From JAWCQZ01 sp038869515 [NCBI: Halobacteria archaeon] (GTDB taxonomy: Archaea > Halobacteriota > Syntropharchaeia > JACQPP01): DNA of 64,000 nucleotides. The notes beneath the pieces are model-generated. The model was not told the DNA's origin. It ran no database searches and worked only from the letters and a program-made list of their open reading frames with translations. Both the position numbers and the translations under genes were made by a program. Shown here piece by piece: positions 1 through 64,000 of the stretch (the first letter of the stretch is position 1; each line of letters starts with the position of its first letter). The stretch spans positions 62,001-126,000 of the forward strand of contig JAWCQZ010000002.1 of the NCBI GenBank assembly GCA_038869515.1. The letters run 5' to 3'.

Positions 1-1465
1 CGTCCACGTATCCCGCCGCGGCCGCCCTCTCCGCCCGGATGTGGGGGCGGATGGCCTCCGCCAGCATGTCCACGGTCTTCGCCGCCTCCTCCTTCGACTT
101 CGCCTGGGCCAGTTTGTCCCGGGCGAAGATGGCGACCATCCCCTCCGGACCCATGACGCTGATTTCGGCCCCCGGCCACGCCAGGAGGAGATCGGGGTCG
201 TAAGCGCGGCCGCACATCGCGTAGTAGGCCGCCCCGTAGCACTTTCGGATGATGATGGACATCTTGGGGACCGTCGCCTCCGACACCGCGTGGACCAGTT
301 TCGCCCCGTGGCGGATGATGCCCGACTGCTCCGCCTTCGAGCCCACCATGAATCCCGGCACGTCGCTGAGGAAGAGGAGCGGGATGTTGAAGGCGTCGCA
401 GAGCCAGATGAAGCGCGCCGCCTTGTCGGCGGCGTTGATGTCGATCGCCCCCGCGTAGAACATCGGGTTGCTGGCGATGATGCCGACCGAGTAGCCCCCG
501 ACGCGGCCGAGGGAGGTGATGACGCTCCGTCCCCACTTGGGTTTGATCTCGAAAGTCTTTCCCTCGTCAACGATGAGATTGACGACCCTGTGCATGTCGT
601 AGGCGGTGCGGGCCGAGTCGGGGAGGACGTTCAGGATTTCGTCCCCCATGAGCGCCTTCGGGTCGCCGCTCCAGGGGGCCCGGGGGGGCAACTCCCGGTT
701 GTTGGAGGGGAAGTAGGAGAGGTATTCGCGGACGGCCCGGATGCAGGCGGGGTCATCCTCCACCTCGAGGTCCCCGACGCCGCTCACCTCGCAGTGGACC
801 TTGGAGCCCCCGAGGGCGTCTTCGGTGAGGTCCTCGCCGGTGACCATCTTGACCAGCGCGGGGCCGGCGAGCCCCATCGAGGAGCGCCCCTTCACCATCG
901 GGATGAAATCGGAGAGGCCGGGGATGTAGGCGGTCCCGGCGAAGCCGGGGCCCATCATCGCCGCGACGAGGGGGACGACGCCCGACATGAGCGACTCCTC
1001 CTTGAAGAGGTAGCCCGAGTCGGCGAAGCGGGTCGCCCCGGGCCCCCCGAAGCCCCCCGCGCTGGTGTCGATGCGCGCGCCGCCGCTGTCAATGAGCCAG
1101 ACCATCGGGAACCCCATCTGGAGGGCGAGGGCCCGGATGCGGGCGACCTTCATCTCGCTCGTGATGCCGATGGAGCCCCCCTTGACGGTGAAGTCGTAGG
1201 CCGCGACCCCGGCCCAGCGGCCGTCCACCTTGCCGTAGCCGGTGACGCAGCCATCGGCGGGGACGAGTTCTCTGGTCCCGAACTCGCTCCCGAGGATGCC
1301 GGTCTCGATGAAGGTCCCGGGGTCGAAGAGGAGGTCGAGCCGCTCCCGGACGGTCAGTTTGCCGCGGTCGTGCTGCTTCCTGACCCGCTCCCCGCCGCCC
1401 ATCTGCCGGACCCTGGCGCGGGAGGCCGCGAGCTTGTCGGCCTCCGATTTCATCTTGTCGCCCAT
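1..1465 (-). CDS. pccB: Acyl-CoA carboxylase carboxyltransferase subunit (partial)
   Basis: Carboxyltransferase of a biotin-dependent acetyl-/propionyl-CoA carboxylase; it moves carboxyl from carboxybiotin to the acyl-CoA in the cytoplasm. About 488 codons are present and the C-terminus runs off the window edge, so roughly the last 30 residues are missing. The N-half carries a glycine-rich crotonase-type segment (IDSGGARIDTSAGGFGG) and the C-half the second oxyanion-hole region (SDVPGFMVGSKAEQSGII) followed by GAAYYAMCGR. The start is ATG at 1465 (MGDKMKSEADK). It lies 87 nt after the biotin carboxylase and belongs to the mdh-bccP-pccA-pccB series. Whether acetyl-CoA or propionyl-CoA is preferred cannot be read from the sequence. 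Confidence 0.93.
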   Translation of the reverse strand, partial: MGDKMKSEADKLAASRARVRQMGGGERVRKQHDRGKLTVRERLDLLFDPGTFIETGILGSEFGTRELVPADGCVTGYGKVDGRWAGVAAYDFTVKGGSIGITSEMKVARIRALALQMGFPMVWLIDSGGARIDTSAGGFGGPGATRFADSGYLFKEESLMSGVVPLVAAMMGPGFAGTAYIPGLSDFIPMVKGRSSMGLAGPALVKMVTGEDLTEDALGGSKVHCEVSGVGDLEVEDDPACIRAVREYLSYFPSNNRELPPRAPWSGDPKALMGDEILNVLPDSARTAYDMHRVVNLIVDEGKTFEIKPKWGRSVITSLGRVGGYSVGIIASNPMFYAGAIDINAADKAARFIWLCDAFNIPLLFLSDVPGFMVGSKAEQSGIIRHGAKLVHAVSEATVPKMSIIIRKCYGAAYYAMCGRAYDPDLLLAWPGAEISVMGPEGMVAIFARDKLAQAKSKEEAAKTVDMLAEAIRPHIRAERAAAAGYVD

Positions 1466-1552
1466 GAGGTCTCGTAGGAAAGTCCCCTCGGGCGGGAAAA
1501 ACCGAACGGGACTTCGGGCGGGGGAAACCGGGGAGGGAAGGGAGAAGCGGCC

Positions 1553-2989
1553 TCATTTCCGCATCGCCGCCGCCCTCAGCGCCTCGATGAAGTGAGTGGT
1601 GTAGTTCCCTCCCCGGAAGAGGTCGCTCCCCACCGCGTTCTTCAGGAATGGGATGTTGTGCTTCAGCCCCCCGATTTCGTACCTCTCCAGGGCCCCCGCC
1701 ATCCTCGAAATCGCGGTCTCCCGGTCGGGCCCGTGGACGATGAGTTTTGCGATGAGCGGGTCGTAGTGGGGGGTGAGGGCGTCCCCCTGCGTGTAGCCGG
1801 AATCCACCCGGACCCCCTCCCCGGAGGGCTCCCGGTAGGTGGCCAGCGGACCGGGGGAGGGGAAGAATCGCTCCGGGTCCTCCGCGTAGACCCGGCACTG
1901 GATGGCGTGGCCGGAGACCGGGAGGCGCGCCTCGTCGAGGGCGAGCAGCTCCCCGGCGGCGATGCGCAACTGCTGCTCGACCAGGTCAAGACGGTTTGAC
2001 TTTCGACCGCCTTCGGCTGCCGTCCGGCCTGCGGTGCTCGCCTTCGGCTGCGCTCCGCGGACGATTTCGGTCACCATCTCGGTCACCGGGTGCTCCACCT
2101 GCAGCCGGGTGTTGACCTCGAGGAAGTAGGGGTTCCGGTCCCCGTCCACCACGAACTCCACCGTCCCGGCGTTCTCGTACTTCGCGACCTTCGCAACCGC
2201 CCGGGCCGCCTCGCGGAGGCGCTGGCGCAGGGCGGGGGTCGCGAATGGGGAGGGCGACTCCTCGATGACCTTCTGGAACCGCCGCTGAACCGAGCACTCC
2301 CGCTCGACGAAGGTGACCACCTTGCCGGCGCGGTCGCCCAGGACCTGGACCTCGATGTGGTGGGGGTCGCGCAGGTACTTCTCCAGGTAGAGCCGGCCGT
2401 CCCCGAACGCCTGCTGCGCCCGCCGGGAGGCCTCGTCGAACGCCTTCGCGATGTCGGCCGGGGAGTCGACCCGCTTGGTCCCGATGCCCCCGCCCCCCGC
2501 CGAGGCTTTCAGGAGGACCGGGTAGCCGACCCGCTCCGCCTCCCGCGCCGCCTCGTCGGGGCCGGGGAGGATGGGGGTCCCCGGGGCCAGGGGGGCCCCG
2601 ACGCGCCGGGCGACCTCGCGGGCGCGCTCCTTGTCCCCCAGCGCCTCCATCGCCTCGGGCGACGGGCCGACGAATAGGATGGACTCCTCCCGGCAGCGGC
2701 GGGCGAACGTGGGGCGCTCCGAGAGGAAGCCGTAGCCGGGGTGGATGGCCTCGGCGCCCGCCTTCTTCGCGGCGGCGACGACCTTCTCGATGTCGAGGTA
2801 GGTCTCCCCGGGCGCGTTGCCTCCGAGGGGGACCGCCGCGTCCGCCTCCTTCACGTGGAGCGCCTTCGCGTCGACGTCGGAATGGAGCGCGACGGTCCGG
2901 ATGGAGAGGCGGCGGGCGGTGCGGATGACTCTGCGCGCGATCTCGCCTCGGTTTGCTACGAGCAGAGACCGGATGGGTTTGGACTCCAC
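1553..2989 (-). CDS. pccA: Biotin carboxylase subunit of acyl-CoA carboxylase, with an in-frame insert
   Basis: ATP-grasp biotin carboxylase that carboxylates the carrier protein using bicarbonate and ATP. Family landmarks are present: N-terminal SLLVANRGEIARRVIR, HPGYGFLSE near residue 83, the glycine-rich ATP loop KASAGGGGIGTKR, ERECSVQRRFQKVIEE, and the active-site strand NTRLQVEHPVTEMVT. The protein has 478 residues. Directly after EMVT, where the family reads on into G-[IV]-D-L-V, there is about 24 extra residues rich in Arg, Ala, Gly and Lys (nt 1990-2065) before LDLVEQQLRIA resumes. The insert sits in a normally invariant helix, so activity may be affected. The gene starts 4 nt after the carrier protein stop. 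Confidence 0.93.
   Translation of the reverse strand: MESKPIRSLLVANRGEIARRVIRTARRLSIRTVALHSDVDAKALHVKEADAAVPLGGNAPGETYLDIEKVVAAAKKAGAEAIHPGYGFLSERPTFARRCREESILFVGPSPEAMEALGDKERAREVARRVGAPLAPGTPILPGPDEAAREAERVGYPVLLKASAGGGGIGTKRVDSPADIAKAFDEASRRAQQAFGDGRLYLEKYLRDPHHIEVQVLGDRAGKVVTFVERECSVQRRFQKVIEESPSPFATPALRQRLREAARAVAKVAKYENAGTVEFVVDGDRNPYFLEVNTRLQVEHPVTEMVTEIVRGAQPKASTAGRTAAEGGRKSNRLDLVEQQLRIAAGELLALDEARLPVSGHAIQCRVYAEDPERFFPSPGPLATYREPSGEGVRVDSGYTQGDALTPHYDPLIAKLIVHGPDRETAISRMAGALERYEIGGLKHNIPFLKNAVGSDLFRGGNYTTHFIEALRAAAMRK
1990..2065. repeat. Repeat-bearing in-frame insertion in biotin carboxylase
   Basis: About 72 nt interrupts a conserved helix of the biotin carboxylase gene without breaking the frame. 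It contains the 13-mer CGCCTTCGGCTGC twice, at 2008-2020 and 2039-2051 (31-nt period), and a short inverted pair CGTCCG/CGGACG. The second biotin carboxylase at 10252-11847 has no such insertion at the homologous place (it reads EMVTGVDIVK), which fixes both edges. Origin as a small palindromic/selfish element is inference; an archaeal bulge-helix-bulge mRNA intron is an alternative that cannot be excluded here. Confidence 0.7.
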
Positions 2990-2993
2990 GGCG

Positions 2994-3209
2994 TCATTCG
3001 ATGACGAACATCACGGCCTCTTCCACCACGTTCCCCCCTTCCTGGATTTTGACCTCCTTGATGGTCCCCGCCGCGGGGGACTCCACGGGAATTTCCATCT
3101 TCATGGATTCGAGGATGGTGAGGGTCTCGCCCGCCTTGACCGCCTGACCGGGTTTCACCAGGACTTTCCAGACATTGGCGGTGATGGGGGATTTGACCTC
3201 GGTGGCCAT
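2994..3209 (-). CDS. bccP: Biotin carboxyl carrier protein
   Basis: A 71-residue biotinyl/lipoyl-type carrier domain with nothing else attached. It carries the biotinylation motif ESMKME with the acceptor lysine at about residue 37, placed on the hairpin of the usual flattened beta-barrel, with the symmetric repeats VLVKPGQAVKAG and VKIQEGGNVVEE on either side. It shuttles carboxybiotin between the biotin carboxylase encoded 4 nt downstream and the carboxyltransferase after that. The upstream malate dehydrogenase gene ends one nucleotide before its start codon. A biotin ligase capable of loading it is encoded at 14978-15691. Confidence 0.95.
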   Translation of the reverse strand: MATEVKSPITANVWKVLVKPGQAVKAGETLTILESMKMEIPVESPAAGTIKEVKIQEGGNVVEEAVMFVIE

Positions 3210-3210
3210 G

Positions 3211-4125
3211 CTACGCCCCCGCGGGCGCCCGGGCCTGCGGCGCTTCCAAGTCGCGGATGACCGCCTTGAGCGCCTCAGCCGACGCCTGGAGGGCCTTCAT
3301 CTCGTCGGGCGGGAGCCTCTTCTCGACCACCGTTACCAGCCCCCTGCGGCCAAGGACGCAGGGGACGCTCAGGGCGACGCCGGAGAGGCCGTATTCGCCC
3401 CGGAGGAGGACGCTCGTCACGGTCTCCTCCCTCCGGTCCTGGACCACGGTCCGGACCATGAGGGCGATGACGGTGCCCGGGGTCGTGGTGGTCGCCCCCT
3501 TCCGCTTGATGACCTCCATCGCGCGCTCCCGGAGCTTCGGGACGACCTCGTTCCACGGGACCCCGACGCCACTCACCTTGCTCAGGCTCCTGGAGGGGAA
3601 CATCGTGTCCCCGTGCTCCCCGAGGACGACCGGGTCGGCCCGCTTCGCCCCCATGGCCAGGAGAATTCCCTTGAGGCGCGCGGTGTCGTGGACGGTCCCC
3701 ATGCCGATGGCGCGCTCCCGGGGCCAGCCGTGGGCGGTCACCGCCCGGTAGAGCAGGATGTCGACGGGGTTCGCCACCATGAGGAGGACCGCGCCGGGGC
3801 AGTTCGCCTTGAGCCCCGCCATGATTTTGGCGAGGATTCCGTCGTTGGTCTTGACGAGGTCGAGGCGGCTCATGCCGGGCTTCCGGGGGACCCCCGCGGT
3901 GACGACGACGATGTCGGAGCCCTTCAGGAGCCCGTAGTCGGAGCCTCCGACCACCTTCACCGGCTTCCCGAGGGCGGCGGCGGCCGACTCCATGTCGAGC
4001 GCCTCCCCTTCCGCGAGGTCGTGGAGGATGTCCACGATGGCCATCTCGTCCGGATCCGTCAGGTAGAGGCAGGCGAGGGCCGCCGTGGAGCCGAGCCTGC
4101 CTGCGCCGACGAATCCCAGTTTCAT
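3211..4125 (-). CDS. mdh: Malate dehydrogenase (LDH/MDH superfamily)
   Basis: NAD-dependent malate/lactate dehydrogenase of 304 residues. An N-terminal Rossmann loop (GFVGAGRLGSTAA) is followed by an acidic residue ending strand 2 (IVDI), which favours NAD over NADP. The mobile loop reads TAGVPRKPGMSR; arginine at the specificity position is the malate-type residue (lactate enzymes have glutamine). The proton-relay histidine is in GEHGDTMFP. The family's GT-x-LDTAR segment reads GTVHDTARLK. It is the first gene of the carboxylase operon and is expressed from a TATA box shared with Trm1 on the other strand. Coupling to the carboxylase suggests TCA or anaplerotic carbon flow; that link is inference. 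Confidence 0.9.
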   Translation of the reverse strand: MKLGFVGAGRLGSTAALACLYLTDPDEMAIVDILHDLAEGEALDMESAAAALGKPVKVVGGSDYGLLKGSDIVVVTAGVPRKPGMSRLDLVKTNDGILAKIMAGLKANCPGAVLLMVANPVDILLYRAVTAHGWPRERAIGMGTVHDTARLKGILLAMGAKRADPVVLGEHGDTMFPSRSLSKVSGVGVPWNEVVPKLRERAMEVIKRKGATTTTPGTVIALMVRTVVQDRREETVTSVLLRGEYGLSGVALSVPCVLGRRGLVTVVEKRLPPDEMKALQASAEALKAVIRDLEAPQARAPAGA

Positions 4126-4146
4126 GGGACCGAGATGCCGAGTCGC

Positions 4147-4153
4147 CTTTTAA
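4147..4153. promoter_or_regulatory. Bidirectional TATA box between mdh and trm1
   Basis: The sequence CTTTTAA lies midway between the two divergent start codons, about 25 nt from each (4125 minus, 4175 plus). Archaeal TATA boxes sit about 25 nt before the transcription start, so both mRNAs would begin at or next to their start codons. Confidence 0.6.
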
Positions 4154-4174
4154 CCCTTATGCCGCAGACAGTCC

Positions 4175-5257
4175 ATGGCCCGGCTGGTCCGTGAGGGCGA
4201 GGTCGCCGTGGAGGTCCCCGAGAAGGTCTTCTACAACCCCAAAATGGAGGTCAACCGGGACCTCTCGGTGGCGCTCCTGAAGATTGCCAGGCCGGAGCTC
4301 CGGGACTACGTGGACGCGACGGCGGCCACCGGCGTCCTGGGGCTCCGGGTGGCGAAGGAGACCCGCCAGAAGGGGCTCGTCCTCAACGACGTGAACCCGC
4401 GGGCCGCGCGGCTCCTGCGGAGGAACGCGAAGCGGAACCGCGTGGCGTGCGAGGTTCGGAATGAGAACGCCAACGTGCTCTTCCACGGCCGCCGCTTCGA
4501 CGGGGTGGACCTCGACCCCTTCGGGAGCCCCGCTCCGTTTTTGGACGGTGCGGCCCGCTCCGCCCTCCGCTTCCTGGCGGTCACGGCGACCGACCGGGCG
4601 GTGCTCTGCGGGAGCCACCCCGCGGGGCCGAGGAACTACGGCGCGGCGACGCTGCTCACCGAGGACCACCCCGAGGTGGGCCTCCGGGTCCTCGCGGGGT
4701 CGGTCCTCCGCCACCTCGCCCTCCACGACAAGGGCGGGACCCTCCTCTTCTCGGTCTCCCACGCCCACTTCTACCGGCTCTGGCTGAAAGTGAAGGAGTC
4801 GGCTGCGGCGGGAGACCGGGCGCTGGAGAGCCTCGGGTTCATTTCGCGGTGCGCCTGCGGGTTCCGGGGGGTTCACCCCGGCCTCGCCCCGCCCCTGCCG
4901 GAGAGGTGCCCGGAGTGCGGAAAGCGAGCGAGGCGGGCGGGGCCCCTCCACCTCGGAGGGCTCGCGGACCGGAGGCTCGCCGCGAGGCTCGCGAGGTTCC
5001 TCGACGGACGGGAGTGGCCCCACGCCCCCGCGGAGGCGCGCCTCGCGGCCCGGAGCGCGGAGGAGGTCGAGGCGGTCGGTTACTACGAGTTCCACCCCCT
5101 CTGCCGGGAGGCGGGGGTCGAGCCGCCACCGCTGGAGGAGTTCCTGGAGACGCTGCGGGGGCGGGGCTACCGGGCGAGCCGGACGGTCTTTTCGGGGACC
5201 GGGCTCAAGAGCGACGCTTCGAAACGCGAGCTGGTCGAGGCGCTGAAATCCTTCTGA
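4175..5257 (+). CDS. trm1: tRNA (guanine26-N2)-dimethyltransferase
   Basis: SAM-dependent enzyme that dimethylates G26 of tRNA in archaea and eukaryotes. At 360 residues it is close to archaeal family length. N-terminal EKVFYNPKMEVNRDLSV is the family signature, followed by the methyltransferase core DATAATGVLGLRVAKE and the catalytic DLDPFGSPAPFL. A downstream NYGA motif and a C-terminal zinc site (CACGF with CPECGK) complete the architecture. The segment before NYGA reads CGSHPAGPR, somewhat different from the more usual CGAYP form. Its 3' end overlaps the convergent HTH-HisI gene by 53 nt. Confidence 0.95.
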   Translation: MARLVREGEVAVEVPEKVFYNPKMEVNRDLSVALLKIARPELRDYVDATAATGVLGLRVAKETRQKGLVLNDVNPRAARLLRRNAKRNRVACEVRNENANVLFHGRRFDGVDLDPFGSPAPFLDGAARSALRFLAVTATDRAVLCGSHPAGPRNYGAATLLTEDHPEVGLRVLAGSVLRHLALHDKGGTLLFSVSHAHFYRLWLKVKESAAAGDRALESLGFISRCACGFRGVHPGLAPPLPERCPECGKRARRAGPLHLGGLADRRLAARLARFLDGREWPHAPAEARLAARSAEEVEAVGYYEFHPLCREAGVEPPPLEEFLETLRGRGYRASRTVFSGTGLKSDASKRELVEALKSF

Positions 5258-5798
5258 AGGCCCCACCTCTGCCGATTTCGCGGAAGAAGCAACTCTCCTC
5301 CATCGTGTGGCACGCGGGCCCGAGGGGCTCGACGTCGAGGAGGAGGCAGTCGTTGTCACAGTCCACCCGCGCGCGCTTCACCACCTGGAAGTGGCCGCTG
5401 GTCTCGCCCTTGACCCAGAGCTGGTTCCGGGAGCGGGAGAAGAAGGTCGCCTTGCCCGTCTCCAGAGTCAGAGCCGCCGCCTTCCGGTCCATGAAAGCCA
5501 CCATGAGGATGTCGCCCAGGAGCCAGTCCCGGAGGACCGCGGTGGCGAGAGGTTTGCAGGCGAGTTGCGCGGCCACGGCCCTGGCCTTCGCCGGGGGGAG
5601 GCGGAACGGGGCGCGGTCGATGTCGAGCCGCGCCGCCCGCCCCGAGCCCGACACGCGGAGGACCTTCCGCCGCCGGAGGTCGCGGACGCGCCTCCAGAGG
5701 GTCCCGTAGGAGACGCCGAGCCCGGCCGCGAGGGTCCGGGCCGAGGCGGGCTCGGCCCGGAGGGCGCGGACGATTTTTTGGTCCAGATTTTGAATCAT
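5205..5798 (-). CDS. hisI: Phosphoribosyl-AMP cyclohydrolase fused to an N-terminal HTH
   Basis: Residues about 90-175 form a full HisI domain: DILMVAFMDRKAAALTLETG, FFSRSRNQLWVKGETSG, the metal-binding VDCDNDCLLL and GPACHTMEESCFF, so this is the third step of histidine synthesis (ring opening of PR-AMP). Residues 1-60 are a helix-turn-helix of the Lrp/ArsR kind (NLDQKIVRALRAEP, ASARTLAAGLGVSYGTLWRR). HisI is normally stand-alone or fused to HisE; a DNA-binding-type N-terminus is unusual. No other his gene lies nearby. A TATA element 27 nt upstream supports the start at 5798. The last 20 residues lie antisense to the end of trm1. Confidence 0.88.
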   Translation of the reverse strand: MIQNLDQKIVRALRAEPASARTLAAGLGVSYGTLWRRVRDLRRRKVLRVSGSGRAARLDIDRAPFRLPPAKARAVAAQLACKPLATAVLRDWLLGDILMVAFMDRKAAALTLETGKATFFSRSRNQLWVKGETSGHFQVVKRARVDCDNDCLLLDVEPLGPACHTMEESCFFREIGRGGAFRRISAPRPARVSKRRS

Positions 5799-5820
5799 TC
5801 AGGGGCCCGAGGGCGGCCGG

Positions 5821-5829
5821 GGATATGAA
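5821..5829 (-). promoter_or_regulatory. TATA box of the HTH-HisI gene
   Basis: On the minus strand the sequence reads TTCATATCC, centred about 27 nt before the ATG at 5798, implying a leaderless transcript. Confidence 0.5.
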
Positions 5830-5879
5830 GGTGACGGGCCCGATTGACTCCTATCATTTTTATGCAAGGAAATTATGGC

Positions 5880-5931
5880 GCGGAACCCTGCCCTCCGCTC
5901 GCGCTTCGCGCTCGCTTCGGGCGGGTTCCGC
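5880..5931. repeat. GCGGAACCC...GGGTTCCGC hairpin element, copy 1
   Basis: Perfect 9-bp outer arms (GCGGAACCC / GGGTTCCGC), then GCCC/GGGC, enclose a loop rich in CGCTCG. The reverse complement of a second element at 16397-16436 has the same arms and the same CTCGCTTC loop motif, so the two form a family with variable loops. Confidence 0.65.
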
Positions 5932-6136
5932 GAGGGCCGACCCCGGGGACCCCGTTGTGCGGAGGGGGGCCCCGGGCTCTTCGAGCCCCTCTGGTACATC
6001 CTCCTGCTCGTTGCCACCCGGACCCTCTCCCCGGCGCTGGTGACAGCATTCGCCGCCCTGCCGGGCCTCACCCTGCTGATGGAGGTCCGATTCGCGGCCG
6101 GAAAACCTCTTTTCCCGCAAGCTCCGTCCTGACTCC

Positions 6137-7216
6137 ATGGTCCGTATCCTGGTCCTCGGCGGCGCCGGTGAGATGGGCAAGCGGGTCGTGGACGAACTCA
6201 TCCAGATGTCGAGGGCCGAGGTGGCCATCGGCGACGCCCGGGAGGAGGCGGCGCGCCAGGTGGCCGCCAAATACCCGGGCCGCGCCTCGGCCCTGAAGGT
6301 GGACGCCCTCGACACGGCGGGCCTCGCGAAGGCGATGGGCGACGCCGACGTCTCGGTGAACTGCGTCGGCCCCCACTACCGGTTCGCGGTCCCCATCGCA
6401 AGGGCCGCCCTGAAGGCGGGCGCGGTCCTCACCGACATCTGCGACGACTTCGAGCCCGCCATGGAACTGCTGGCCATGGACGGAGAGGCCCGGAAGGCGA
6501 AGGCGGCCGTCGTCACCGGCGTGGGCTGGACTCCGGGGCTCTCCAACCTCTTCGCCCGCCTCGGGACCGAGGAGGTCCCCGGGGCCCGGGAGGCCCGCAT
6601 CGCCTGGACCGGGGACGGCAACGCCGAGGGGCTCGCGGTCATCGAGCACATGCTCACCATCATCACCGGGGATGTCGCCTCCTACCGGGACGGAAAACTG
6701 GTGAAGGTCCCCGCCATGGGAGGCGCCGAGCGGCTCGACTTCCCGGAACCCGTCGGCCGGGCCACGGTCTACGATGTGGGCCATCCCGAGCCGGTCACGG
6801 TCCCGAAGTTCCTGCCCCAGCTGCGAACGGTCACCCTGAAGGGGGGCATCGTCCCGGCCTGGAGCAACGGCTTCCTCCGGCTCCTGGCCTCCCTGGGGAT
6901 GACCCGGACTCCGGAGAAGAGGAAGCGGCTCTCGAAGCGCATCCACGGTCTGGCCCACTGGGGACCCTTCCGGCGGAGCCTCTCCAAGGTCACCCTCTCC
7001 ACCCTCCGAGTCGAGGTCCGGGGCGACGGGGCCTCCAAGGCCTACACCGCCATCGACGTCATGGACCGGCTGACCGGAATCCCGTGCGCCGTGGGGGCCC
7101 TGCGGCTGGCTGCGAAGCGGGGCGAGCCCGGCGTCTTCGCCCCCGAGGGCTACTTCGAGCCCCGGCCCTTCCTGGAAGAGGTGGCCCGCCGGGGAGTGAA
7201 GCTGGGTGGCCTCTGA
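6137..7216 (+). CDS. Saccharopine dehydrogenase-like NAD(P)-binding protein
   Basis: A 359-residue protein with an N-terminal Rossmann motif (ILVLGGAGEMGKRVVDEL) and the saccharopine-dehydrogenase-like layout: the strand-4 segment VSVNCVGPHYRFAVPIARAA, DICDDFEPAMELL, and GVGWTPGLSNLFAR. Relatives include lysine/saccharopine reductases and uncharacterised trans-acting oxidoreductases, so the substrate is open. The M28 peptidase gene begins inside its last codons (11-nt overlap), followed directly by a PAP2 phosphatase, so the three form an operon. That context does not match lysine synthesis. No clear TATA box was seen. Confidence 0.8.
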   Translation: MVRILVLGGAGEMGKRVVDELIQMSRAEVAIGDAREEAARQVAAKYPGRASALKVDALDTAGLAKAMGDADVSVNCVGPHYRFAVPIARAALKAGAVLTDICDDFEPAMELLAMDGEARKAKAAVVTGVGWTPGLSNLFARLGTEEVPGAREARIAWTGDGNAEGLAVIEHMLTIITGDVASYRDGKLVKVPAMGGAERLDFPEPVGRATVYDVGHPEPVTVPKFLPQLRTVTLKGGIVPAWSNGFLRLLASLGMTRTPEKRKRLSKRIHGLAHWGPFRRSLSKVTLSTLRVEVRGDGASKAYTAIDVMDRLTGIPCAVGALRLAAKRGEPGVFAPEGYFEPRPFLEEVARRGVKLGGL

Positions 7217-8345
7217 GAGCGGCCTCCTCCGCCACGTCGCCGCCCTCTCCCGGGAACTCCCCCACCGGGGCTCCGCGACCCCGGAGGAGAGGAAGGGGGC
7301 GGAGTATGTGGCGGCCGAGATGCGCAAATCGGGCCTCGCGCCCTCCATCGAGGAGTTCACCTCGGTCTCCACCTTCTCCTGGACCTACATCGCCATCTAC
7401 GGCCTCGGCCTCGCCGGGTGGCTCCTCGGGCCCCTCTCTCTGCCCGCGGGTCTCGGGGCGGGCCTCGCGGGGCTCGCGCTCTTCTGGCTCGAAGTCAACA
7501 CCTACACGCCGCTGACCGCCCTCCTGCCCCACCGCCCGAGCCAGAACGTCATCGCCCGCGTCCGGCCCCGAGGGGAGAGGGCGGGGACCCTGGTCTTCAC
7601 CGCCCACGTTGACTCCTCGCGCTCCGCCTGGTTCTTCAACCCCTGCCGGGTCCACCGGTTTCGCTCCACCTTCCTGCTCACGACCGGCGCGATGGCGCTG
7701 GTCCCGGCGGCGCTGCTCCTCGGCTCCGCGTGGCCGCCCCTCTGGCTCCTCGGCCTTCCGGCGGCCGCCTCCCTCGCTTTCGGCATTGCGACCCTCGTCG
7801 ACCGGGAATGGCGTGGGGTCCAGGTCCCCGGGGCGACCGACAACGCCAGCGGGGTCGCGGTGCTCCTCGGGCTTGCCGAGGCGCTCGCCCGGGAGCCCCC
7901 CGCCCGGACCGAGGTGTGGCTGGTCGCGACAGGATGCGAGGAGGTGGGCCACACCGGGATGAAGCACCTGCTGAGGACCCACCGCGGTGAGCTTCGGGGG
8001 GCCCGCATCGTCAATATCGACCACGTGGGAGCGGGGGATGTGATGATAGTCTCGCAGGAAGGGATGCTCCTCCCCCGCTACCGGAGCGACCCCGTTCTGC
8101 TGGAGGCGGCCCGGCGGGCGGGCGAGCCCCTCGGGGTCCGGCCCCGGCCCTTCCACATCATGCTCAACGACTCCACCGCCGCCCTGGCCCGCGGATGCCC
8201 GGCCGTCGGCATCATGGCGATGAAGGGCGACTGCCTGCTGAACTGGCACTGGCCCACCGACACCTGGGAGAAGGTGGAGCCGGCGAACCTGGAGAGAGCC
8301 CTGGCGGTGGCGGAGGGGATTCTGCGGGCGGTAGGCGGAAAGTAA
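7206..8345 (+). CDS. Membrane-bound M28-family zinc peptidase
   Basis: A 379-residue protein combining an M28 aminopeptidase fold with transmembrane segments. The zinc ligands can be followed in order: His/Asp in FTAHVDSS, Asp in VPGATDNASG, the catalytic Glu pair in GCEEVGHTG, Asp in NIDHVGAGD, and His in NWHWPTD. Hydrophobic stretches lie at about residues 58-95 (YIAIYGLGLAGWLLG) and 155-195 (LLTTGAMALVPAALLLGSAW), the second inserted inside the catalytic domain. The start is GTG at 7206, overlapping the upstream stop. Its stop overlaps the start of the next gene (TAATG). Which side of the membrane the active site faces is not evident. Confidence 0.85.
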   Translation: MASESGLLRHVAALSRELPHRGSATPEERKGAEYVAAEMRKSGLAPSIEEFTSVSTFSWTYIAIYGLGLAGWLLGPLSLPAGLGAGLAGLALFWLEVNTYTPLTALLPHRPSQNVIARVRPRGERAGTLVFTAHVDSSRSAWFFNPCRVHRFRSTFLLTTGAMALVPAALLLGSAWPPLWLLGLPAAASLAFGIATLVDREWRGVQVPGATDNASGVAVLLGLAEALAREPPARTEVWLVATGCEEVGHTGMKHLLRTHRGELRGARIVNIDHVGAGDVMIVSQEGMLLPRYRSDPVLLEAARRAGEPLGVRPRPFHIMLNDSTAALARGCPAVGIMAMKGDCLLNWHWPTDTWEKVEPANLERALAVAEGILRAVGGK

Positions 8346-9214
8346 TGGTCTGGTTCTCCCCCGACGCAGTCCAAGCGGTCCAGTCCGCCCTCGCGCCCCT
8401 GGAGCCCCTCTGGCTCCTCCTGACCCGTCTCGGCGACGGCCCCCTCTACATTGTCCTCATGGGGCTCGCCTACTGGTGCGTGGACAAGTCGAAGGGGTTC
8501 CGGCTCGGGATGCTGCTCCTGGTCTCGGCCGAGGCGAACACCGCGGCCAAGGAGGCGTTCGCCGCTCCCCGCCCGCCCCGCGAACTGTGGCTCGACTCCA
8601 TGGTCGCCAAAGACCCGGCCGGCGGCGGCTTCGGCCTCCCGAGCGGGCACGCCCAGTCGGCGGCCGTCTTCTGGGGGGGCCTCCGGCTCCGGTGGAGGCT
8701 CTGGTGGCTGCTCCTCCTGGGACTCCCTCTCATCGCAGGGGTCTCCCTGAGCCGCATCGCCCTCGGGGTCCACTTCCCGGGAGACGTGGCGGGGGGCCTC
8801 CTGCTGGGCGGGCTCCTTCTCGGGCTCGACGCAAAGGGGGGCGACCGGCTCGCGAACTGGGGCGCGGGCCTCGCGGGCGGGGCGCGGTGGGCCCTCGCCC
8901 TCGTGCCCGGCCTCGCCGCCCTCGCCCTTCTCGCGTGGCGCCCGGTGGCCGACCTGGCGGGAACCGCGGGACTCCTGCTCGGATTCCCGGTCGGATACCT
9001 CATGGAGGCGCGCTGGGTCGGGATGTCGCGGCCCGTGGACCTGCGGCGGGCGGGGTTCCGCCTCGCCGTGGGCCTGGGGACGGTCTTCGTCTTCTACTAC
9101 GCCGGCACGGCCTTCGGGCGCACCGACCCCGCCGTGGCGTTCCCATCCAGTTTCGGGCTGGCGCTGATGGCGACGGTCGGGGCGCCGTGGGTGTTCCGCA
9201 AGCTGCGGCTTTGA
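8345..9214 (+). CDS. PAP2-superfamily membrane phosphatase
   Basis: A 289-residue multi-spanning protein with the three phosphatidic acid phosphatase motifs in order: KEAFAAPRPP (motif 1, K-x6-RP), GLPSGHAQ (motif 2, with the acid histidine) and SRIALGVHFPGDVAGG (motif 3, with the nucleophilic histidine). It probably dephosphorylates a polyprenyl or lipid phosphate at the membrane. It begins on the ATG overlapping the peptidase stop. The C-terminal hundred residues continue as further membrane helices (ALVPGLAALALLAW, LGTVFVFYYAGTAF), longer than the minimal PAP2 core. Confidence 0.88.
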   Translation: MVWFSPDAVQAVQSALAPLEPLWLLLTRLGDGPLYIVLMGLAYWCVDKSKGFRLGMLLLVSAEANTAAKEAFAAPRPPRELWLDSMVAKDPAGGGFGLPSGHAQSAAVFWGGLRLRWRLWWLLLLGLPLIAGVSLSRIALGVHFPGDVAGGLLLGGLLLGLDAKGGDRLANWGAGLAGGARWALALVPGLAALALLAWRPVADLAGTAGLLLGFPVGYLMEARWVGMSRPVDLRRAGFRLAVGLGTVFVFYYAGTAFGRTDPAVAFPSSFGLALMATVGAPWVFRKLRL

Positions 9215-9233
9215 TGGGCTCTGCGATTGCGGG

Positions 9234-10133
9234 TTAATCCAAAAACCTCACGCCCTCGGCCGCCCTCAACTTCCCCTCCACCTTCGTCTCCCGGTGGAGA
9301 CGGATGCGCTTCCCCTCCACCGAGCCCCGGACCCGGCATCCCGGAGCGAGGAAGACCGTCGCCTTGGAGACCACCGAGCCGTGGATGTCGGCGCCGGAGG
9401 CGACCTGGATGTTGCCCCGCGCCCGCAGGGAGCCGACCAGGACCGTGTCGGGACCCACCTCGGCCCGGGCCGCCTCGATGTTCCCGAGGAGGCGGCACTC
9501 CCGCCCCGCGCGGAAGGCCCGGGAGGTCCGGATGGAGTCGGGCTCGACGGTCGAGCCGGGGGGGACGATGAGGGACTTCGACTGCGCCTCGAGGGTCTCG
9601 AAGAGTTTCTCCAGGCCCTGCTTGCCCGAGAGCCCGAGGACGGTGGCGAGGTAGAACAGGATGAAGAGGATGACCGGGTAGGGGTTCTGGAGGGTGAGGG
9701 TCCCGGTGGACTCGAAGCCCCCCGCGACGGCCGCGCCCTGGCCCAGCGTGAGGTCCCCCGCGGCGGCCAGTTTCCCCTCCACTTTGGCCAACTCCCCGAG
9801 GGAGACGTCGCCCCCCGCCCGGGCGTCGCCGCCGATGCGCGCCATGCGGTCGAGGCGCAGGTCCTCCTCGGCCGCGACGTCCCCCGAGACCTCCACCCGG
9901 GGACCCACGAACACGGAGAGGCCCGAGAGGCCGTAGGAGATTTTCGAGCCCTCGCCCACGAAGATGTCGGCATCGGCGGTCACGGTCTGCTCGTCGAAGA
10001 CGCACCCCTCGGGGACGACGAAGGCGGAGAAGAGTTGCTCTTGGACGGTCTCGGGGGCGACGGGGATGGAATCGGGGGAAGGTTTGGATTTGGGCTTACT
10101 GTCTTTCGATTTCGGTTGGAGGGTTTGGGCCAC
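9234..10133 (-). CDS. Bactofilin-like polymer-forming protein with a central membrane segment
   Basis: A 299-residue protein of repeated short beta-strand turns typical of bactofilin/left-handed-helix polymers: IFVGEGSKISYGLSG, ARIGGDARAGGDVSLGE, VEGKLAAAGDLTLGQG, and in the second half VLVGSLRARGNIQVASGAD and IHGSVVSKATVFLAPG. Between the two arrays, near residues 153-172, is a single hydrophobic helix (YPVILFILFYLATVLGLSG). Such proteins build filaments or scaffolds under the membrane in bacteria; the role here is inference. The start is GTG at 10133 with a TATA box 27 nt upstream. The gene stands alone and converges on the PAP2 gene. Confidence 0.78.
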   Translation of the reverse strand: MAQTLQPKSKDSKPKSKPSPDSIPVAPETVQEQLFSAFVVPEGCVFDEQTVTADADIFVGEGSKISYGLSGLSVFVGPRVEVSGDVAAEEDLRLDRMARIGGDARAGGDVSLGELAKVEGKLAAAGDLTLGQGAAVAGGFESTGTLTLQNPYPVILFILFYLATVLGLSGKQGLEKLFETLEAQSKSLIVPPGSTVEPDSIRTSRAFRAGRECRLLGNIEAARAEVGPDTVLVGSLRARGNIQVASGADIHGSVVSKATVFLAPGCRVRGSVEGKRIRLHRETKVEGKLRAAEGVRFLD

Positions 10134-10154
10134 GTGGAGGGGTTTTCGGTCGCG

Positions 10155-10167
10155 TCTATATACTTTC
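10155..10167 (-). promoter_or_regulatory. TATA box of the bactofilin-like gene
   Basis: Minus-strand AAAGTATATAG, centred about 27 nt before the GTG start at 10133, is one of the clearest TATA boxes in the window. It supports the GTG start and a leaderless mRNA. Confidence 0.65.
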
Positions 10168-10251
10168 TAAACTGCGCATTTTGGCCATTCTGAGCAAGCG
10201 CCGCGAAAAAAACGGAAGAAAGGTTGAAAGGCCCGAATCCCCACTCCCCCC

Positions 10252-11847
<1,596 letters not shown>

Positions 11848-11950
11848 AATCAAAAACAGACAGCAACGGGTCCCCGGCCCGTCCGTGGAGACGACCCGCG
11901 AAACCCGGGATAATCTTTTTCCGCCCGGCCGATTTTGGGGTTTCCGGGAG

Positions 11951-12334
11951 ATGGCGACCCTGGAAGAGTTGCGGGAAGAGACCCGGCGCATCGACCGGCA
12001 GCTGCTGGAGCTCATCGCGAAGCGCACGACGATGGGGCACACCATCGTGGAACTGAAGCGGCAGAAGGGGATGGAGCTCTACGACGAGGCGCACATCCGG
12101 GAGGTCCTCCAGATGGCGCGGGACTACGCCAAGAAGAACCGGCTCCACTCCAAGTCCCTCCAGCAGATTTTCGACATCCTCATCGAGATGCGGATGCACC
12201 AGGAGCTGGAGGACGTGGGACAATCCCTGGAGGCCGCCGGGGCCGCGTCTCCCTCCGGCGGAGAGGGGAAGCGGAAGGGCGGGCTGTTCGATTTCAGGCG
12301 CGACGTCGCCCTCGGAAGCCGGAAGCCGAAGTGA
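11951..12334 (+). CDS. aroQ: Chorismate mutase, AroQ class
   Basis: A 127-residue all-helical AroQ-type chorismate mutase converting chorismate to prephenate for Phe/Tyr synthesis. The N-terminal LEELREETRRIDRQLLELIAK gives the first active-site arginine and the dimer helix, with R/K positions in AKRTTMGHTIVELKRQKG, then YDEAHIREVL. The aspartate-to-Arg-Glu spacing is two residues longer than the D-x-x-R-E common in the family. The tail (GEGKRKGGLFDFRRD) is low-complexity and basic. ATG 11951 is preferred over an upstream ATG at 11885 because the domain begins there. The stop codon is the first base triplet of the 100-bp repeat element. A second mutase domain is at 35386. Confidence 0.85.
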   Translation: MATLEELREETRRIDRQLLELIAKRTTMGHTIVELKRQKGMELYDEAHIREVLQMARDYAKKNRLHSKSLQQIFDILIEMRMHQELEDVGQSLEAAGAASPSGGEGKRKGGLFDFRRDVALGSRKPK

Positions 12335-12430
12335 CAGAACTCGCGCTCGCTGCGCTCGCGCGAGTTCTGCGACGCCCCGGCCTGAAGCCCGGGGCGTCCG
12401 CCGGCGGGCCTTTTAAGAATTTTCGCGCAG
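12332..12430. repeat. 100-bp double-hairpin repeat, copy 1
   Basis: Begins at the TGA of the chorismate mutase gene. In order it holds a near-perfect hairpin (CAGAACTCGCGC ... GCGCGAGTTCTG), a second GC hairpin (GCCCCGG ... CCGGGGC), CCGCCGGCGGG, then CCTTTTAAGAATTTTCGCGC, whose TTTTAAG part looks like an archaeal TATA box. The copy at 54803-54903 differs by two substitutions and a 2-nt indel. It could end the upstream transcript and start the downstream one (RaSEA ATG about 60 nt further on); function is inference. Confidence 0.85.
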
Positions 12431-12477
12431 TGAAGCGCGGGGAAAGGGAGAAGTAGAGTCCCCTCCCAGGGCCGTTC

Positions 12478-13479
12478 ATGGGCATGGACACCAGCGGGGA
12501 CCCGACCGTCCCCATCGCCGTCTGGAAGGGGCGGGAGCTCCTGAAGCCTGGAGAGCCCGCCGACTCCCTGACCATCATCCTCCGGACAGTCGGGTGCTCC
12601 TGGGGCCGCTGCCTCATGTGCGGCTTTTTCAACATGACCTCCCCGGGCCTCGTCGCCTCCGACGCGCTCATCACCCAGTACGAGTCAGCGATGTCCGAGT
12701 GCCCCGAGGGGGCCGTCATCAAGCTCTACACTTCGGGCTCCTTCTACGACGCGAAGGAGGTCCCTCCCGAAGCCCAGGAGGAGATTCTCAAGAGGCTGGC
12801 CGGCGACCCCCGCCCCCGGAAGGTCATCATCGAGACGATGCCGGAATACATCACCCCGGAGATTTTCCGCCTCCCGGTCCCCCCGGGGCTCGAGTTCGCC
12901 ATCGGCCTCGAGTCCTCCAGCGACTACGTCCGGGACAGGTGCGTGGTGAAGGGGTTCACCTGGGAGGGGTTCAAGCGCGCCTGCGGGGTGGCCCGGGACC
13001 ACGGCGCCACCGTCAAGGCCTACACCATCCTGAAGCCCCCCTTCCTCACCGAGGCGGACGCCATCGAGGACGCCGTGAAGACCTGCCGGGACGCCTTCTC
13101 GGTCCCCAACGTGACCACCGTCTCCATGAACCTCTGCAACGTCCAGCGGAACACGCCGGTGGAGCGGCTGTGGCGGCGGGGCGAGTTCCGGCCCCCCTGG
13201 CTCTGGAGCGCCACCGAGGCCCTGGGGCGGATGCGCTCCGAGGCCCCGGCCGACCGGGTGGTGATTTCGGACCCCCTGGCCGCGGGCTCCCCCCGGGGCC
13301 CCCACAACTGCGGCGAGTGCGACGCGGGCTTCGCGGCCGCCATCCGCCGCTACGACCTGAGCCAGGACCCGGCGGAGTTCGGGGGGCTCTCCTGCGGGTG
13401 CCGCGACGTGTGGAGGACGGTCCTGGAACTGGAAGACCACGCCTTCGGAGCGCCGCTCGTCGAAGCGCGGGTTCGATAG
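12478..13479 (+). CDS. raSEA: Archaeosine biosynthesis radical SAM protein RaSEA
   Basis: A 333-residue radical SAM enzyme of the Elp3-like group that works with ArcS to convert preQ0-lysine at tRNA position 15 into archaeosine. The cluster motif is TVGCSWGRCLMCGFF (C-x4-C-x2-C). Other family signatures are LYTSGSFYDAKEVP, IIETMPEYITPEIF, AIGLESSSDYVRDRCVVKG, KAYTILKPPFLTEADAI, and a C-terminal cysteine group (HNCGECDAGF, LSCGCRDVW). It starts at ATG 12478, about 60 nt after the TATA-like tract of the 100-bp repeat. The partner arcS is not in the window. Confidence 0.92.
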   Translation: MGMDTSGDPTVPIAVWKGRELLKPGEPADSLTIILRTVGCSWGRCLMCGFFNMTSPGLVASDALITQYESAMSECPEGAVIKLYTSGSFYDAKEVPPEAQEEILKRLAGDPRPRKVIIETMPEYITPEIFRLPVPPGLEFAIGLESSSDYVRDRCVVKGFTWEGFKRACGVARDHGATVKAYTILKPPFLTEADAIEDAVKTCRDAFSVPNVTTVSMNLCNVQRNTPVERLWRRGEFRPPWLWSATEALGRMRSEAPADRVVISDPLAAGSPRGPHNCGECDAGFAAAIRRYDLSQDPAEFGGLSCGCRDVWRTVLELEDHAFGAPLVEARVR

Positions 13480-13510
13480 ACCCTCTGCCGCGTCGCCTGT
13501 CCGTTCATTC

Positions 13511-13551
13511 GTTGCCGACGGGACGGGAGGGTTTCCGAGTGGACCGGCAAC
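13511..13551. repeat. 37-bp dispersed repeat, copy 1
   Basis: Lies between two convergent genes, with outer arms GTTGCCG/CGGCAAC. Its 37-bp core (13515-13551) matches 32877-32913 at 31 of 37 positions; a third, shorter copy is at 48161-48188. The shared centre reads ACGRGAGGGTTYCCGAG. It may act as a bidirectional terminator at this site. Confidence 0.6.
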
Positions 13552-14111
13552 TAAGGCCGCTCCAGGCGCACGGTCAGCTCGCCCCGGACGGAGACGTCGA
13601 AGGCGGGCCGGAACCCCGGAACCAGGAACCCCAGGAACCCCTCCAGATAGGCGGTCGTCGCCGCGACGAAGATTTCGCCCTCCAGGCCGGCCAGGAGGTC
13701 GCCGTGGGGGAGCCCCCGGACGCGGAACGCCCAGCGGCGCGGCCCGGCCTCGACCACCTCTGCCTCGGCTCCGGCCAGGAGGGCGGCCGCCTCCAGGAGG
13801 GCCGCCGGATCGCCGCCGGGCGGCAGGGAAGAGGCCATGCGCTTGCCCTCCTCCGCCCCGGCCTCCCGGTAGACCTCCAGGAGCCGGGCCCGGGCGTCGG
13901 GGCTGGCCGCGGCCGCCCGCTGGAGGGCGCGGCCCTGGAGCTCCGCCCGCGGGGAGGCGAGGCCCCGCCGGGCCGGCGAGATGCTTCCCCAGGTGGCCGC
14001 GAACTTCCGGTAGCGCGCCTCGCGCCTCGGGTCCTTCTCCGCGGGCGTCACGGGTTCCTCCTGCCGGAAGGGCCTCCGGTTTCCGAGGGCGGGCGGGTTC
14101 TCATGGGTCAT
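13551..14111 (-). CDS. Hypothetical protein in the Lrp-regulator operon
   Basis: A 186-residue soluble protein that I do not recognise. An Ala/Arg-rich helical N-half (RGLASPRAELQGRALQRAAA) is followed by an alpha/beta C-half (EAEVVEAGPRRWAFRVRGL, EIFVAATTAYLEGFLGFLVPG, FDVSVRGELTVRLERP) that could be a small ligand-binding fold. It begins on the ATGA overlapping the stop of the preceding membrane protein and is the last gene of the three-gene series led by an Lrp-type regulator. There is no signal peptide or metal motif. Confidence 0.6.
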   Translation of the reverse strand: MTHENPPALGNRRPFRQEEPVTPAEKDPRREARYRKFAATWGSISPARRGLASPRAELQGRALQRAAAASPDARARLLEVYREAGAEEGKRMASSLPPGGDPAALLEAAALLAGAEAEVVEAGPRRWAFRVRGLPHGDLLAGLEGEIFVAATTAYLEGFLGFLVPGFRPAFDVSVRGELTVRLERP

Positions 14112-14401
14112 TTCCGGAGCGCGGACCAGAACACCAGAAAGATGCCGGGCAACTGGAAGAGGAGGGAGACGAAGTAGCCCTCCTCGATGGTGGCGAAGAC
14201 CTTCGTCTGGAGGAGGACCTGGAAGACGACCCAGTAGAACACCCCGATGTTGCTCCCGAAGACGAGGAGGAAGAGGCCCATCGCCAGGAAGATGAGTTTC
14301 GAGTCCCGGGTGGCCTTGTAGGCGTTCCAGATGAAGATGAGGAGGGCGCCGCCGACGAGGTAGGTGATGGCGGCCAGGGCGGCCACGAGCTCCGCGGCCA
14401 T
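14108..14401 (-). CDS. Small membrane protein, three predicted helices
   Basis: A 97-residue hydrophobic protein with three membrane segments: VAALAAITYLVGGALLIFIW, LIFLAMGLFLLVFGSNIGVF and YFVSLLFQLPGIFLVFW. The second loop contains WVVFQVLLQTKVFATIEEG. It has no recognised family. It starts 10 nt after the Lrp-type regulator and overlaps the next gene by 4 nt, so it is probably co-regulated and membrane-associated with that hypothetical protein. The first residues (MAAELVAAL) are too short for a cleaved signal peptide. Confidence 0.65.
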   Translation of the reverse strand: MAAELVAALAAITYLVGGALLIFIWNAYKATRDSKLIFLAMGLFLLVFGSNIGVFYWVVFQVLLQTKVFATIEEGYFVSLLFQLPGIFLVFWSALRK

Positions 14402-14411
14402 CAGGCCCTCC

Positions 14412-14894
14412 CTAGTCGAGGTGGCATGGGACCTCCTTGTGACGCCGGGTGGTCAAGAAGGTCGTGGCGTCGAGGACGCCGTCGAGGCCGGAGAGCACCC
14501 GCAGCACCGCCTCCTTCAGGGAGGGGACCGAGTCGGTGCGGACCTTCGCCAGGAGGTCGTAGGGCTCCAGCAGTTCGTAGATTTCGAGGACCGGGGCCAT
14601 CTCGCGGAGCCGCTCCACGACGGCGTTCTTGCGCTCGGGCCGGACCCGGATGGCGAGAAAGGCGGTCATGGAGCGGTTCACCGACTCGGGGTTCACCACC
14701 AGGGTGAAACGCTCGATGACGCCCGATGAGGAGAGCCGGCGGACCCGGTTCATGACCGTGGAGGTGGAGACCCCGGTCTCCCGGGCCATGTCGTGGAAGG
14801 TGGCGCGGCCGTCCCGGGCGAGGCGGCGGAGGATGGCCCAGTCCACCCTGTCGAATTTGGGCGGGCGGGTCCGGGGGGGGGCGCGGGGGCCCAT
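14412..14894 (-). CDS. Lrp/AsnC-family transcriptional regulator
   Basis: The mature frame starts at MGPRAPP (14894) and gives 160 residues. An N-terminal winged helix-turn-helix (FDRVDWAILRRLARDGRATF, DMARETGVSTSTVMNRVRRL) is followed by an RAM-type ligand/oligomerisation domain (FLAIRVRPERKNAVVERL, EIYELLEPYDLLAKVRTDS). The 34 codons upstream of MGPRAPP lack Lrp similarity and would include the promoter. A TATA-like AAATTTAT sits 28 nt before the chosen start. It heads an operon with a membrane protein and an unknown protein and is divergent from biotin ligase. Confidence 0.85.
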   Translation of the reverse strand: MGPRAPPRTRPPKFDRVDWAILRRLARDGRATFHDMARETGVSTSTVMNRVRRLSSSGVIERFTLVVNPESVNRSMTAFLAIRVRPERKNAVVERLREMAPVLEIYELLEPYDLLAKVRTDSVPSLKEAVLRVLSGLDGVLDATTFLTTRRHKEVPCHLD

Positions 14895-14918
14895 CGGCCT
14901 CCATGGGCGGGGGCAGGG

Positions 14919-14927
14919 ATAAATTTG
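14919..14927 (-). promoter_or_regulatory. TATA box of the Lrp-type regulator
   Basis: ATAAATTTG (plus-strand reading), about 28 nt before the minus-strand ATG at 14894. It supports the shorter start of the regulator. Confidence 0.5.
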
Positions 14928-14947
14928 TGGATTTCTGAAAATATCTG

Positions 14948-14957
14948 AAAATAATTC
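14948..14957 (+). promoter_or_regulatory. TATA box of biotin ligase
   Basis: AAAATAATTC, about 26 nt before ATG 14978. It supports that start over the internal ATG at 15005. The nearby ATATC/ATTTC direct tracts at 14931-14946 could be a regulator site, but I cannot define one. Confidence 0.5.
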
Positions 14958-14977
14958 GACGCCGGAGGGGAAAACCC

Positions 14978-15691
14978 ATGGCCGGAGAGGGGGCATGGCG
15001 ACCCATGGAGCCCCTTCTGGGCTGCCAGATCCACACTCTCCCGGAGGTGGACTCGACCAACCGGGCCCTCCGGGACCTCGCGCGCCGGGGGGCCCCCGAG
15101 GGGACGGTGGTCATGGCGGAGAGGCAGACCGCCGGCCGGGGGCGGCTGGACAGGTCGTGGGAGTCGCCTCCGGGGGGGCTCTACCTCTCGGTCCTCCTGC
15201 GGCCGGTGCCCCTCCTCCCCCTGCGCCTCGGGGTCGCGGCGGCCCGGGCGGTCGAGGAGATGTGCGGGTTCGGCCCGGAACTCAAATGGCCGAACGACCT
15301 ACTGGCCGACGGGAGGAAACTGGCTGGAATCCTGGTGGAGGCCGAGGAGCCGTGGGCCGTGGCGGGCATCGGCGTCAACGTCCAGACCGAAGAGCTCTCC
15401 CCGGAGGTGGCCAACACCGCCACCTCCCTGCGCCTCCTCGGCCACCGGGTCTCCCCGCCGGAACTGGCGCGGGTGGTGCTCCAGGAACTGGAGGCGGTCT
15501 ACCGGGGCCCCTTCCGCATCGCCTACTACGAGGCGCGGTGCGGGACCCTGGGGCGCAGGGTCCAGGTCGAGACGGCCGGCGGGAGCGTGACCGGGGTCGC
15601 CCGGAGGCTCGACCCCGACGGGGCGCTCGTGGTGGAAACCGCCGACGGGGAGGCCCGGATCCTGGCGGGGGATGTCGTCCACTTGAGATAG
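14978..15691 (+). CDS. birA: Biotin--[acetyl-CoA-carboxylase] ligase
   Basis: A 237-residue biotin protein ligase that activates biotin with ATP and attaches it to the carrier lysine. The catalytic signature is clear: TVVMAERQTAGRGRLDRSW (biotinyl-AMP loop), GGLYLSVLLRP, LKWPNDLLADGRKLAGIL and GIGVNVQ. The C-terminal SH3-like domain follows (GRRVQVETAGG, GVARRLDPDGALVVE). There is no N-terminal helix-turn-helix, so it is a mono-functional ligase, not a BirA repressor. It serves the two biotin carboxylase systems in this window. The gene is divergent from the Lrp-type regulator. Confidence 0.93.
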   Translation: MAGEGAWRPMEPLLGCQIHTLPEVDSTNRALRDLARRGAPEGTVVMAERQTAGRGRLDRSWESPPGGLYLSVLLRPVPLLPLRLGVAAARAVEEMCGFGPELKWPNDLLADGRKLAGILVEAEEPWAVAGIGVNVQTEELSPEVANTATSLRLLGHRVSPPELARVVLQELEAVYRGPFRIAYYEARCGTLGRRVQVETAGGSVTGVARRLDPDGALVVETADGEARILAGDVVHLR

Positions 15692-15700
15692 CCAGGCCGG

Positions 15701-16486
15701 TTATCGCGCCCGCGGCCGGACGCGGACGCGCATCGCGTAGCCCACGGCTCCGCCGACCATGAGGGCGTCGAGGAGCAGCGCCTGCGCGAGGCCGATCCCG
15801 GCGGGGGCGGCCTCGGGGACCGCCGCGGCCGCGGGCGCCCCGGGCGGGAGCCAGTCCGCGTTCCGGGTGAATGCGTTGAAGAGTCCCCCGGAGGCCAGCC
15901 CGGAGCCGCCGGACGGAAGCAGGACCGAAGGGTTGTCGCGGGGTCCCGGGGGCTGCGGGAGGGCGGGCTCCCCGCCGCCGCCTGCGGCCGCTCCCCCCGC
16001 GGCGGCCGGGGCGGCCCCGGGCGGGGGCGGCGCGGGGTCTGTGATGGGGGGCGGCCCGTGCTCCTCCCAGATGCACGAGTCGCAGGAGCGGATCTGGATG
16101 TGGACAAGGGAGAGCGGGAGGTCGGTGACGATGGGGAGGACCGCCTTGCCCGTGGAGTTCGTGGTCTCGACGCTGGTGACCTGCTCTCCGAGGGCGGTCC
16201 CGCGGGCCCCCCACCCGGGGACGGCGGCCCCGTTGTTGGTCACCGTCACGGTGTAGTAGCCCTGGAAGAGGGTGAATGAGGCCCCCCCGTAGGAGACAGT
16301 GGTGGAACTGATTTTGCTGGCGTCGGTGGAGACTTCCAGGGCGGAGGCGGAGCCCGCCAGGAGCAGCAGCGAGAGGGTGACCCATATGGCGGTCCCGCGG
16401 AATCCGCCCCGAACGAAGCGAGGGGCAGGGTTCCGCGCCCCGCGCGATGCGAGCGAAGCCAGCCGAGAGCGAAGAGGAGGGCTCAT
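15701..16486 (-). CDS. Secreted/anchored partner of the giant surface protein
   Basis: A 261-residue protein with an N-terminal hydrophobic signal (TAIWVTLSLLLLAGSASA) preceded by about 30 Arg/Ser-rich residues, an extracellular beta-rich domain (TVSYGGASFTLFQGYYTVTV), a CDSC pair, a long Pro/Gly/Ala linker, and a C-terminal membrane helix (ALLLDALMVGGAVGYAMRV) with a basic cytoplasmic end. It starts on the ATGA overlapping the stop of the 3333-residue protein, so translation is coupled. The larger protein has no C-terminal anchor of its own, so this could be its membrane tether; that is inference. Part of the N-terminal leader is encoded by a hairpin repeat at 16397-16436. Confidence 0.72.
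   Translation of the reverse strand: MSPPLRSRLASLASRGARNPAPRFVRGGFRGTAIWVTLSLLLLAGSASALEVSTDASKISSTTVSYGGASFTLFQGYYTVTVTNNGAAVPGWGARGTALGEQVTSVETTNSTGKAVLPIVTDLPLSLVHIQIRSCDSCIWEEHGPPPITDPAPPPPGAAPAAAGGAAAGGGGEPALPQPPGPRDNPSVLLPSGGSGLASGGLFNAFTRNADWLPPGAPAAAAVPEAAPAGIGLAQALLLDALMVGGAVGYAMRVRVRPRAR
16397..16436. repeat. GCGGAATCC...GGGTTCCGC hairpin element, copy 2
   Basis: A 14-bp stem (GCGGAATCCGCCCC with GGGGCAGGGTTCCGC, one bulge) around the loop GAACGAAGCGA, lying inside the 5' codons of the anchored partner gene, just before its signal peptide. In the reverse orientation the arms and loop match the element at 5880-5931. Both copies encode an ARNPA...GGFR-like peptide when read in the coding direction. 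Confidence 0.65.
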
Positions 16487-19400
16487 GGCATCACCCACTC
16501 CACTTTGTTTTTGAGGAGCGATATCTCCGTCGCCAGGGCGCTCGTCAGGAGGCTGGTGCCCTGGACGTAGGCGGTCGCCGGAGAGCCCGATGCCACCGTG
16601 ACGCCCATGACGAACTTCTCCTCGCTCCCGTCGCCGATGAACACCGAGATGTTGAACGCCGCCGATCCCGCGCCCTGGAGCCAGTCGCTCCAGGGGCTCC
16701 GGGTGGGGGTGATGGTGAGGTTGGCGTAGCCGCTGGCGTCGGTCACTCCCGAGATTTGCGTGGTTCCGTTGGACTGGCCCGCCCCGGAAAGGAGGGAGTG
16801 GCCCGAGGTCTCGACGATGCGGACCGTGAGGTTGGCCTTGGGGCTCCCGCCCTGGGTGGCCCGGACCGCCACCGTGGTGGGGACCCTGTTGTCCACGGTG
16901 GAGGGGGTCGCGTTGACCGTGGTGGAGACGCCGCTGAGGGTCACGGTGTTCTGGCTGCCGCCGTAGGCCGGGGCGGCGGCGATGGTGCCGGTGAGGTAGG
17001 AGATCTTGCTGACCGCCGCCGCGATTTCGCCGGGCAGGCTGGTGAAGAGGCTCCAGTAGTCCTCGCCGGAGAAAACGGGGCCGGAGCCCCGCGGCGCGAG
17101 GGCGGTGTTCACCGTGAGGACCGACTCGGGAGTGGTGTTGGCGCTCCCCGACGCCACCACCCGCATCGAGTATCCGGCGAGGGTCGAGGGGGCGGGGACC
17201 ACCGTCAGGTTCGCATAGCCGCCGGAGTTGGTAGTGCCGGAGACCGTCGTCCGGGTCGCCCTGGCCTGGGTCGGGGCCGCGAAGAGGCCGACTCCGTTGT
17301 ATTCGGTGACGTTGACCGTGGCCCCGTTCACCGGGTTGGAGCCGTTCATGACGCGGATGTTCAACTGGACCGGCCTGCCCGCGTCCACCGAGGAGGGGAG
17401 GTTGCCGACAGCCCACCCGGTGGCGAGGTTCTCGGCCGTGACCATGGAGGAGACGGAGCCGTTGGCATTGGTGGCGTTTCCGTAGCCTCGGAGGGTGTAG
17501 GGCCCCGCGGCGCCGGTTGCGTTCAGTTGGAGCGTGTAGGAGACGTTCTGGCCGGTCGAGCCGCCGGTGACGTAGGTCCCGTTCAGGGTCCCGACGCTGC
17601 CGTTCATCGCGGCGCCGCCGGCGTAGGAGACGCCGGAGGGGAGGGTGACGTTGTAGGTCAGGTTGTTCGCGTTTCCGGCCCCGGTGTTCTCGAGGACCAG
17701 CGTGTAGTTGAAGTTGCTGTTCCGGGCGACCTTCTCCGGGACGATGGCCGAGACCCGCAGGTCCGGGCCGCGGGCGGTCACGCTGCCGGCGGTCCCGGTG
17801 TGCGAGCCGCCGTTGGCCGAGGTCGCGTTGACCTGGACGGTGGAGTGGGTCCCAGCCTCGTCCGCCACCAGGTAGAAGCGGGAGGTGTTGGAGGCTCCCG
17901 CCGCGAGGGTCCCGACGCTGGAGGCGTTGGAGCCGTTGTTGAGCCTCAGGCCCGAGGGGAGGGTGATGTTGGCCCAGACGCCGGTGAGGCTGGAGTTGGC
18001 GCAGCTGGCGCAGGCGTTGGAGTTGGTCACGGTCACGTCGATGGTGAAGAGTTGCCCCACGGCCACGTCGGAGGCGTTGGGGGTGGCGCTGTCGAGGGTG
18101 AGGACCGTGGAGGAGACCGGGGAGGTCGTGGCCGTGGAGGTGTCGCCGGCGGCGACCTGGGTGGAGTTGTTCCCGTAGAGCACGAATGCGCAGGAGGAGC
18201 CCGGGGTGTCGAGGCGGTAGGTGTAGTTCGTCGAGTTGGAGCCGCCTCCGGCCGTCAGGTTCCCCAGGGAGCGGTTGGCGCTGCCGCTGACGAGTGTGGC
18301 CCCCGCGGGGCAGGTCCCGAGGACGACGTTGGCGGTCACCCCGGTGGCCGCCGTGGCGCCGCTGTTGGCGACGGTCACGGTGATGTTGAATGGCTGGTTG
18401 GAGGCGACGGCGGTGCGGTTCGGGGTGGCCGTCGTCGTTAGTGTCGGGCCGTCGGTCGTCACGGCCTGGGTATCGGTGAATGTGTCGGAACCGATGGTGG
18501 GAGAGGTTGCCTGGCCGTTCACGGTGTAGGCGCCGTAGGCCCCCGCCTGGAACGTGAAGTTCCGGCTCGCGCTGCCGCCGGCGGCGATCTGCGGGATGAC
18601 GCTCCAGTTGCCGGTCCCTCCCGAGTCGTTGCGAACGAACCTCAGGCCGGAGGCGCTCGCGTAGGCGGTGAGGTTGGTGCTGTTCACCGCCCGGGTGGCG
18701 TGGCCGTTGGTGACGGTGAACGTGACGTTGATGTAGCCGTTCAGGCCGACGGAGTCCCCGGTCCGGTTGGTCGCGCTGGTCACGGTGAGGGTCATGGGGG
18801 CGCAGAGGACGAGGCAGATGGATGAGGAGTTGGTCACGTTCGAGGTGTTGGTCGCCTTGGCCGCCGCGTCGAGGGTGTAGGTCTCGTTGGGCCCCGCGCT
18901 GAACTCCAGCGTCCAGTTGGCCCACGCGAACTGGCCCGGCGCGAGATTCCCGAGGAGGATGCCGTCGGAGCCGCTGCCGCCCAGGAGGGTGGAGTTGTTG
19001 TAGGCCAGCAGGCGGGTGATGTTGGCGTGGGCCGTCCGGTTCGCGGTGACGTTCGGGGCGACGGCGCCGCCGGTGTTCTTGACCCGGACCGAGAGGTTGA
19101 AGTCGTCCCCGGTCGCGTTGGCGCAGGGGGTCGAGGGGCAGTCGTAGGAGACCGACTTGTTCAACACCACGTAGTCGACCACGAGGGCCGGTTCCTGCGG
19201 AGTCGAGGGCGGGACCGCGACGTTCCAGGTCCACAACTCCTGGTCGCTGCCGTTCGCGTTGGCGGCCCAGGCGCTCACGTTCCAGTTCCCGGCGAGTGCG
19301 CTGGCGTTGGTGTAGGCCGCCGAGGCGACCGAGGCGTTGGTCTGGACCAGAGAGCCGTTGACGCGCCAGGTGACGGTGGCGGTCTGATTGAGCGACACCG

Positions 19401-22400
19401 AGAAGGTCCGGGAGGCGCCGGGCGAGTCGCTGACCGGACTCGCGGGGGAGGGGGAGGAGAAGGAGGGGTCGCCGACCACCGTGACCGTCCAGGTGCGGGT
19501 GGCGCTGGTCCCGTTGGCGTTGCTCACGTTGGCGGTGACGGCGAAGACCCCCCGGGAGGTGAAGTTGCGGCCGTATTGGGCGGCGGAGGCGGAGGCGTTG
19601 GTCTGGACCACCGAGCCGTCCACCTTCCAGGTCCAGTTGCCGGCCTGGTCGGAGGTCGCATTGAAGAGGACCCCGGTCCCCGCGCCGACGTCGAAGGATG
19701 TCGCGGAGGTTCCGGTGACGTTGTTGGAGGCGGAGGTGATGGAGGGGCCGTCCCCGGCGCTGATGGAGGCCTGGGCGGTGACGTTGGCGGAGCCGTTGCC
19801 GACGTCGGTGGAGACGGTGTAGGCGCCGTTGACCTCCACGCGGAAGGTGTAGTTGTATTCCCGGCTCTGGCCCGCGGGGACGCTCAGGCTCACGTTGTCG
19901 GAAGAGTTGCTGACGCGGGTCAGGCCCGCGGAGTCGTAGGTGGTGACGAGCCAGACCGAGAGCGGCGTCTCCGCCGCGCTGGTGACGGTGACGGTGTGGT
20001 TGAAGTGCTGGCCGGGAGCCGCCTGGCTCCGGTTGATGGCCGCGGAGGCGGTGTGGGTGGAGCCGACGGTGTAGGTCGCCTCCACGCTCGCCCCCTTCAG
20101 GCTCCCGTTCTTGATGCGGACCCAGACGGTGTGGCTCCCGGAGGAGGCCTTGCCGGCGAGGGTGAGGCGGTAGTTGCCGCCCGCGGTGTTGGAGAAGTCC
20201 GTGAAGGAGTCCGCGGCGCCGTCGTGGTGGACCGTGACGTCCCCGGAGGCGAGGCCCGCGACCCCGGCGTCGCTCTCGAGCAGTTTGGAGACGTTGAACA
20301 TCACGAGGACCGGCTGGGAAGGAGGATACTTCCCGCTGGAGGCGTTGGGCGCGGTGATGTTGACGCGGAGGGCCCGCTCGAGCCGGCTCATGGAGCCGAG
20401 GACGCCCGCGGTTCCGTTGCGGCCGCTGGTGAACTCGCCGCCCGAGTCCCGGTCGCGGCACCGGAGCGAGCCGCCCCCGCCGGAGCCGAAATCGTTGTCG
20501 GCGTCCTTGCACGCGTGGGGGCTCTTCAGGCGCCGGACGCCCTCCAGGACCGCCTTCCGGTAACTGTCGGTCCCGAACGTCCCGTAGGCGTTTCCGAGGG
20601 CCCGGAGGACCGACGCGGCCCCGCCCGTCTCGCCGCTGTCGCCGGTGTAGAAGCGGTCCGCCGCGATGTCGTGCCGCCACCGCAGTTCGCCGCTCCCGTC
20701 AATGGTGCCGCCGCCGTCCGCGTCGTCGGCGGCCTTGTCGGTCCCGGTCTGGAGGAGCCAGGAGGCGGCGCTCTGGGCCGCGCTCTTCAGCGAGGAAACA
20801 GTCGCGTTGGAGTCGCCGCCGTAGGCGGTCCGGGTCGCGTTGTAGAGCCCGACGAGGGTGTCGAGGACGCCCGCGGCGCCGTAGTCGCGGCCGGTGAGGC
20901 AGGGGGTCGCCGGGCTCGACGACGTGGAGCAGGCGGAGCCCGAGTCGAGGATGAGCCAGGCGCCGGAGGAAAGTTGCCGGGCCACGAGCCACCGGCCGCC
21001 CTTGACCGCGAGGTCGAGGTAGGCCGGGTCGCTGGTGGCGAAGTGGAGGTCGAGGAGGGCCTGGACGACGCCCGCGGTCCCCTCCTGGACCCCGGTGAAA
21101 TATTCGGGCCCGCCCGGGGGCGGGGGCAGGGTCCGCGGCCACTTCGCCTGGTCGGCGCCGACCGCCACCGCCTGGGAGACGAGCCAGTTCGCCGCGCTCT
21201 TCGCGGCGTTCAGGTATGTTACGTTTCCCGTGGCGTTGAACGCGTCCAGGAGAACCTCGATGGCCCCGGCGGCGCCGGTCATGGCGGTGTCCCGTTGGGA
21301 CGACGCGCCGCAGGCCCCTGCGCTCGGCGCGACGCAGAAGGAGAGGTTGGCGGTCCCGTCGGTGTAGGCCGAGCCGCTGGCGTTGTAGGCCACCGAGGTG
21401 TTGTTCAGGAGCCAGGCGAGCCCCTCCTTCGCCCCGCTCCAGTAGGAGCCGTTCCCGCTGAGGAGGTGGGCCCGCAGGAGGGCCTGGACGGGGCCGAGGG
21501 TGCCGCCCGGCAGGTCGCTGCGGACCGCGACCGCGCCCGCCGACTCCGACTGCATCCACCAGCGGCCGGTGGTCCCGGTCCGGGTGGCGTTGGTGAGGAG
21601 GAGCCAGTTGGAGGAGTTGTTCACCGCGCTCCGGAGGGCGGAGTCCCCGGTGGCTTCGTAGGCCTCGGCGAGCGCCAGGAGCGCGCCGGCGCCGCCCTCT
21701 CCGTCCGTGGTGGAGACGTTGGAGTCGTTCATCGAGAGTTTCCACTTGAGTTGCCCGCCCGAGGAGACCGCCATGGGGCCGCTCGCGAGTTCCCGGGCGG
21801 TCTCCTGGAGCAGGGCGGTCGGGGTCCCGGGGACGGAGAGGGTGAAGGTCCGGGTCTTGGTCTGGCCCGTGGAGTTGGTCGTGCTGTTGGCGAAGACCTC
21901 CAGCGTGTAGTCTCCGTTGCCGCTGACGGTGAAGGTGGTGTTGCACGCCTTGGTCCCCGCGCACTCGGAGGAGAGGTTGGTCCAGGCGTTGGGCTGGATG
22001 CGGGCCCGGAAGACGAGGATGTCCTCGGTGGTGGTGGTGTTCACCGGGATCTCCGCGTGGGAGAGAGTGGCCCCGGGGGCGGGGCTGGAGATGGTGATGA
22101 CGAAGCCGGTGATGTTGACCTTGACGACGTCGGTGGCCGTGATGTCGCTCGAGTTGAGCCCGGCGGCGTTCCTGGTGCGCATCTTGAACTCGTAGCACTT
22201 CATCGTGGTCAGGTCGGTCACGGTGTAGGGCGAGGCGATGCCGGAGGTCACGTTGGTCCAGTTGTTGGAGAAGGCGTTGCAGTTCGACCCGCTCAACGCG
22301 GTCTCGCGGCGGTCGAGGAAATTGGCCCCGATCCCCGACTCGGGGTCGCTGGCGTTGGTGAAGGTGAGGGTGACGTTCCCGGTGTCGTTGGTCCCGTTCA

Positions 22401-25400
22401 AGTAGGAGAGGGAGCCGCCCGTCGGGGCCGAGGTGTCCACCATGACCGCGGGGCCGCTGACGTTGGTCCAGTAGCCGTCGCCGTTGCTGACGTTGAGGTG
22501 GATGGCGATGCACCGGCCCGCGGTGGTGGTGACCGTCTGGGGCTGGGAGACGTTGGTGAAGTTGGTGGCGACCGCGCTCCACCCGGAGCAAGAGCCGGAG
22601 GAGAGGGTCGCGGTCTGGCTGCGGATGAGGTTCCCGTTGATGCCGGTCTCGGCGTCGGTGCCGTTCGTGAAGTTCACGGGGCGGCTCGTGTTGGTGTGGT
22701 AGCCACCGGTGTAGGAGATGTCCGTCCCCGTCGGCGGAGTCGCGTCGGTGACGTGGGCCCGCGTGATGTTGCCCCAGGACTCCGACTCCAGGTTCCCGAG
22801 AGCCACGACCCGGAGGTAGTAGTACCAGTCGCCGCCCGCGATGCCGGTGTCGTTGTAGGAGAGGGTCGAGTTCGCCGCCTGCGTGATGTTCGCGATGCGG
22901 ACGTAGGTGGTGGTGCCGTTGTGGCCGTAGGAGGAGTTGTTGCGCGAGCGGTGGAGGGTGTAGCGGAGGTAGCCGCCGTTCGGGTCCTTCTGGGAGGTGA
23001 AGGAGAGATTGGCGTGGTCGGTCCCGGTGGAGGGCGAGAGGTCGGGAATCTTCTCGAGGAGGGAGGAGTCGAAGTTCATCGGGTTGTTCGTGCTCAGGTT
23101 CCGGTGGGTCACCGCGGTGTAGTTGGCGCCGTCGTTGGAGGTGGTCCGGTTGACCTCTGTGAGGACCACGGCCCGCTCGCACTTGGCCCAGCCGGCGCCC
23201 CACTGGGTCCCGGCGTCCCAGAAGAACCGGCCGTCGAACATCTGCTGGTTCGGCGGGGTCCGGGAGTCCCCGAGGATGGAGTCGGCAAGCTCGAGACCGC
23301 GGGCGAACCCTTTGAGGGTGGCGTTGACGCTCGCCCCGGGGTGGGTGGCGTTGAAGAGATTGGTGGAGTTGAAGACATTGCCCACGATGTTCGTGGCGAC
23401 GCCGCCGCCGGTCCCGCTGCAGGAAGGCGAGGCGACGCTCTGGACCGCAGACCACGCGGTGTTGCCCGCCGCGTCGGCGGAGCGCACCCGGTAGTAGATG
23501 ACGGCGTCGTAGTCCACGTCGTCCACGGGGTCGTCCGCCCCCCCGGGGCCGTTCTGGGCGGAGGTGTTGTGGCTGGTGACGAGGCTTCCGTTGGACCAGT
23601 TCCGGGTCGCGAGGAGGTCGGGGTCGCGGCCGACGAGAGCGAATCCGCTGGCGGGCTCGTCGGTGGTCCAGGTGACGTGGAGGCGGAGGAAGCCGCCGAC
23701 GTTGTCGATGGCGGCGGAGAGGCCGGAGATGACCGGGGGCGACAGGTCCGCCGCCGTGACCGTCCACGACACGTTGGACGAAGTGCCGTTGGTGTTGTTC
23801 ACCGTGGCGTTCACGATGAAGGTGGCGGGGAGAGTCGCGTTCGAGAAGGACCGGTCGAAGGTGCCGGAGGTCGCGTTCACGCTGCTGTTCTCGACCACTC
23901 CGTTCACTCGCCAAGTCCAGGTGCCCGATTGGTTGGCGCTGCCGTTGAACCGGACGACGGTCCCGTTGTCCACGGTGAAAGTCAGGGTGGCGTTGTTTGT
24001 GGCGTTGTTCCCCCAGGAGGTGACGTTCGGAGGCCCCTCCAGGGCGCCAAACGTGGCGCCGGAGAGGGGAGTCGTGTTCCAGGTGTTGAACTGGTCGCGC
24101 GCCGTGACGTTCAGAGCGGCGTAGGTCCCGTGGCCCGCCGTGGAGGTCTCCACGTAGGTGTAGCGGTTGGGGTAGTAGAACCTGACCGCCGTGGAGTTGG
24201 AGCAGGAGGCGGTGTCGAAGGAGTGCTGGATGCCGCCGTCGCCGGTCTGGTTCTCGATGCCCACGGTGGCCGTGGCGCAGCTGTCGCCGTTGGCCAGGCC
24301 GCGGCTTCCGACGTCGGCGTAGTTGAACTGGATGTCGGAGGAGTTCTCGTAGAGCACCGCCTCGAAGTTGTAGGTGTCGGTCGAGCAACCGGAGACGAAA
24401 TCGGAGACGTTCCACTGAACCACGAAGATGCGGTTCGGGGCCTCTCCGAGAGTCTGGCCGAAGACGCCGCCCCCGGCCCCCTGGCCGTGGCAGAGGTCGT
24501 CCCAGAAGGGGGCCACGATGCCGTTCGGAGTCGCGGTGTTGGGGATGGCGACGTTGGAGAAGACCGCGCTGCTGTTGACGAAGTTGAGGTATCCGTCGTT
24601 GCAGATGAAAACCCGGTCGTAGGGAGTCCCGTAGAAGTTGAAGGAGAACCCCATGCTGACGTTGGCGGTGGTGCAGATGTCGTTCCCGGCGCCCATCCGG
24701 GCGGAGAGGTTGACGCCGGTGCCGGAGACATTGATGAAGAAGTAAGAGGGTCCGGCGCTCTGGCTGGAGTTCCGGATTCCGTAGACTCCCCCGGTCTGGA
24801 AGGCGGAGCCCGAGCCGCTGTAGAAGGTCTCGTTGTAGGCTGCGCGGGCGAGGCTGCGCTGGAGGGTGGAGCCGTTGGGGTAGGAGATGTTCATGCGGAC
24901 CTCGCTCACGTTGCCCGGGCTGTGGACGGTGGTGTTGAAGCGGGCCGGACTCCCGGTGCTCAGGCTTGAGATGTTCCAGGCGGAGGAGCGGAGGTCGAGT
25001 CTCGGGTATGCCCAGGTCGCCGACTCGGGGTTGTTGTACCAAGCGAAGGTGCTGGTGCCGTGGTTGGGAGACCGGAGGTTGCTCCAGGTGCCGTCGCCCT
25101 GGAAGATGCCCGCGTTGAACTGGGTCGTGGTGTCGCGGTAGAAAACCAGCGGCCCCTCGCGGCCGGTGGAGTCGGTGGCAAGCACAACGTGCTCCGGCTC
25201 GTCCGACGTGGTCGAGGACGCGGGGTCGGGGAGGGTCTGGTTGAACCCCTCCCACGACTCGTTCGAAGAGTGCCAGCGGAGGTCTCCCGCCTGGTCGAAC
25301 GTCCCCTGCCCGTAGATGACGTGGGCCCTTCCGAGGGGGTCCCAGGCGACGTCGAAGGAGCGGCGCGGGTAAGGCGATGTCGAGGTGGTCGGGCAGGTGG

Positions 25401-26484
25401 AGGTGAGGCTGGAATTGACGAGCCGGTCGGGGCCCCAGGTGTTGGTGGTCCCGTTCCAGACCTGCGCGTGGAGGGTGCAGGTCCCCCGCGTCTCGAGGAA
25501 GGCCATCGCGATGTTGCTCGAGGCGGGGTCGGGAACGAGGCGGAACTGGGTCAGGGTGTCGTCCGCGCCCGCGCTGCTGGCGGTGTACTCCGGCGAGAGG
25601 GTTCCGTTGGTGGAGTAGTAGATGCGGTAGCGGGGCGCGGTGGAGGTGCGCTCGCCGTAGGCGATGAGAGCCTCATCGCCGCTCCTCTCGTAGGCGATGT
25701 CGAAGGAGATGTTCGCGGCCCACGGCGCGGAGGTGGCGTCGGTCTCGATGACGCTGAGGTTGGTCCAGTTGCTCGCGTTCCGGACGAGGAGCGTGATGTC
25801 GCGGTTCCCGGCCTGCACGGCGACGAGGGTCTCGTTCCTCGCCGGATTGGACCTGGCGACGACGCCCTCGATGAAGACGGCGGAGGAGCTCCCCGATGGC
25901 TGGACGGATGGGGTGTCCATCTCGACCGACCAGTTCCGGACCGGGTCCCAGACGCGATACTCCAAGTAGGTGTCGGCGTTCTGGACGCTCGCCTGCGTGT
26001 TGTTGTAGAAGGCGAGCGCCTCGCCGGAGACCGGGTTCCACACCACGGCGACGTCGGGCGTGCTGCGGCCGTAGACCGTCTGGCCGGAGTAGGGGAAGAT
26101 GAAGTCCCTGCTGGCGTTGGTGATTGCGTTGAAAATCTGGAACGAGACGTTGCCCGTGGCGGTGACGGTGTCGCCGGCGGTGTTGATGGCATACCGGCTC
26201 CCCACGAGGACGTCGCCCGTCCGGGGGTTGGCGTCGGTGACGGTTAAGTCCACGACCCAGGTGGTGGCGATGCGGTTCATCCCGTCCGAGTGCCGGAGGA
26301 CTGCCCCGAACGGGGACCAGGCGGAGCCGTCCCAGTAGACGTACTGGGGGTAGTAGCGCTGGGTGGTGCTCGAGTTGTTGTAAACCGCGATGGCGGGGAG
26401 GGCGGAGGCCTGGGTCGAGAGGAGGATGAGGGCCGCGACTGCGACAATGCAGAGCGCTGCTCGGCCTCGCCCCCGACCTCCCAT
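16483..26484 (-). CDS. Giant (3333-residue) secreted multidomain surface protein
   Basis: Exported, apparently heavily glycosylated cell-surface protein. A signal peptide (ALCIVAVAALILLSTQASA) opens it. Residues about 30-560 repeat blade-like motifs (VAVVWNPVSGEALAFYNN). About 600-770 resembles a nidogen-type domain (FNFYGTPYDRVFICNDGYLN, FWDDLCHGQG). Ig/FnIII-like domains follow, then an alpha/alpha-toroid region at about 1555-2035 with at least five G-x-x-G-[AV] helical-hairpin repeats (GAGALLALAEAYEATGD, GTAGVVQALLDLHFATSDPAY). After about 2035 come CARDB/DUF11-like Ig modules. N-x-S/T sequons are dense throughout. The C-terminus (LLKNKVEWVMP) has no membrane anchor or PGF-CTERM motif. It is coupled to the anchored gene downstream. 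Its enzymatic or adhesive role is unknown. Confidence 0.85.
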   Translation of the reverse strand: MGGRGRGRAALCIVAVAALILLSTQASALPAIAVYNNSSTTQRYYPQYVYWDGSAWSPFGAVLRHSDGMNRIATTWVVDLTVTDANPRTGDVLVGSRYAINTAGDTVTATGNVSFQIFNAITNASRDFIFPYSGQTVYGRSTPDVAVVWNPVSGEALAFYNNTQASVQNADTYLEYRVWDPVRNWSVEMDTPSVQPSGSSSAVFIEGVVARSNPARNETLVAVQAGNRDITLLVRNASNWTNLSVIETDATSAPWAANISFDIAYERSGDEALIAYGERTSTAPRYRIYYSTNGTLSPEYTASSAGADDTLTQFRLVPDPASSNIAMAFLETRGTCTLHAQVWNGTTNTWGPDRLVNSSLTSTCPTTSTSPYPRRSFDVAWDPLGRAHVIYGQGTFDQAGDLRWHSSNESWEGFNQTLPDPASSTTSDEPEHVVLATDSTGREGPLVFYRDTTTQFNAGIFQGDGTWSNLRSPNHGTSTFAWYNNPESATWAYPRLDLRSSAWNISSLSTGSPARFNTTVHSPGNVSEVRMNISYPNGSTLQRSLARAAYNETFYSGSGSAFQTGGVYGIRNSSQSAGPSYFFINVSGTGVNLSARMGAGNDICTTANVSMGFSFNFYGTPYDRVFICNDGYLNFVNSSAVFSNVAIPNTATPNGIVAPFWDDLCHGQGAGGGVFGQTLGEAPNRIFVVQWNVSDFVSGCSTDTYNFEAVLYENSSDIQFNYADVGSRGLANGDSCATATVGIENQTGDGGIQHSFDTASCSNSTAVRFYYPNRYTYVETSTAGHGTYAALNVTARDQFNTWNTTPLSGATFGALEGPPNVTSWGNNATNNATLTFTVDNGTVVRFNGSANQSGTWTWRVNGVVENSSVNATSGTFDRSFSNATLPATFIVNATVNNTNGTSSNVSWTVTAADLSPPVISGLSAAIDNVGGFLRLHVTWTTDEPASGFALVGRDPDLLATRNWSNGSLVTSHNTSAQNGPGGADDPVDDVDYDAVIYYRVRSADAAGNTAWSAVQSVASPSCSGTGGGVATNIVGNVFNSTNLFNATHPGASVNATLKGFARGLELADSILGDSRTPPNQQMFDGRFFWDAGTQWGAGWAKCERAVVLTEVNRTTSNDGANYTAVTHRNLSTNNPMNFDSSLLEKIPDLSPSTGTDHANLSFTSQKDPNGGYLRYTLHRSRNNSSYGHNGTTTYVRIANITQAANSTLSYNDTGIAGGDWYYYLRVVALGNLESESWGNITRAHVTDATPPTGTDISYTGGYHTNTSRPVNFTNGTDAETGINGNLIRSQTATLSSGSCSGWSAVATNFTNVSQPQTVTTTAGRCIAIHLNVSNGDGYWTNVSGPAVMVDTSAPTGGSLSYLNGTNDTGNVTLTFTNASDPESGIGANFLDRRETALSGSNCNAFSNNWTNVTSGIASPYTVTDLTTMKCYEFKMRTRNAAGLNSSDITATDVVKVNITGFVITISSPAPGATLSHAEIPVNTTTTEDILVFRARIQPNAWTNLSSECAGTKACNTTFTVSGNGDYTLEVFANSTTNSTGQTKTRTFTLSVPGTPTALLQETARELASGPMAVSSGGQLKWKLSMNDSNVSTTDGEGGAGALLALAEAYEATGDSALRSAVNNSSNWLLLTNATRTGTTGRWWMQSESAGAVAVRSDLPGGTLGPVQALLRAHLLSGNGSYWSGAKEGLAWLLNNTSVAYNASGSAYTDGTANLSFCVAPSAGACGASSQRDTAMTGAAGAIEVLLDAFNATGNVTYLNAAKSAANWLVSQAVAVGADQAKWPRTLPPPPGGPEYFTGVQEGTAGVVQALLDLHFATSDPAYLDLAVKGGRWLVARQLSSGAWLILDSGSACSTSSSPATPCLTGRDYGAAGVLDTLVGLYNATRTAYGGDSNATVSSLKSAAQSAASWLLQTGTDKAADDADGGGTIDGSGELRWRHDIAADRFYTGDSGETGGAASVLRALGNAYGTFGTDSYRKAVLEGVRRLKSPHACKDADNDFGSGGGGSLRCRDRDSGGEFTSGRNGTAGVLGSMSRLERALRVNITAPNASSGKYPPSQPVLVMFNVSKLLESDAGVAGLASGDVTVHHDGAADSFTDFSNTAGGNYRLTLAGKASSGSHTVWVRIKNGSLKGASVEATYTVGSTHTASAAINRSQAAPGQHFNHTVTVTSAAETPLSVWLVTTYDSAGLTRVSNSSDNVSLSVPAGQSREYNYTFRVEVNGAYTVSTDVGNGSANVTAQASISAGDGPSITSASNNVTGTSATSFDVGAGTGVLFNATSDQAGNWTWKVDGSVVQTNASASAAQYGRNFTSRGVFAVTANVSNANGTSATRTWTVTVVGDPSFSSPSPASPVSDSPGASRTFSVSLNQTATVTWRVNGSLVQTNASVASAAYTNASALAGNWNVSAWAANANGSDQELWTWNVAVPPSTPQEPALVVDYVVLNKSVSYDCPSTPCANATGDDFNLSVRVKNTGGAVAPNVTANRTAHANITRLLAYNNSTLLGGSGSDGILLGNLAPGQFAWANWTLEFSAGPNETYTLDAAAKATNTSNVTNSSSICLVLCAPMTLTVTSATNRTGDSVGLNGYINVTFTVTNGHATRAVNSTNLTAYASASGLRFVRNDSGGTGNWSVIPQIAAGGSASRNFTFQAGAYGAYTVNGQATSPTIGSDTFTDTQAVTTDGPTLTTTATPNRTAVASNQPFNITVTVANSGATAATGVTANVVLGTCPAGATLVSGSANRSLGNLTAGGGSNSTNYTYRLDTPGSSCAFVLYGNNSTQVAAGDTSTATTSPVSSTVLTLDSATPNASDVAVGQLFTIDVTVTNSNACASCANSSLTGVWANITLPSGLRLNNGSNASSVGTLAAGASNTSRFYLVADEAGTHSTVQVNATSANGGSHTGTAGSVTARGPDLRVSAIVPEKVARNSNFNYTLVLENTGAGNANNLTYNVTLPSGVSYAGGAAMNGSVGTLNGTYVTGGSTGQNVSYTLQLNATGAAGPYTLRGYGNATNANGSVSSMVTAENLATGWAVGNLPSSVDAGRPVQLNIRVMNGSNPVNGATVNVTEYNGVGLFAAPTQARATRTTVSGTTNSGGYANLTVVPAPSTLAGYSMRVVASGSANTTPESVLTVNTALAPRGSGPVFSGEDYWSLFTSLPGEIAAAVSKISYLTGTIAAAPAYGGSQNTVTLSGVSTTVNATPSTVDNRVPTTVAVRATQGGSPKANLTVRIVETSGHSLLSGAGQSNGTTQISGVTDASGYANLTITPTRSPWSDWLQGAGSAAFNISVFIGDGSEEKFVMGVTVASGSPATAYVQGTSLLTSALATEISLLKNKVEWVMP

Positions 26485-26513
26485 GGGACGCTGTTATTTC
26501 CGCCGACCCGCGT

Positions 26514-26520
26514 CATAAAA
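26514..26520 (-). promoter_or_regulatory. TATA box of the giant surface-protein gene
   Basis: Minus-strand TTTTATG within ATATGTTTTATGACG, centred about 33 nt before ATG 26484, implying a 5' leader of only a few nucleotides. Confidence 0.5.
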
Positions 26521-26682
26521 CATATGGAGCTTTGAGTCGGGGAATAACTCGCGAGGCCTCGCCCGCCGACAGCGGTTTTCGCCACTGACGGCGGCTCCCC
26601 CGCGCCTGCTCGCAGCCCGATTTGGCGCTCCCCCGCCGGTCCCGGTCGGCCCGTGATAGGAGAGGGCGCAGGAGCGGCGGGC

Positions 26683-26788
26683 ACCCGTCCTCTTTCTTCG
26701 ATGAAGCCAATTACTTTTGGAAATGGTTAAACCTCCCGGGCGCCTCCACCCGATGGTGGCCGAGTCCGCCACCCTCCCCCCGGAGGCC
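26683..26788. repeat. 106-bp direct repeat A flanking vapBC
   Basis: Aligns without gaps to 27481-27586 (offset exactly 798 nt) with about 11 mismatches. It contains the equivalent of the promoter, start codon and first ten codons of the regulator gene at 27551, but the frame leads nowhere. The repeats bracket the VapBC toxin-antitoxin module. Confidence 0.9.
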
Positions 26789-26833
26789 TCCGGCCCATTC
26801 TCCGGTGGTGGATATCTCCGCCTGCCGAAAAGC

Positions 26834-26841
26834 GTTATATC
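26834..26841 (+). promoter_or_regulatory. TATA box of vapBC
   Basis: GTTATATC, about 29 nt before ATG 26867. It lies outside repeat A, so the toxin-antitoxin pair has its own promoter and short leader. Confidence 0.6.
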
Positions 26842-26866
26842 TCATCACATCTCACGCAATTATTGG

Positions 26867-27085
26867 ATGGCTGTCCCGGCGACCGTCCGACGGTGGGGCT
26901 CCTCCCTCGCGGTGACCCTCCCACGGGACCTGGTGAAGCGCCTCTCTCTCAGGGAAGGAGAGAGAGTCTTCATCGAGGTGAAGAAGGAGAACCCCCTCCG
27001 GGAGGTCTTCGGCAAGGGGAAATTGGACAAGCCCATCCACCGGGTGATGCGGGAAATCGACGCGGAGCTGTGGGGCGAGCCGTGA
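26867..27085 (+). CDS. vapB: VapB-type antitoxin, AbrB/MazE fold
   Basis: A 72-residue antitoxin. The N-terminal swapped-hairpin AbrB DNA-binding domain is obvious (PATVRRWGSSLAVTLPRDLV, KRLSLREGERVFIEV), and the C-terminal tail (GKLDKPIHRVMREIDAELWG) would wrap the toxin. ATG 26867 is chosen because the AbrB domain begins there and a TATA box lies 29 nt upstream; an in-frame ATG at 26717 falls inside the direct repeat. The stop codon overlaps the GTG start of vapC. The pair is expected to repress its own promoter. Confidence 0.88.
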   Translation: MAVPATVRRWGSSLAVTLPRDLVKRLSLREGERVFIEVKKENPLREVFGKGKLDKPIHRVMREIDAELWGEP

Positions 27086-27432
27086 CCTACCTCTTCGACA
27101 CCTACGCGCTCCTCCGGATTTACGAGGGCGCCCGGAGTTACGAGAGGTATTCCCGGGAGGAGTTTGTGACCACGGTGCTCCAAATCATCGAACTGAACTA
27201 CAAACTGCGAAAACTTCCCGACCCGGACGCGGACGCGCTCACCTCGAAATTCTGCCGCCTTGAGAGCATCACCTGCGGGGACGTCATCGAGGGGGCCCGG
27301 GTGAGGGAGAAAATCCCGGAACTCTCTCCCGCCGACGCCATCGGCTACGCGGTCGCCCGCAGGCTCCAGATTCCGTTCCTCACGGGCGATGGGCCCATGA
27401 AACGACTCCCGGGCGTGGAGTTCGTTCGGTAG
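27082..27432 (+). CDS. vapC: VapC-type PIN-domain ribonuclease toxin
   Basis: A 116-residue PIN domain with the acidic metal-binding residues in place: Asp in YLFDTYALLRIY, Glu in QIIELNYKL, Asp in LSPADAIGYAVAR and Asp in FLTGDGPMKRLPGVEF. It is a presumed Mg-dependent endoribonuclease neutralised by the antitoxin encoded just upstream. The start is GTG at 27082, overlapping the vapB stop by 3 nt. The module lies between two 106-bp direct repeats, which suggests gain by insertion or by duplication of the flanking regulator gene. Confidence 0.9.
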   Translation: MTYLFDTYALLRIYEGARSYERYSREEFVTTVLQIIELNYKLRKLPDPDADALTSKFCRLESITCGDVIEGARVREKIPELSPADAIGYAVARRLQIPFLTGDGPMKRLPGVEFVR

Positions 27433-27480
27433 TCTCGACAGGGCCGGGGGGTTTCTGGCCCGGAAGCATCTCCGTCGCCG

Positions 27481-27586
27481 ACCCGTCCTCTTTCCCCGAT
27501 GAAGCGCATTACTTTTGGAAAGGCTTAAACCTCCCGGGCGCCTCCACTCGATGATGGCCGAGTCCGCCACCCAACCCCCGGAAGCC
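27481..27586. repeat. 106-bp direct repeat B at the regulator gene start
   Basis: Partner of 26683-26788. This copy is the functional one: it contains the TATA-like GGCTTAAACC (about 27521-27530, near 25 nt before ATG 27551) and the first codons of the winged-helix gene. About 90% identity between copies implies a fairly old duplication. Confidence 0.9.
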
Positions 27587-28033
27587 CGGCCCCCGTCCGG
27601 CGGCGCCGTGGACGAGGCGCTCCGCCAGAGGTTCCAGGAGCTGCTCGACTACTCGGAGAAGTTCTTCCGCGACGTCCAGACCCTGGTCGCCCAGGGGCGC
27701 CGCCTCGACCTCCGGAAGGAGGCGAAAATCAACTCCGAGATCGCCCGCCGGGTGACCGCCAAGTGGAGTGTCGAAATCCTCTACCTCCTCTACATGGGCG
27801 GCCCCATGGGCTTCGAGAACATCCGCAAGACCCTCGGGACCATCTCCTCCAAGACCCTCTCGGAGAGGCTCAAGACCCTGGAGAGACTGGGCTACGTGGA
27901 GCGCTCGGTCCAGCCCGGCCGGCCCATCCGGGTCCGCTACTCCCTCACCGACCGGGGCCGCTCCATCTCCACCATCGGCGCGGGGCTCTTCCTCTACCTG
28001 CGCCACGTCGAGGGGCGGCTGCGGCCGGTCTGA
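27551..28033 (+). CDS. HxlR-type winged-helix regulator
   Basis: A 160-residue DNA-binding protein. After a 60-residue N-terminal extension with a coiled stretch (LRQRFQELLDYSEKFFRDVQ), residues about 65-150 form the HxlR wing: ARRVTAKWSVEILYLLYMGG, MGFENIRKTLGTISSKTLSERL, RLGYVERSVQPGRP and VRYSLTDRGRS. No redox cysteines are visible. The start codons ATG-ATG at 27551 and 27554 lie inside direct repeat B. Aconitase begins about 40 nt downstream on the same strand, so it may be the target or simply a neighbour. Confidence 0.82.
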   Translation: MMAESATQPPEARPPSGGAVDEALRQRFQELLDYSEKFFRDVQTLVAQGRRLDLRKEAKINSEIARRVTAKWSVEILYLLYMGGPMGFENIRKTLGTISSKTLSERLKTLERLGYVERSVQPGRPIRVRYSLTDRGRSISTIGAGLFLYLRHVEGRLRPV

Positions 28034-28076
28034 GGAACTCCGCCAGCAAGTTCAAAAGACCGCCGAGTCATCCGCC

Positions 28077-30764
28077 ATGATGGCGAACTCCACCGACTGG
28101 AAAACCGCCTCCGAGGAGACCCTCGTGCACGGGGGTGAAGAGGTCCGCCTCCACTCCCCGGCGGCCCTCGCCCGCGCGGGGCTCTGCGAGACCGACCGCC
28201 TCCCCTACTCCGTCCGCGTCCTCCTGGAGAATCTCCTCCGCAACCGGGACGGCCGCCTCGTCACCGATGAAGATGTGAAGAACGTCGCGGGATGGCGGCC
28301 CGCCGGGCCGAGGCCGGAGAGGGAGGTCCCCTTCATGCCCGCCCGGGTCATCCTCCAGGACTTCACCGGCGTCCCGGTCGTCGCCGACCTGGCGGCGATG
28401 CGGGGCGCGGTGTCCAGGGCGGGGGGCGACCCGGGCCGGGTGAACCCGGTGGTCCCCGCGGACCTCGTCATTGACCACTCGGTCCAGGTGGATTTCTTCG
28501 GGACCGGCGACGCCGAGGAGCGCAACGCGGCCGTCGAGTTCGAGCGGAACCGGGAGCGCTACGCGTTCCTGAAGTGGGCCCAGGGCGCCTTCCGCAACCT
28601 GCGGGTGCTCCCCCCCGGCCGCGGCATCGTCCACCAGGTGAACCTCGAGTTCCTCGCCACGGTCATCGGCCGGCGCAAAGAGGGGGGGAGGTGGGTCGCG
28701 CACGCCGACACCGTCCTCGGGACCGACTCCCACACCACGATGGTCAACGGTCTCGGCGTCCTCGGCTGGGGCGTCGGGGGCATCGAGGCGGAGGCGGTGA
28801 TGCTCGGGCAGCCCTACTTCATGGAGCTGCCCGACGTGGTGGGCTTCCGGCTGAAGGGGGGACTGCCCGAAGGGGCGACTGCGACCGACCTGGTCCTGAC
28901 CGTCACCGAGCAGCTGCGGCGCCACGGGGTCACCGGGAAAATGGTGGAGTTCTTCGGGCCGGGGCTCCGCTCGCTCGCGGTCCAGGACCGGACCACCGTG
29001 GCGAACATGGCGCCCGAATACGGCGCGACCGCGGGCTTCTTCCCCGTGGACGGGGCGACCCTCGCCTACCTCCGCATGACCGGCCGCGACGGGTCCCACC
29101 TCTCCTTCGTGGAGCAGTGCGCGAAGCGGCTCGGGCTCTTCGCCGACTCCAAGGAGCCCGCCTACACCGAGGTCCTCGAACTCGACATGCGGGAGGTCGA
29201 GCCCTCCATCGCGGGCCCCGCCAACCCCGAGGACCGGATTCCGCTGCGCGGGGCCAAGACCCGGGTCTCGGGGATTCTCCGGGAGAAGGCGAAGGGCGGG
29301 GGAGGCCCGGCCCGGGTCCGGATTGGCGGCCGCGAGGCGGAGGTGGGCGACGGCTCCATCACCATCGCCGCCATCACCTCCTGCACCAACACCTCGAACC
29401 CGGGCGTGATGGTCGGCGCGGGCCTCGTGGCGAAGAGGGCGGTCGAGAGGGGGCTCCGGGTCCCCGCCCACGTGAAGACCAGCCTCGCCCCCGGCTCCCG
29501 GGTCGTGACCGACTACCTCCGGGCTGCGGGACTGATGCCCGCCCTGGAGGCGCTGGGCTTCCACATCGTCGGCTACGGGTGCACCACCTGCATCGGCAAC
29601 AGCGGGCCACTCCCCGCGGATGTGGAGGGCGCCATCCGGAAGCGCGACCTTTACACGGCGGCGGTCCTGAGCGGCAACCGGAATTTCGACGGCCGCATCC
29701 ACCCCCTCGTCCGGGGCAGTTTCCTCATGTCCCCCATGCTGGTGGTCGCCTACGCCCTCGCGGGGAGGATGGACGTGGACCTGCTGAAGGAGCCGCTGGG
29801 GACGGACCCGAAGGGGAGACCCGTCCTGCTGAAGGACCTCTGGCCCTCGCTGGAGGAGATTCGCGCCGCCGTCGAGAAATCGCTGAAGCCGGAGGCCTTC
29901 CGGGAGAGATACCGCGACGCGACCCGGGGCGACGCGCGGTGGGAGGGGCTCGCGGCCTCCCCCGGCCAGCACTACCGCTGGGACTCCGCCTCGACCTACA
30001 TCCGGGAGCCGCCGTTCGCCTCCGGCCCCGCGGCCGAGCCCCCGCCCCGGGGGGACCTCTCCGGGGCCCGGGTCCTCGCGCTCCTCGGGGACCGCATCAC
30101 CACCGACCACATCTCCCCCGCGGGGAGCATCCTGCCCGACACCCCTGCCGGGGCCTACCTGAAATCGCACGGCGTCGCCCCGGCGGACTTCAACACCTAT
30201 GGCGCGCGGCGGGGGAACCACGAGGTGATGGTCCGGGGCACCCTCGCCAACAACCGCCTCCGGAACGAGATGACGAAGGGGCGCGAGGGGGGGTGGACGC
30301 TCCACCTGCCCGACGGCAACGTCACGACCATCTTCGACGCGGCGGAGGCCTACCGGCGAGAGGGCGTGCCGCTCCTCATCCTCGCCGGCAAGCAATACGG
30401 CTCCGGCTCCTCCCGGGACTGGGCCGCCAAGGGTGTCCGGCTCCTCGGGGTCCGCGCGGTCATCGCCGAGAGCTACGAGCGCATCCACCGGAGCAACCTC
30501 GTCGGGATGGGGGTGCTCCCGCTCCAGTTCGAGGAGGGGCGGGGGTGGAGAGCGCTCGGCCTCACCGGGAGGGAGACCTACTCCATCGAGGGGCTCGCCG
30601 GGGGGCTGAAGCCGCGGCAGCGGCTGCAGGTGGCCGCCGCCGGGGAGGACGGGGGAGTGAAGCGGTTCGCCGTGACGTCGCGCGTGGACACGCCGGTCGA
30701 GGTCGAGTACTACCGCGGCGGGGGAATCCTGCCCTACGTCCTCGGGCGGCTGGCGGCGAAGTGA
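28077..30764 (+). CDS. acnA: Aconitate hydratase (AcnA/IRP type)
   Basis: An 895-residue aconitase interconverting citrate and isocitrate in the TCA cycle. The long AcnA layout is complete: YSVRVLLENLLRN, ARVILQDFTGVPVVADLAAM, the substrate loop VLGTDSHTTMVNGLGVLGWG, cluster cysteines in TSCTNTSNPGVMVGAGL and GCTTCIGNSGPL, and the C-terminal swivel domain with GDRITTDHISPAGSI, YGARRGNHEVMVRGT and GSGSSRDWAAKG. The start is the ATG pair at 28077/28080; a TATA-like GTTCAAAAG lies about 24 nt before it. Its 3' end overlaps the convergent HxlR gene by 31 nt. Confidence 0.96.
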   Translation: MMANSTDWKTASEETLVHGGEEVRLHSPAALARAGLCETDRLPYSVRVLLENLLRNRDGRLVTDEDVKNVAGWRPAGPRPEREVPFMPARVILQDFTGVPVVADLAAMRGAVSRAGGDPGRVNPVVPADLVIDHSVQVDFFGTGDAEERNAAVEFERNRERYAFLKWAQGAFRNLRVLPPGRGIVHQVNLEFLATVIGRRKEGGRWVAHADTVLGTDSHTTMVNGLGVLGWGVGGIEAEAVMLGQPYFMELPDVVGFRLKGGLPEGATATDLVLTVTEQLRRHGVTGKMVEFFGPGLRSLAVQDRTTVANMAPEYGATAGFFPVDGATLAYLRMTGRDGSHLSFVEQCAKRLGLFADSKEPAYTEVLELDMREVEPSIAGPANPEDRIPLRGAKTRVSGILREKAKGGGGPARVRIGGREAEVGDGSITIAAITSCTNTSNPGVMVGAGLVAKRAVERGLRVPAHVKTSLAPGSRVVTDYLRAAGLMPALEALGFHIVGYGCTTCIGNSGPLPADVEGAIRKRDLYTAAVLSGNRNFDGRIHPLVRGSFLMSPMLVVAYALAGRMDVDLLKEPLGTDPKGRPVLLKDLWPSLEEIRAAVEKSLKPEAFRERYRDATRGDARWEGLAASPGQHYRWDSASTYIREPPFASGPAAEPPPRGDLSGARVLALLGDRITTDHISPAGSILPDTPAGAYLKSHGVAPADFNTYGARRGNHEVMVRGTLANNRLRNEMTKGREGGWTLHLPDGNVTTIFDAAEAYRREGVPLLILAGKQYGSGSSRDWAAKGVRLLGVRAVIAESYERIHRSNLVGMGVLPLQFEEGRGWRALGLTGRETYSIEGLAGGLKPRQRLQVAAAGEDGGVKRFAVTSRVDTPVEVEYYRGGGILPYVLGRLAAK

Positions 30765-31186
30765 CCGGGGCCGGCCCCTACGGGAGCGCGGCCGCCGGCG
30801 CGGGCCCCCCCGGCCTCCGGCTTCAGGTTGTTCCTCGCGGCCCACGCGGCGAGGCTCTCGAAGACGGGCCGGAGGTCGAGGGCCTTGGGGGTCGGCCCGT
30901 AATCCACCCGGGGGGGAATCTCGTTGCAGGACCTGCGGGTGACGAGGCCCGCCCTGACGAGTTCCTTGAGGCGGTCGGAGAGGGTGTTGGGGGAGAGGGA
31001 GAGCCGCTCCTGGAGCTCCACAAAGCGGTGGGGACCGGGGGCGTCGCGGATGAAGACGTGGAGGAGGTCGAGCATGTGGGTCTTGCCGAGGATGTGAAAG
31101 AGTTCCGCGATCTGGCAGCCGCCGGGCTCCTCGTCGCAGGTCTTCGACCGGGGCGGGCTGCGCCTGCCGGGTCCGCGGGCGGCCAT
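30734..31186 (-). CDS. HxlR-family transcriptional regulator
   Basis: A 150-residue winged-helix protein. CDEEPGGCQIAELFHILGKT gives the N-terminal cysteines sometimes used as redox or aldehyde sensors in this family. The core continues through MLDLLHVFIRDAPGPHRFVE, LSLSPNTLSDRLKELVRAG, VTRRSCNEIPPRVDYGPTPK and the C-terminal dimer helix VFESLAAWAARN. It is divergent from a broken nitroreductase gene plus pirin, and each promoter carries the same 22-nt sequence, suggesting autoregulation with shared control. The Arg/Gly-rich tail overlaps the aconitase gene on the opposite strand. Confidence 0.85.
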   Translation of the reverse strand: MAARGPGRRSPPRSKTCDEEPGGCQIAELFHILGKTHMLDLLHVFIRDAPGPHRFVELQERLSLSPNTLSDRLKELVRAGLVTRRSCNEIPPRVDYGPTPKALDLRPVFESLAAWAARNNLKPEAGGARAGGRAPVGAGPGHFAASRPRT

Positions 31187-31193
31187 CCCTCTA

Positions 31194-31215
31194 ACTACGA
31201 ATTTAGAAGTATTAA
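31194..31215. promoter_or_regulatory. Putative HxlR operator 1
   Basis: ACTACGAATTTAGAAGTATTAA overlaps the minus-strand TATA-like ATTAATAC, about 26 nt before the regulator ATG at 31186. It matches operator 2 at 17 of 22 positions. Confidence 0.5.
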
Positions 31216-31269
31216 TCCTTGCCGCTTCGAAGCCTGGTAGCGACTTCCGATTCTCGCAGCGACTCCTAT

Positions 31270-31291
31270 ACTACGAACTGAATAGTATTTA
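31270..31291. promoter_or_regulatory. Putative HxlR operator 2
   Basis: ACTACGAACTGAATAGTATTTA contains most of a perfect dyad (ATACTA at 31268-31273, TAGTAT at 31283-31288) and overlaps the TATA box AGTATTTAA about 27 nt before ATG 31317. A repressor bound here would block the nitroreductase/pirin transcript. Confidence 0.5.
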
Positions 31292-31316
31292 ACTCCGAAA
31301 TGCGTAGCAGACTCCA

Positions 31317-31829
31317 ATGAGCGCCCTCTCTCCGCCTCCCCTCCGCGTCCCGGAGCCCCCCGGGGGCCCCTCCCGCCCCCGGGGGTCCCGGGGCGCGCCC
31401 CGCCCCCGCGGACCACCCGATCCACGACCTGCTCCGGAACCGCTGGAGCCCCCGCGCCTTCTCCGACAGGCCGGTGGAACGGGAGAAGTTGCTGAGCCTC
31501 CTGGAGGCGATGCGATGGGCGCCTTCGTCCTTCAACGGGCAGCCCTGGAGCGTCTGGCGACGGCCAACCTGATGGTCCAGGCCACCGCCCTGGGGCTCAC
31601 CGTCCACGCCATGGGCGGCTTCGACGGAGCCAGGGCGCGCGAGGTGTTCCGGATTCCGGAGGACCACGCGCCGGTCGCGGTGCTCGCGGTGGGATACCCC
31701 GGCGACCCGGAGACGCTCCCGCCGCAATTCCGGCAGTGGGAGGCCGCGCCCCGGACCCGCAAGCCCCTCTCCGCATTCGTCTTCGGAAGCCGGTGGGGTC
31801 AGGCCTTTCCGCCGGTCAGCGGAGAGTGA
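31317..31829 (+). pseudogene. Nitroreductase-family pseudogene (frameshift plus internal deletion)
   Basis: Two pieces of one nitroreductase are present in different frames. The N-piece, frame +1 relative to ATG 31317, spans about 31411-31572 and reads HPIHDLLRNRWSPRAFSDRP then APSSFNGQPW before TGA at 31570. The C-piece, in the ATG frame, reads TANLMVQATALGLTVHAMGG, then VAVLAVGYPGDPETLPPQF and KPLSAFVFGSRWGQ. The middle part expected between QPW and the second piece is missing. The 5' 90 nt is a Pro/Gly-rich GC palindrome with no similarity to the family. The promoter with its operator is intact, probably because pirin downstream still uses it. A sequencing or assembly error cannot be excluded. 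Confidence 0.75.
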
Positions 31830-31840
31830 GAGAAGGCCCC

Positions 31841-32698
31841 ATGGCCGCGTCTCCGAGACCGGGCGAAACGCGCCTCCGCGACGCCCTCCACGTCCTCCCC
31901 GGCATGGAGGGCGTCGAGGGCGCGGGAGTCCGGGTCCGGCGCTACATCGGCTCGCCGATGCTGGACCACCTCGACCCCTTCCTCCTCCTCGACGAGTTCC
32001 GGAGCGCAGACCCCCGGGACTACGAGGCGGGCTTCCCGACCCACCCCCACCGGGGGTTCCAGACCCTCACCTATATGCTCGAGGGCAAGTTTCGCCACGA
32101 GGACTCCACCGGCAGCAAGGGCGTCCTCGCCGGGGGCGGGCTCCAGTGGATGAACGCGGGGAGCGGCGTCCTCCACAGCGAGATGCCCGCGATGAAGGAG
32201 GGGCGACTGTGGGGTTACCAGTTGTGGCTCAACGCGCCGGCCCGGGAGAAGATGGGGGACCCGTTCTACCGCGACTTCAAGGCCAAGGAGGTCCGGGGGG
32301 AGGAGGTCCGCGAGAGGCTCCTCGCCGGGGGCGGGCAGGAGAACCACGCCCACTACCCTGTCCTCTACGAGGACGTGCGGCTCAAGCAAGGGGCCTCGTT
32401 CCGCCGCGAGGTCCCGAAGGAGATGAACGGCTTCCTGGCGGTCGCGGACGGCGAAATTTCCCTCGCCCCCGCCTCCACCCGCGTCCCCGCCCGCCGCATC
32501 GCTGTCCTCGGCCCGGGCGATGCAGTCTCCTTCGAGGCGGCCCGGGATTCGACGGTGCTTCTGGCCGCCGCCCCGCCCCTGCGGGAGCCGGTCGCGCGCT
32601 GGGGGCCCTTCGTGATGAACACCCCGCAGGAACTCGGGTGGGCCGTCGAGGACTACCTGGCGGGAAAGCTCGTGAAGAAGCGCGCCGAGAATCGGTAG
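31841..32698 (+). CDS. Pirin-family protein
   Basis: A 285-residue bicupin. The N-terminal cupin carries the pirin metal motif in PTHPHRGFQTLTYMLEGKF with HEDSTGSKG and the Glu/His set GSGVLHSEMPA; GYQLWLNAPAREKM follows, then the second cupin with DGEISLA. The C-terminal FVMNTPQELGWAVEDY is characteristic. Pirins bind iron and may act as quercetinases or redox-responsive cofactors; function here is not fixed. It starts 11 nt after the nitroreductase remnant and shares its promoter. Pirin with a flavin reductase and an HxlR regulator suggests a stress-response unit. Confidence 0.9.
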   Translation: MAASPRPGETRLRDALHVLPGMEGVEGAGVRVRRYIGSPMLDHLDPFLLLDEFRSADPRDYEAGFPTHPHRGFQTLTYMLEGKFRHEDSTGSKGVLAGGGLQWMNAGSGVLHSEMPAMKEGRLWGYQLWLNAPAREKMGDPFYRDFKAKEVRGEEVRERLLAGGGQENHAHYPVLYEDVRLKQGASFRREVPKEMNGFLAVADGEISLAPASTRVPARRIAVLGPGDAVSFEAARDSTVLLAAAPPLREPVARWGPFVMNTPQELGWAVEDYLAGKLVKKRAENR

Positions 32699-32758
32699 CC
32701 GGACAGCGGCCGTCGCCAAAAGTTAATGAGCCGCCGGCGGTGAACCGGGGTCAGCGAT

Positions 32759-32831
32759 GCCCGGGTAGTATAGTGGCCTAGTATCCCGGTCTGTCGAGCC
32801 GGGGACTCGGGTTCAAATCCCGACTCGGGCG
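32759..32831 (+). tRNA. tRNA-Asp (GUC)
   Basis: A 73-nt cloverleaf with no intron. The acceptor arm GCCCGGG pairs with CTCGGGC (one G-U), discriminator G, no encoded CCA. The anticodon loop CTGTCGA gives GUC at 34-36 on a CCGGT/GCCGG stem; the T-loop reads TTCAAAT. An A/T-rich AAAAGTTAATG at 32718-32728 may be its TATA box. Confidence 0.95.
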
Positions 32832-32873
32832 CTGTCGCCGGGGGGAGGGGGCGCGTCCCCCCTCCCCCTCAAC

Positions 32874-32913
32874 GTTCCGGCGGAACGAGAGGGTTCCCGA
32901 GGGGAGCGGCAAC
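32874..32913. repeat. 37-bp dispersed repeat, copy 2
   Basis: Between tRNA-Asp and a convergent oxidoreductase gene. Core 32877-32913 matches 13515-13551 at 31 of 37 positions and 48161-48188 almost exactly over 28 nt. GGAAC...GTTCC can pair as a small hairpin. Confidence 0.6.
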
Positions 32914-32935
32914 AACTTCCGAAGGGCTCGGGACG

Positions 32936-33949
32936 TCACGCGATCCCTTCCGCAACTCGCTTCATCAGCGCGTCCTGCTTCCCGGGCTGGAACGGGAAGT
33001 AGAGGGCGAGGCGGTCCACGAGGCCGCCGTACTTCTGCTTGAGTTTTCCCGGAATCTCGTCCCACGAGCCCGACACGGTGAAGGTCTCCAGCGCCTCGTC
33101 GGGAACCGCCTTGGGCATGCTCGCCCACTGGTTGTTGAGGGACATCTCCCGCAGTTTCTCCCCGACCGACTCCCAGCCGTGGGCCTCCCAGACGGCGAAG
33201 TAGGACTTGGTGGAGCCGTAGAACGAAATCTGGGCCCGGACCATCTCTTTCATGGACTTGATTTCGCGCTCGGTGTCGCCCGCCGCCACGAAGGCGGCGG
33301 TGGCGATTTCACACGCGCCGTCGGGGCGCCCCGAGGCCTTCAACCCCTCCTTGACGGCGGGGATTGCCTTTTCGGCCAGGTATTTCCGGGTGTGGAAGGG
33401 GTGGATGTTGGCGCCGTCGGCCACCTCGCCCGCCAGTCTGCACATGCGGGCGTTGAGCGCCGCGAGCCACACCTTGGGGCGGCCGAACTTCGTCGGCCCC
33501 GGGTTGAAGAAGGGGGTCATGAGGCTGAACTTGTAGTATTTGCCCTCATACTTCAGCGGTTTGCGGTTCTGCCAGCACTCCCAGATGGCGTAGAGCGACT
33601 CGACATACTCCTTCATCCGGGCCGCGGGCGGATGCCACGGGGTCGAGTAGCGCCGCTCGATGTGCCCCTTCACCTGCGTCCCGAGGCCGAGGACGAAGCG
33701 CCCCTGGGAGAGCTGCTGCAGGTCCCACGACTGGAGGGCGGTGACCATCGGGCTCCGGGGGAAGGCGATGAGGACGCCGGTGCCGACCTGGACCTTCGAG
33801 GTCGCCTGGGCCATCAGGACGGCGCAGAACATCGGGTCGTGGGTGGTCTCGCCGACCCAGATGCCCGACGCCCCGGAGCGCTCGGCCGCGGCGGCGGAGT
33901 CGGCGGCCTTGGTGATGGGCGAGGGCTGGATGCCCACGTCGAACTTCAT
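32936..33949 (-). CDS. F420-dependent LLM-family oxidoreductase
   Basis: A 337-residue luciferase-like TIM barrel. Signatures are ADSAAAAERSGASGIWVGET, VQVGTGVLIAFPRSPMVTAL, LSQGRFVLGLGTQVKGHIER with the following RRYSTPWHPP, and GRPKVWLAALNARMCRLAGE. This resembles the MSMEG_2256-like subgroup assumed to use coenzyme F420. The substrate is unknown. A TATA box (ACTTAAAGT, 33971-33980) lies 26 nt before the ATG. It is a single-gene unit whose 3' end faces tRNA-Asp. Confidence 0.85.
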   Translation of the reverse strand: MKFDVGIQPSPITKAADSAAAAERSGASGIWVGETTHDPMFCAVLMAQATSKVQVGTGVLIAFPRSPMVTALQSWDLQQLSQGRFVLGLGTQVKGHIERRYSTPWHPPAARMKEYVESLYAIWECWQNRKPLKYEGKYYKFSLMTPFFNPGPTKFGRPKVWLAALNARMCRLAGEVADGANIHPFHTRKYLAEKAIPAVKEGLKASGRPDGACEIATAAFVAAGDTEREIKSMKEMVRAQISFYGSTKSYFAVWEAHGWESVGEKLREMSLNNQWASMPKAVPDEALETFTVSGSWDEIPGKLKQKYGGLVDRLALYFPFQPGKQDALMKRVAEGIA

Positions 33950-34014
33950 CGGAAGGCAAGGGCGGGGGGGACTTTAAGTTGCTGCCGCCGGGGAGTCGCG
34001 GCGGGCGACCCTCC

Positions 34015-34031
34015 GGGGGGCTCCGCCCCCC
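34015..34031. repeat. 17-bp GC palindrome, intergenic copy
   Basis: GGGGGGCTCCGCCCCCC, the exact reverse complement of the centre of the palindrome at 51202-51236 that lies inside the aminotransferase gene. Here it sits between the F420 oxidoreductase promoter and the 3' end of the purM fusion gene. Confidence 0.5.
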
Positions 34032-34063
34032 CTCCCCCCATCTCCAAGCGAGTCGGACGAGGC

Positions 34064-35386
34064 CTATTTTCCCGCGTCCCTTCGCTGAATCTTCTGCCGG
34101 AGCTTCGGAGCGGAGTCCACCCGCAAACTCTTCACCCGAATCCCCCTCTCCCGCGTCACTTCCCCGACCACCTTCGCCCCCTTCCCGCACGCGCGGGCAG
34201 CCTCGTCGGCCTCCCTCGCGGGAACCACGGCGACGAACCCCATCCCCATGTTGAAGGTCCGGTGCATCTCCTCGGGCGCGATGGAGCCCTCCATCTCCAG
34301 GAAGTCGAAGACCGGGGGCGGCTCCAGCGGGTCGTCGAACCGGAACCCGTGGCCGGTGAGCCTCCGCAACTTCAGCAGCCCCGAGCCGGTGATGTGGGCG
34401 AGGCCCCGGACGCCGCAGCGCTTCAGGAGCCGGAGAACCTCGGGGACGTAGATGCGGGTCGGCTCCAGCAACTCCTCGCCGAGGGTCCGTCCCCGGTCCC
34501 ACGGGCAGGGGTCCCCGTATCCGAGGCCGCGCATCTTCAGCACCCTGCGGGCGAGGGTGAGGCCGTTCGAGTGGATGCCGCTGCTCGGGATTCCGACGAC
34601 CGCGTCCCCGGGCCGGATGGCCCTCCCGGTGATGATGGCGCTCTTGCGGACGAACCCCATCGCCGTCCCCGCGAGGTCGAAGTCGTGGATGAGTTCCGGG
34701 AGCACCGCGGTCTCGCCGCCGACGAGCCCCACGTTCGCGAGTCTAGCGCCGGCGGCCAGCCCCTCTCCAATCTCCCGGGCCCGGGTCGGGTCGGGCCTCT
34801 GCACCGCCAGGTAGTCCACGAAGGCGACCGGCTCGGCGCCGACGCAGAGGAGGTCGTTGACGTTCATCGCGACGCAGTCAATCCCGACGGTGTCCCACTT
34901 CCCGAGGGCCGACGCGACGAGCAGTTTGGTCCCGACGCCGTCGGTGGTGATGGCGACACCCCACGGGCCCGGCAGGTCCACGACCCCCGCGTAGTGCTTG
35001 TCGAGGAGGGTGCGGCCCGGCCCCTTCCGGGAGGCGCGGACGGGGGCGACGAGGGCCTCCACCGCCCGGTCCCGCGCGGCGATGTCCACCCCGGCCCGGG
35101 CGTAGGTCATCGAGCCCCGGACCAGCGCCTCCTCGCGCTCGGTGGCGACGCGGATGAGGAGGGAGAAGAGTTGGTCGGCGGCCTCCGGGTCGAGGCCCCG
35201 CCGCCGGGCCAGGTCGCGGGCCCTCCGCCGGACGCTCCTCTCCCGGGCCAGGTCCACGATGGGCTTGCCCGCGGCGGTCTTGGCGCGGCACGCCTCCTCC
35301 ACCAGCGCCATGCGCCGGGCGACGAGGTCCACCAGCTCCCGGTCCACCTCCTCGATGTCGCGCCGGACGGAGCCCAGGGGTCTCAT
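34064..35386 (-). CDS. purM: Chorismate mutase--PurM (AIR synthetase) fusion
   Basis: One uninterrupted 440-residue frame with two enzymes. Residues about 1-90 are an AroQ chorismate mutase with its active-site set: VRRDIEEVDRELVDLVARRM, KTAAGKPIVDLARERSV (K, D-x-x-R-E) and LFSLLIRVATEREE. The rest is PurM, forming the imidazole ring in purine synthesis: MTYARAGVDIAARDRAVEAL, the TTDGVGTKLLVAS loop, DCVAMNVNDLLCVGAEPV, VGGETAVLPE, GIPSSGIHSNGLTLARRVL, LAHITGSGLLKLRR and FNMGMGFVAVVP. It follows shikimate kinase by 25 nt. PurM could also initiate at the internal ATG before TYARAG. The fusion is unusual; fused or separate products cannot be decided here. Confidence 0.88.
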   Translation of the reverse strand: MRPLGSVRRDIEEVDRELVDLVARRMALVEEACRAKTAAGKPIVDLARERSVRRRARDLARRRGLDPEAADQLFSLLIRVATEREEALVRGSMTYARAGVDIAARDRAVEALVAPVRASRKGPGRTLLDKHYAGVVDLPGPWGVAITTDGVGTKLLVASALGKWDTVGIDCVAMNVNDLLCVGAEPVAFVDYLAVQRPDPTRAREIGEGLAAGARLANVGLVGGETAVLPELIHDFDLAGTAMGFVRKSAIITGRAIRPGDAVVGIPSSGIHSNGLTLARRVLKMRGLGYGDPCPWDRGRTLGEELLEPTRIYVPEVLRLLKRCGVRGLAHITGSGLLKLRRLTGHGFRFDDPLEPPPVFDFLEMEGSIAPEEMHRTFNMGMGFVAVVPAREADEAARACGKGAKVVGEVTRERGIRVKSLRVDSAPKLRQKIQRRDAGK

Positions 35387-35411
35387 GAGATGAGATGGGA
35401 GGGAGAGGACT

Positions 35412-36257
35412 TCACCGTTTGCGTCGGGGGACGGTGCGGAGCCGCAGCACCCGCCCCAGGGGCGCCCACGCCTCTTCGATCGCCCCGGCGTCTGTCCGCC
35501 CGTCAACGATGGCCGCCACCGAGGGGCCCGTCCCCGAGAGCCCCGCCCCGGGAGCCCCGTGGGACAGGGCGACGAGGGACGCCCTGGGGTCGTAGCCGAG
35601 GGCCGCCGAGCAGGCGAGGCCGTTGAGGGTCATCGCCTCGGGGTACCTCCGCTCCCGGACCAGCGCCTCGGCGCGCCGGACCAGGGGCGCGACGGGGCCC
35701 AGTTCCCTCCGGCGGACCCCCGCGGGGCGCTGCGGCGGCACCAGAACCAGGACCCGGGCCCGGACCTCTCCGGCCCGCAGTAGCCGGTCGCGCCGGTTGT
35801 CGGTGTACGCGAGGCCGCCGGCCGCGGAGGCCCAGGCGTCGTCGAGGGCGCCGGTCACCGTGACCCCCGCCTCCCGGGCCGCCTCGACGCCGAGGAGGGC
35901 GGCCTCGCGGACGGGGAGCCGGGCGTTGAGGGCGTCGAGGGTCGCCGCAACCACCGCGTTGGCGGCCGCCGACGAGCTCTTGAGGCCCCGGGCCGTCGGG
36001 ACCTCGCTCTTCACCTGGACGCGCGCCCCGACCCGGTGGCCGGCGCGGCGCAGTGCGTTCCGGGCGGCGAGGAGCGCGAGCCGCGGGTCGACCGGCCCCT
36101 CGGGGCCCCACGCCCGCGCCTCGACCCCTTTCAGGTCGCGGCCGGTCTCGACCCGCGCCCGGGTCTGGAGGGAGACCGCGAGCGCGCACCCCCGGCCGGT
36201 GGCGAGGGCGTTGAGGATGGAGACCGCGCCGTGCGCCACGCCACTGCCGGTGCTCAT
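35412..36257 (-). CDS. aroK: Archaeal (GHMP-type) shikimate kinase
   Basis: A 281-residue GHMP kinase that phosphorylates shikimate, the archaeal replacement for bacterial AroK. The N-terminal substrate region GSGVAHGAVSILNALATGRG, the ATP loop ARGLKSSSAAANAVVAATLD and the C-terminal motif GAGLSGTGPSVAAIVDG are all present, as is ALDDAWASAAGGLAYTDN. ATG 36257 is used because it makes an ATGA overlap with the endonuclease III stop and the similarity begins there; a much longer open frame upstream is the shadow of that gene. The next gene starts with a chorismate mutase domain, consistent with aromatic amino acid synthesis. Confidence 0.92.
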   Translation of the reverse strand: MSTGSGVAHGAVSILNALATGRGCALAVSLQTRARVETGRDLKGVEARAWGPEGPVDPRLALLAARNALRRAGHRVGARVQVKSEVPTARGLKSSSAAANAVVAATLDALNARLPVREAALLGVEAAREAGVTVTGALDDAWASAAGGLAYTDNRRDRLLRAGEVRARVLVLVPPQRPAGVRRRELGPVAPLVRRAEALVRERRYPEAMTLNGLACSAALGYDPRASLVALSHGAPGAGLSGTGPSVAAIVDGRTDAGAIEEAWAPLGRVLRLRTVPRRKR

Positions 36258-36928
36258 GGCGACCCCGCGCGAACGAAGTGAGTGCGGGAGGGGCACCATG
36301 TGAAGTCGCACTCCCCGCACCGGGGCCCGACGGGCCGGCACACCTCCTGCCCGAACCGGACGAAGAGCTCGTTGAGGTCGAGCCAGTATCGGCGCGGGAT
36401 GGACGCGACCAGCGCATCCTCGGTCTCCTCCGGGGTGCGCGTCCTCACCCAGTTGAGGCGGTTGGAGATGCGGTGGACATGGGTGTCCACCGGGATGGCG
36501 GGCTTTCCGAACCCGTAGACGAGGACGCAGTTGGCGGTCTTGCGCCCCACGCCGGGAAGCGCGAGGAGTTCTTCGAGAGACGGGGGGACCCGCCCCCCGT
36601 GGCGCTCCCGGAGCACGCGGCACACCTCCCTCAGCACTCTCGACTTCTGGTTGTAGAATCCCGCCGGGCGGATGAGGCGGCCCAGCTCGGACGGGGGGGC
36701 GGACTCGATGGCCTCGGGGGTCGCGTATCTTGCGAAGAGGGCCCGGGCGGCCCTCTCCGTGTTCTCGTCCCGGGTCCGCTGGCTCAGAATGGTGGCGATG
36801 AGGACCTTGAAGGGCTCCTCGGGCTCCGCCTCGCGCACCGCGCCGAGGGTGGTCGTGCTCCCCCGGAAGCGGCGGCGGAGGGAGGCGAAAACCCGCTCGA
36901 CGTGGCGGGGGTGCGGGGCGGGTGCCAT
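36254..36928 (-). CDS. nth: Endonuclease III
   Basis: A 224-residue DNA glycosylase/AP lyase for oxidised pyrimidines. The helix-hairpin-helix LPGVGRKTANCVLVYGFG with its catalytic lysine and the IPVDTHVHRISNRL aspartate are intact. The iron-sulfur loop reads CRPVGPRCGECDFTWC, giving C-x6-C-x2-C-x4-C, one residue shorter in the last interval than the usual x5. The C-terminal SRTHFVRAG is encoded by an ACTCACTTCGTTCG tract resembling the loops of the hairpin repeats. It starts at 36928 with a TATA box 28 nt upstream and is first in the nth-aroK-purM operon. Confidence 0.92.
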   Translation of the reverse strand: MAPAPHPRHVERVFASLRRRFRGSTTTLGAVREAEPEEPFKVLIATILSQRTRDENTERAARALFARYATPEAIESAPPSELGRLIRPAGFYNQKSRVLREVCRVLRERHGGRVPPSLEELLALPGVGRKTANCVLVYGFGKPAIPVDTHVHRISNRLNWVRTRTPEETEDALVASIPRRYWLDLNELFVRFGQEVCRPVGPRCGECDFTWCPSRTHFVRAGSP

Positions 36929-36951
36929 CGCTCCCCGAGGGAGGACGCCCT

Positions 36952-36960
36952 CTTTATTTC
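36952..36960 (-). promoter_or_regulatory. TATA box of the nth-aroK-purM operon
   Basis: Minus-strand GAAATAAAG, about 28 nt before ATG 36928; divergent from the cytochrome operon promoter about 30 nt away. Confidence 0.55.
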
Positions 36961-36983
36961 TCTCCGATATTAACGTTGGGAAC

Positions 36984-36993
36984 ATTTTTAAAC
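36984..36993 (+). promoter_or_regulatory. TATA box of the cytochrome bc operon
   Basis: ATTTTTAAAC, about 25 nt before ATG 37014. It supports this start for the cytochrome c gene and a leaderless mRNA. Confidence 0.6.
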
Positions 36994-37013
36994 CGTCTTC
37001 CATACGGGGGACG

Positions 37014-37523
37014 ATGCGCGCACGGGCGTTTCTGCTCCTCGGCCTCATGCTCCTGGCGGTGTTTCCCCTCGCGCAGGCCGCCGAAGCGGCCGGGGGCGGT
37101 CTCCCGAAGCCGGAAAAGGTCCCCAGTGCCGAGCGGGGGAAGGTCATCTTCGAGCAGGGGGCCCGGCCCGCCTGCAAGACGTGCCACGGCGAGAAGGGGG
37201 ACGGGACCGGGGCCCCGGGGGCGGCCAACTTCCACGACCTCGCCCGGTTCGGGACGCTGAGCGACGCGCAGCTCTTCGAAGTCATCACCAGCGGCAAGGC
37301 GGGGACCGCCATGCCTGCCTTCGGGGACCTCTCCGCCCAGGACAAGTGGGATCTCATCGCCTACATCCGGACCACCTTCATGTACCAGTCGGCCGCGGGC
37401 GGACCGGCGCCGGCAGAGGGGGTCCACCTCCGCGCCTACTGGCTCGGCCTCATCGGCATCGGGGCCGCCTTCCTGCTGATGGGCGTCTCCTTCGCCGTCA
37501 TCCGGTTCACCAAGAAGAGGTGA
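37014..37523 (+). CDS. Membrane-anchored class I cytochrome c
   Basis: A 169-residue protein: cleavable signal (FLLLGLMLLAVFPLAQA), a haem-binding CKTCH at about residue 55, the distal methionine in GTAMPAFGDLSAQDKWDLI, and a C-terminal membrane helix (LGLIGIGAAFLLMGVSFAVI) with a basic end. The haem therefore faces outside, tethered to the membrane. It leads the operon with Rieske and cytochrome b, so it probably takes electrons from the Rieske centre, like the c1 role but from an unrelated fold. No haem-lyase or ccm genes are in the window. Confidence 0.88.
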   Translation: MRARAFLLLGLMLLAVFPLAQAAEAAGGGLPKPEKVPSAERGKVIFEQGARPACKTCHGEKGDGTGAPGAANFHDLARFGTLSDAQLFEVITSGKAGTAMPAFGDLSAQDKWDLIAYIRTTFMYQSAAGGPAPAEGVHLRAYWLGLIGIGAAFLLMGVSFAVIRFTKKR

Positions 37524-37530
37524 GCGGGCC

Positions 37531-37941
37531 GTGAAGGAGATCCTGGAGAAAGTCAAGAGGGGCGAGTTGACCCCGGAGCAGGCGGAGGCGGAGCTGAAGA
37601 AGGCGGCGGAGGCTCCCGCCGTCCCGACGGGGCTCGGGGGCGCCCCCGAGCGGGTGGGGCAGGTGGTGCAATACACGCCGCCCGACGAGCACCCCATGGC
37701 CTTCGTCGCCATCGTCGGCTTCGCCGTCCTCCACGTCCTCTTCGACGCCCTCACCGTCCTCTGGGTCCTCCACCGCTTCGACCAGCGGGAGGCCTCCCTC
37801 TGGGCGGCCATGGCGTTCTTCACCCTCGGCCTCATCCTCACCCTCTACATGAAGCACTTCATGCCAGACGAAATCGTGGTGAAGAAGCGGCGCTGGAAGT
37901 ATGTGACGCAGAAGAACGAGCCGTGGAGCGTGACGAAATGA
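37531..37941 (+). CDS. Small membrane subunit of the bc operon, unknown
   Basis: A 136-residue protein starting with GTG at 37531, 7 nt after the cytochrome c stop. The N-terminal helix KEILEKVKRGELTPEQAEAE resembles a SHOCT-like oligomerisation helix. After a Pro-rich linker come two membrane helices (MAFVAIVGFAVLHVLFDALT and LWAAMAFFTLGLILTLYM) and a basic C-terminal tail (KKRRWKYVTQK). No metal or haem ligands stand out, though H and M residues lie near the helix ends. Its position suggests an accessory subunit of the complex; that is inference. Confidence 0.65.
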   Translation: MKEILEKVKRGELTPEQAEAELKKAAEAPAVPTGLGGAPERVGQVVQYTPPDEHPMAFVAIVGFAVLHVLFDALTVLWVLHRFDQREASLWAAMAFFTLGLILTLYMKHFMPDEIVVKKRRWKYVTQKNEPWSVTK

Positions 37942-37956
37942 AGGAGGAAGGGGGAG

Positions 37957-38655
37957 ATGGTTTCCCGTAGAACGTTCATCAAGGGAGTGGTCGGCGCCGC
38001 CGCGGCCGCCGGGGCCGGGGCGACCGGGCTCGTGGCCGCCGAGTCGCTCTTCCCCTATCCGAAGCCCGGCATCAAGTTGAGCGAGGGGACCTTCATCTAC
38101 ACCGCCGACGACCGGGCCAAGGCCGTGAACGCCTGGTATCTCGACCGGGTGGGGAAGGAGGCGAAGGTCGAGGACTTCGACGCGGCCGGGAAGGGGGCGG
38201 CGGTCACTTGGAACGGGTTCCCCGCCATCCTGATCCGCCTCGACCGGGGCCGGTTCCTGAACCTCCAGGGCCTCACCGCCGCGACCAACTCGGAGGGCAA
38301 GACCTTCCCGCTCGTCGCGGGGACCCCCGGGATCGTGGACGACATCATCGGTCTCCTCGCCAAGTGCCCCCACGCCTGCTGCGCCCCCAACTGGCGCATC
38401 TCGAAGCCCGAGGTCGAGTGGCTCCTCTGGTGCATCTGCCACGACTCCCGCTACGACCCCCACGCCCTCGTCACCGACAGGAGCCCGACCGGGGTCCAGT
38501 ACCGGTGCGCCATGTTCCAGGGGGGGCCGGCCAAGCGGGGCCTCCCCCAGATTCCCCTGCGAAAGGAGGCGGACGGGAAGCTCGTCGGCATCCCCTCCAA
38601 CGTCGAGTGGTACCAGTATTGCGGGCTGAACCTGGAGGTCCCGAGGAAGGAGTAG
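37957..38655 (+). CDS. Rieske iron-sulfur protein
   Basis: A 232-residue Rieske [2Fe-2S] protein with a twin-arginine leader (SRRTFIKGVVGAAAAAG). Box 1 reads CPHACCAPNW and box 2 CICHDSRYDP, giving the Cys-x-His and Cys-x-x-His ligand sets. The usual small residues of CTHLGC/CPCHGS are replaced (CPHACC with an extra cysteine; HDS rather than HGS), and about 15 residues lie between the boxes. It accepts electrons from quinol at the outer face of the membrane and passes them to the cytochrome c. It lies between the small membrane protein and cytochrome b. Confidence 0.9.
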   Translation: MVSRRTFIKGVVGAAAAAGAGATGLVAAESLFPYPKPGIKLSEGTFIYTADDRAKAVNAWYLDRVGKEAKVEDFDAAGKGAAVTWNGFPAILIRLDRGRFLNLQGLTAATNSEGKTFPLVAGTPGIVDDIIGLLAKCPHACCAPNWRISKPEVEWLLWCICHDSRYDPHALVTDRSPTGVQYRCAMFQGGPAKRGLPQIPLRKEADGKLVGIPSNVEWYQYCGLNLEVPRKE

Positions 38656-38658
38656 CTC

Positions 38659-39588
38659 ATGCAGTTCTTCTCCCAGCACCCGTTCGTCCTCGCGCTCCTG
38701 TTGTTCATCGTCATCCTCAGCCTGGTCTTCGTCGCCCTCGTCTTCGCCGGCATCCTCGGCCCCCGGGCCCGGGAGCGGCTGGAGCGGCGCCGGCAGGCGA
38801 TGGCTCTCCTCGGCCAGAAGCGCTCGTTGAGCCTCGTCGAGCGGGCCTACCTGCTGCTCTTCGCCTGGGTGGACGAGCGCCTCCGGCTCCGCCACATGAG
38901 CCGCCACATGCTCCTGCTCCCCGCCAAGGAGGCCTACTACACCATCCACCGCCAGATGCCGACCTCCCACTCGGACAAGTACAACGTGAAGTCGGTCTGG
39001 GCGTGGTATCCCTTCTACTGCCTCGGGGGGCTCTCCTTCGTCGCCTTCCTCGAACTCACCATCACCGGCATCATCCTCGGGTTCTACTACGACCCCGCCG
39101 GGGCGGGCATCGAGACCGGGACCCGCAGCGCCGCGCACCAGTCCATCGAATACATCATGAACGAGGTCCCCTTCGGCTTCATGGTCCGCTCCCTCCACCA
39201 CTGGGGGACCCACCTCATGGTGGCCATCGTCTTCCTCCACATGATGCGGGTCTTCTTCACCGGGGCCTACAAGAGCCCCCGCGAACTGAACTGGATTCTC
39301 GGCATCATCCTGCTCAACGTGACGCTCTTCTTCGGCTACTCCGGCTACCTGCTGCCCGCCGACGACCTCGCGGTGGGGGCCGCCACCATCGGCATCAACA
39401 TGGCCAACTCCCTGCCGGTCATGGGCCCCCTCGCGGCCCAGATGGTTTTCGGGGGGGTCGCGCTGAGCGGGGCCACCATCACCCGGATGTACTGGTTCCA
39501 CATCTTCATCCTGCCCGCCGTGGGGACCGTCCTCATGCTTCTCCACATGCTGATCGTGTGGATCCAGGGGGTGGCCGAGCCCCACTGA
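38659..39588 (+). CDS. Cytochrome b, N-terminal (haem) half
   Basis: A 309-residue cytochrome b of the split b6-like kind, with an added N-terminal helix (FVLALLLFIVILSLVFVALV) and cytoplasmic arm. The four-helix haem core contains the two His pairs (SLHHWGTHLMVAIVFLHMMR and FHIFILPAVGTVLMLLHM), GFYYDPAG before the Qo side, and GYSGYLLPADDLAVGAATIG. It oxidises quinol and carries electrons across the membrane through two b haems. The next gene, 1 nt on, supplies the C-terminal half. Typical b6 is about 215 residues, so the N-terminal roughly 100 residues are extra. Confidence 0.9.
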   Translation: MQFFSQHPFVLALLLFIVILSLVFVALVFAGILGPRARERLERRRQAMALLGQKRSLSLVERAYLLLFAWVDERLRLRHMSRHMLLLPAKEAYYTIHRQMPTSHSDKYNVKSVWAWYPFYCLGGLSFVAFLELTITGIILGFYYDPAGAGIETGTRSAAHQSIEYIMNEVPFGFMVRSLHHWGTHLMVAIVFLHMMRVFFTGAYKSPRELNWILGIILLNVTLFFGYSGYLLPADDLAVGAATIGINMANSLPVMGPLAAQMVFGGVALSGATITRMYWFHIFILPAVGTVLMLLHMLIVWIQGVAEPH

Positions 39589-39589
39589 G

Positions 39590-40600
39590 ATGTCCTTCCG
39601 GGAACTGACCGAACAATACTTCGCCGCCCGCGCGGAACTGGACAAGAAATACGAGGCGCAATACGCCAAGAGCCTCGGCTACAAACTGATCGAGGGGCGC
39701 CCCTTCTGGCCCTACGAGGCGATGCGGGACCTCGTCATCACCTGCTTCTTCATGGCCATCCTCCTCTTCCTCACCGCCTTCGTCCCGCCGCCCCTGAACC
39801 CCCCCGGCAACCTGCAGGCCCAGGGGGAGTTCATCTTCCCCGACTGGTACCTCCTCTGGTCCTACGGGCTGCTCAAGCTGCCGGAGGACTACCCCGACGT
39901 CAACCCGCTGCTGAACCCCGCGGGCCTCGCGACGCCCAACAGCGCCATCTTCTGGGGCACCACCCTCTCAGGCCTGCCCCTCATCATCCTGACCCTGATG
40001 CCCTTCCTCGACCGGGGCAAGGAGAAGCGGCCGGTGGCCGCCCCCCTGCGGACCGCCTTCGGCATCTGGGGGACGGCGTTCATGGGCACCATCTCCATCT
40101 ACTCGGTGAACATGATCATCCACAAGGTCTACTACCCGACCGTCAGCCAGGACACGGTTTTCTTCAACCTCAAGGTGGCGACCTACCTCGCCCCCATCCC
40201 CATCGGCATCGCCGCCTACTACTGGCTCAAATCCCTCCAGAAGGGCTACGAATACAAGTTGAACCGCTGCTACCAGTGCTGGCTCTGCGACGACGCCTGC
40301 CCGGTGACCGAGGTCACCCGCGCCACCGGGGCCAAGCACAACCCCAAATTGAACCTCATCTACAACTCCTACCAGAAGCAGTTCGACGGCGTCGGGCTCT
40401 GGGAGTGCCTCACCTGCGGGGCGTGCACCGCCGTCTGCCCCGAGGAGATCGACTACGACGCCTACGTCCTCTACATGCGGCGGGTCGCGATGGGCGTGGA
40501 GAAGTTCGACCCGAAGAGGACCTTCGTGAAGCCCCACCCCCAGGGCTCGCTGCGCATCGAGGGAGCCGCCGACCGGACCAGCCGCCGGCCGGTCGTCTGA
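39590..40600 (+). CDS. Cytochrome b C-terminal half fused to a 2x[4Fe-4S] ferredoxin
   Basis: A 336-residue fusion. Residues about 40-220 form the subunit-IV-like part of cytochrome b, with the Qo motif region FIFPDWYLLWSYGLLKLPED and three membrane helices. Residues about 225-305 are a dicluster ferredoxin of the HdrC/GlpC type: CYQCWLCDDACPV and CLTCGACTAVCPEEID, each C-x2-C-x2-C-x3-C-P. The iron-sulfur part follows the last membrane helix. This would let the complex exchange electrons with a soluble low-potential carrier or disulfide-reductase-like partner. I know of no canonical bc1/b6f subunit with this build; the role is inference. Confidence 0.87.
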   Translation: MSFRELTEQYFAARAELDKKYEAQYAKSLGYKLIEGRPFWPYEAMRDLVITCFFMAILLFLTAFVPPPLNPPGNLQAQGEFIFPDWYLLWSYGLLKLPEDYPDVNPLLNPAGLATPNSAIFWGTTLSGLPLIILTLMPFLDRGKEKRPVAAPLRTAFGIWGTAFMGTISIYSVNMIIHKVYYPTVSQDTVFFNLKVATYLAPIPIGIAAYYWLKSLQKGYEYKLNRCYQCWLCDDACPVTEVTRATGAKHNPKLNLIYNSYQKQFDGVGLWECLTCGACTAVCPEEIDYDAYVLYMRRVAMGVEKFDPKRTFVKPHPQGSLRIEGAADRTSRRPVV

Positions 40601-40609
40601 GGGCCGCGG

Positions 40610-40918
40610 ATGGGGATGTTCGGGGGCAGCGCCGGCCGGGAGGCCCGAAATGCCATGCGGGCCCGGCTGCGGCAGGGCCGGTTCCTCTTCCCCCCGTTCA
40701 AGGGGACCTACTCCTTCGGGACCATCCGGGCGGTCCTCCTCGGGTGCAAACTGGGGGGCGTGGCGCTGGTGATGGTCGCCTCGGAGCGCCTCTTCGCCGC
40801 CCTCAGGACCCACTCGCTGGTCGACGCGGGCCTCGGCCTCCTCTTCCTCAACGCGGGCCTCTTCGTCTTCGTCCTCCCCCGGAAGGTCGAGATGATCGAG
40901 GAGCCCGGGCCGGCGTAG
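40610..40918 (+). CDS. Small membrane protein at the end of the bc operon
   Basis: A 102-residue protein with a basic N-terminus (REARNAMRARLRQGR) and two membrane helices (IRAVLLGCKLGGVALVMVAS and VDAGLGLLFLNAGLFVFVLP). There is no recognisable family. It begins 9 nt after the cytochrome b-ferredoxin gene and precedes UbiA by 38 nt. Candidate accessory subunit of the respiratory complex, by position only. Confidence 0.6.
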   Translation: MGMFGGSAGREARNAMRARLRQGRFLFPPFKGTYSFGTIRAVLLGCKLGGVALVMVASERLFAALRTHSLVDAGLGLLFLNAGLFVFVLPRKVEMIEEPGPA

Positions 40919-40926
40919 GGTCGCGA

Positions 40927-40935
40927 GGGTTTTAC
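40927..40935 (+). promoter_or_regulatory. TATA box of ubiA
   Basis: GGTTTTACC, about 26 nt before ATG 40957, suggests that ubiA has its own leaderless transcript in addition to any readthrough from the bc operon. Confidence 0.45.
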
Positions 40936-40956
40936 CCGCCCCGCGCAAGTGAGCCG

Positions 40957-41868
40957 ATGACCGACGCCCCGCCCTCGGCCGGCCAGGTCCTGAAATACCT
41001 CTGGCAGTTGACCCTGCCGGAGTTCTGGATGGTCGCCATCTTCCCGGTCTACATCGGCTACGTCCTCGGCTCCAAGACGATGGTCCCGAGCGTGGAGTCG
41101 GTCCTCGGCATCATCATCATGGGCCCGCTCATCATGGGCTCGACCCTCATGCTCAACGAATACTACGACCGCGAAATCGACCTCAAGAACCCGCGGAAGG
41201 CGAAGTCGCCTCTCGTCCGCGGGCTCGTCGAGCCGGAGAACGCCTACCGGGCCGCCGTGGCCCTCATGGTCCTCGGCCTCCTCCTCGGGACGGTCATCTC
41301 CCTCCCCTTCGCGCTGGTGGTCCTCGCTGCGATTGCGCTCTCGCTCGCCTACTCGGTCCCCGCCATCCGGTTCAAGGCGCTCCCGGGGGCCGACCTCTAC
41401 GTGAACGCGGTGGGGCTCGGCGTCCTCTGCCCCCTCGCGGGATACTTCACGGTGGTGAACCCGGCCGTCCCCTTCCCCTACCCGTTCCTCGCGGTCTCCC
41501 TCTTCGGCCTCGGCGCCGCCTACGTCCCGACCACGATGATGGACTACCACGTGGACCGGGAGGCGGGCATCCACTCCATCTCGGTGAAACTGGGCCGGCG
41601 GAGGGCGTGGGCTCTCGGGACCGGGTTCATCGTCGCATCGATCGCCGCCATCGTCCTCCTCGGGGCCCTCGACGCGGCGCCATTCTCCCGCGCGCTGCTG
41701 GAGCGCATCGCGGGGCTCCTGTTCGCCACGGTGGCGCTCTACGCCTGGTTCGTGCGGCGGATGGACTACCGGACCTACTGGACCTACATCGCGCTCATCA
41801 CGCTGACGATGGGCATCAACATCCTCCTCTGGCTGCTCTGGTACACCGGCGTGTGGGCTCTACACTGA
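40957..41868 (+). CDS. UbiA-family prenyltransferase
   Basis: A 303-residue polytopic membrane enzyme attaching a polyprenyl chain to an aromatic or glycerol-phosphate acceptor. First Asp-rich motif: LNEYYDREIDLKNPRKAKSP; second: TTMMDYHVDREAGIHSISVK, both with the family's Mg-binding aspartates. Eight to nine membrane helices are visible. Placement right after the cytochrome bc genes suggests menaquinone or other quinone synthesis (MenA/UbiA role); archaeal lipid synthesis (digeranylgeranylglyceryl phosphate synthase) is the alternative. Its 3' end overlaps the convergent YHS gene by 9 nt. Confidence 0.88.
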   Translation: MTDAPPSAGQVLKYLWQLTLPEFWMVAIFPVYIGYVLGSKTMVPSVESVLGIIIMGPLIMGSTLMLNEYYDREIDLKNPRKAKSPLVRGLVEPENAYRAAVALMVLGLLLGTVISLPFALVVLAAIALSLAYSVPAIRFKALPGADLYVNAVGLGVLCPLAGYFTVVNPAVPFPYPFLAVSLFGLGAAYVPTTMMDYHVDREAGIHSISVKLGRRRAWALGTGFIVASIAAIVLLGALDAAPFSRALLERIAGLLFATVALYAWFVRRMDYRTYWTYIALITLTMGINILLWLLWYTGVWALH

Positions 41869-42012
41869 TTTCGAATACCGGTCCGGGCTGACGTCGAACA
41901 GCCGCTTGCACCCCGCGCTGCAGAAGGCGTAGATCTTCTCCCGGTGGACCGAGGTCCACTTCGGGGGGTCTCCCTGGACCGGCATCCGGCAGACGGGGTC
42001 GCGGGGGGCCAT
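41860..42012 (-). CDS. YHS-domain metal-binding mini-protein
   Basis: A 50-residue protein that is little more than a YHS/TRASH-like domain: RDPVCRMPVQGD, then KIYAFCSAGCKRLFDVSPDRY. The DPVC-M pattern and the FCS-x2-C pair are the expected metal-binding cysteines. It could be a small copper/metal carrier or the stand-alone form of the domain found on heavy-metal ATPases. It starts at ATG 42012, 5 nt after the stop of the Yip1-like membrane gene, so the two are probably co-transcribed. Confidence 0.8.
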   Translation of the reverse strand: MAPRDPVCRMPVQGDPPKWTSVHREKIYAFCSAGCKRLFDVSPDRYSKSV

Positions 42013-42017
42013 GGCGG

Positions 42018-42584
42018 CTAATGGTTCCAGACGAAGAGGACGCCGGCCGCCGTGCCCGCGGCCCCGGAGATGACGAGGGAGAGGAGGTAGCCCCCGAGCG
42101 CCCGCCGGGGCGTGAAGCCCGCCACCTCCCGGAAGAGCAGGAAGCTCAGCAAGGCGCCCCAGAGGGTGCCCGCCCCCATGACCGCGAAGAGGAGGGGCCG
42201 CTGGAGGATGGCGAAGTTGCGCCCCTCGGTGGTGAGGAAGACCGGAGTCATGGCGAGCATGCCCGCCAGGACGGGCGTCCACGCGAGGGCGCTCGCCTCG
42301 ACCATCGAGGCGGACTTCGGCCGACCCCCGAGGAGGCGCGCCGAAACGGCGAGGGAGAAGAGGGAGAGGACCCAGAAGCCCCCGAAGATGAGGCCGGCCA
42401 AGCCGGAATACCACGGGTCGAACCACCGTCGCGTCGCGGCCCACGCGGTGAGGAAGAGGCCGAGGAAGGCGGGGAGGAGCCCCCAGAGGACCCCCTCCCA
42501 GGGGCGGGGCTCCTCGGCCGCCCCGCGGAAAGCCTCCCGGGGCCGGTGGAGGACGAGGGAGAGGTGGCGGAGGAAGGCGGCCAT
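42018..42584 (-). CDS. Yip1-domain membrane protein
   Basis: A 188-residue protein with five predicted membrane helices, among them LWGLLPAFLGLFLTAWAATR, IFGGFWVLSLFSLAVSARLL, WTPVLAGMLAMTPVFLT and GYLLSLVISGAAGTAAGVLF. The N-terminal FLRHLSLVLHRPREAFRGA with the conserved PREAF and the overall layout match Yip1/DUF1282-type proteins. Start 42584 is chosen because a TATA box lies 24 nt upstream; an in-frame ATG at 42641 would include the promoter. Function in archaea is unknown. Confidence 0.75.
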   Translation of the reverse strand: MAAFLRHLSLVLHRPREAFRGAAEEPRPWEGVLWGLLPAFLGLFLTAWAATRRWFDPWYSGLAGLIFGGFWVLSLFSLAVSARLLGGRPKSASMVEASALAWTPVLAGMLAMTPVFLTTEGRNFAILQRPLLFAVMGAGTLWGALLSFLLFREVAGFTPRRALGGYLLSLVISGAAGTAAGVLFVWNH

Positions 42585-42603
42585 CCCGCGAGAGGCCCCG
42601 CGC

Positions 42604-42613
42604 GCATAAGTTT
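42604..42613. promoter_or_regulatory. Shared TATA region for Yip1-like and phosphoesterase genes
   Basis: GCATAAGTTT lies about 24 nt before the minus-strand ATG at 42584 and 31 nt before the plus-strand ATG at 42640, so it can serve both directions. A GC-rich near-palindrome (GGGGGGGCTCTCCCCCC) directly precedes the plus-strand start. Confidence 0.45.
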
Positions 42614-42639
42614 CTTTCCTCCGGGGGGGCTCTCCCCCC

Positions 42640-43812
42640 ATGCGCTACCTGGCGGTCCCGGCGGCTTTCCTCCTCGTCTCGCTGCTCCTCGTCCACCAGG
42701 GGGCCACCAACCCGGGATTCCCGGGCAACGCGCCGCCGGTCGCGGGGCCCACGGCGCCCCTGCCGCGCATCGTCGGGGTGGGGGGCGTGGTGGGGTGGGC
42801 GGAGAACCTCACCTACTCGAGCCCCTACAACGCCTCCTCCTTCTGCTTCGCCCACCTCTCCGATTTCCAGTTGCAGGACCCCTGGTCCCAGGACCTGGAG
42901 CCGGTGAAGGCGGCGCTGCGGAACATCGACGGAATCACCCCCGCCTTCGCCGTGGTCACCGGGGACCTCTCGGAGTATGGCTGGCCCAGCGAGTGGGAGC
43001 TCTACAAGTCGCTGGAGCGCATCCTGACGGTCCCGGTCTACCCGGTGCCGGGCAACCACGAGACCTACGGGGACCCGTTCCTCGTCTCCTACCGCGCCCT
43101 CATCGGCCCCCCGAACTACACCTTCGACTTCCTCGGCCACCTCTTCGTCGGGCTCGACTCCTCGACGCCGCGGCTGACCCAGGGAAGCCTCGACGGTCCG
43201 CAGCTGGAGTGGCTCGAGAGGGTCCTCAAGGATGCGCGCGACCGGAGGGCGCGGACGGTCACCCTCTTCTCCCACCACGGGCCGGTCCAGCACCCGCAGG
43301 CGGTGGACTTCCCGCTCTTCGGAGGGCTCATCAAACTGCCCGGCATCCCCCTCCTGCGGGACCGGGACGCGGTGCTGGAACTCATCGAGAGGTACGGCGT
43401 GGACCACTACCTCATCGGCCACGAGCACCTCAACTGGGAGGAGCGGCGCGGGGGGACCCTGTACCTCATCACCGGCGACATCGCGGGCAAGCCCTACGAC
43501 GACCAGCCGGTGGAGCCGAAGCCGGTCCACTCCTACCGGCTCGTCTGCCTCGAGGGGGACAGGGTCACGTTCCACGAGTGGGTCCCGCGGGACGGCGGCC
43601 TGACGGTGAACCGCTCCGAGGACCGCAAGGAGGTCCGCATCCGGAACACCTTCTCCGGCGACTACCCGCTGGCGGTGGTGCGGCTCCCGGTCTGCCGGAA
43701 CGAGCCGGTCGAGGGCGGGTTCGTCCAGGCGATCGACCGCGGGTCGTGCACGACCTACGTGGGGACGAGGTTGCCCGCGGGGAGGGAGCACGTGGTGAGG
43801 GTCGTTCCGTGA
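42640..43812 (+). CDS. Secreted calcineurin-like metallophosphoesterase
   Basis: A 390-residue protein with a signal or anchor (AVPAAFLLVSLLLVHQG) and a metallophosphoesterase domain. Metal motifs are, in order, AHLSDFQLQD, VVTGDLSEYG, PVPGNHETYG, LFSHHGPVQ and LIGHEHLNWE. In the first, the family D-x-H is D-x-Q, so one site-1 metal ligand is replaced. The C-terminal 100 residues form a beta-rich domain (SYRLVCLEGDRVTFHEWVP) with two cysteines. It acts outside the cell or at its surface on an unknown phosphoester. A dehalogenase-like hydrolase follows with a 4-nt overlap. Confidence 0.87.
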   Translation: MRYLAVPAAFLLVSLLLVHQGATNPGFPGNAPPVAGPTAPLPRIVGVGGVVGWAENLTYSSPYNASSFCFAHLSDFQLQDPWSQDLEPVKAALRNIDGITPAFAVVTGDLSEYGWPSEWELYKSLERILTVPVYPVPGNHETYGDPFLVSYRALIGPPNYTFDFLGHLFVGLDSSTPRLTQGSLDGPQLEWLERVLKDARDRRARTVTLFSHHGPVQHPQAVDFPLFGGLIKLPGIPLLRDRDAVLELIERYGVDHYLIGHEHLNWEERRGGTLYLITGDIAGKPYDDQPVEPKPVHSYRLVCLEGDRVTFHEWVPRDGGLTVNRSEDRKEVRIRNTFSGDYPLAVVRLPVCRNEPVEGGFVQAIDRGSCTTYVGTRLPAGREHVVRVVP

Positions 43813-44702
43813 CGGAGGCGCAGCCACTCCCGAAGTTCATCGCCGACGCCTTCCCCTTCCCCCGCCGGCGCGTCGAGACCCGCCACGGCGGAATGGAGTG
43901 CGCGGACACGGGCGGCTCCGGGCGGCCCGTGGTGATGGTCCACGGAAACCCCGCCTGGTCCTACCTCTACCGGAAAGTGATGGCCGGATTGAAGGGCTCC
44001 GGGCTTCGACTGGTCGCCCCCGACCTCCTCGGCTTCGGGACCAGTTTCAAGCCCCGCGACTGGCGCTGGCACGCCCTCCGGCGCCACGGCGAGGCTCTGC
44101 TCGACCTCGTCGAGGAACTGGACCTCCGCGACATCGTCCTCGTGGGCCAGGACTGGGGCGGGCCCGTCGGGACCTGGATGGCCGTCCACGCCCCGGAGCG
44201 GGTGACGGGCCTCCTTCTCGCCAACACCGCCGTCCTCGACCCGGGAAGCCGGTGGCGCACGACCGCGTTCCACCGCTTCTCCCACATGCCGGTCGTAAGC
44301 GAAATCGCCTTCCGAGGACTCAAGTTCCCGGTCCCCTGGATGCACGTCGTCCAGGGCGACCGCAACTCCATCGGACGCGCCGAGAAGCGGGCCTACGCCT
44401 GGCCCTTCCGACACCTGCGGGACCGGGCGGGCCCCCTCGCGCTGGCGCGGATGGTGCCCAACAGGCCCGACCACCCGACGGTCCCGGAGCTGAAGAAGAC
44501 CGACAGGTGGTTCCGGGGGTTCACGGGACCGGTGGAGTTCGTGTGGGGGGTCAAGGACCCCATCCTGGGGAGGCAGTTGAGGAGGCACGCGGAAGCGCAT
44601 CCGGGGGCGAGGGTCACGGAGACACAGGCGGGGCACTTCTTGCAGGAGGAGGTGCCGGGGGAACTGGCGGCCGCTGTCGGGCGGCTGGTGGGAAAGCCAT
44701 AA
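43809..44702 (+). CDS. Haloalkane dehalogenase-like alpha/beta hydrolase
   Basis: A 297-residue alpha/beta hydrolase. Oxyanion segment VVMVHGNPAWSYLYRKVM; nucleophile elbow VLVGQDWGGPVG with Asp as nucleophile and a following Trp, the dehalogenase arrangement rather than a serine hydrolase; catalytic acid in FVWGVKDPILG; and histidine in QAGHFLQEEVPGE. The GTG start at 43809 overlaps the phosphoesterase stop (GTGA). Homologues also include epoxide hydrolases and luciferase-like proteins, so the substrate remains open. Confidence 0.87.
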   Translation: MTEAQPLPKFIADAFPFPRRRVETRHGGMECADTGGSGRPVVMVHGNPAWSYLYRKVMAGLKGSGLRLVAPDLLGFGTSFKPRDWRWHALRRHGEALLDLVEELDLRDIVLVGQDWGGPVGTWMAVHAPERVTGLLLANTAVLDPGSRWRTTAFHRFSHMPVVSEIAFRGLKFPVPWMHVVQGDRNSIGRAEKRAYAWPFRHLRDRAGPLALARMVPNRPDHPTVPELKKTDRWFRGFTGPVEFVWGVKDPILGRQLRRHAEAHPGARVTETQAGHFLQEEVPGELAAAVGRLVGKP

Positions 44703-44789
44703 CGAGGGGGACCCGTTCGCGGACATCCCCGATTGAAATCGGTTCTTGCGCCAGGAAAGGGCGGAGGTTCGAAACGGAGGGGCGCGGCT

Positions 44790-45443
44790 TCAGGACCGTC
44801 GGCCCCGGCTGCGCCGGCCCGAAAGCCAAGCGACAGCCGCCAGAGCCCCCAAGGCCCCGAGCGCCTCGAACCCGGGCGCCTTCGCCGCGCCCCCGGCCAG
44901 CCGGCCGTCCACCATCTTCGCGAGGGCGTGGATTTTGTCGGAGGGGAAAATCTCCTCCAGAGAATCCGCCGCCACCAGGTAAGGTCCGCGGATGAAGAGG
45001 ACGCTCGCGCCGGTGGCCCCCCCGGTCTCGTTCTCCGCGACGACCCCCTGGTCGCCGTAGGGCGCGGGGCCCACGGTGCCGAGGTCGCGGGTGCGGTTTC
45101 TCACGTCCCGCATGCACTGGAAGAAGGCGGCCGCTTCGCCGGAGGAGTTGAACCGGTAGAGGGTGACGCGGGCGAGGAGGTTGTCCCGCTCCTCTCCCGG
45201 GGCGAGGGGCGGAAGGAGGAGGCCGACGTTCACGAAGGCCCCGGCGGCCGCCGTCGTGTCGCACCGGGTGTTCTGGAGCTCCCGGGCGCCCGCGAACCCC
45301 GTCTTCTCCGGCTGGAGCTTCAAGGGCGCCAGGTCGGCGGAGCCGGGGAGGTAGTCCGTGAGGTTCTCCTTGGCCGCGGCGTCCCCCGCGAGGAGGAGCA
45401 CGGCGGCGAGGAGGATTACGCCCGCACCTTCAATCCGGGCCAC
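44790..45443 (-). CDS. Secreted protein with a PGF-CTERM sorting tail
   Basis: A 217-residue exported protein: signal AGVILLAAVLLLAGDAAA, an extracellular domain with sequons (NLT, NSS, NRT, NET) and two cysteines, and a C-terminal PGF-CTERM signal (APGFEALGALGALAAVAWL) plus an Arg cluster, the substrate signature of archaeosortase A, which cuts and lipid-anchors the protein. The domain itself (ADLAPLKLQPEKTGFAGARE) is not recognised. Its start overlaps the end of the upstream CrtC-like gene by 28 nt on the same strand. Archaeosortase is not in the window. Confidence 0.78.
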   Translation of the reverse strand: MARIEGAGVILLAAVLLLAGDAAAKENLTDYLPGSADLAPLKLQPEKTGFAGARELQNTRCDTTAAAGAFVNVGLLLPPLAPGEERDNLLARVTLYRFNSSGEAAAFFQCMRDVRNRTRDLGTVGPAPYGDQGVVAENETGGATGASVLFIRGPYLVAADSLEEIFPSDKIHALAKMVDGRLAGGAAKAPGFEALGALGALAAVAWLSGRRSRGRRS

Positions 45444-46465
45444 GGCTCTCGCCTCGTTGTTTCAAAACACGCCGTTCCCTGCGCGGTCAGCTCCTTCTGG
45501 AGGGCCCACTCCCCCCCGTCGCGCCGGAGAACTTTCAGCCGCATGTCGGCCAGCTCCGTGTTGGCGCAGTAGAGGCGACTGTCGTCGGGATCGATGTATT
45601 CGAGCTGGACCATCTGCGCGGGCTCGCCCGTCAACTCCCCCTCGAACCGCGTCTCCCCCCTCTCGGCGGCGAAGGTCCAGCGGCCCAACTCCCACCGGCT
45701 CTCGGTCTTGCGGAGGTCGGAGAGCCGGTTGAAGGTGAACGCGTGGCCCGGGCGGCCGAAGTGGACGATGGTGAGGAGCCGGTCGCTCCCCGTGCGGGGC
45801 TTCACCGAGAAACCTTCGAAGACGAACTCCGGGTCCTCCTTGAACGCCCCGCAGTGGCCCCACGCCCAGCCCGGCGCGTGGCGGCGCCCCCAGTGGTGGG
45901 TCTGGTGGCCCGGGGCCCCCTGGAACTCGTAGCGGGTCCCGTTCACCACGGCGCGGCCCGAGATGCTGACCGCGGGGTTCGGCGACGCGACCCGGGCCAC
46001 CGGCAGGGGAAGCGAGTAGAAGAGGCCCGGAAGGTGGCGGAACGAGCGGGGAGCGGGCTCCCACTTCAGGTCCCACTCCATCTCCCCCTCGGCGCTCTTG
46101 ACCCTCCCGCGGGCCGAACGGTGGGTCAACTCGCTGTCGCCGAGGGCGAAGCGGAAGGGAGATGCGGAGAGTTCGGCCTTCGACGCCGGGGCCGCCTGCT
46201 TCAGGGCGACCGTCCTGCCGCTTTTCCCGTCGAAGAAGTTGCCCCAGAGTTCGACGACGGGCTCCCCCCGCTCGGCCCACCGACCCTCGCGTTCCGATGC
46301 GGAACGGGGTTGGGTCGGGGGCCTCGCCCGGAAGGGGGCCATGAGGGTGTAGCGGAGCCACCAGGCGGTCCGGCTCGGCGCGTCGTGGAGAATCACGTAG
46401 TAGGCCTCGTAGGCGCCGGGGCGCCCCTTCCAGCGCACGGCGTTGTCGGACTCGGAGGAGGCCAT
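45416..46465 (-). CDS. AttH/CrtC-like lipocalin-fold protein (tentative)
   Basis: A 349-residue soluble beta-rich protein. The pattern resembles AttH/hydroxyneurosporene synthase and tocopherol-cyclase-like barrels: an N-terminal WKGRPGAYEAYYVILHDAPS, central GRAVVNGTRYEFQGAPGHQT with the THHWGRRHAPGWAWGHCGAF segment (the HxWG...W-x-W-G core), and FVFEGFSVKPRTGSDRLLTI. It would bind or transform a hydrophobic isoprenoid, but the assignment rests on this motif only. No signal peptide is evident. The PGF-CTERM protein follows with overlap, so both are probably co-expressed. Confidence 0.55.
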   Translation of the reverse strand: MASSESDNAVRWKGRPGAYEAYYVILHDAPSRTAWWLRYTLMAPFRARPPTQPRSASEREGRWAERGEPVVELWGNFFDGKSGRTVALKQAAPASKAELSASPFRFALGDSELTHRSARGRVKSAEGEMEWDLKWEPAPRSFRHLPGLFYSLPLPVARVASPNPAVSISGRAVVNGTRYEFQGAPGHQTHHWGRRHAPGWAWGHCGAFKEDPEFVFEGFSVKPRTGSDRLLTIVHFGRPGHAFTFNRLSDLRKTESRWELGRWTFAAERGETRFEGELTGEPAQMVQLEYIDPDDSRLYCANTELADMRLKVLRRDGGEWALQKELTAQGTACFETTRREPWPGLKVRA

Positions 46466-46510
46466 GAGAGGGGGACGGTCGGCGGTGGGAAAAAGGATGC
46501 GGGTCCGGGC

Positions 46511-47068
46511 TCACGCGGGGCACTTCAGGGAGGGGTTCCAGTCGGAGTAGGTCCCCGCCGGGTTGGAGACGAACCAGACGTGCAGGACCCGGTGGGGGAA
46601 GTTCATGCCGGGGTGTCCCTCGGGGAGGAGGACCATCTCCTGCCCGAACACCTTGGGCGATGTGGCGTTCATGTCCGCCTCGTACTCCACCCCCACCACC
46701 TCCACCTTGCCGTCGCCGTCCCCGTCGAGGAGGAGCAGGTCCTCCGGGTTCATGGGGTCGATTTTGTCGTCGAAGAGGTCGGGCTTCGCGTAGTGGAAGC
46801 CCATGGCCGCGGTCTCGGGCATGGTGGCCGGGATGCCGAATCGCGGCCGGGCCGGGGGCGGAATCTCGGAGACGTTCACGCACTCGGAGACCTTGATGTA
46901 GCCCGGGGGGAGTTTGTCGGCAGTCAGGCCGGCGAACTTCGCCTTCACCTGCTCCAGGGTGGCGGTCGCCGGCGAGGGGACCGGGGCGGGCGTCTGGGGG
47001 CCGGAGCAGCCCGATATCAGGAGCGCCGCCGCGATGAGGCCGGCGAGAACCACCCATGCAGAGCGCAT
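46511..47068 (-). CDS. Lipoprotein, unknown function
   Basis: A 185-residue protein with a lipobox (LIAAALLISGCSGPQ), so the mature N-terminal cysteine would be lipid-anchored outside. The domain has VKAKFAGLTADKLPPGYIKV, an Asp-rich calcium-like loop LLLLDGDGDGKVEVVGVEYE, and FPHRVLHVWFVSNPAGTYSD. No family is recognised. The TATA box of this gene overlaps the last codons of the upstream DPH6 gene. Confidence 0.7.
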   Translation of the reverse strand: MRSAWVVLAGLIAAALLISGCSGPQTPAPVPSPATATLEQVKAKFAGLTADKLPPGYIKVSECVNVSEIPPPARPRFGIPATMPETAAMGFHYAKPDLFDDKIDPMNPEDLLLLDGDGDGKVEVVGVEYEADMNATSPKVFGQEMVLLPEGHPGMNFPHRVLHVWFVSNPAGTYSDWNPSLKCPA

Positions 47069-47089
47069 CGGGGGAGGACCCCGGAAGGG

Positions 47090-47803
47090 TTAAAAATTTT
47101 TGGGGCGGGGCGGCCCAGGGACCTCTTTCGCGGCCAACCGGGCCTCTCTCACAAACAGGGTTCCCCGGTCGCCCTTCCACGACCTCTCGGCCCGGAGAAT
47201 CTCGATGCGCTTGCGGAAAAAGGGGGCGTCGAGGACCAGCGTCTCGTACTCGCCCCCCTCGCCGCTGACGTGGAGGCCGTGCCTGCTCCGGAGTCGCAAG
47301 AGCTCCCCCACCGCCGCGTCGTCGAGCCTCCGGCCCAGCCACTCGGGCCCGAGTCCGAGCGCGGCCACGTGGACGAAGAGGACGTGCCATGGGTCGCGGG
47401 CCACCTCCCGGAGCATCGGCAGAGGGTCGGCGCCCCAGAGGGGGGCGACCAGGGCGAGGCCGAGGCCGCGGCAGAGCGTTTCGACCCGCTCCTTCTGGTA
47501 GCGGGAGGCGACGGCGCCCGCGACGACCCCTTCGCACCCGCGCTCCTTCGCCCGCGCAAGCGCCCGGCGAAGGTCCTCCAGCTCCCGCTCCTTCTCCCCC
47601 GGGGTCCGCTCGACGATGAGCGGGAGCCCGCACGCCTCGGCGAACAGGTCGGTGAGGTGGACGTTCTGGCTCTGGAACATGTAGGAGTCGGGGTTCTCGG
47701 GGCGGAGGGAGACGAGGCAGGCGACGGTGTGGCCCTGCTGCGACGCTTTCCACAGGCACCACGAGGAGTCCTTTCCGCCGGAGACGAGGGCCGCGAGGCG
47801 CAT
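47090..47803 (-). CDS. Diphthine--ammonia ligase (DPH6 family)
   Basis: A 237-residue ATP-dependent amidase performing the last step of diphthamide formation on elongation factor 2. The PP-loop ALVSGGKDSSWCLWKASQQG is at the N-terminus, followed by PDSYMFQSQNVHLTDLFAEA, VVAGAVASRYQKERVE, the family signature LAPLWG-type APLWGADPLPMLRE, and HVSGEGGEYETLVLDAPFF. It starts at ATG 47803; sequence upstream in the same frame belongs to gene debris. The stop codon lies in an A/T-rich run that is also the lipoprotein promoter. Dph2 is encoded at 52180-53187. Confidence 0.9.
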   Translation of the reverse strand: MRLAALVSGGKDSSWCLWKASQQGHTVACLVSLRPENPDSYMFQSQNVHLTDLFAEACGLPLIVERTPGEKERELEDLRRALARAKERGCEGVVAGAVASRYQKERVETLCRGLGLALVAPLWGADPLPMLREVARDPWHVLFVHVAALGLGPEWLGRRLDDAAVGELLRLRSRHGLHVSGEGGEYETLVLDAPFFRKRIEILRAERSWKGDRGTLFVREARLAAKEVPGPPRPKNF

Positions 47804-48306
47804 GCGGCCTCTGACTATGGGCAGATGGCCCGAATCGTGTCTCTCCCCTCGAACCGCGGCCCGGCTGAACTTCGCCATCCGGTCCGGAATCCCATCGTTG
47901 TCGTGGTCCCCGACCGACGTCGGCGACGGCTCCGCCGGGACCGTCCCGTTGAGCCTCACGGTTGAGCCGACGATGTCGGCCGGGTTAAACCCTTCGGTCA
48001 GCTCGATGCGGGCGGTGATGAGTCCCTCGCTCTTCCCTATGCCTCGTCGCGCGGGGCCTCTGTCTCGCGAACCCTTCGGCGCGCGTGGCAAGCAAAGGAT
48101 GAGGCCCCGCGCGGTCCCCTCCTGAACCGTCCGCATTTCGTCGGCAACGATGTCGTCGTCCCGGCGGAACGAGAGGGCTTCCGAGTGGCCCGGGACTTCG
48201 GGCGGAGCCCCCGCCCCTCCCGGCGACAGCAAGCCGAGGCAGCCGGGGTTCGAGGTTGGGGTGGCTATTGGGGCGCTGGCCGCTGCAGCGCTGAGTCGGA
48301 GAAAGA
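47804..48306. other. Gene debris island upstream of DPH6
   Basis: These 503 nt hold no intact gene. On the minus strand, about 47850-48022 encodes a fragment typical of archaeal secreted proteins (TARIELTEGFNPADIVGSTV, NGTVPAEPSPTSV, GDHDNDGIPDRMAKF) with no start or end. On the plus strand lie copy 3 of the 37-bp repeat (48161-48188) and, beginning within it, an orphan PGF-CTERM tail (48183-48317). These look like leftovers of surface-protein genes. Confidence 0.65.
48161..48188. repeat. 37-bp dispersed repeat, copy 3 (partial)
   Basis: The 28-nt core CCGGCGGAACGAGAGGG...CCGAGTGG matches 32877-32904 closely and 13515-13542 less so. It sits at the junction where the orphan PGF-CTERM coding tail begins. 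Confidence 0.6.
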
Positions 48307-48317
48307 TCACTCGATGA
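48183..48317 (+). pseudogene. Orphan PGF-CTERM tail of a lost surface protein
   Basis: The plus-strand frame ending at TGA 48315-48317 reads EWPGTSGGAPAPPGDSKPR, then QPGFEVGVAIGALAAAALS and RRKITR: a Pro/Gly linker, the PGF motif, a hydrophobic helix and a basic end, exactly the architecture of archaeosortase-A substrates. An in-frame stop at 48123 and the absence of any exported domain upstream show that the rest of the gene is gone. It converges with and overlaps the antitoxin gene end by 11 nt. Confidence 0.65.
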
Positions 48318-48654
48318 CTTCGATTTGAATCCTCTTTCGGTCGATGGGCCAGAGACGCACCGGAGATTTCGGGCGGAGCTTGAGAAGGCGGGCCACGTCC
48401 GAGGGGATGCGGATGGCGAGGGAATTCCCCGTACGGGAGACCTGGATGTTCTTCTCCAGGCCGAAGAAGCCGCGTTTTTTGGCCAGGGACTGCAGTCTTT
48501 CCACGGTCTCGTTGTCGAGGTATTCGGCCCCGCATCGGGTGCAAACCTCGCACGGGTGGACCCCGAAGGAGAGGCCGAACAACTCAACCTCGGTCTGGGA
48601 CTTCTTCAGGACGCCGCCGCAACGACAGGGGTGGTCGGTAACTCTCTCGCTCAT
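48307..48654 (-). CDS. YgiT/MqsA-type zinc-finger antitoxin with an AbrB domain
   Basis: A 115-residue protein. The N-terminal zinc finger (HPCRCGGVLKKSQTEVELFG, VHPCEVCTRCGAEYLDNET) has the paired C-x-C and C-x2-C sites of YgiT/MqsA proteins. Residues about 66-115 are an AbrB/SpoVT hairpin (KNIQVSRTGNSLAIRIPSDV, LLKLRPKSPVRLWPIDRK). It would bind the toxin and the operator. The ATG overlaps the toxin stop by 4 nt; the toxin is translated first, as in MqsRA pairs. Confidence 0.82.
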   Translation of the reverse strand: MSERVTDHPCRCGGVLKKSQTEVELFGLSFGVHPCEVCTRCGAEYLDNETVERLQSLAKKRGFFGLEKNIQVSRTGNSLAIRIPSDVARLLKLRPKSPVRLWPIDRKRIQIEVIE

Positions 48655-48890
48655 AGGAGCTTCACCGTCACCGGATACACCTTCCGCACGCCCCGCGACC
48701 GCAGGTGGACCTCGTCGTATACAACGCTGAAAAAGCGGTGAAAGGACTCCGCCAGTCCGGTCCGTCTTTGGATGACTCTCTTGCCTTTCAGGATTGCCTC
48801 CTCCACCTCGTGGACGGAGACGCCCCGGAGGGTCATCCGCTCAATCGCGTGCTTGGCACGGCGGTGCTCCCAGTTGATTTTCAGTTGCAT
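48651..48890 (-). CDS. DUF4258/MqsR-like toxin
   Basis: A 79-residue RelE/BrnT-like small protein: NWEHRRAKHAIERMTLRGVS, VHEVEEAILKGKRVIQRRTG, then SFHRFFSVVYDEV and VRKVYPVTVKLL. The order helix-R-x2-S-x2-EV-x2-[AI] followed by beta-strands matches DUF4258 toxins, presumed ribonucleases. It is paired with the zinc-finger antitoxin directly downstream. Start 48890 has a TATA box 25 nt upstream. The module sits beside IS630 and surface-gene remnants, in keeping with mobility. Confidence 0.8.
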   Translation of the reverse strand: MQLKINWEHRRAKHAIERMTLRGVSVHEVEEAILKGKRVIQRRTGLAESFHRFFSVVYDEVHLRSRGVRKVYPVTVKLL

Positions 48891-48910
48891 GATTACAAGT
48901 AATACGTGTA

Positions 48911-48921
48911 CTATTTAAATC
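48911..48921 (-). promoter_or_regulatory. TATA box and possible operator of the TA pair
   Basis: Minus-strand ATTTAAATAG lies about 25 nt before ATG 48890. Between it and the start codon, 48897-48911 reads AGTAATACGTGTACT, an imperfect dyad (AGTA...TACT) that could be the autorepression site. Confidence 0.5.
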
Positions 48922-49728
48922 TTGCGACGTTGGAGGCGGGCCCGGCGACGGTCCCATTGGGCGCGATGCCGTCGATGTCGATGCCGAGGGCCGAGCAGAT
49001 GGCGCAGGAGACGTTGTCGATGACGTTCCCGGTGACGTTCAGGCCGGAGTTCGCACCCCGGGCCCGGAGGGCGGTGACGTTCTGGCCGGTGCCCGTGAGG
49101 GGCGTCCGGTTGAAGTTCACGAAGCGGCTGTTGGTGATGTTGGTGTCGTTCGAGAACTCCAGCAGGATGCCGGTCTCGTTGGAGCTGTTGACGGTGACGT
49201 TGGTGATGTTGATGAAGCGGTTGCGGACTGCTTCTGTCCCCTGGACGTGGATGCCGACGCGGGAGTCGCGGACGGTGACGTTGACGGAGGGGTCGATGAA
49301 GAGGCCGATGTCGGGTCGGCCGATGGTGAGGTTGTCGATGACGTGGTTGTTTGAGGTCGAGACATCGACGCCCCGCCGCGGGCCGATGAGGTTCTCGATA
49401 CGGGTGTTGTTGATGCGGATGGTGTTGACCGCGACGTCGATGCCGAATTCGGCGTTGCGGATGGTGAAGTTGGATAGGACACTCTGCGCAGCAAGAGAGT
49501 CCGCTACTCGAACCCCTCTGCTATCCGCGAAATTTTCTCCATCGAGGATTGTATTTTGTGGGTCCCGGCCGATGATGTCGAGAAACTTCCCGGTGATATC
49601 GACCACGCCGTTGAATGGAGATTTGCGCTTGTAGGTTCCAGGTTTGACGTCGAGGACATCATTACTGAGAACGCCTACGTCCCCAATCGCATCCTGAATC
49701 GCTGTGTCCCCGAAAAAGGCGCAGTCTA
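48911..49728 (-). pseudogene. Truncated right-handed beta-helix surface protein
   Basis: About 270 codons of a parallel beta-helix (pectate-lyase-like/NosD-like) protein: GDTAIQDAIGDVGVLSNDVL, DVKPGTYKRKSPFNGVVDIT, TILDGENFADSRGV, then regular coils with Asn ladders (LSNFTIRNAEFGIDVAV, NNTRIENLIG, NHVIDNLTIGRPDIG, NRFINITNVTVNSSNETG). It lacks a signal peptide: the 5' end joins an IS630 transposase remnant in the same frame, and the 3' end stops abruptly at ASNVARFK next to the TA promoter. GC content falls in the first 250 nt. Most likely a decayed extracellular protein gene. Confidence 0.7.
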
Positions 49729-50091
49729 CAATGTTGAGGTTCGGGGAGTAGGTGGGCAGGAAGACCAGGGCGACCCGCCTGCCCTCCTCGCCCTCCGCGA
49801 ACTCCCTGACGCGACGGCTCCGGTGGATGGCGTAGTTGTCGAGGACGAGGTTCTTCCCCTCCCGGAGGCCATTGATGCCCCGCTCCTCGTAGCGCCGGAG
49901 CCACTCCCGGACGGTCTCGGGGCTGATGTCGAGGAGGTCGGCGTCTCGTTCACGCTCTTGCCCAGGTGGCTCAGCCAGACGATCTGGGCCCGCTTCAGCA
50001 GGCGGGCATCCTTGCAGGCCCGCATGAAGGCCCGAAGGTCCTCGGCCTGCGGGGGCGTCAGCGACTTCACCCGGAGCCTTTCCATCCCCAC
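49728..50091 (-). mobile_element. Decayed IS630-family transposase remnant
   Basis: Pieces of an IS630 transposase in order: MERLRVKSLTPPQAEDLRAF and RAQIVWLSHLGKSVNE in one frame; after a frameshift near 49950, LLDISPETVREWLRRYEERG in another; then directly GKNLVLDNYAIHRSRRVREF and VALVFLPTYSPNLNIVD. The catalytic core normally lying between the helix-turn-helix and LDNYAIHRS is deleted, and the C-terminal end after NLNIV is replaced by the beta-helix gene. Non-functional. I could not identify terminal inverted repeats. Confidence 0.8.
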
Positions 50092-50159
50092 CCGGAATCA
50101 TGGCCGCAGGTTCCCTGAATAGTTTCCGGCGGATGCAGGAAGAATTAATTTGGCCCCAC

Positions 50160-51332
50160 TTAGGGCGCTCTCCGGGGAACCTCGGCCAGAACCGCCATCC
50201 CGCGCTCGAGCCGCTCCTCGCTGACCGCGTAGGAGATGCGGATGTGCCGCTTCCCCCGCGGCCCGAATGCCGACCCGGGGACCACGCGAACTCCGCGCTT
50301 CGCCGTCTCCGCAGCGAACCGGTCGCCGTCCCCCACCTCGGGGAAGGCGTAGAACGCCCCCTTCGGGCGGGCGCAGCCGATCCCGGCCCCTTCCAGGGCC
50401 CGGAGGACGAAGTCGCGTCTCTTCCGGAACCGCTCCCGCATCTCTGCGACCGCGTCCCCGGGCCCGGTGTAGGCCGCGAGGGCGGCGTGCTGGGCGATGG
50501 AGGAGGCGCACGCCTGGATGTAGCAGTGGAGCCGGAGCATGCCGTCCACCACCTCCGGGGGCCCGGCGGCGAACCCGAGGCGCCAGCCGGTCATGGCGAA
50601 CGTCTTCGAGGCGGCGTTCACGGTCACGACGTGGCCCGGGGCCCAGCGGGCGGGGCTGGCGTGCTTCCCCTCGTAGACGAACTCCTCGTAGACCTCATCC
50701 GAGACCAGAATGAGATTTCTGTCCTCGGCAAACTCGGCCAGCGCCTTCAGGTCTTCCTCAAATTCAACTGCTCCGGTCGGATTCGCGGGTGAATTCACGA
50801 TGATGACCCGCGTCCTGGCGGTGGTTCGGGCGCGTTCCAGGGCAAGGGTCAGGTCCTTCCGCAGCGGAATGCCCACCGGTTTGCCGCCCGCAGCCCTGGT
50901 CAGAGGCGCGTAGGATACGAATCCGGGGTCGGGGATGAGCACCTCGTCGCCCGGGTTGACGAGGGCCATGAGGGCCAGATGGAGCGCCTCGGAGGCCCCG
51001 GCGGTGACGAGGACCTGCTCAGGCCCCACCGAGACCCGGTTCTCCCGCCTCAGTTTCGAGGCGACGGCCTCCCGGAGTTCCGGGATGCCCGCGTTCGGCG
51101 TGTAGGCGGTGCGGCCCTCCTCCAGGGCCCGCGCGGCGGCCGCCTTGATGCGGGCGGGAGTGTCGAAGTCGGGCTGGCCCAGCGCGAGGTTGACTGTCGC
51201 CGGGGGAAGAGGGGGGCGGAGCCCCCCTCTCCCCCCGTCCACAGGCCCGTCCCCCTCTCCTCCACGATTTTCAAAAGCCTTGCGGATGCCGGAGATGTCG
51301 ATGTGGTCGAGGCGGCGGGAGAGGCGGGGCAT
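50160..51332 (-). CDS. Class I aminotransferase (aspartate aminotransferase-like), with an in-frame insert
   Basis: A 390-residue PLP enzyme transferring amino groups between amino acids and 2-oxoacids. TVNLALGQPDFDTPARIK, AYTPNAGIPELREAVASKL, VIIVNSPANPTGAVEFEEDL, LILVSDEVYEEFVYEG, the PLP-lysine segment VNAASKTFAMTGWRLGFAAG and HIRISYAVSEERLERG are all present. Between IRKAFEN and TVNLALGQ, residues about 24-45 are an extra Gly/Pro/Arg-rich loop encoded by a strong GC palindrome (51202-51236). Position and length suggest it is tolerated near the N-terminal arm. Substrate specificity is not resolved. Confidence 0.9.
   Translation of the reverse strand: MPRLSRRLDHIDISGIRKAFENRGGEGDGPVDGGRGGLRPPLPPATVNLALGQPDFDTPARIKAAAARALEEGRTAYTPNAGIPELREAVASKLRRENRVSVGPEQVLVTAGASEALHLALMALVNPGDEVLIPDPGFVSYAPLTRAAGGKPVGIPLRKDLTLALERARTTARTRVIIVNSPANPTGAVEFEEDLKALAEFAEDRNLILVSDEVYEEFVYEGKHASPARWAPGHVVTVNAASKTFAMTGWRLGFAAGPPEVVDGMLRLHCYIQACASSIAQHAALAAYTGPGDAVAEMRERFRKRRDFVLRALEGAGIGCARPKGAFYAFPEVGDGDRFAAETAKRGVRVVPGSAFGPRGKRHIRISYAVSEERLERGMAVLAEVPRRAP
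51202..51236. repeat. GC palindrome inserted in the aminotransferase gene
   Basis: Arms of about 15 nt (GGGGGAAGAGGGGGGC / GCCCCCCTCTCCCCCC, one bulge) around GGA. The central 17-mer GGGGGGCGGAGCCCCCC is the reverse complement of the intergenic palindrome at 34015-34031. It is in frame and encodes GGRGGLRPPLPP. Confidence 0.7.
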
Positions 51333-51391
51333 CAGAATCTTGAAAAAGGGCGAAAAAACGATTTCGCCGGCGCGTATGTTTTTACCACGGG

Positions 51392-52021
51392 CTATTCCAG
51401 CACCGCGTGCCTCGCCTTCAGTTCCTTCTCCGAGATGCCTTTCCGCTCCATCAGGTGGGCGATGACCCCGTCGAGCACCACCATCGCCGCGGTCTCGAAG
51501 AGCGTCCCGAGGGGCGCGAGGCTGCGATACTCCCCCCGCAACTGCCGCTTTTCGTAGTCGGCCGGAATCTGCGCCTGGGGCGGCGGCCCCTTGACCATCA
51601 GCACGGCGGTCGCCATCTCAGCCATGGGGGAGTCGCGGCGGGAGGTCACCAGGGCGAGCCGGGCGCCGATTTCGCTGGCGGTCTTCCCCAGTTCGAGAAT
51701 GGAGCGGGTCCGGCCAGAGCCGGTGATGGCGACCACCGCGTCGTATTTGTCGAGGGCCGGAGTGGTGGTCTCCCCGACGACGAAGGTGGTGAAGCCGAGG
51801 TGCATCAGGCGCATGGCGAACGCTTTCGCCACGAGGCCCGAGCGGCCCGCCCCCATGACGAAGATGCGCTTGCCCGACTGGAGCGTCTCGACGAACTCCT
51901 CGAGTTCCTCCGTGCTCAACTCCTCGGCGGCCTCGCGGAGGTGCTCGACGATGGTCTCGACGTAGGGGCGGATGGGGGTCCTGTTGGGGGGCTTTTTGGC
52001 GGTCTTGGCAGTTATCGCCAT
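51392..52021 (-). CDS. hxlB: 6-phospho-3-hexuloisomerase (SIS domain)
   Basis: A 209-residue SIS-domain isomerase of the PHI/HxlB family, interconverting hexulose-6-phosphate and fructose-6-phosphate; in archaea it takes part in ribose-5-phosphate formation. The SIS core VMGAGRSGLVAKAFAMRLMH, DAVVAITGSGRTRSILELG and RLALVTSRRDSPMAEMATAV is followed by the C-terminal LFETAAMVVLDGVIAHLMER. The N-terminal 20 residues are basic (AITAKTAKKPPNR). The partner hexulose-phosphate synthase is not adjacent. The 3' end is 59 nt from the aminotransferase start. Confidence 0.88.
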   Translation of the reverse strand: MAITAKTAKKPPNRTPIRPYVETIVEHLREAAEELSTEELEEFVETLQSGKRIFVMGAGRSGLVAKAFAMRLMHLGFTTFVVGETTTPALDKYDAVVAITGSGRTRSILELGKTASEIGARLALVTSRRDSPMAEMATAVLMVKGPPPQAQIPADYEKRQLRGEYRSLAPLGTLFETAAMVVLDGVIAHLMERKGISEKELKARHAVLE

Positions 52022-52048
52022 TCATGCCTCCTTGGTCGGGCCGCGCGC

Positions 52049-52178
52049 TCGATGCGCCACTCGCCATCGCTCGCTGCTCTCGCTCGGGCTCGTCCGCGGC
52101 TGTGATGTGCGCGAGCTGTCGAGAGCCCCCAGAAAGGCGTGGAAGGGAGACGACCCCCTTCGGTGGCTGGCGCATTGA
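52049..52178. repeat. 130-bp segment bounded by 11-bp inverted repeats
   Basis: TCGATGCGCCA at 52049-52059 and TGGCGCATTGA at 52168-52178 are inverted repeats with one mismatch. The interior includes TCGCTCGCTGCTCTCGCTCG, like the loops of other hairpin repeats here, and no gene. It fills the gap between hexuloisomerase and Dph2. It could be a miniature element; only this copy is in the window. Confidence 0.45.
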
Positions 52179-52179
52179 G

Positions 52180-53187
52180 TCATGCCCTCTCCCTCCCGTT
52201 CCCCTGCCCCGATATATCATAATGCCCCGAAATTTCGTCGAACACATACTCCTCCCACTTCCGGAGCCCGAGCAGCACCTCGAACTCCTGCGGGGTCAAC
52301 ATCGGCTTCTCGAACCGGTGGGCGTCGTCCAGGGCGAGGCGCGGGCAGGCGGTGTTGACCCAGGCGTCGAATCCGAAGTTGTCCACTTTCGAGGGCGCCA
52401 CCTCATCCATGAAAACGGTTTGGGCCTCCCAGCCCTTCTTGAAGGCCTCTTCGGACAGTTTTCGCGCCAGCCCCCCCCGCGCCTGGCCCGGCTTCGGGGA
52501 GACGAGGATGCCCCACCTCCGGGCCCCGGCGGCGCGCTTCAGGACCCGCCGGCGCTCCTCCAGGAGCCCCCCGGCGGTCACGACCCGGACCTGGCCGGTG
52601 ACCGGGTCGGCCACCACCACCGGCTTGCGGGTGCCCATGGCGGCGCCGAGGGGGTGGAAGTCGCCGGAGCCCACGTAGAGCAGCGCGTCCCCGTCGGCCC
52701 GCGCCGCCCGGAAGTCGCACCCCAGCATCTGGCCCGGGGACTTCACCCGGCCCCCGGCGGGGCCGTAGAGCGGCTCTTTGCCCCGGGCCCGCAGGAGCGC
52801 CTCGACCTCACCCATCTTGTGGAGGTGCTGCGCCGTGGTGAGGAGAACCACCCGGCGGCCGGGAATCCGCGCGAGCGCCTTCTCCACCACCGGGAGGGGG
52901 TCCACCTCCATCCGGACCGGGACGAAGACCATGCGCTCCCGGGCGAGCATGGGGGCGTGGCCCAGGTGCACCAGGAGGTCCACCTGCTCCCAGAGTTTCA
53001 CGTTGGTGTCGCACGCCCCCCAGCACGACTCCCCCGAGACGACCACCTCCGCCCCCGTCTCCTCCTCGATTCTCCGCGCCGCGTCCGGGGCGAGGTGCTT
53101 CAGGCCGTCGGGGGTCTCGAGGCCCACCGTCTTGGCCCCCGTCCGCCGGATTTCGGCGATGGCGGGGGCGAGGTCGAAGGCGTACAT
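52180..53187 (-). CDS. dph2: Diphthamide synthesis radical SAM enzyme Dph2
   Basis: A 335-residue archaeal Dph2 that transfers the 3-amino-3-carboxypropyl group of SAM to the EF2 histidine using a non-classical [4Fe-4S] cluster. The three widely spaced cluster cysteines are seen in SGESCWGACDTNV, VNTACPRLALDDAHRF and the middle segment KSPGQMLGCDF; VGLETPDGLKHLAPDAA and YVGSGDFHPLGAAMGT are family landmarks. Start 53187 (MYAFDLAPAI) is chosen at the beginning of similarity; a longer open frame upstream is antisense to the JAMM gene. The ligase for the final step is at 47090-47803. Confidence 0.93.
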   Translation of the reverse strand: MYAFDLAPAIAEIRRTGAKTVGLETPDGLKHLAPDAARRIEEETGAEVVVSGESCWGACDTNVKLWEQVDLLVHLGHAPMLARERMVFVPVRMEVDPLPVVEKALARIPGRRVVLLTTAQHLHKMGEVEALLRARGKEPLYGPAGGRVKSPGQMLGCDFRAARADGDALLYVGSGDFHPLGAAMGTRKPVVVADPVTGQVRVVTAGGLLEERRRVLKRAAGARRWGILVSPKPGQARGGLARKLSEEAFKKGWEAQTVFMDEVAPSKVDNFGFDAWVNTACPRLALDDAHRFEKPMLTPQEFEVLLGLRKWEEYVFDEISGHYDISGQGNGRERA

Positions 53188-53277
53188 CCCTCGGACTCCC
53201 CCCCTCCGGGAAAAAGGGTGAGGGGCGCGACCCCGGAAGAAAGTTTTTAGGGGGCTGCCCCCAGCCCCCAGTGGGGG

Positions 53278-53697
53278 ATGAAACCGCCGCTCGTGAGCGG
53301 TCCTGTGACGATTCTTCGGGACTGCCTGGACACACTCGCCCGCCTCTGCGAAGGGCCGGTGGAGCAGGGAGGCCACCTCCTGGGGACCCGTTCTCCCCGG
53401 GGGTGCCTGATTTACGGAGCCCTCCCTCTCTCCCGGTCCCTCCGCACCCCTCTCGGGTTCCTGCCGGAGCGGTGGCGCCCCTCCCGCGGTCGCGGAGAGA
53501 TGGTCGGGTGGTTCCACAGTCATCCCGGCCGGGACGTCCACCTCAGCCGCGCGGACGTCCGGGTCCACCGCCACCTCTTCCCCCGGGGGGACGGCCTGGC
53601 CCTCGTGCTCGGGGGAATCGACCGGCGCCCCGGTACGGCCCTTGCCCTCTACACCGGCTCGCCCCCCCGGGCCGTGGAGGTGCTGCGGGTTTTGTGA
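53278..53697 (+). CDS. JAMM/MPN+ metalloprotease
   Basis: A 139-residue single-domain JAMM protease. Catalytic Glu in GPVEQGGHLLGT; zinc motif MVGWFHSHPGRDVHLSRAD fits H-x-H-x7-S-x2-D exactly. In archaea such enzymes cleave isopeptide bonds of ubiquitin-like SAMP conjugates or process sulfur-carrier proteins. ATG 53278 has a TATA-like AGTTTTTAG at 53242-53250. It overlaps the next gene (GTGA) and is first in a three-gene operon with an unknown alpha-helical protein and a DUF192 lipoprotein. Confidence 0.9.
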   Translation: MKPPLVSGPVTILRDCLDTLARLCEGPVEQGGHLLGTRSPRGCLIYGALPLSRSLRTPLGFLPERWRPSRGRGEMVGWFHSHPGRDVHLSRADVRVHRHLFPRGDGLALVLGGIDRRPGTALALYTGSPPRAVEVLRVL

Positions 53698-54377
53698 CGA
53701 GAAAAACCCCTGGCCGGAAGAGGCCCCTCCGGGCCGCCGCGGGCCACGGCGACGCGGCCAAAAAGGTGGAACTCATTCGGCGCGAACTCACGAAGGAGCT
53801 GGACGAAGGGCTCGCCTACGTCGAGCGACAGGTCGGGACCCTCCGGAACGGGCCCATCGGACTCCTCGTCTCGCCCCTCCTCCGGGGGCTCTTCCATTTC
53901 ACCGCCCTCCCCGCCGCCCGCCGCCGGGGCTACCGGCGCATGGACATCTACTTCCGCCTGCTCCAGGAGCCGGGGAGCCTCGACCGGATCATCTCCCGCC
54001 ACCTCGACGAGTACCTGGAGACGAACGAGGCGTGGGTCCGGGCCGACAAGAGCCACCCCGAGGCGAAGCGCCTCCGGGGCTACCTGGTGGAGGAGCTCAA
54101 GAGCCACCTGGAGCTGGGCCGGGCCCTCCTGGGCGGGGAGGGGCGGACCTACGACGAACTGGTCCGGCGCGCCTTCCCCCGCCGGAGCACCGTGGACCGC
54201 CTGGTGGCCCAGCAGTTCGACGCGATGGAGAAGGCCCTTCTCCTCGTCCAGGAGGCGGAGGGGCTGGTGGAGATTCCGGCGTCCCTCCGGGCCCACGTGG
54301 ACCGACTCCTCCGCTCCGCCCTCGCCTACGCCCGGACGCGCTCCCGCCGCCGCCTCGACAAGATTTACGCCGGATGA
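53694..54377 (+). CDS. Alpha-helical protein of unknown function in the JAMM operon
   Basis: A 227-residue charged, mostly helical soluble protein. The N-terminus is very basic (VTRKTPGRKRPLRAAAGHGD), followed by helices KKVELIRRELTKELDEGLAY, DIYFRLLQEPGSLDRIISRH and KRLRGYLVEELKSHLELGRA, then RRSTVDRLVAQQFDAMEKAL. One less polar stretch (IGLLVSPLLRGLFHFTALP) could touch a membrane. I recognise no family. The GTG start at 53694 overlaps the protease stop, and its own stop overlaps the next ATG, so its product is probably made together with the protease. Confidence 0.65.
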   Translation: MTRKTPGRKRPLRAAAGHGDAAKKVELIRRELTKELDEGLAYVERQVGTLRNGPIGLLVSPLLRGLFHFTALPAARRRGYRRMDIYFRLLQEPGSLDRIISRHLDEYLETNEAWVRADKSHPEAKRLRGYLVEELKSHLELGRALLGGEGRTYDELVRRAFPRRSTVDRLVAQQFDAMEKALLLVQEAEGLVEIPASLRAHVDRLLRSALAYARTRSRRRLDKIYAG

Positions 54378-54805
54378 GGGCCGGGCCCCTCCTCCTGAGC
54401 GGCCTCCTGCTCCTCTCGGCCTGCGCCCAGACCCCCTCGACGGCCGTGGTGCAGTTCCCCGGCGCCCCGCCCCTCCGCGCCGAGGTGGCCGACGAGCCCG
54501 GCGAACGGGAGCGGGGGCTGATGTTCCGACCTTCCATCGCGGCCGGCGAGGCGATGCTCTTCGTCTTCCCCGAAGAGCGGGCGTGGGGCTTCTGGATGAA
54601 GAACGTGGCCTTCCCCATCGACATCGTCTGGCTCTCCGCCGACGGGACCGTGGTCCACGTGGTCTCGGTCCCCCCCTGTCTCGCGGACCCGTGCGCGACC
54701 TATGAGCCGGGAGCCCCCGCCCTCTACGTGGTCGAGACCGCGGCGGGCTTCGCGGCGAACCACTCGGTCGTGCCCGGGGTGCGGGCGGCCATCTCCGGCC
54801 TGTGA
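54374..54805 (+). CDS. DUF192 lipoprotein
   Basis: A 143-residue protein with a lipobox (LLSGLLLLSACAQTP) and a DUF192 domain: RAEVADEPGERERGLMFRPS, AMLFVFPEERAWGFWMKNVA, FPIDIVWLSADGTVVHVVSV and a cysteine pair in PPCLADPCATYEPG. DUF192 proteins are extracellular in bacteria and archaea and have no established role. The start overlaps the upstream stop by 4 nt. The TGA stop at 54803 is the first triplet of the 100-bp repeat, exactly as at the chorismate mutase gene. Confidence 0.87.
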   Translation: MRAGPLLLSGLLLLSACAQTPSTAVVQFPGAPPLRAEVADEPGERERGLMFRPSIAAGEAMLFVFPEERAWGFWMKNVAFPIDIVWLSADGTVVHVVSVPPCLADPCATYEPGAPALYVVETAAGFAANHSVVPGVRAAISGL

Positions 54806-54903
54806 CAGAACTCGCGCTCGCTGCGCTCGCGCGAGTTCTGCGATGCCCCGGTCTGAAGCCCGGGGCGTCTCCGCCGGCGGGCCTTTTAAGAATTTTCGCG
54901 CAG
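54803..54903. repeat. 100-bp double-hairpin repeat, copy 2
   Basis: Starts at the TGA of the DUF192 gene and matches 12332-12430 throughout, with two C/T differences and a 2-nt indel. Both hairpins and the CCTTTTAAGAATTTT tract are kept. After GCGCAG the copies diverge (here CGAAAATTTTTG). The downstream gene is the small frame at 54962. Confidence 0.85.
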
Positions 54904-54961
54904 CGAAAATTTTTGTGAAGTCCGCAAGGTTCTTGGAGCCCCCCGCCCACTCGCGGCAGCC

Positions 54962-55069
54962 ATGAGTGATCTCCCGGCCCCCGGGCTCGACCGCCGCCTC
55001 GGCTTCGCGGTGGCCACGCTCTCGCGGAGTCGCGGCCGCCGGCCCGGGCCCGGAGGCGCCCCCCCATGA
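54962..55069 (+). CDS. Possible 35-residue leader ORF
   Basis: A short frame ([20 protein letters not shown], then an Arg/Gly/Pro-rich end) whose TGA overlaps the ATG of the antiporter by 4 nt, the spacing used between real genes in this genome. It follows the 100-bp repeat with its TATA-like tract. There is no similarity, and such GC-rich DNA gives open frames by chance. It could be a leader peptide coupling translation to the exchanger. Confidence 0.3.
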
Positions 55070-56025
55070 GCCTCCTCCTCGACGGAGTCCTCCTCGCCGC
55101 AGGCTTCGCGCTGATTCTCAAGGGGGGCGGTCTCTTCGTGGACTCCGCGGTCCGCATCGCCGCCCGCTACCGTCTGCCCCGCGCCTTCGTCGGGATGACC
55201 CTGGTGAGCTTCGCGACCACCACCCCGGAGTTCGTCGTCTCCGCAACCGGCGCATGGCTCGGCAACACGGGCATCGCCTACGGCAACGCTGTGGGTTCGG
55301 CCATCGTCAACATCGGCCTCATCCTGGCCATTCTCCTCCTCGGCTCCGCCATCGTCCCGGACTCCTCCAGCCGCATCTCATGGCTGGTCATGGCGGGCGC
55401 GGGCCTCCTCGTGCTGCTCCTCGCGGCCGATGGGGGGCTGGAGCGGCCCGAAGGCGCGCTCTTCCTCGGGCTTCTGGCCCTCTTCCTCATCCGCTCGACG
55501 GGGCGGGCCCTCTCCGGCCGGGAGCCCCCCGCGGGGTCCGGGGCCCCGGCCGGCCCCGCCTCCCGGGAGTGGCTCCGCTTCCTGGCCGGGACCGGGATGG
55601 TGGTCGGGGGGGCGCGGCTCCTCGTCCACGGGGCCGCCTCCCTCGCCCTCTCCCTCGGGGTGCCGGAGGTGGTGCTGGGCCTGACGCTGGTAGCTGTTGG
55701 GACTTCCCTCCCCGAACTGGTGGTGGCGGTGACCTCCCTGCTCCGGAGGGTCTCCGACATCTCACTGGGGAACATCGCCGGCGCCAACCTCCTCAACTTC
55801 CTCTGGATTCTCGGGGCGTCGTCGGTCATCCGCGACATCCCGGTCGGGCGCGACCTCCTCCTCCGGGACGGCGCGGCGATGATGGGCGTGATGCTCATTC
55901 CCGCGCTCTTCATGGCCCTCCGGCGCCCCCTCGGGCGGGCCGCCGGGCTTCTGCTCCTCGGGCTCTACGCCGCCTATCTCGCCCTCCTCCTCTCTGGACC
56001 GGTCCCTGTTCCCGGACCGGGGTAG
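55066..56025 (+). CDS. Calcium/sodium antiporter (CaCA family)
   Basis: A 319-residue ten-helix cation exchanger with the two inverted alpha-repeats: [20 protein letters not shown] with [17 protein letters not shown], and [20 protein letters not shown] with [17 protein letters not shown]. The paired Glu residues of the TPE and LPE motifs bind Ca2+/Na+. The loop between the halves ([18 protein letters not shown]) is short and Pro-rich, with no regulatory domain. The adjacent mrp operon also handles sodium, so both probably share the sodium gradient. Confidence 0.92.
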
Positions 56026-56057
56026 GGGCGGGTCGCGGAAGGCGCGGCCGTGGACAA

Positions 56058-56068
56058 CCTCTTAAATC
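56058..56068 (+). promoter_or_regulatory. TATA box of the mrp operon
   Basis: CTCTTAAATCC, about 27 nt before ATG 56092. It supports the start at 56092 rather than the in-frame GTG at 56050, which would lie upstream of the box. Confidence 0.6.
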
Positions 56069-56091
56069 CCGCTCCTCCCGCCTTGTTAGGC

Positions 56092-58386
56092 ATGCTGCAC
56101 CTCCTCCTCGTCCTCTTCGCTGCGATGCTCGCCGCCCCCGCGGTCCACCGCCTCGCGCGCTCCCGCTCGGGGGCGGTGCTGGCCCTGCTCCCGCTGGCGT
56201 TGACGCTGCATTTCGCCACCCACGTCGGACCCGTCTCGGCGGGGGGCTCGTTCACATATTCCGCCGACTGGGTCCCGAGCCTCGGGGTCCGGTTCTCCCT
56301 CCACCTCGACGGGCTGAGCCTCCTGATGTCGCTGCTCATCACGGGGGTCGGGGCCCTGGTCGTGCTCTACTCGGGGCGCTACCTCGAAGGCCACCCCCAC
56401 CTGGGCCGGTTCTACGCTTCACTCTTCCTCTTCATGGGCTCCATGCTCGGGGTGGTCCTCGCGGACAACGTCGTCACCCTCTTCGTCTTCTGGGAGATGA
56501 CCAGCCTCGCCTCCTACTTCCTCATCGGGTTCCACCACGAGCGGCCGGAGGCGCGCCGCGCCGCCCTCCAGGCGCTCCTGGTCACCGGCCTCGGGGGCCT
56601 CGCGTTGCTGGTCGGGCTCCTCCTCCTCGGGCGGGCGGGCGGGACGTTCGAGCTCTCCGAGCTGTCGGTCCGGGGAGACCTCCTCCGCTCCCACGCCTCC
56701 TATCTGCCCGCGCTCCTCCTGGTCCTGGTCGGCGCCTTCGCCAAGTCGGCGCAGTTCCCCTTCCACTTCTGGCTCCCCAACGCCATGGAGGCCCCCACGC
56801 CGGTGAGCGCCTACCTCCACGCGGCCACCATGGTGAAGGCGGGGGTCTACCTCCTGGCGCGGCTGAGCCCCGCCCTCGGCTCGACCGACGCCTGGCTCTA
56901 CGGCGTGGCGCCGGTCGGTGGGGCGACCATGCTGCTCGGGTCCCTCCTCGCCCTCCGGAGCACCGACCTCAAGCGGATTCTCGCCTACTCCACCGTGGGC
57001 GCCCTGGGGACCCTCACCCTGCTCCTCGGTCTCGGGACGCCGTCGGCGGCCGGGGCCGCGGTGGCATTCCTCCTCGCCCACGCCTTCTACAAGGGGGCGC
57101 TCTTCCTCGTGGCCGGAGCTGTGGACCACGCCGCGGGGAGCCGCGACGCGACCCGCCTCGGGGGCCTCGGCCGGGCGATGCCGGTCACCGCTGCCGCGGC
57201 GGGCCTCGCCGCCCTCTCGATGGCGGGCCTCCCCCTCCTCGCGGGGTCAGCGGCCAAGGAGTCGCTCTACCACTCGGTCCTGGAGTCTTCCCCCTGGCTC
57301 GCGGCAGCCACCCTCTCCTGCGCGGCGATGCTGGCCGGGGTCGCATTCATCGCGGGCCTCCGCCCCTTCCTCGGCCGGGCGCCCGACCCCCCGCTGCCCG
57401 CCCACGAGCCGTCCCCCTCCCTCTGGCTGGGTCCCGCACTCCTGGCGGGATGCGGGCTCGCGGCCGGCCTCCTCTCCGGGGCTGCTGGCGCCCTTCTCCT
57501 CTCTCCCGCGGCCTCCTCGGTCCTCGGCCGGCCGGAGGCCCTCCACCTCCCCCTCCTCCCCGCCCCCGGGCCCGAGGCGGCCCTCAGCGCCGCCTCCGTG
57601 GCCGCGGGCGCCCTCCTCGCGGCGAAGTGGGCCCGGGTGCGGTCGGCGCTGGAGCGTCTCGGGCCGCTCCTCCGGTGGGGGCCCGAGGCGCTCTACGAGG
57701 GGGGGCTCCGGGGGCTCAACGGCCTCGCCCGGGCCCAGACCCGCCTCCTCCAGCACGGCCACCTCCGATTTTACCTGCTGGCGGTCCTGGCGGCGTCGGG
57801 GCTCCTGGGGTGGTGGGCCCTGCTCGGACCGGGCCCCTCGCTCCCCCCCGGGACCGGCTCCGGGACGCGCCTCCACGAACTCCTCCTCGCCGCCCTCATC
57901 CTCGGGGCGACCCTCGCCGCCACCCTCTCCCGCTCCGCCCTCGGGGCCGTGGCGGCCCTCGGCATCGCCGGCTACGGCGTCGGCGTCCTCTATCTCCTCT
58001 TCGGGGCCCCCGACCTCGCCCTGACCCAGGTCGCCGTGGAGACTCTCGCCCTCCTCCTCTTCGTCCGGGTCCTCTACCACATGCCCGACTTAACCCGCCG
58101 CTCGCTCTCCGCCGGCCGGCTCCGGGATGCCGCCGCGGCCCTCGCCGTGGGGGCCCTGATGTCGCTCCTCGCCCTCGGGGCCGTGGCGGCCGAGCACGCC
58201 CCCGCCGTCTCCGGCTACTTCCTCGAGAACAGCGTCGCCCTCGGCCACGGGCGGAACGTCGTGAACGTCATCCTTGTGGACTTCCGGGCCCTCGACACCC
58301 TCGGGGAGATCACCGTCCTCGGGATTGCCGGCATCGGGGTCTACGCCCTCCTCCGCCTCCGGCCGGGGGGGAAGGAGGCGCCTTGA
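56092..58386 (+). CDS. mrpA: Na+/H+ antiporter subunit A (NuoL-like)
   Basis: A 764-residue polytopic subunit with the NuoL-type channel core ([80 protein letters not shown]) that holds the conserved Glu and Lys of proton pathways. The C-terminal part has the MrpA-specific extension including the NuoJ-like segment ([20 protein letters not shown]) and [20 protein letters not shown]. With MrpB-G it forms one complex exporting Na+ for H+. Every junction in the operon is a 4-nt overlap. Confidence 0.95.
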
Positions 58387-58796
58387 TCTCCTTCATCCTC
58401 CGGGGAACGGCCCGCCTCCTCACGCCTCTCCTCCTCGCGTTCTCGCTCTTCCTCCTCGTGAGGGGCCACGGCTATCCCGGCGGAGGTTTCGTCGGGGGGC
58501 TGGTGGCCGCCTCCGCCCTCGTCCTCCATGGGCTCGCCTACCGGGGCGGGGCCGCGCGGAGCGCCCTCCGCGCCGACCCGCGCCTCTTCGTCGCCGCGGG
58601 GCTCCTGACCGCCGCGGGGAGCGGCCTCCCCGCCCTCGTCCGGGGCGAGCCCTTCCTCGCCGGCCGGTGGGCCAGGCTCGACCTTGGCGGCGTCGGCCTT
58701 GACCTGGGGACTCCCCTCATCTTCGACGCTGGCGTCTACCTCGTTGTCCTGGGCGCCACCATGGCGGTCCTGCTCCCGCTCCTGGAGGAGCAGTGA
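58383..58796 (+). CDS. mrpB: Na+/H+ antiporter subunit B
   Basis: A 137-residue MrpB membrane subunit: [40 protein letters not shown] and [20 protein letters not shown], with the G-x-GFVGG and LIFD-x-GVY signatures. It begins with TTG at 58383 in a TTGA overlap with the mrpA stop; no ATG or GTG lies nearby in frame, so this is a rare TTG start. Confidence 0.92.
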
Positions 58797-59167
58797 CGGA
58801 GGCCGTCCTCGCCACCGTCGCGGGGGGCCTCTTCGCTGCGGGCCTCTACATGATGCTGCGGCGCAGCATCCTTCGCTTCGCCATCGGCCTCGCCACGCTC
58901 TCCAACGGCGCCAACCTGCTCATCTTCACGGCCGGAGGCCTGACCCGGGACCGCCCGCCTCTCGCCCCCGCCGGGGGCGGGGCCCCTCCGCCGCCCGTGG
59001 CCGACCCCCTCCCCCAGGCCCTCATCCTCACCGCCATCGTCATCAGCTTCGGCGTCCTCGCCTTCGCGCTGGCGCTCGTCCGCCGCTTCCACGAGACCGT
59101 GGGCTCGGACGACTCCGACGCCGCCTCGATGGCCGAGTCGCTGGAGGAGGGGGAGGCCCCGCCGTGA
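58793..59167 (+). CDS. mrpC: Na+/H+ antiporter subunit C (NuoK-like)
   Basis: A 124-residue NuoK-like subunit with three membrane helices: [37 protein letters not shown] and [20 protein letters not shown]. The [14 protein letters not shown] segment is diagnostic of MrpC. The C-terminal tail ([19 protein letters not shown]) is acidic. GTG start overlapping mrpB. Confidence 0.94.
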
Positions 59168-60657
59168 CCCTCCTCATCGTCCTTCCGCTCCTCATCCCCC
59201 TCCTCACCGCAGCGCTCCTCCTCGCCCTCGGCCGGTGGCGGCGGGCCCAGGGTTGGGGCGGGGTCGCGGGGGCGGCCCTCCTCCTCGCCGCAGGCGTCGC
59301 CCTGCTCGACCGGGTCTCCCGGGAGGGCATCCAGGCGACCCCGATGGGCGCCTGGCCCGCCCCGTTCGGCATCGTCCTCGTCGCCGACCTCTTCAGCGCG
59401 GTGATGGTCGTGGTGGCCGGAATCATCGGCCTCTGCGTGGCCGTCTTCTCCCTCGCCAACGTCGGGAGGCGCCACTGGTCCTTCGGATACTTCCCGCTCG
59501 TCCACCTCCTCCTCGCAGGGGTGTGCGGCGCCTTCCTCACGGGCGACATTTTCAACCTCTACGTCTGGTTCGAGGTCCTGCTCATCGCCTCCTTCGTCCT
59601 CCTCGCCCTGGGGGGAGGGAGGGCCCAGATGGAGGGCGCGCTGAAATACGTCGCCCTCAACCTGGTCTCCTCCGCACTCTTCCTGGTGGGGGCGGGCCTC
59701 CTCTACGGCATGGCCGGGACCCTGAACCTGGCTGACATCCCCGGGAAACTGGGCTCCAGCGGCGACCCCGGCCTGACTGCCGCCGTGGCCGCCCTCTTCC
59801 TCTCGGCCTTCAGCATCAAGGCGGCGACCTTCCCCTTCTTCTTCTGGCTCCCCGCCTCCTACCACACCCCCCCGGCGGCGGTGTCGGCGCTCTTCGCGGG
59901 CCTCCTCACCAAAGTGGGGGTCTACGCCCTCATCCGCGTCTTCACTCTGGTCTTCCCTCCGGAGGCCGGCCACCCCCACGCCCTCATCCTCGCCCTCTCG
60001 GGCGCCACCATGGTGACGGGCGTCCTGGGGGCCGTGGCCCAGGGCGAGTTCCGGCGCGTCCTGTCGTTCCACATCATCAGCCAGATAGGGTACATGACCC
60101 TGGGCCTCGGGCTCTACACGCCCCTCGCCCTCGGGGGCTCCATCTTCTACATCGTCCACCACATCATCGTCAAGACCAACCTCTTTCTCGTGGGCGGGGT
60201 GGTCCAGAGGCTCCACGGGACCTCGCGGCTGAAGGCTCTGGGCGGACTCCACGGGTCGCGCCCCCTCCTCGGCGTCCTCTTCCTGGTCCCCGCCCTCTCC
60301 CTCGGCGGCGTCCCGCCCCTCTCGGGCTTCTTCGCGAAACTCTCGCTGGCGATGGCCGGCCTCTCGGCCGGGCAGCACGCCATTGTGGCGGTCGCCCTCG
60401 CGGTGGGGCTCCTGACGCTTTTCTCGATGACCAAACTCTGGGCCGAGGCCTTCTGGAAGCCGGCCCCGCCGGCGCCCCCGCCTCCTCCGCCGGGCCGCCG
60501 CGAGATGGTCCCCCTCCTCGCCCCCATCGTCGGCCTGGCGGCCCTCACCGTGGTCCTGGGCCTGGCGGCCGAGCCCTTCCTCGCCCTCTCGCTCCGGGCG
60601 GCCGAGCAGTTGATGGACCCGTCCGAATACATCGCCGCGGTCCTGGGGGCGCCGTGA
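59164..60657 (+). CDS. mrpD: Na+/H+ antiporter subunit D (NuoN/M-like)
   Basis: A 497-residue antiporter-like subunit with 14 helices. Signature segments are [60 protein letters not shown] and [16 protein letters not shown], with the key Glu and Lys residues in place. A Pro-rich cytoplasmic loop ([16 protein letters not shown]) separates the last helices. GTG start overlapping mrpC. Confidence 0.95.
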
Positions 60658-61001
60658 CCTCCATCCGCGCGCTGTCGAAGGTCCTCCGCGCGCTCGGGTT
60701 CGCGGCTTTTTACCTCCGGGAGGTCCTCCTCGCCAACCTCCAGGTGGCCCGGGAGGTGGTGCGCCCCCGCTTCCGGATGCGGCCGGCCATCGTCGCCGTG
60801 CCCCTGGAGGCTCGGACGCCAGCGGAAATCATCCTCCTCGCCAACCTCATCACGATGACCCCCGGGACCCTCAGCGTCGACCTCTCCACCGACCGGAGCG
60901 TCCTCTACGTCCACGCCCTCTTCCCGGGCGGCGACGCCGAGGCGTTCCGCCGCTCCCTCCGGGAGCGCCTCGAGCGCCGGGTCCTGGAGGTGCTGCGGTG
61001 A
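60654..61001 (+). CDS. mrpE: Na+/H+ antiporter subunit E
   Basis: A 115-residue MrpE subunit: [20 protein letters not shown] followed by the domain motif [40 protein letters not shown] and [13 protein letters not shown]. Only the N-terminal region is membrane-embedded; family members usually carry one more N-terminal helix, so this is a short version. GTG start overlapping mrpD. Confidence 0.92.
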
Positions 61002-61279
61002 GCCCGGGGGGCCCGGTCGCGGCCGTCGCGGCCCCGGTGCTGGCGGTCCTCGCCCTCGCGATGCTCCTCGCGCTGCTCCGGCTGGTCCGCGGGCCCCGCC
61101 TCCCCGACCGGGTGGTCGCCCTGGAACTGACCACGACCCTGACGGTGGCCATCGCGGCGGTCCACACCGTCGGGTCGGGCCACCCCGCCTTCCTCGACGC
61201 CGCCCTCGTGCTGGCCCTCGTCTCCTTCCTCGGGACCGTGGCCGTGGCCCGGTACATCGAGGAGAGGGTCGCGCCATGA
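60998..61279 (+). CDS. mrpF: Na+/H+ antiporter subunit F
   Basis: A 93-residue protein with three helices (PVLAVLALAMLLALLRLVRG, TTTLTVAIAAVHTVGSGH, ALVLALVSFLGTVAVARYI) and the MrpF signature GPRLPDRVVALELTT. GTG start overlapping mrpE. Confidence 0.92.
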   Translation: MSPGGPVAAVAAPVLAVLALAMLLALLRLVRGPRLPDRVVALELTTTLTVAIAAVHTVGSGHPAFLDAALVLALVSFLGTVAVARYIEERVAP

Positions 61280-61662
61280 GCGAGTGGCTGGTGGCCGCGC
61301 TGATGGCGGGCGGCGCGGCCTTCTCCCTCCTCGCGGCCGTCGGCGTCGTCCGGATGCCCGACCTCTACACCCGACTCCAGGTGGCCACCAAGGCGACGAC
61401 CCTCGGGACCATCCTCCCCCTCTTGGCGGCGGGGCTCCACTTCGGCGGATGGGACGTTCCCCTCCGCGCCGCGGCGGTCGTCCTCTTCCTCTTCCTGACC
61501 GCCCCGGTGGCGGCCCACATGATCGGCCGCGCGGCCTACCTCTCCGGGGAGCCCCTCTGGGACCGCTCCGTCCGGGACGACCTCCGCGGCCGCTACGACA
61601 TCGAGCGCAATATTCTCGCGGGCCCGCCGCCGGAGCCTTCCCGGGGGCCCCGCGAAGGGTAG
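61276..61662 (+). CDS. mrpG: Na+/H+ antiporter subunit G
   Basis: A 128-residue MrpG subunit: FSLLAAVGVVRMPDLYTRLQ, VATKATTLGTILPLLAAGLH and VVLFLFLTAPVAAHMIGRAA, the RMPDLYTRLQVATKA motif being diagnostic. The C-terminal 35 residues are hydrophilic. It is the last gene of the operon and faces nusA with a 12-nt gap; no obvious poly-T terminator is seen. Confidence 0.94.
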   Translation: MSEWLVAALMAGGAAFSLLAAVGVVRMPDLYTRLQVATKATTLGTILPLLAAGLHFGGWDVPLRAAAVVLFLFLTAPVAAHMIGRAAYLSGEPLWDRSVRDDLRGRYDIERNILAGPPPEPSRGPREG

Positions 61663-61674
61663 GGGTCCCCCCGG

Positions 61675-62109
61675 CTACCTGCCCTTGAGTTGGGCCCCCA
61701 CCACGACCTCGTCAATCCCGAGGTGGCGCCGGGCCAGTTGCCGGATGAGCGCGATGTTGCGGCCCCCCTTCCCGATGGCGACCCCCCGGTAGAGCTTCGG
61801 TACCTGGACGTAGGCTTTCCGGGAGCCCTCCTGCTCCTCCAGGGCGACGGTTTCTACCTGGACGGGCGCGAAGGCGTCGGCGAGGAACCGGGCGGGGTCC
61901 GGGGAGGACTCCACGAGTTTGATCTTCCGCTGCAGCGCCCTCTCCAGCCGCTGGATGGCCTCGGGGTCCCGGAGGGTCCTCCGCGCCTCCCCCGGGCGGA
62001 CCACGTAGATGACCCTCTGCGCGTCCCCGACGCAGTCCTCGGCCTGGGTCCGGGTGAGGCGCTCCAGGGCCGAAATCCACTGGAGTTCCGTCGTCCCGAG
62101 GCGGATCAC
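61675..62109 (-). CDS. nusA: Archaeal NusA transcription elongation factor
   Basis: A 144-residue archaeal NusA made of two KH RNA-binding domains without the bacterial S1 part. TRTQAEDCVGDAQRVIYVVR begins the first; KAYVQVPKLYRGVAIGKGGR with NIALIRQLARRHLGIDEV is the second KH GXXG loop (GKGG). The start is GTG at 62109, making a GTGA overlap with the rpl30e stop. The gene order rpoA1-rpoA2-rpl30e-nusA is the standard archaeal cluster. Confidence 0.93.
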   Translation of the reverse strand: MIRLGTTELQWISALERLTRTQAEDCVGDAQRVIYVVRPGEARRTLRDPEAIQRLERALQRKIKLVESSPDPARFLADAFAPVQVETVALEEQEGSRKAYVQVPKLYRGVAIGKGGRNIALIRQLARRHLGIDEVVVGAQLKGR

Positions 62110-62495
62110 TGCATCTTCTCTTCGGGGGCCGCCTCGGAGGCCTCCGCGGGGGGCTTCTCCTTCCTGGCCCGCTTTCCCCGTCCGCGGCGCGCGGGCCCCT
62201 CCCCGCCCTTCACCGCAGCGAGAATGTCGGAGTCGCCGGGGTCGAGGACCGCCAGGAGGCCGACCGAGAAGGGCTTGCCGCACGCGGTCCCCAGCTCCTG
62301 GTTGCTCCCCGGGAAGAGGAACAGGGGCGGGGGAGAGGCGGTCTGCTGGAGCCGCTCCACCACCCCTGGCGGCGGGTTGCGGGAGGCGACCACCAGTTTC
62401 GCCTTCCTCTTCTCGACCGCCTGCAGGGCCCCCTTCGTCCCCAGGACGACGTCGCCGGTCTCGATCGCCCGGCGGAGGGAGCGGTCCAAGTCCAT
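62106..62495 (-). CDS. rpl30e: Ribosomal protein L30e
   Basis: A 129-residue L7Ae/L30e-fold protein: LDRSLRRAIETGDVVLGTKG, LQAVEKRKAKLVVASRNPPP, and a TACGKPFSVGLLAVLDPGDS segment. The C-terminal 30 residues (GRGKRARKEKPPAEASEAAP) are an extra charged tail compared with the usual roughly 100-residue archaeal L30e. It begins directly after the rpoA2 stop codon without a gap. Confidence 0.92.
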   Translation of the reverse strand: MDLDRSLRRAIETGDVVLGTKGALQAVEKRKAKLVVASRNPPPGVVERLQQTASPPPLFLFPGSNQELGTACGKPFSVGLLAVLDPGDSDILAAVKGGEGPARRGRGKRARKEKPPAEASEAAPEEKMQ

Positions 62496-63860
62496 CTACG
62501 CGGAGTCCTCGGCCTTCGGGGCCTCGGGCCTGTCGTATCGCTTGGCGACCAGTTCGACGTCGCCGGTCCCCAGCCGGATGGGCTGCCCCACGATGACGTT
62601 CTCCGTGACCCCCCGGAGGGCGTCCACGTCCCCCCGGACGGCGGCGTCGAGCAGCTGGTTCGTGGTGACCTCGAACGCGGCCCGGGAGAGGACCGAGGCC
62701 TTCTCGCCGGCGATGCCGTGGCGGCCGATCTGCTTGACCTCGCCGTCGGCGGTCATGATGTCGGCCACCAGCATGATGTGCCGGACGTCCACGTCCAGCC
62801 CCTGCTCGCCCAGGGTCTCAGTGGCCTCGTGGATGATGAGGTTCCGCGCGGCCTCGATGCCCAGGGTCTCGGCCACCTCGTAGATGTTGTTGGTCCGGGT
62901 GCGGATGGCGTCAATGCCCTTGACCTTCAGGACCCGTTCGAGGTCGGAGCCTTCGGTGTAGAGGACGAATTCGTCCTCCACCTTCCGGATGACCACCCGC
63001 TCGATGGAGGAGATGCCCCGGAGCGTGAGCCGCCGGACGCGGTCCCGGAGTTTCAGGAGGTCCTTGTAAGTTCCCGACTTCGGCGTGAGGCGGATGCGGT
63101 TCCCCCGCACGTCCTTCTTGACCTCGGTGAAGGCGAGGCGCCGGTCCACGGTCTCGAAGGTGAGCTTGCGCTTCTCCAGGAGGGCCGGGTCGAGGCGGAC
63201 CTCCAGGGAGTTGTCCTCCGAGTCGGTGGCCAGTTCGCCCACGTGGTCCATGTAGGTGGCCTCGATCTCCCGGGCCAGGGTATGGGCCTTCTCCCGGTCG
63301 TAGCGGCAGTCCCGGTCGAGGTAGATGGTCATGATGGGGGTCGAGGGGATGCGCCGCGCGTCCACGATTTCGATGAGGCGGGGGAGCCCCAGGGTGACGT
63401 TGAGCTCTGCGACGCCCGCGTAGTGGAACGTCCGCATGGTCATCTGGGTCCCGGGCTCGCCGATGGACTGGGCGGCCACGATCCCCACGGGCTCGCAGGG
63501 CTCCACGCGGGCTTCGCGGTATTTCTGCACCACGAGGCGGAACACCCGGTCGAGGTCCTCGGGGTCGATCTCCTTCTCGTGCTTCAGCAGGTAGTACTGG
63601 AGCTCCCGGATGACGCCTGCGGGCAGGGGGAGCGCCCGGGTCTTCTCCGCGATGGCCCTCCAGAAGGGCGAGACGAGGCCGATGAGGTCCTCCACCCGGG
63701 CCCGGCTCCGGACGGCGGCGTAGTCCCACTCCGCCCGGAGGAGGAGGGAGGCGGTGCTGGTGTCCACGCCCCGGTTCTCCAACTCCTGCTTGGCTTCCTT
63801 GACCACTCGGATGTCCTTCCGGGGCTTGGTTTTCGCCGGGGGGGTCTTGGGGGTCGCCAT
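62496..63860 (-). CDS. rpoA2: DNA-directed RNA polymerase subunit A''
   Basis: A 454-residue C-terminal fragment of the largest RNA polymerase subunit. The bridge/trigger-loop region [20 protein letters not shown] and [20 protein letters not shown] is intact, followed by [18 protein letters not shown] and the C-terminal [38 protein letters not shown] and [20 protein letters not shown]. About 60 N-terminal residues ([18 protein letters not shown] and on) extend beyond the usual roughly 390-residue subunit. The gene starts 1 nt after the A' stop codon. Confidence 0.96.
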
Positions 63861-63861
63861 G

Positions 63862-64000
63862 TCACTCCTCCGTCAGGCTCCCCGCCACGGTGCGGATGAT
63901 GCGGGGGATGTTCACGGCCTTGCCGTAGTCGCTCTTGGCAGGGTCCACGTTGTCCTCGCCGTAGAGGAACTGGACCACGACGCCCCGGGTCTCCCGGACG
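63862..64000 (-). CDS. rpoA1: DNA-directed RNA polymerase subunit A' (C-terminal end only)
   Basis: The last 45 codons of the A' subunit: [40 protein letters not shown], then EE and TGA. The [12 protein letters not shown] motif is the conserved end of archaeal A'. The rest of the gene lies beyond the window edge. Confidence 0.93.

What the first reader, a model, noticed from the sequence alone, without database searches (positions are those of the whole stretch)
12332..54903. Near-identical 100-bp double-hairpin element placed exactly at two stop codons
Copies at 12332-12430 and 54803-54903 differ by two substitutions and a 2-nt indel although they are 42 kb apart and follow unrelated genes (chorismate mutase; DUF192 lipoprotein). 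In both, the first three bases are the TGA stop, so the element supplies or abuts the stop codon. Each has two stem-loops, a GC dyad and a TATA-like TTTTAAG tract. This could be a mobile palindromic unit, a structured RNA, or a combined terminator/promoter cassette.
Basis: seen in the sequence. Interest (0 to 1): 0.75.

Follow-up and report, generated by a model that had tools for sequence, protein, structure and literature searches.

The report
Dispersed hairpin cassette at stop codons
Two almost identical 100-base DNA pieces that fold into hairpins sit right behind the stop codons of two unrelated genes in an uncultured archaeon, and its nearest held relative carries about fifty similarly built pieces around promoter-like sites, so this looks like a repeated genetic cassette that separates neighbouring genes.

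Summary
Each holds a 12-pair hairpin directly after the stop, a 10-pair GC hairpin, and CCTTTTAAG. Copy 2 adds a third hairpin, whose 12-nt 3' arm is exactly what copy 1 lacks. No Rfam match; no whole-unit match elsewhere in the searches made. The source genome is not held. By RpoA'' the archaeon falls nearest Methanotrichaceae's phylum; the best of 246 genomes sampled there is unnamed G640 (66%). G640 has about 50 places of a like-built family: hairpin, 31-36 nt spacer, AACCTTTAT, hairpin, with compensatory changes. Where an upstream gene runs the same way, the first hairpin begins at its stop codon in 9 of 11 copies. A model of that family ranks the two window copies first to fourth among window matches, but a generic GC palindrome scores nearly as high. 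Best reading: a lineage-specific dispersed palindromic cassette that closes one gene and carries a promoter for the next. Function and means of spread are inferred.

The parts
12332..12435 (+). copy 1 of the cassette, from the TGA stop of chorismate mutase to TGAAG
   Evidence: pairwise alignment with copy 2
12335..12369 (+). hairpin A, 12 perfect outer pairs, directly after the stop codon
12371..12398 (+). hairpin M, 10 GC-rich pairs, 8-nt loop with CTGAAG
12410..12417 (+). TATA-like CTTTTAAG, 60 nt between it and the RaSEA start codon at 12478
   Evidence: promoter role inferred
12478..13479 (+). downstream gene of copy 1: archaeosine-biosynthesis radical SAM protein RaSEA
   Evidence: TIGR01210, 301 bits over cut-off 212
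54803..54920 (+). copy 2 of the cassette, from the TGA stop of the DUF192 gene to TGAAG
54806..54840 (+). hairpin A, identical to copy 1
54842..54869 (+). hairpin M; one C-G pair of copy 1 is U-G here, the other substitution lies in the loop
54883..54890 (+). TATA-like CTTTTAAG
   Evidence: promoter role inferred
54887..54915 (+). hairpin B, 13 pairs, AT-rich arms, overlapping the end of the TATA-like tract; its 3' arm (54904-54915) is absent from copy 1
55066..56025 (+). downstream gene of copy 2: Na/Ca exchanger family protein (a 35-aa frame at 54962-55069 may precede it, unverified)
   Evidence: PF01699; ATG at 54962

Best explanation
The two sites are copies of a dispersed, palindrome-rich intergenic cassette of about 104-118 bp, the same kind of thing as a family at about 50 places in the related genome G640. 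Shown: the copies are near identical, start at a stop codon, and carry hairpin A, a GC hairpin, a TATA-like tract and (copy 2) hairpin B; G640 has a multi-copy family with the same order, similar length and spacing, conserved pairing and changed letters. Inferred: the cassette works at gene boundaries. Hairpin A directly behind the stop codon closes the upstream message (3' end or stability structure, possibly termination). The TATA-like box starts the message of the next gene. Hairpin B lies where transcription would begin, so it would form fully only in RNA that reads through from the upstream gene, where it would mask the next start region. The spread is most likely by copying of a non-autonomous element or by gene conversion; the agent is unknown.
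For: Near identity over 100 bp with unrelated flanks. Multi-copy family in G640: AACCTTTATNTTTTTTCC has 60 matches with up to 3 mismatches against 3 for the reversed control. Model R1, built from 16 copies, gives 61 rows in G640, about 50 distinct places by my count, the best at E 2e-26. Pairing is kept through change: 15 of 24 consensus pairs have double changes; B arms pair in 354 of 372 cells against 0.695 with partners shuffled, maximum 0.772 in 2000. The first hairpin begins at the stop codon in 9 of 11 copies with a same-strand upstream frame; TGA, TAG and TAA stops are each matched on the far arm. The predicted start codon lies within 2 nt of the end of hairpin B in 9 of 35 copies (no chance level computed). 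R1 puts its four best window matches on the two copies: 25.4, 19.7, 19.7 and 17.4 bits; the best in 469,239 bases of 90 other loci is 12.4. Density is alike: 2 in 64 kb and about 50 in about 1.5 Mb.
Against: The best R1 match to copy 2 is on the minus strand (25.4 against 19.7 bits on plus), so its orientation relative to the G640 family is unsettled; the minus match to copy 1 covers hairpin A only. A fifth window match elsewhere (36264-36288) scores 16.3, and a generic GC palindrome in L238 scores 19.0, so descent from one family is not proven. In the other 57 genomes of G640's class R1 found nothing better than E 0.84, with strict filters. The two window copies are too alike to show covariation. 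7 of 18 G640 copies with hairpin A face a region that reads as coding on the other strand, so A is not only a 3'-end feature. In the G640 sample, stems of 9 or more at stops are 6 of 318 against 1-5 at shifted positions; only at 11 or more is it 5 against 0-2. TATA-like words lie 15-50 nt before 4 of 26 window starts, against 3 and 1 of 26 further upstream. In the window 60 nt (copy 1) and 71 or 175 nt (copy 2) lie between the TATA-like tract and the next start codon, more than at those four starts, where the word begins 29-35 nt before the start codon.
Confidence: 0.62

Rival explanations
1. A plain non-autonomous mobile element (MITE- or REP-like); its position at stop codons only reflects that other insertions are purged, and the TATA-like tract is incidental.
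For: Two near-identical copies with unrelated flanks; multi-copy family in G640; copies there also occur beside genes read on the other strand.
Against: No Y1 transposase in G640, while 5 of 14 control genomes ring (the genome may be incomplete). I saw no terminal inverted repeats and no certain target duplication. The TATA-like box and its distance to hairpin A are conserved in G640.
Confidence: 0.2
2. Two copies only, made by a recent duplication or gene conversion, without function.
For: Only two copies are seen in 64 kb. No whole-unit match in 389 Thermoplasmatota genomes or 392 genomes of the phylum of G016 (both drawn from larger groups; at most two candidates per genome scored; only pieces of up to about 60 bases), none in plasmids, and no exact 31-mer in viral contigs or 21-mer in genome contigs.
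Against: The exact start at both stop codons, the hairpins, and a like-built multi-copy family in the nearest held relative.
Confidence: 0.1
3. Palindromes of the CGAGCGnAGCGAGCG kind arise and are kept perfect by a mutational process (template switching within quasi-palindromes), so symmetry and apparent compensatory change need no selection and no shared element.
For: The GC palindrome core occurs in other genomes of the phylum (L237-L240), and one of these scores 19 bits with R1. Copies 1 and 2 differ by exactly one hairpin arm.
Against: The unpaired spacer (ACCGAGCCCC, AACCTTTAT) is conserved between G640 copies, which template switching does not explain.
Confidence: 0.08

Closest known systems
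Repetitive extragenic palindromes (REP) of bacteria, also reported for archaea (PMC12306157, passages seen)
   Same: Short dispersed intergenic palindromes; some lie within 15 nt of a stop codon, where the passages say they lower translation in E. coli.
   Different: Larger unit (about 104-123 bp) with two or three different hairpins and a TATA-like box; hairpin A begins at or directly behind the stop codon; no Y1 transposase found in G640.
Promoter-bearing MITEs such as the neisserial Correia element (PMC10969869, passages seen)
   Same: Small dispersed repeats that carry a promoter for a neighbouring gene.
   Different: No terminal inverted repeats or certain target duplication seen here; archaeal TATA-like box instead of a sigma-70 promoter; promoter activity untested.
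GC-rich palindromes in other genomes of the phylum (L237-L240, unnamed; that haloarchaea are rich in them is recalled)
   Same: Same GC palindrome core as hairpin A or close variants of it.
   Different: Core only: matches of 22-27 bases to hairpin A; surroundings not those of the window unit.

Membership tests
REP/RAYT system | palindromic dispersed extragenic repeat | tested here: met
   2 copies in the window; about 50 places of a like-built family in G640
REP/RAYT system | REP-associated tyrosine transposase in the genome | tested here: inconclusive
   PF01797: 0 of 1 in G640, which may be incomplete; source genome not held
MITE | terminal inverted repeats and target-site duplication | tested here: inconclusive
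   none seen in the alignment; GTGA occurs at both ends of both copies, but copy 1 has a 12-nt indel there; no empty site available
family of G640 cassettes (model R1) | full-length match to the covariance model above background | tested here: inconclusive
   25.4 (minus) and 19.7 (plus) bits for copy 2, 17.4 (plus) for copy 1; background 12.4, but 19.0 for a generic palindrome and 17.7 and 16.4 for two loci picked out by R1 itself
any Rfam family | score over the gathering threshold | tested here: not met
   only tRNA-Asp in the window
archaeal promoter | TATA box about 25 nt before a mapped transcript start | not testable with these tools
   TATA-like tract present; no transcript data

The most novel reading that the evidence does not exclude
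A dispersed cassette that runs from stop codon to start codon and brings everything needed to split two genes into separate transcription units: a hairpin at (in G640 containing) the stop codon, a promoter, and a second hairpin that would hide the next start codon in read-through RNA but not in RNA begun at its own promoter, so that the genome re-wires operons by copying one 110-bp part.
Probability: 0.2. Interest if true: 0.8.

Novelty: new variant of a known kind. Interest (0 to 1): 0.55.

Why it matters
How archaea separate transcripts of tightly packed neighbouring genes, and how new promoters spread through a genome, are open questions. A multi-copy cassette that starts at stop codons, holds a TATA-like box and keeps its pairing while its letters change would be a natural experiment with about fifty replicates in one small genome.

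Tried and rejected
Thermoplasmatota as the home phylum was rejected: RaSEA and RpoA'' fit Methanotrichaceae and G640 better. Short BLAST pieces in Thermoplasmatota such as L063 and L065 lie in stop-free frames of 517 and 506 codons and are taken as chance; the other rows were not all checked. L235 (80% over 62 bases) lies in a stop-free frame of 516 codons and was not counted as a copy. No Rfam family at gathering thresholds. No copies in plasmids, viral contigs (31-mer) or genome contigs (21-mer). A bidirectional-promoter idea (TTTTAT on the reverse side of hairpin A in G640) was dropped: only part of the copies have it. Paper searches found no description of this layout (listings of at most 15 rows each, and passages of PMC12306157 and PMC10969869).
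Full report
What is there. The window (70.0% GC) is archaeal: it has RNA polymerase A'', diphthamide enzyme Dph2 and RaSEA. The upstream genes are a chorismate mutase and a DUF192 protein; the downstream genes, on the same strand, are RaSEA and a Na/Ca exchanger. Each copy has hairpin A (12 pairs, starting right behind the stop), hairpin M (10 pairs) and CCTTTTAAG. Of the two substitutions, one turns a C-G pair of M into U-G and one lies in its loop. Copy 2 continues into hairpin B, 54887-54915. Copy 1 lacks exactly its 3' arm of 12 nt, after which both read TGAAG. CCTTTTAA occurs three times in the window on either strand, all three between predicted genes, two of them in these copies.

Beyond chance. 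A scan for stems scoring 11 or more (one mismatch allowed) finds seven hairpins in the window; the two copies of hairpin A are the only ones that start at a stop codon. At 62 predicted stops, 2 carry such a stem, against 0 at each of six shifted positions. Gene predictions are from my own simple codon model, so gene counts are approximate.

Where it comes from. No genome is held for the window. The five best RaSEA relatives are Methanothrix or Methanotrichaceae records (47-49%), while records named Thermoplasmata, Thermoplasmatales or Thermoplasmatota gave 34-40%. RpoA'' gave at most 54% among the rows listed for 194 genomes of the phylum of a Thermoplasmatales genome, 59% in a Methanotrichaceae genome (G016), and 66% in G640, the best of 246 genomes drawn from the phylum of G016.

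The nearest held relative. In the 58 genomes of G640's class, 29 have a match to the 113-bp query at E 1 or less; G640 has 16 short matches, any other at most 4. Reading the G640 places showed why: G640 has the same layout in other letters. Its core AACCTTTATNTTTTTTCC occurs 60 times with up to 3 mismatches against 3 for the reversed control. From 50 fetched loci and four sampled stretches, 44 distinct places with up to 2 mismatches were listed. 18 have hairpin A at 28-40 nt before the core (observed 31-36), 35 have hairpin B right after it, 16 have both. These 16 are 102-123 bp long and most share an unpaired spacer motif close to ACCGAGCCCC. Several show a short GGGC...GCCC pairing in the spacer, like hairpin M; this I saw by eye only, and RNAalifold did not predict it.

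Pairing is kept while letters change. RNAalifold finds 24 pairs, 15 with at least one double change. Hairpin A keeps 144 of 144 cells paired in 16 copies (2 of 18 dropped for lack of an anchor; two were anchored on the other arm) against 0.804 with shuffled partners, maximum 0.917. Hairpin B keeps 354 of 372 in 31 copies (4 of 35 dropped) against 0.695, maximum 0.772. The hairpins were chosen for being complementary, so these percentages are inflated; the variety of pair types is the sounder sign. Stop codons take part: TGA with TCA, TAG with CTA, TAA with TTA on the far arm. In the window the TGA lies just outside the stem.

Placement. Of 18 copies with hairpin A, 11 have a same-strand upstream frame; in 9 of them hairpin A starts at the stop codon or 1-2 nt before it, in 2 it starts 22 and 29 nt after the beginning of the stop codon. 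The other 7 face a region that reads as coding on the other strand. In the 310-kb sample 5 of 318 stops have stems of 11 or more at the stop against 0-2 at six shifted positions, but at 9 or more it is 6 against 1-5; the sample was chosen through hits, so the rate is biased upward. Hairpin B ends within 2 nt of the predicted start codon in 9 of 35 copies; start predictions are rough and no chance level was computed.

Is the window element the same thing? Model R1, built without the window, places its four best window matches on the two reported copies, followed by 16.3 bits at 36264-36288. The best of 90 other loci (469,239 bases) is 12.4 bits. Against this, a GC palindrome in L238 reaches 19.0 bits, and two loci that R1 itself had picked from the class reach 17.7 and 16.4; copy 2 also scores higher on the minus strand. 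So the same layout is well supported, common descent only moderately. R1 finds 61 rows in G640 (16 places built the model; about 50 distinct places after removing second-strand and adjacent rows) and one weak row each in 2 of the other 57 genomes.

How it may work. In the direction of the genes, the order is stop codon, hairpin A, GC hairpin, TATA-like box, hairpin B, next gene. From general knowledge of archaeal promoters (recalled) transcription starts about 25 nt after the TATA box, which falls inside or behind hairpin B; hence B would be complete only in read-through RNA. This suggests a boundary cassette: A closes or protects the upstream message, the TATA-like box starts the next, and B guards against translation of read-through. 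None of these steps is shown. Hairpins close behind stop codons lower translation in E. coli (REP, passages of PMC12306157), and dispersed repeats with promoters are known in bacteria (Correia, passages of PMC10969869), so parts of the idea have precedents. The combination in archaea was not found in the searches made.

Spread. Near identity of the two copies calls for recent copying or conversion. No Y1 transposase was found in G640 although 5 of 14 control genomes ring. GTGA at both ends of both copies could be a target duplication but is too short to tell.

Noticed in passing
window 26683-26796 and 27481-27592: A second near-identical pair, about 110 bp and 90% alike, 798 bp apart, with a TTAAACC tract and an ATG in it: perhaps a duplicated promoter-and-start region of two neighbouring genes.
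   Followed up: partly
window 34064-35506, minus strand: One open frame matches a chorismate mutase (residues 44-125, below that model's cut-off) and PurM (133-451, over cut-off): a possible chorismate mutase-PurM fusion besides the separate chorismate mutase at 11885-12334.
   Followed up: no
L135 near 19616 (minus), L137 near 5959 (minus), L117, L118: G640 has a further repeated hairpin, TGAATCACCCCGGCCTGAAGGCCGGGG, starting at predicted stop codons in L135 and L137; it and related hairpins in L117 and L118 resemble hairpin M of the window.
   Followed up: partly
L237, L238, L239, L240: Unnamed GC-rich genomes of the same phylum (3.0-3.5 Mb) carry the GC palindrome core of hairpin A, in some places near T-rich tracts; whether these places lie between genes was not established.
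   Followed up: partly
window 16483-26484, minus strand: A 3333-residue repetitive protein with a DUF11 match just over the cut-off, perhaps a cell-surface protein.
   Followed up: partly
window 1553-2989 (minus) and 10252-11847 (plus): Two biotin carboxylase-like genes on opposite strands, about 7 kb apart, 73% alike over 199 bases of DNA.
   Followed up: no
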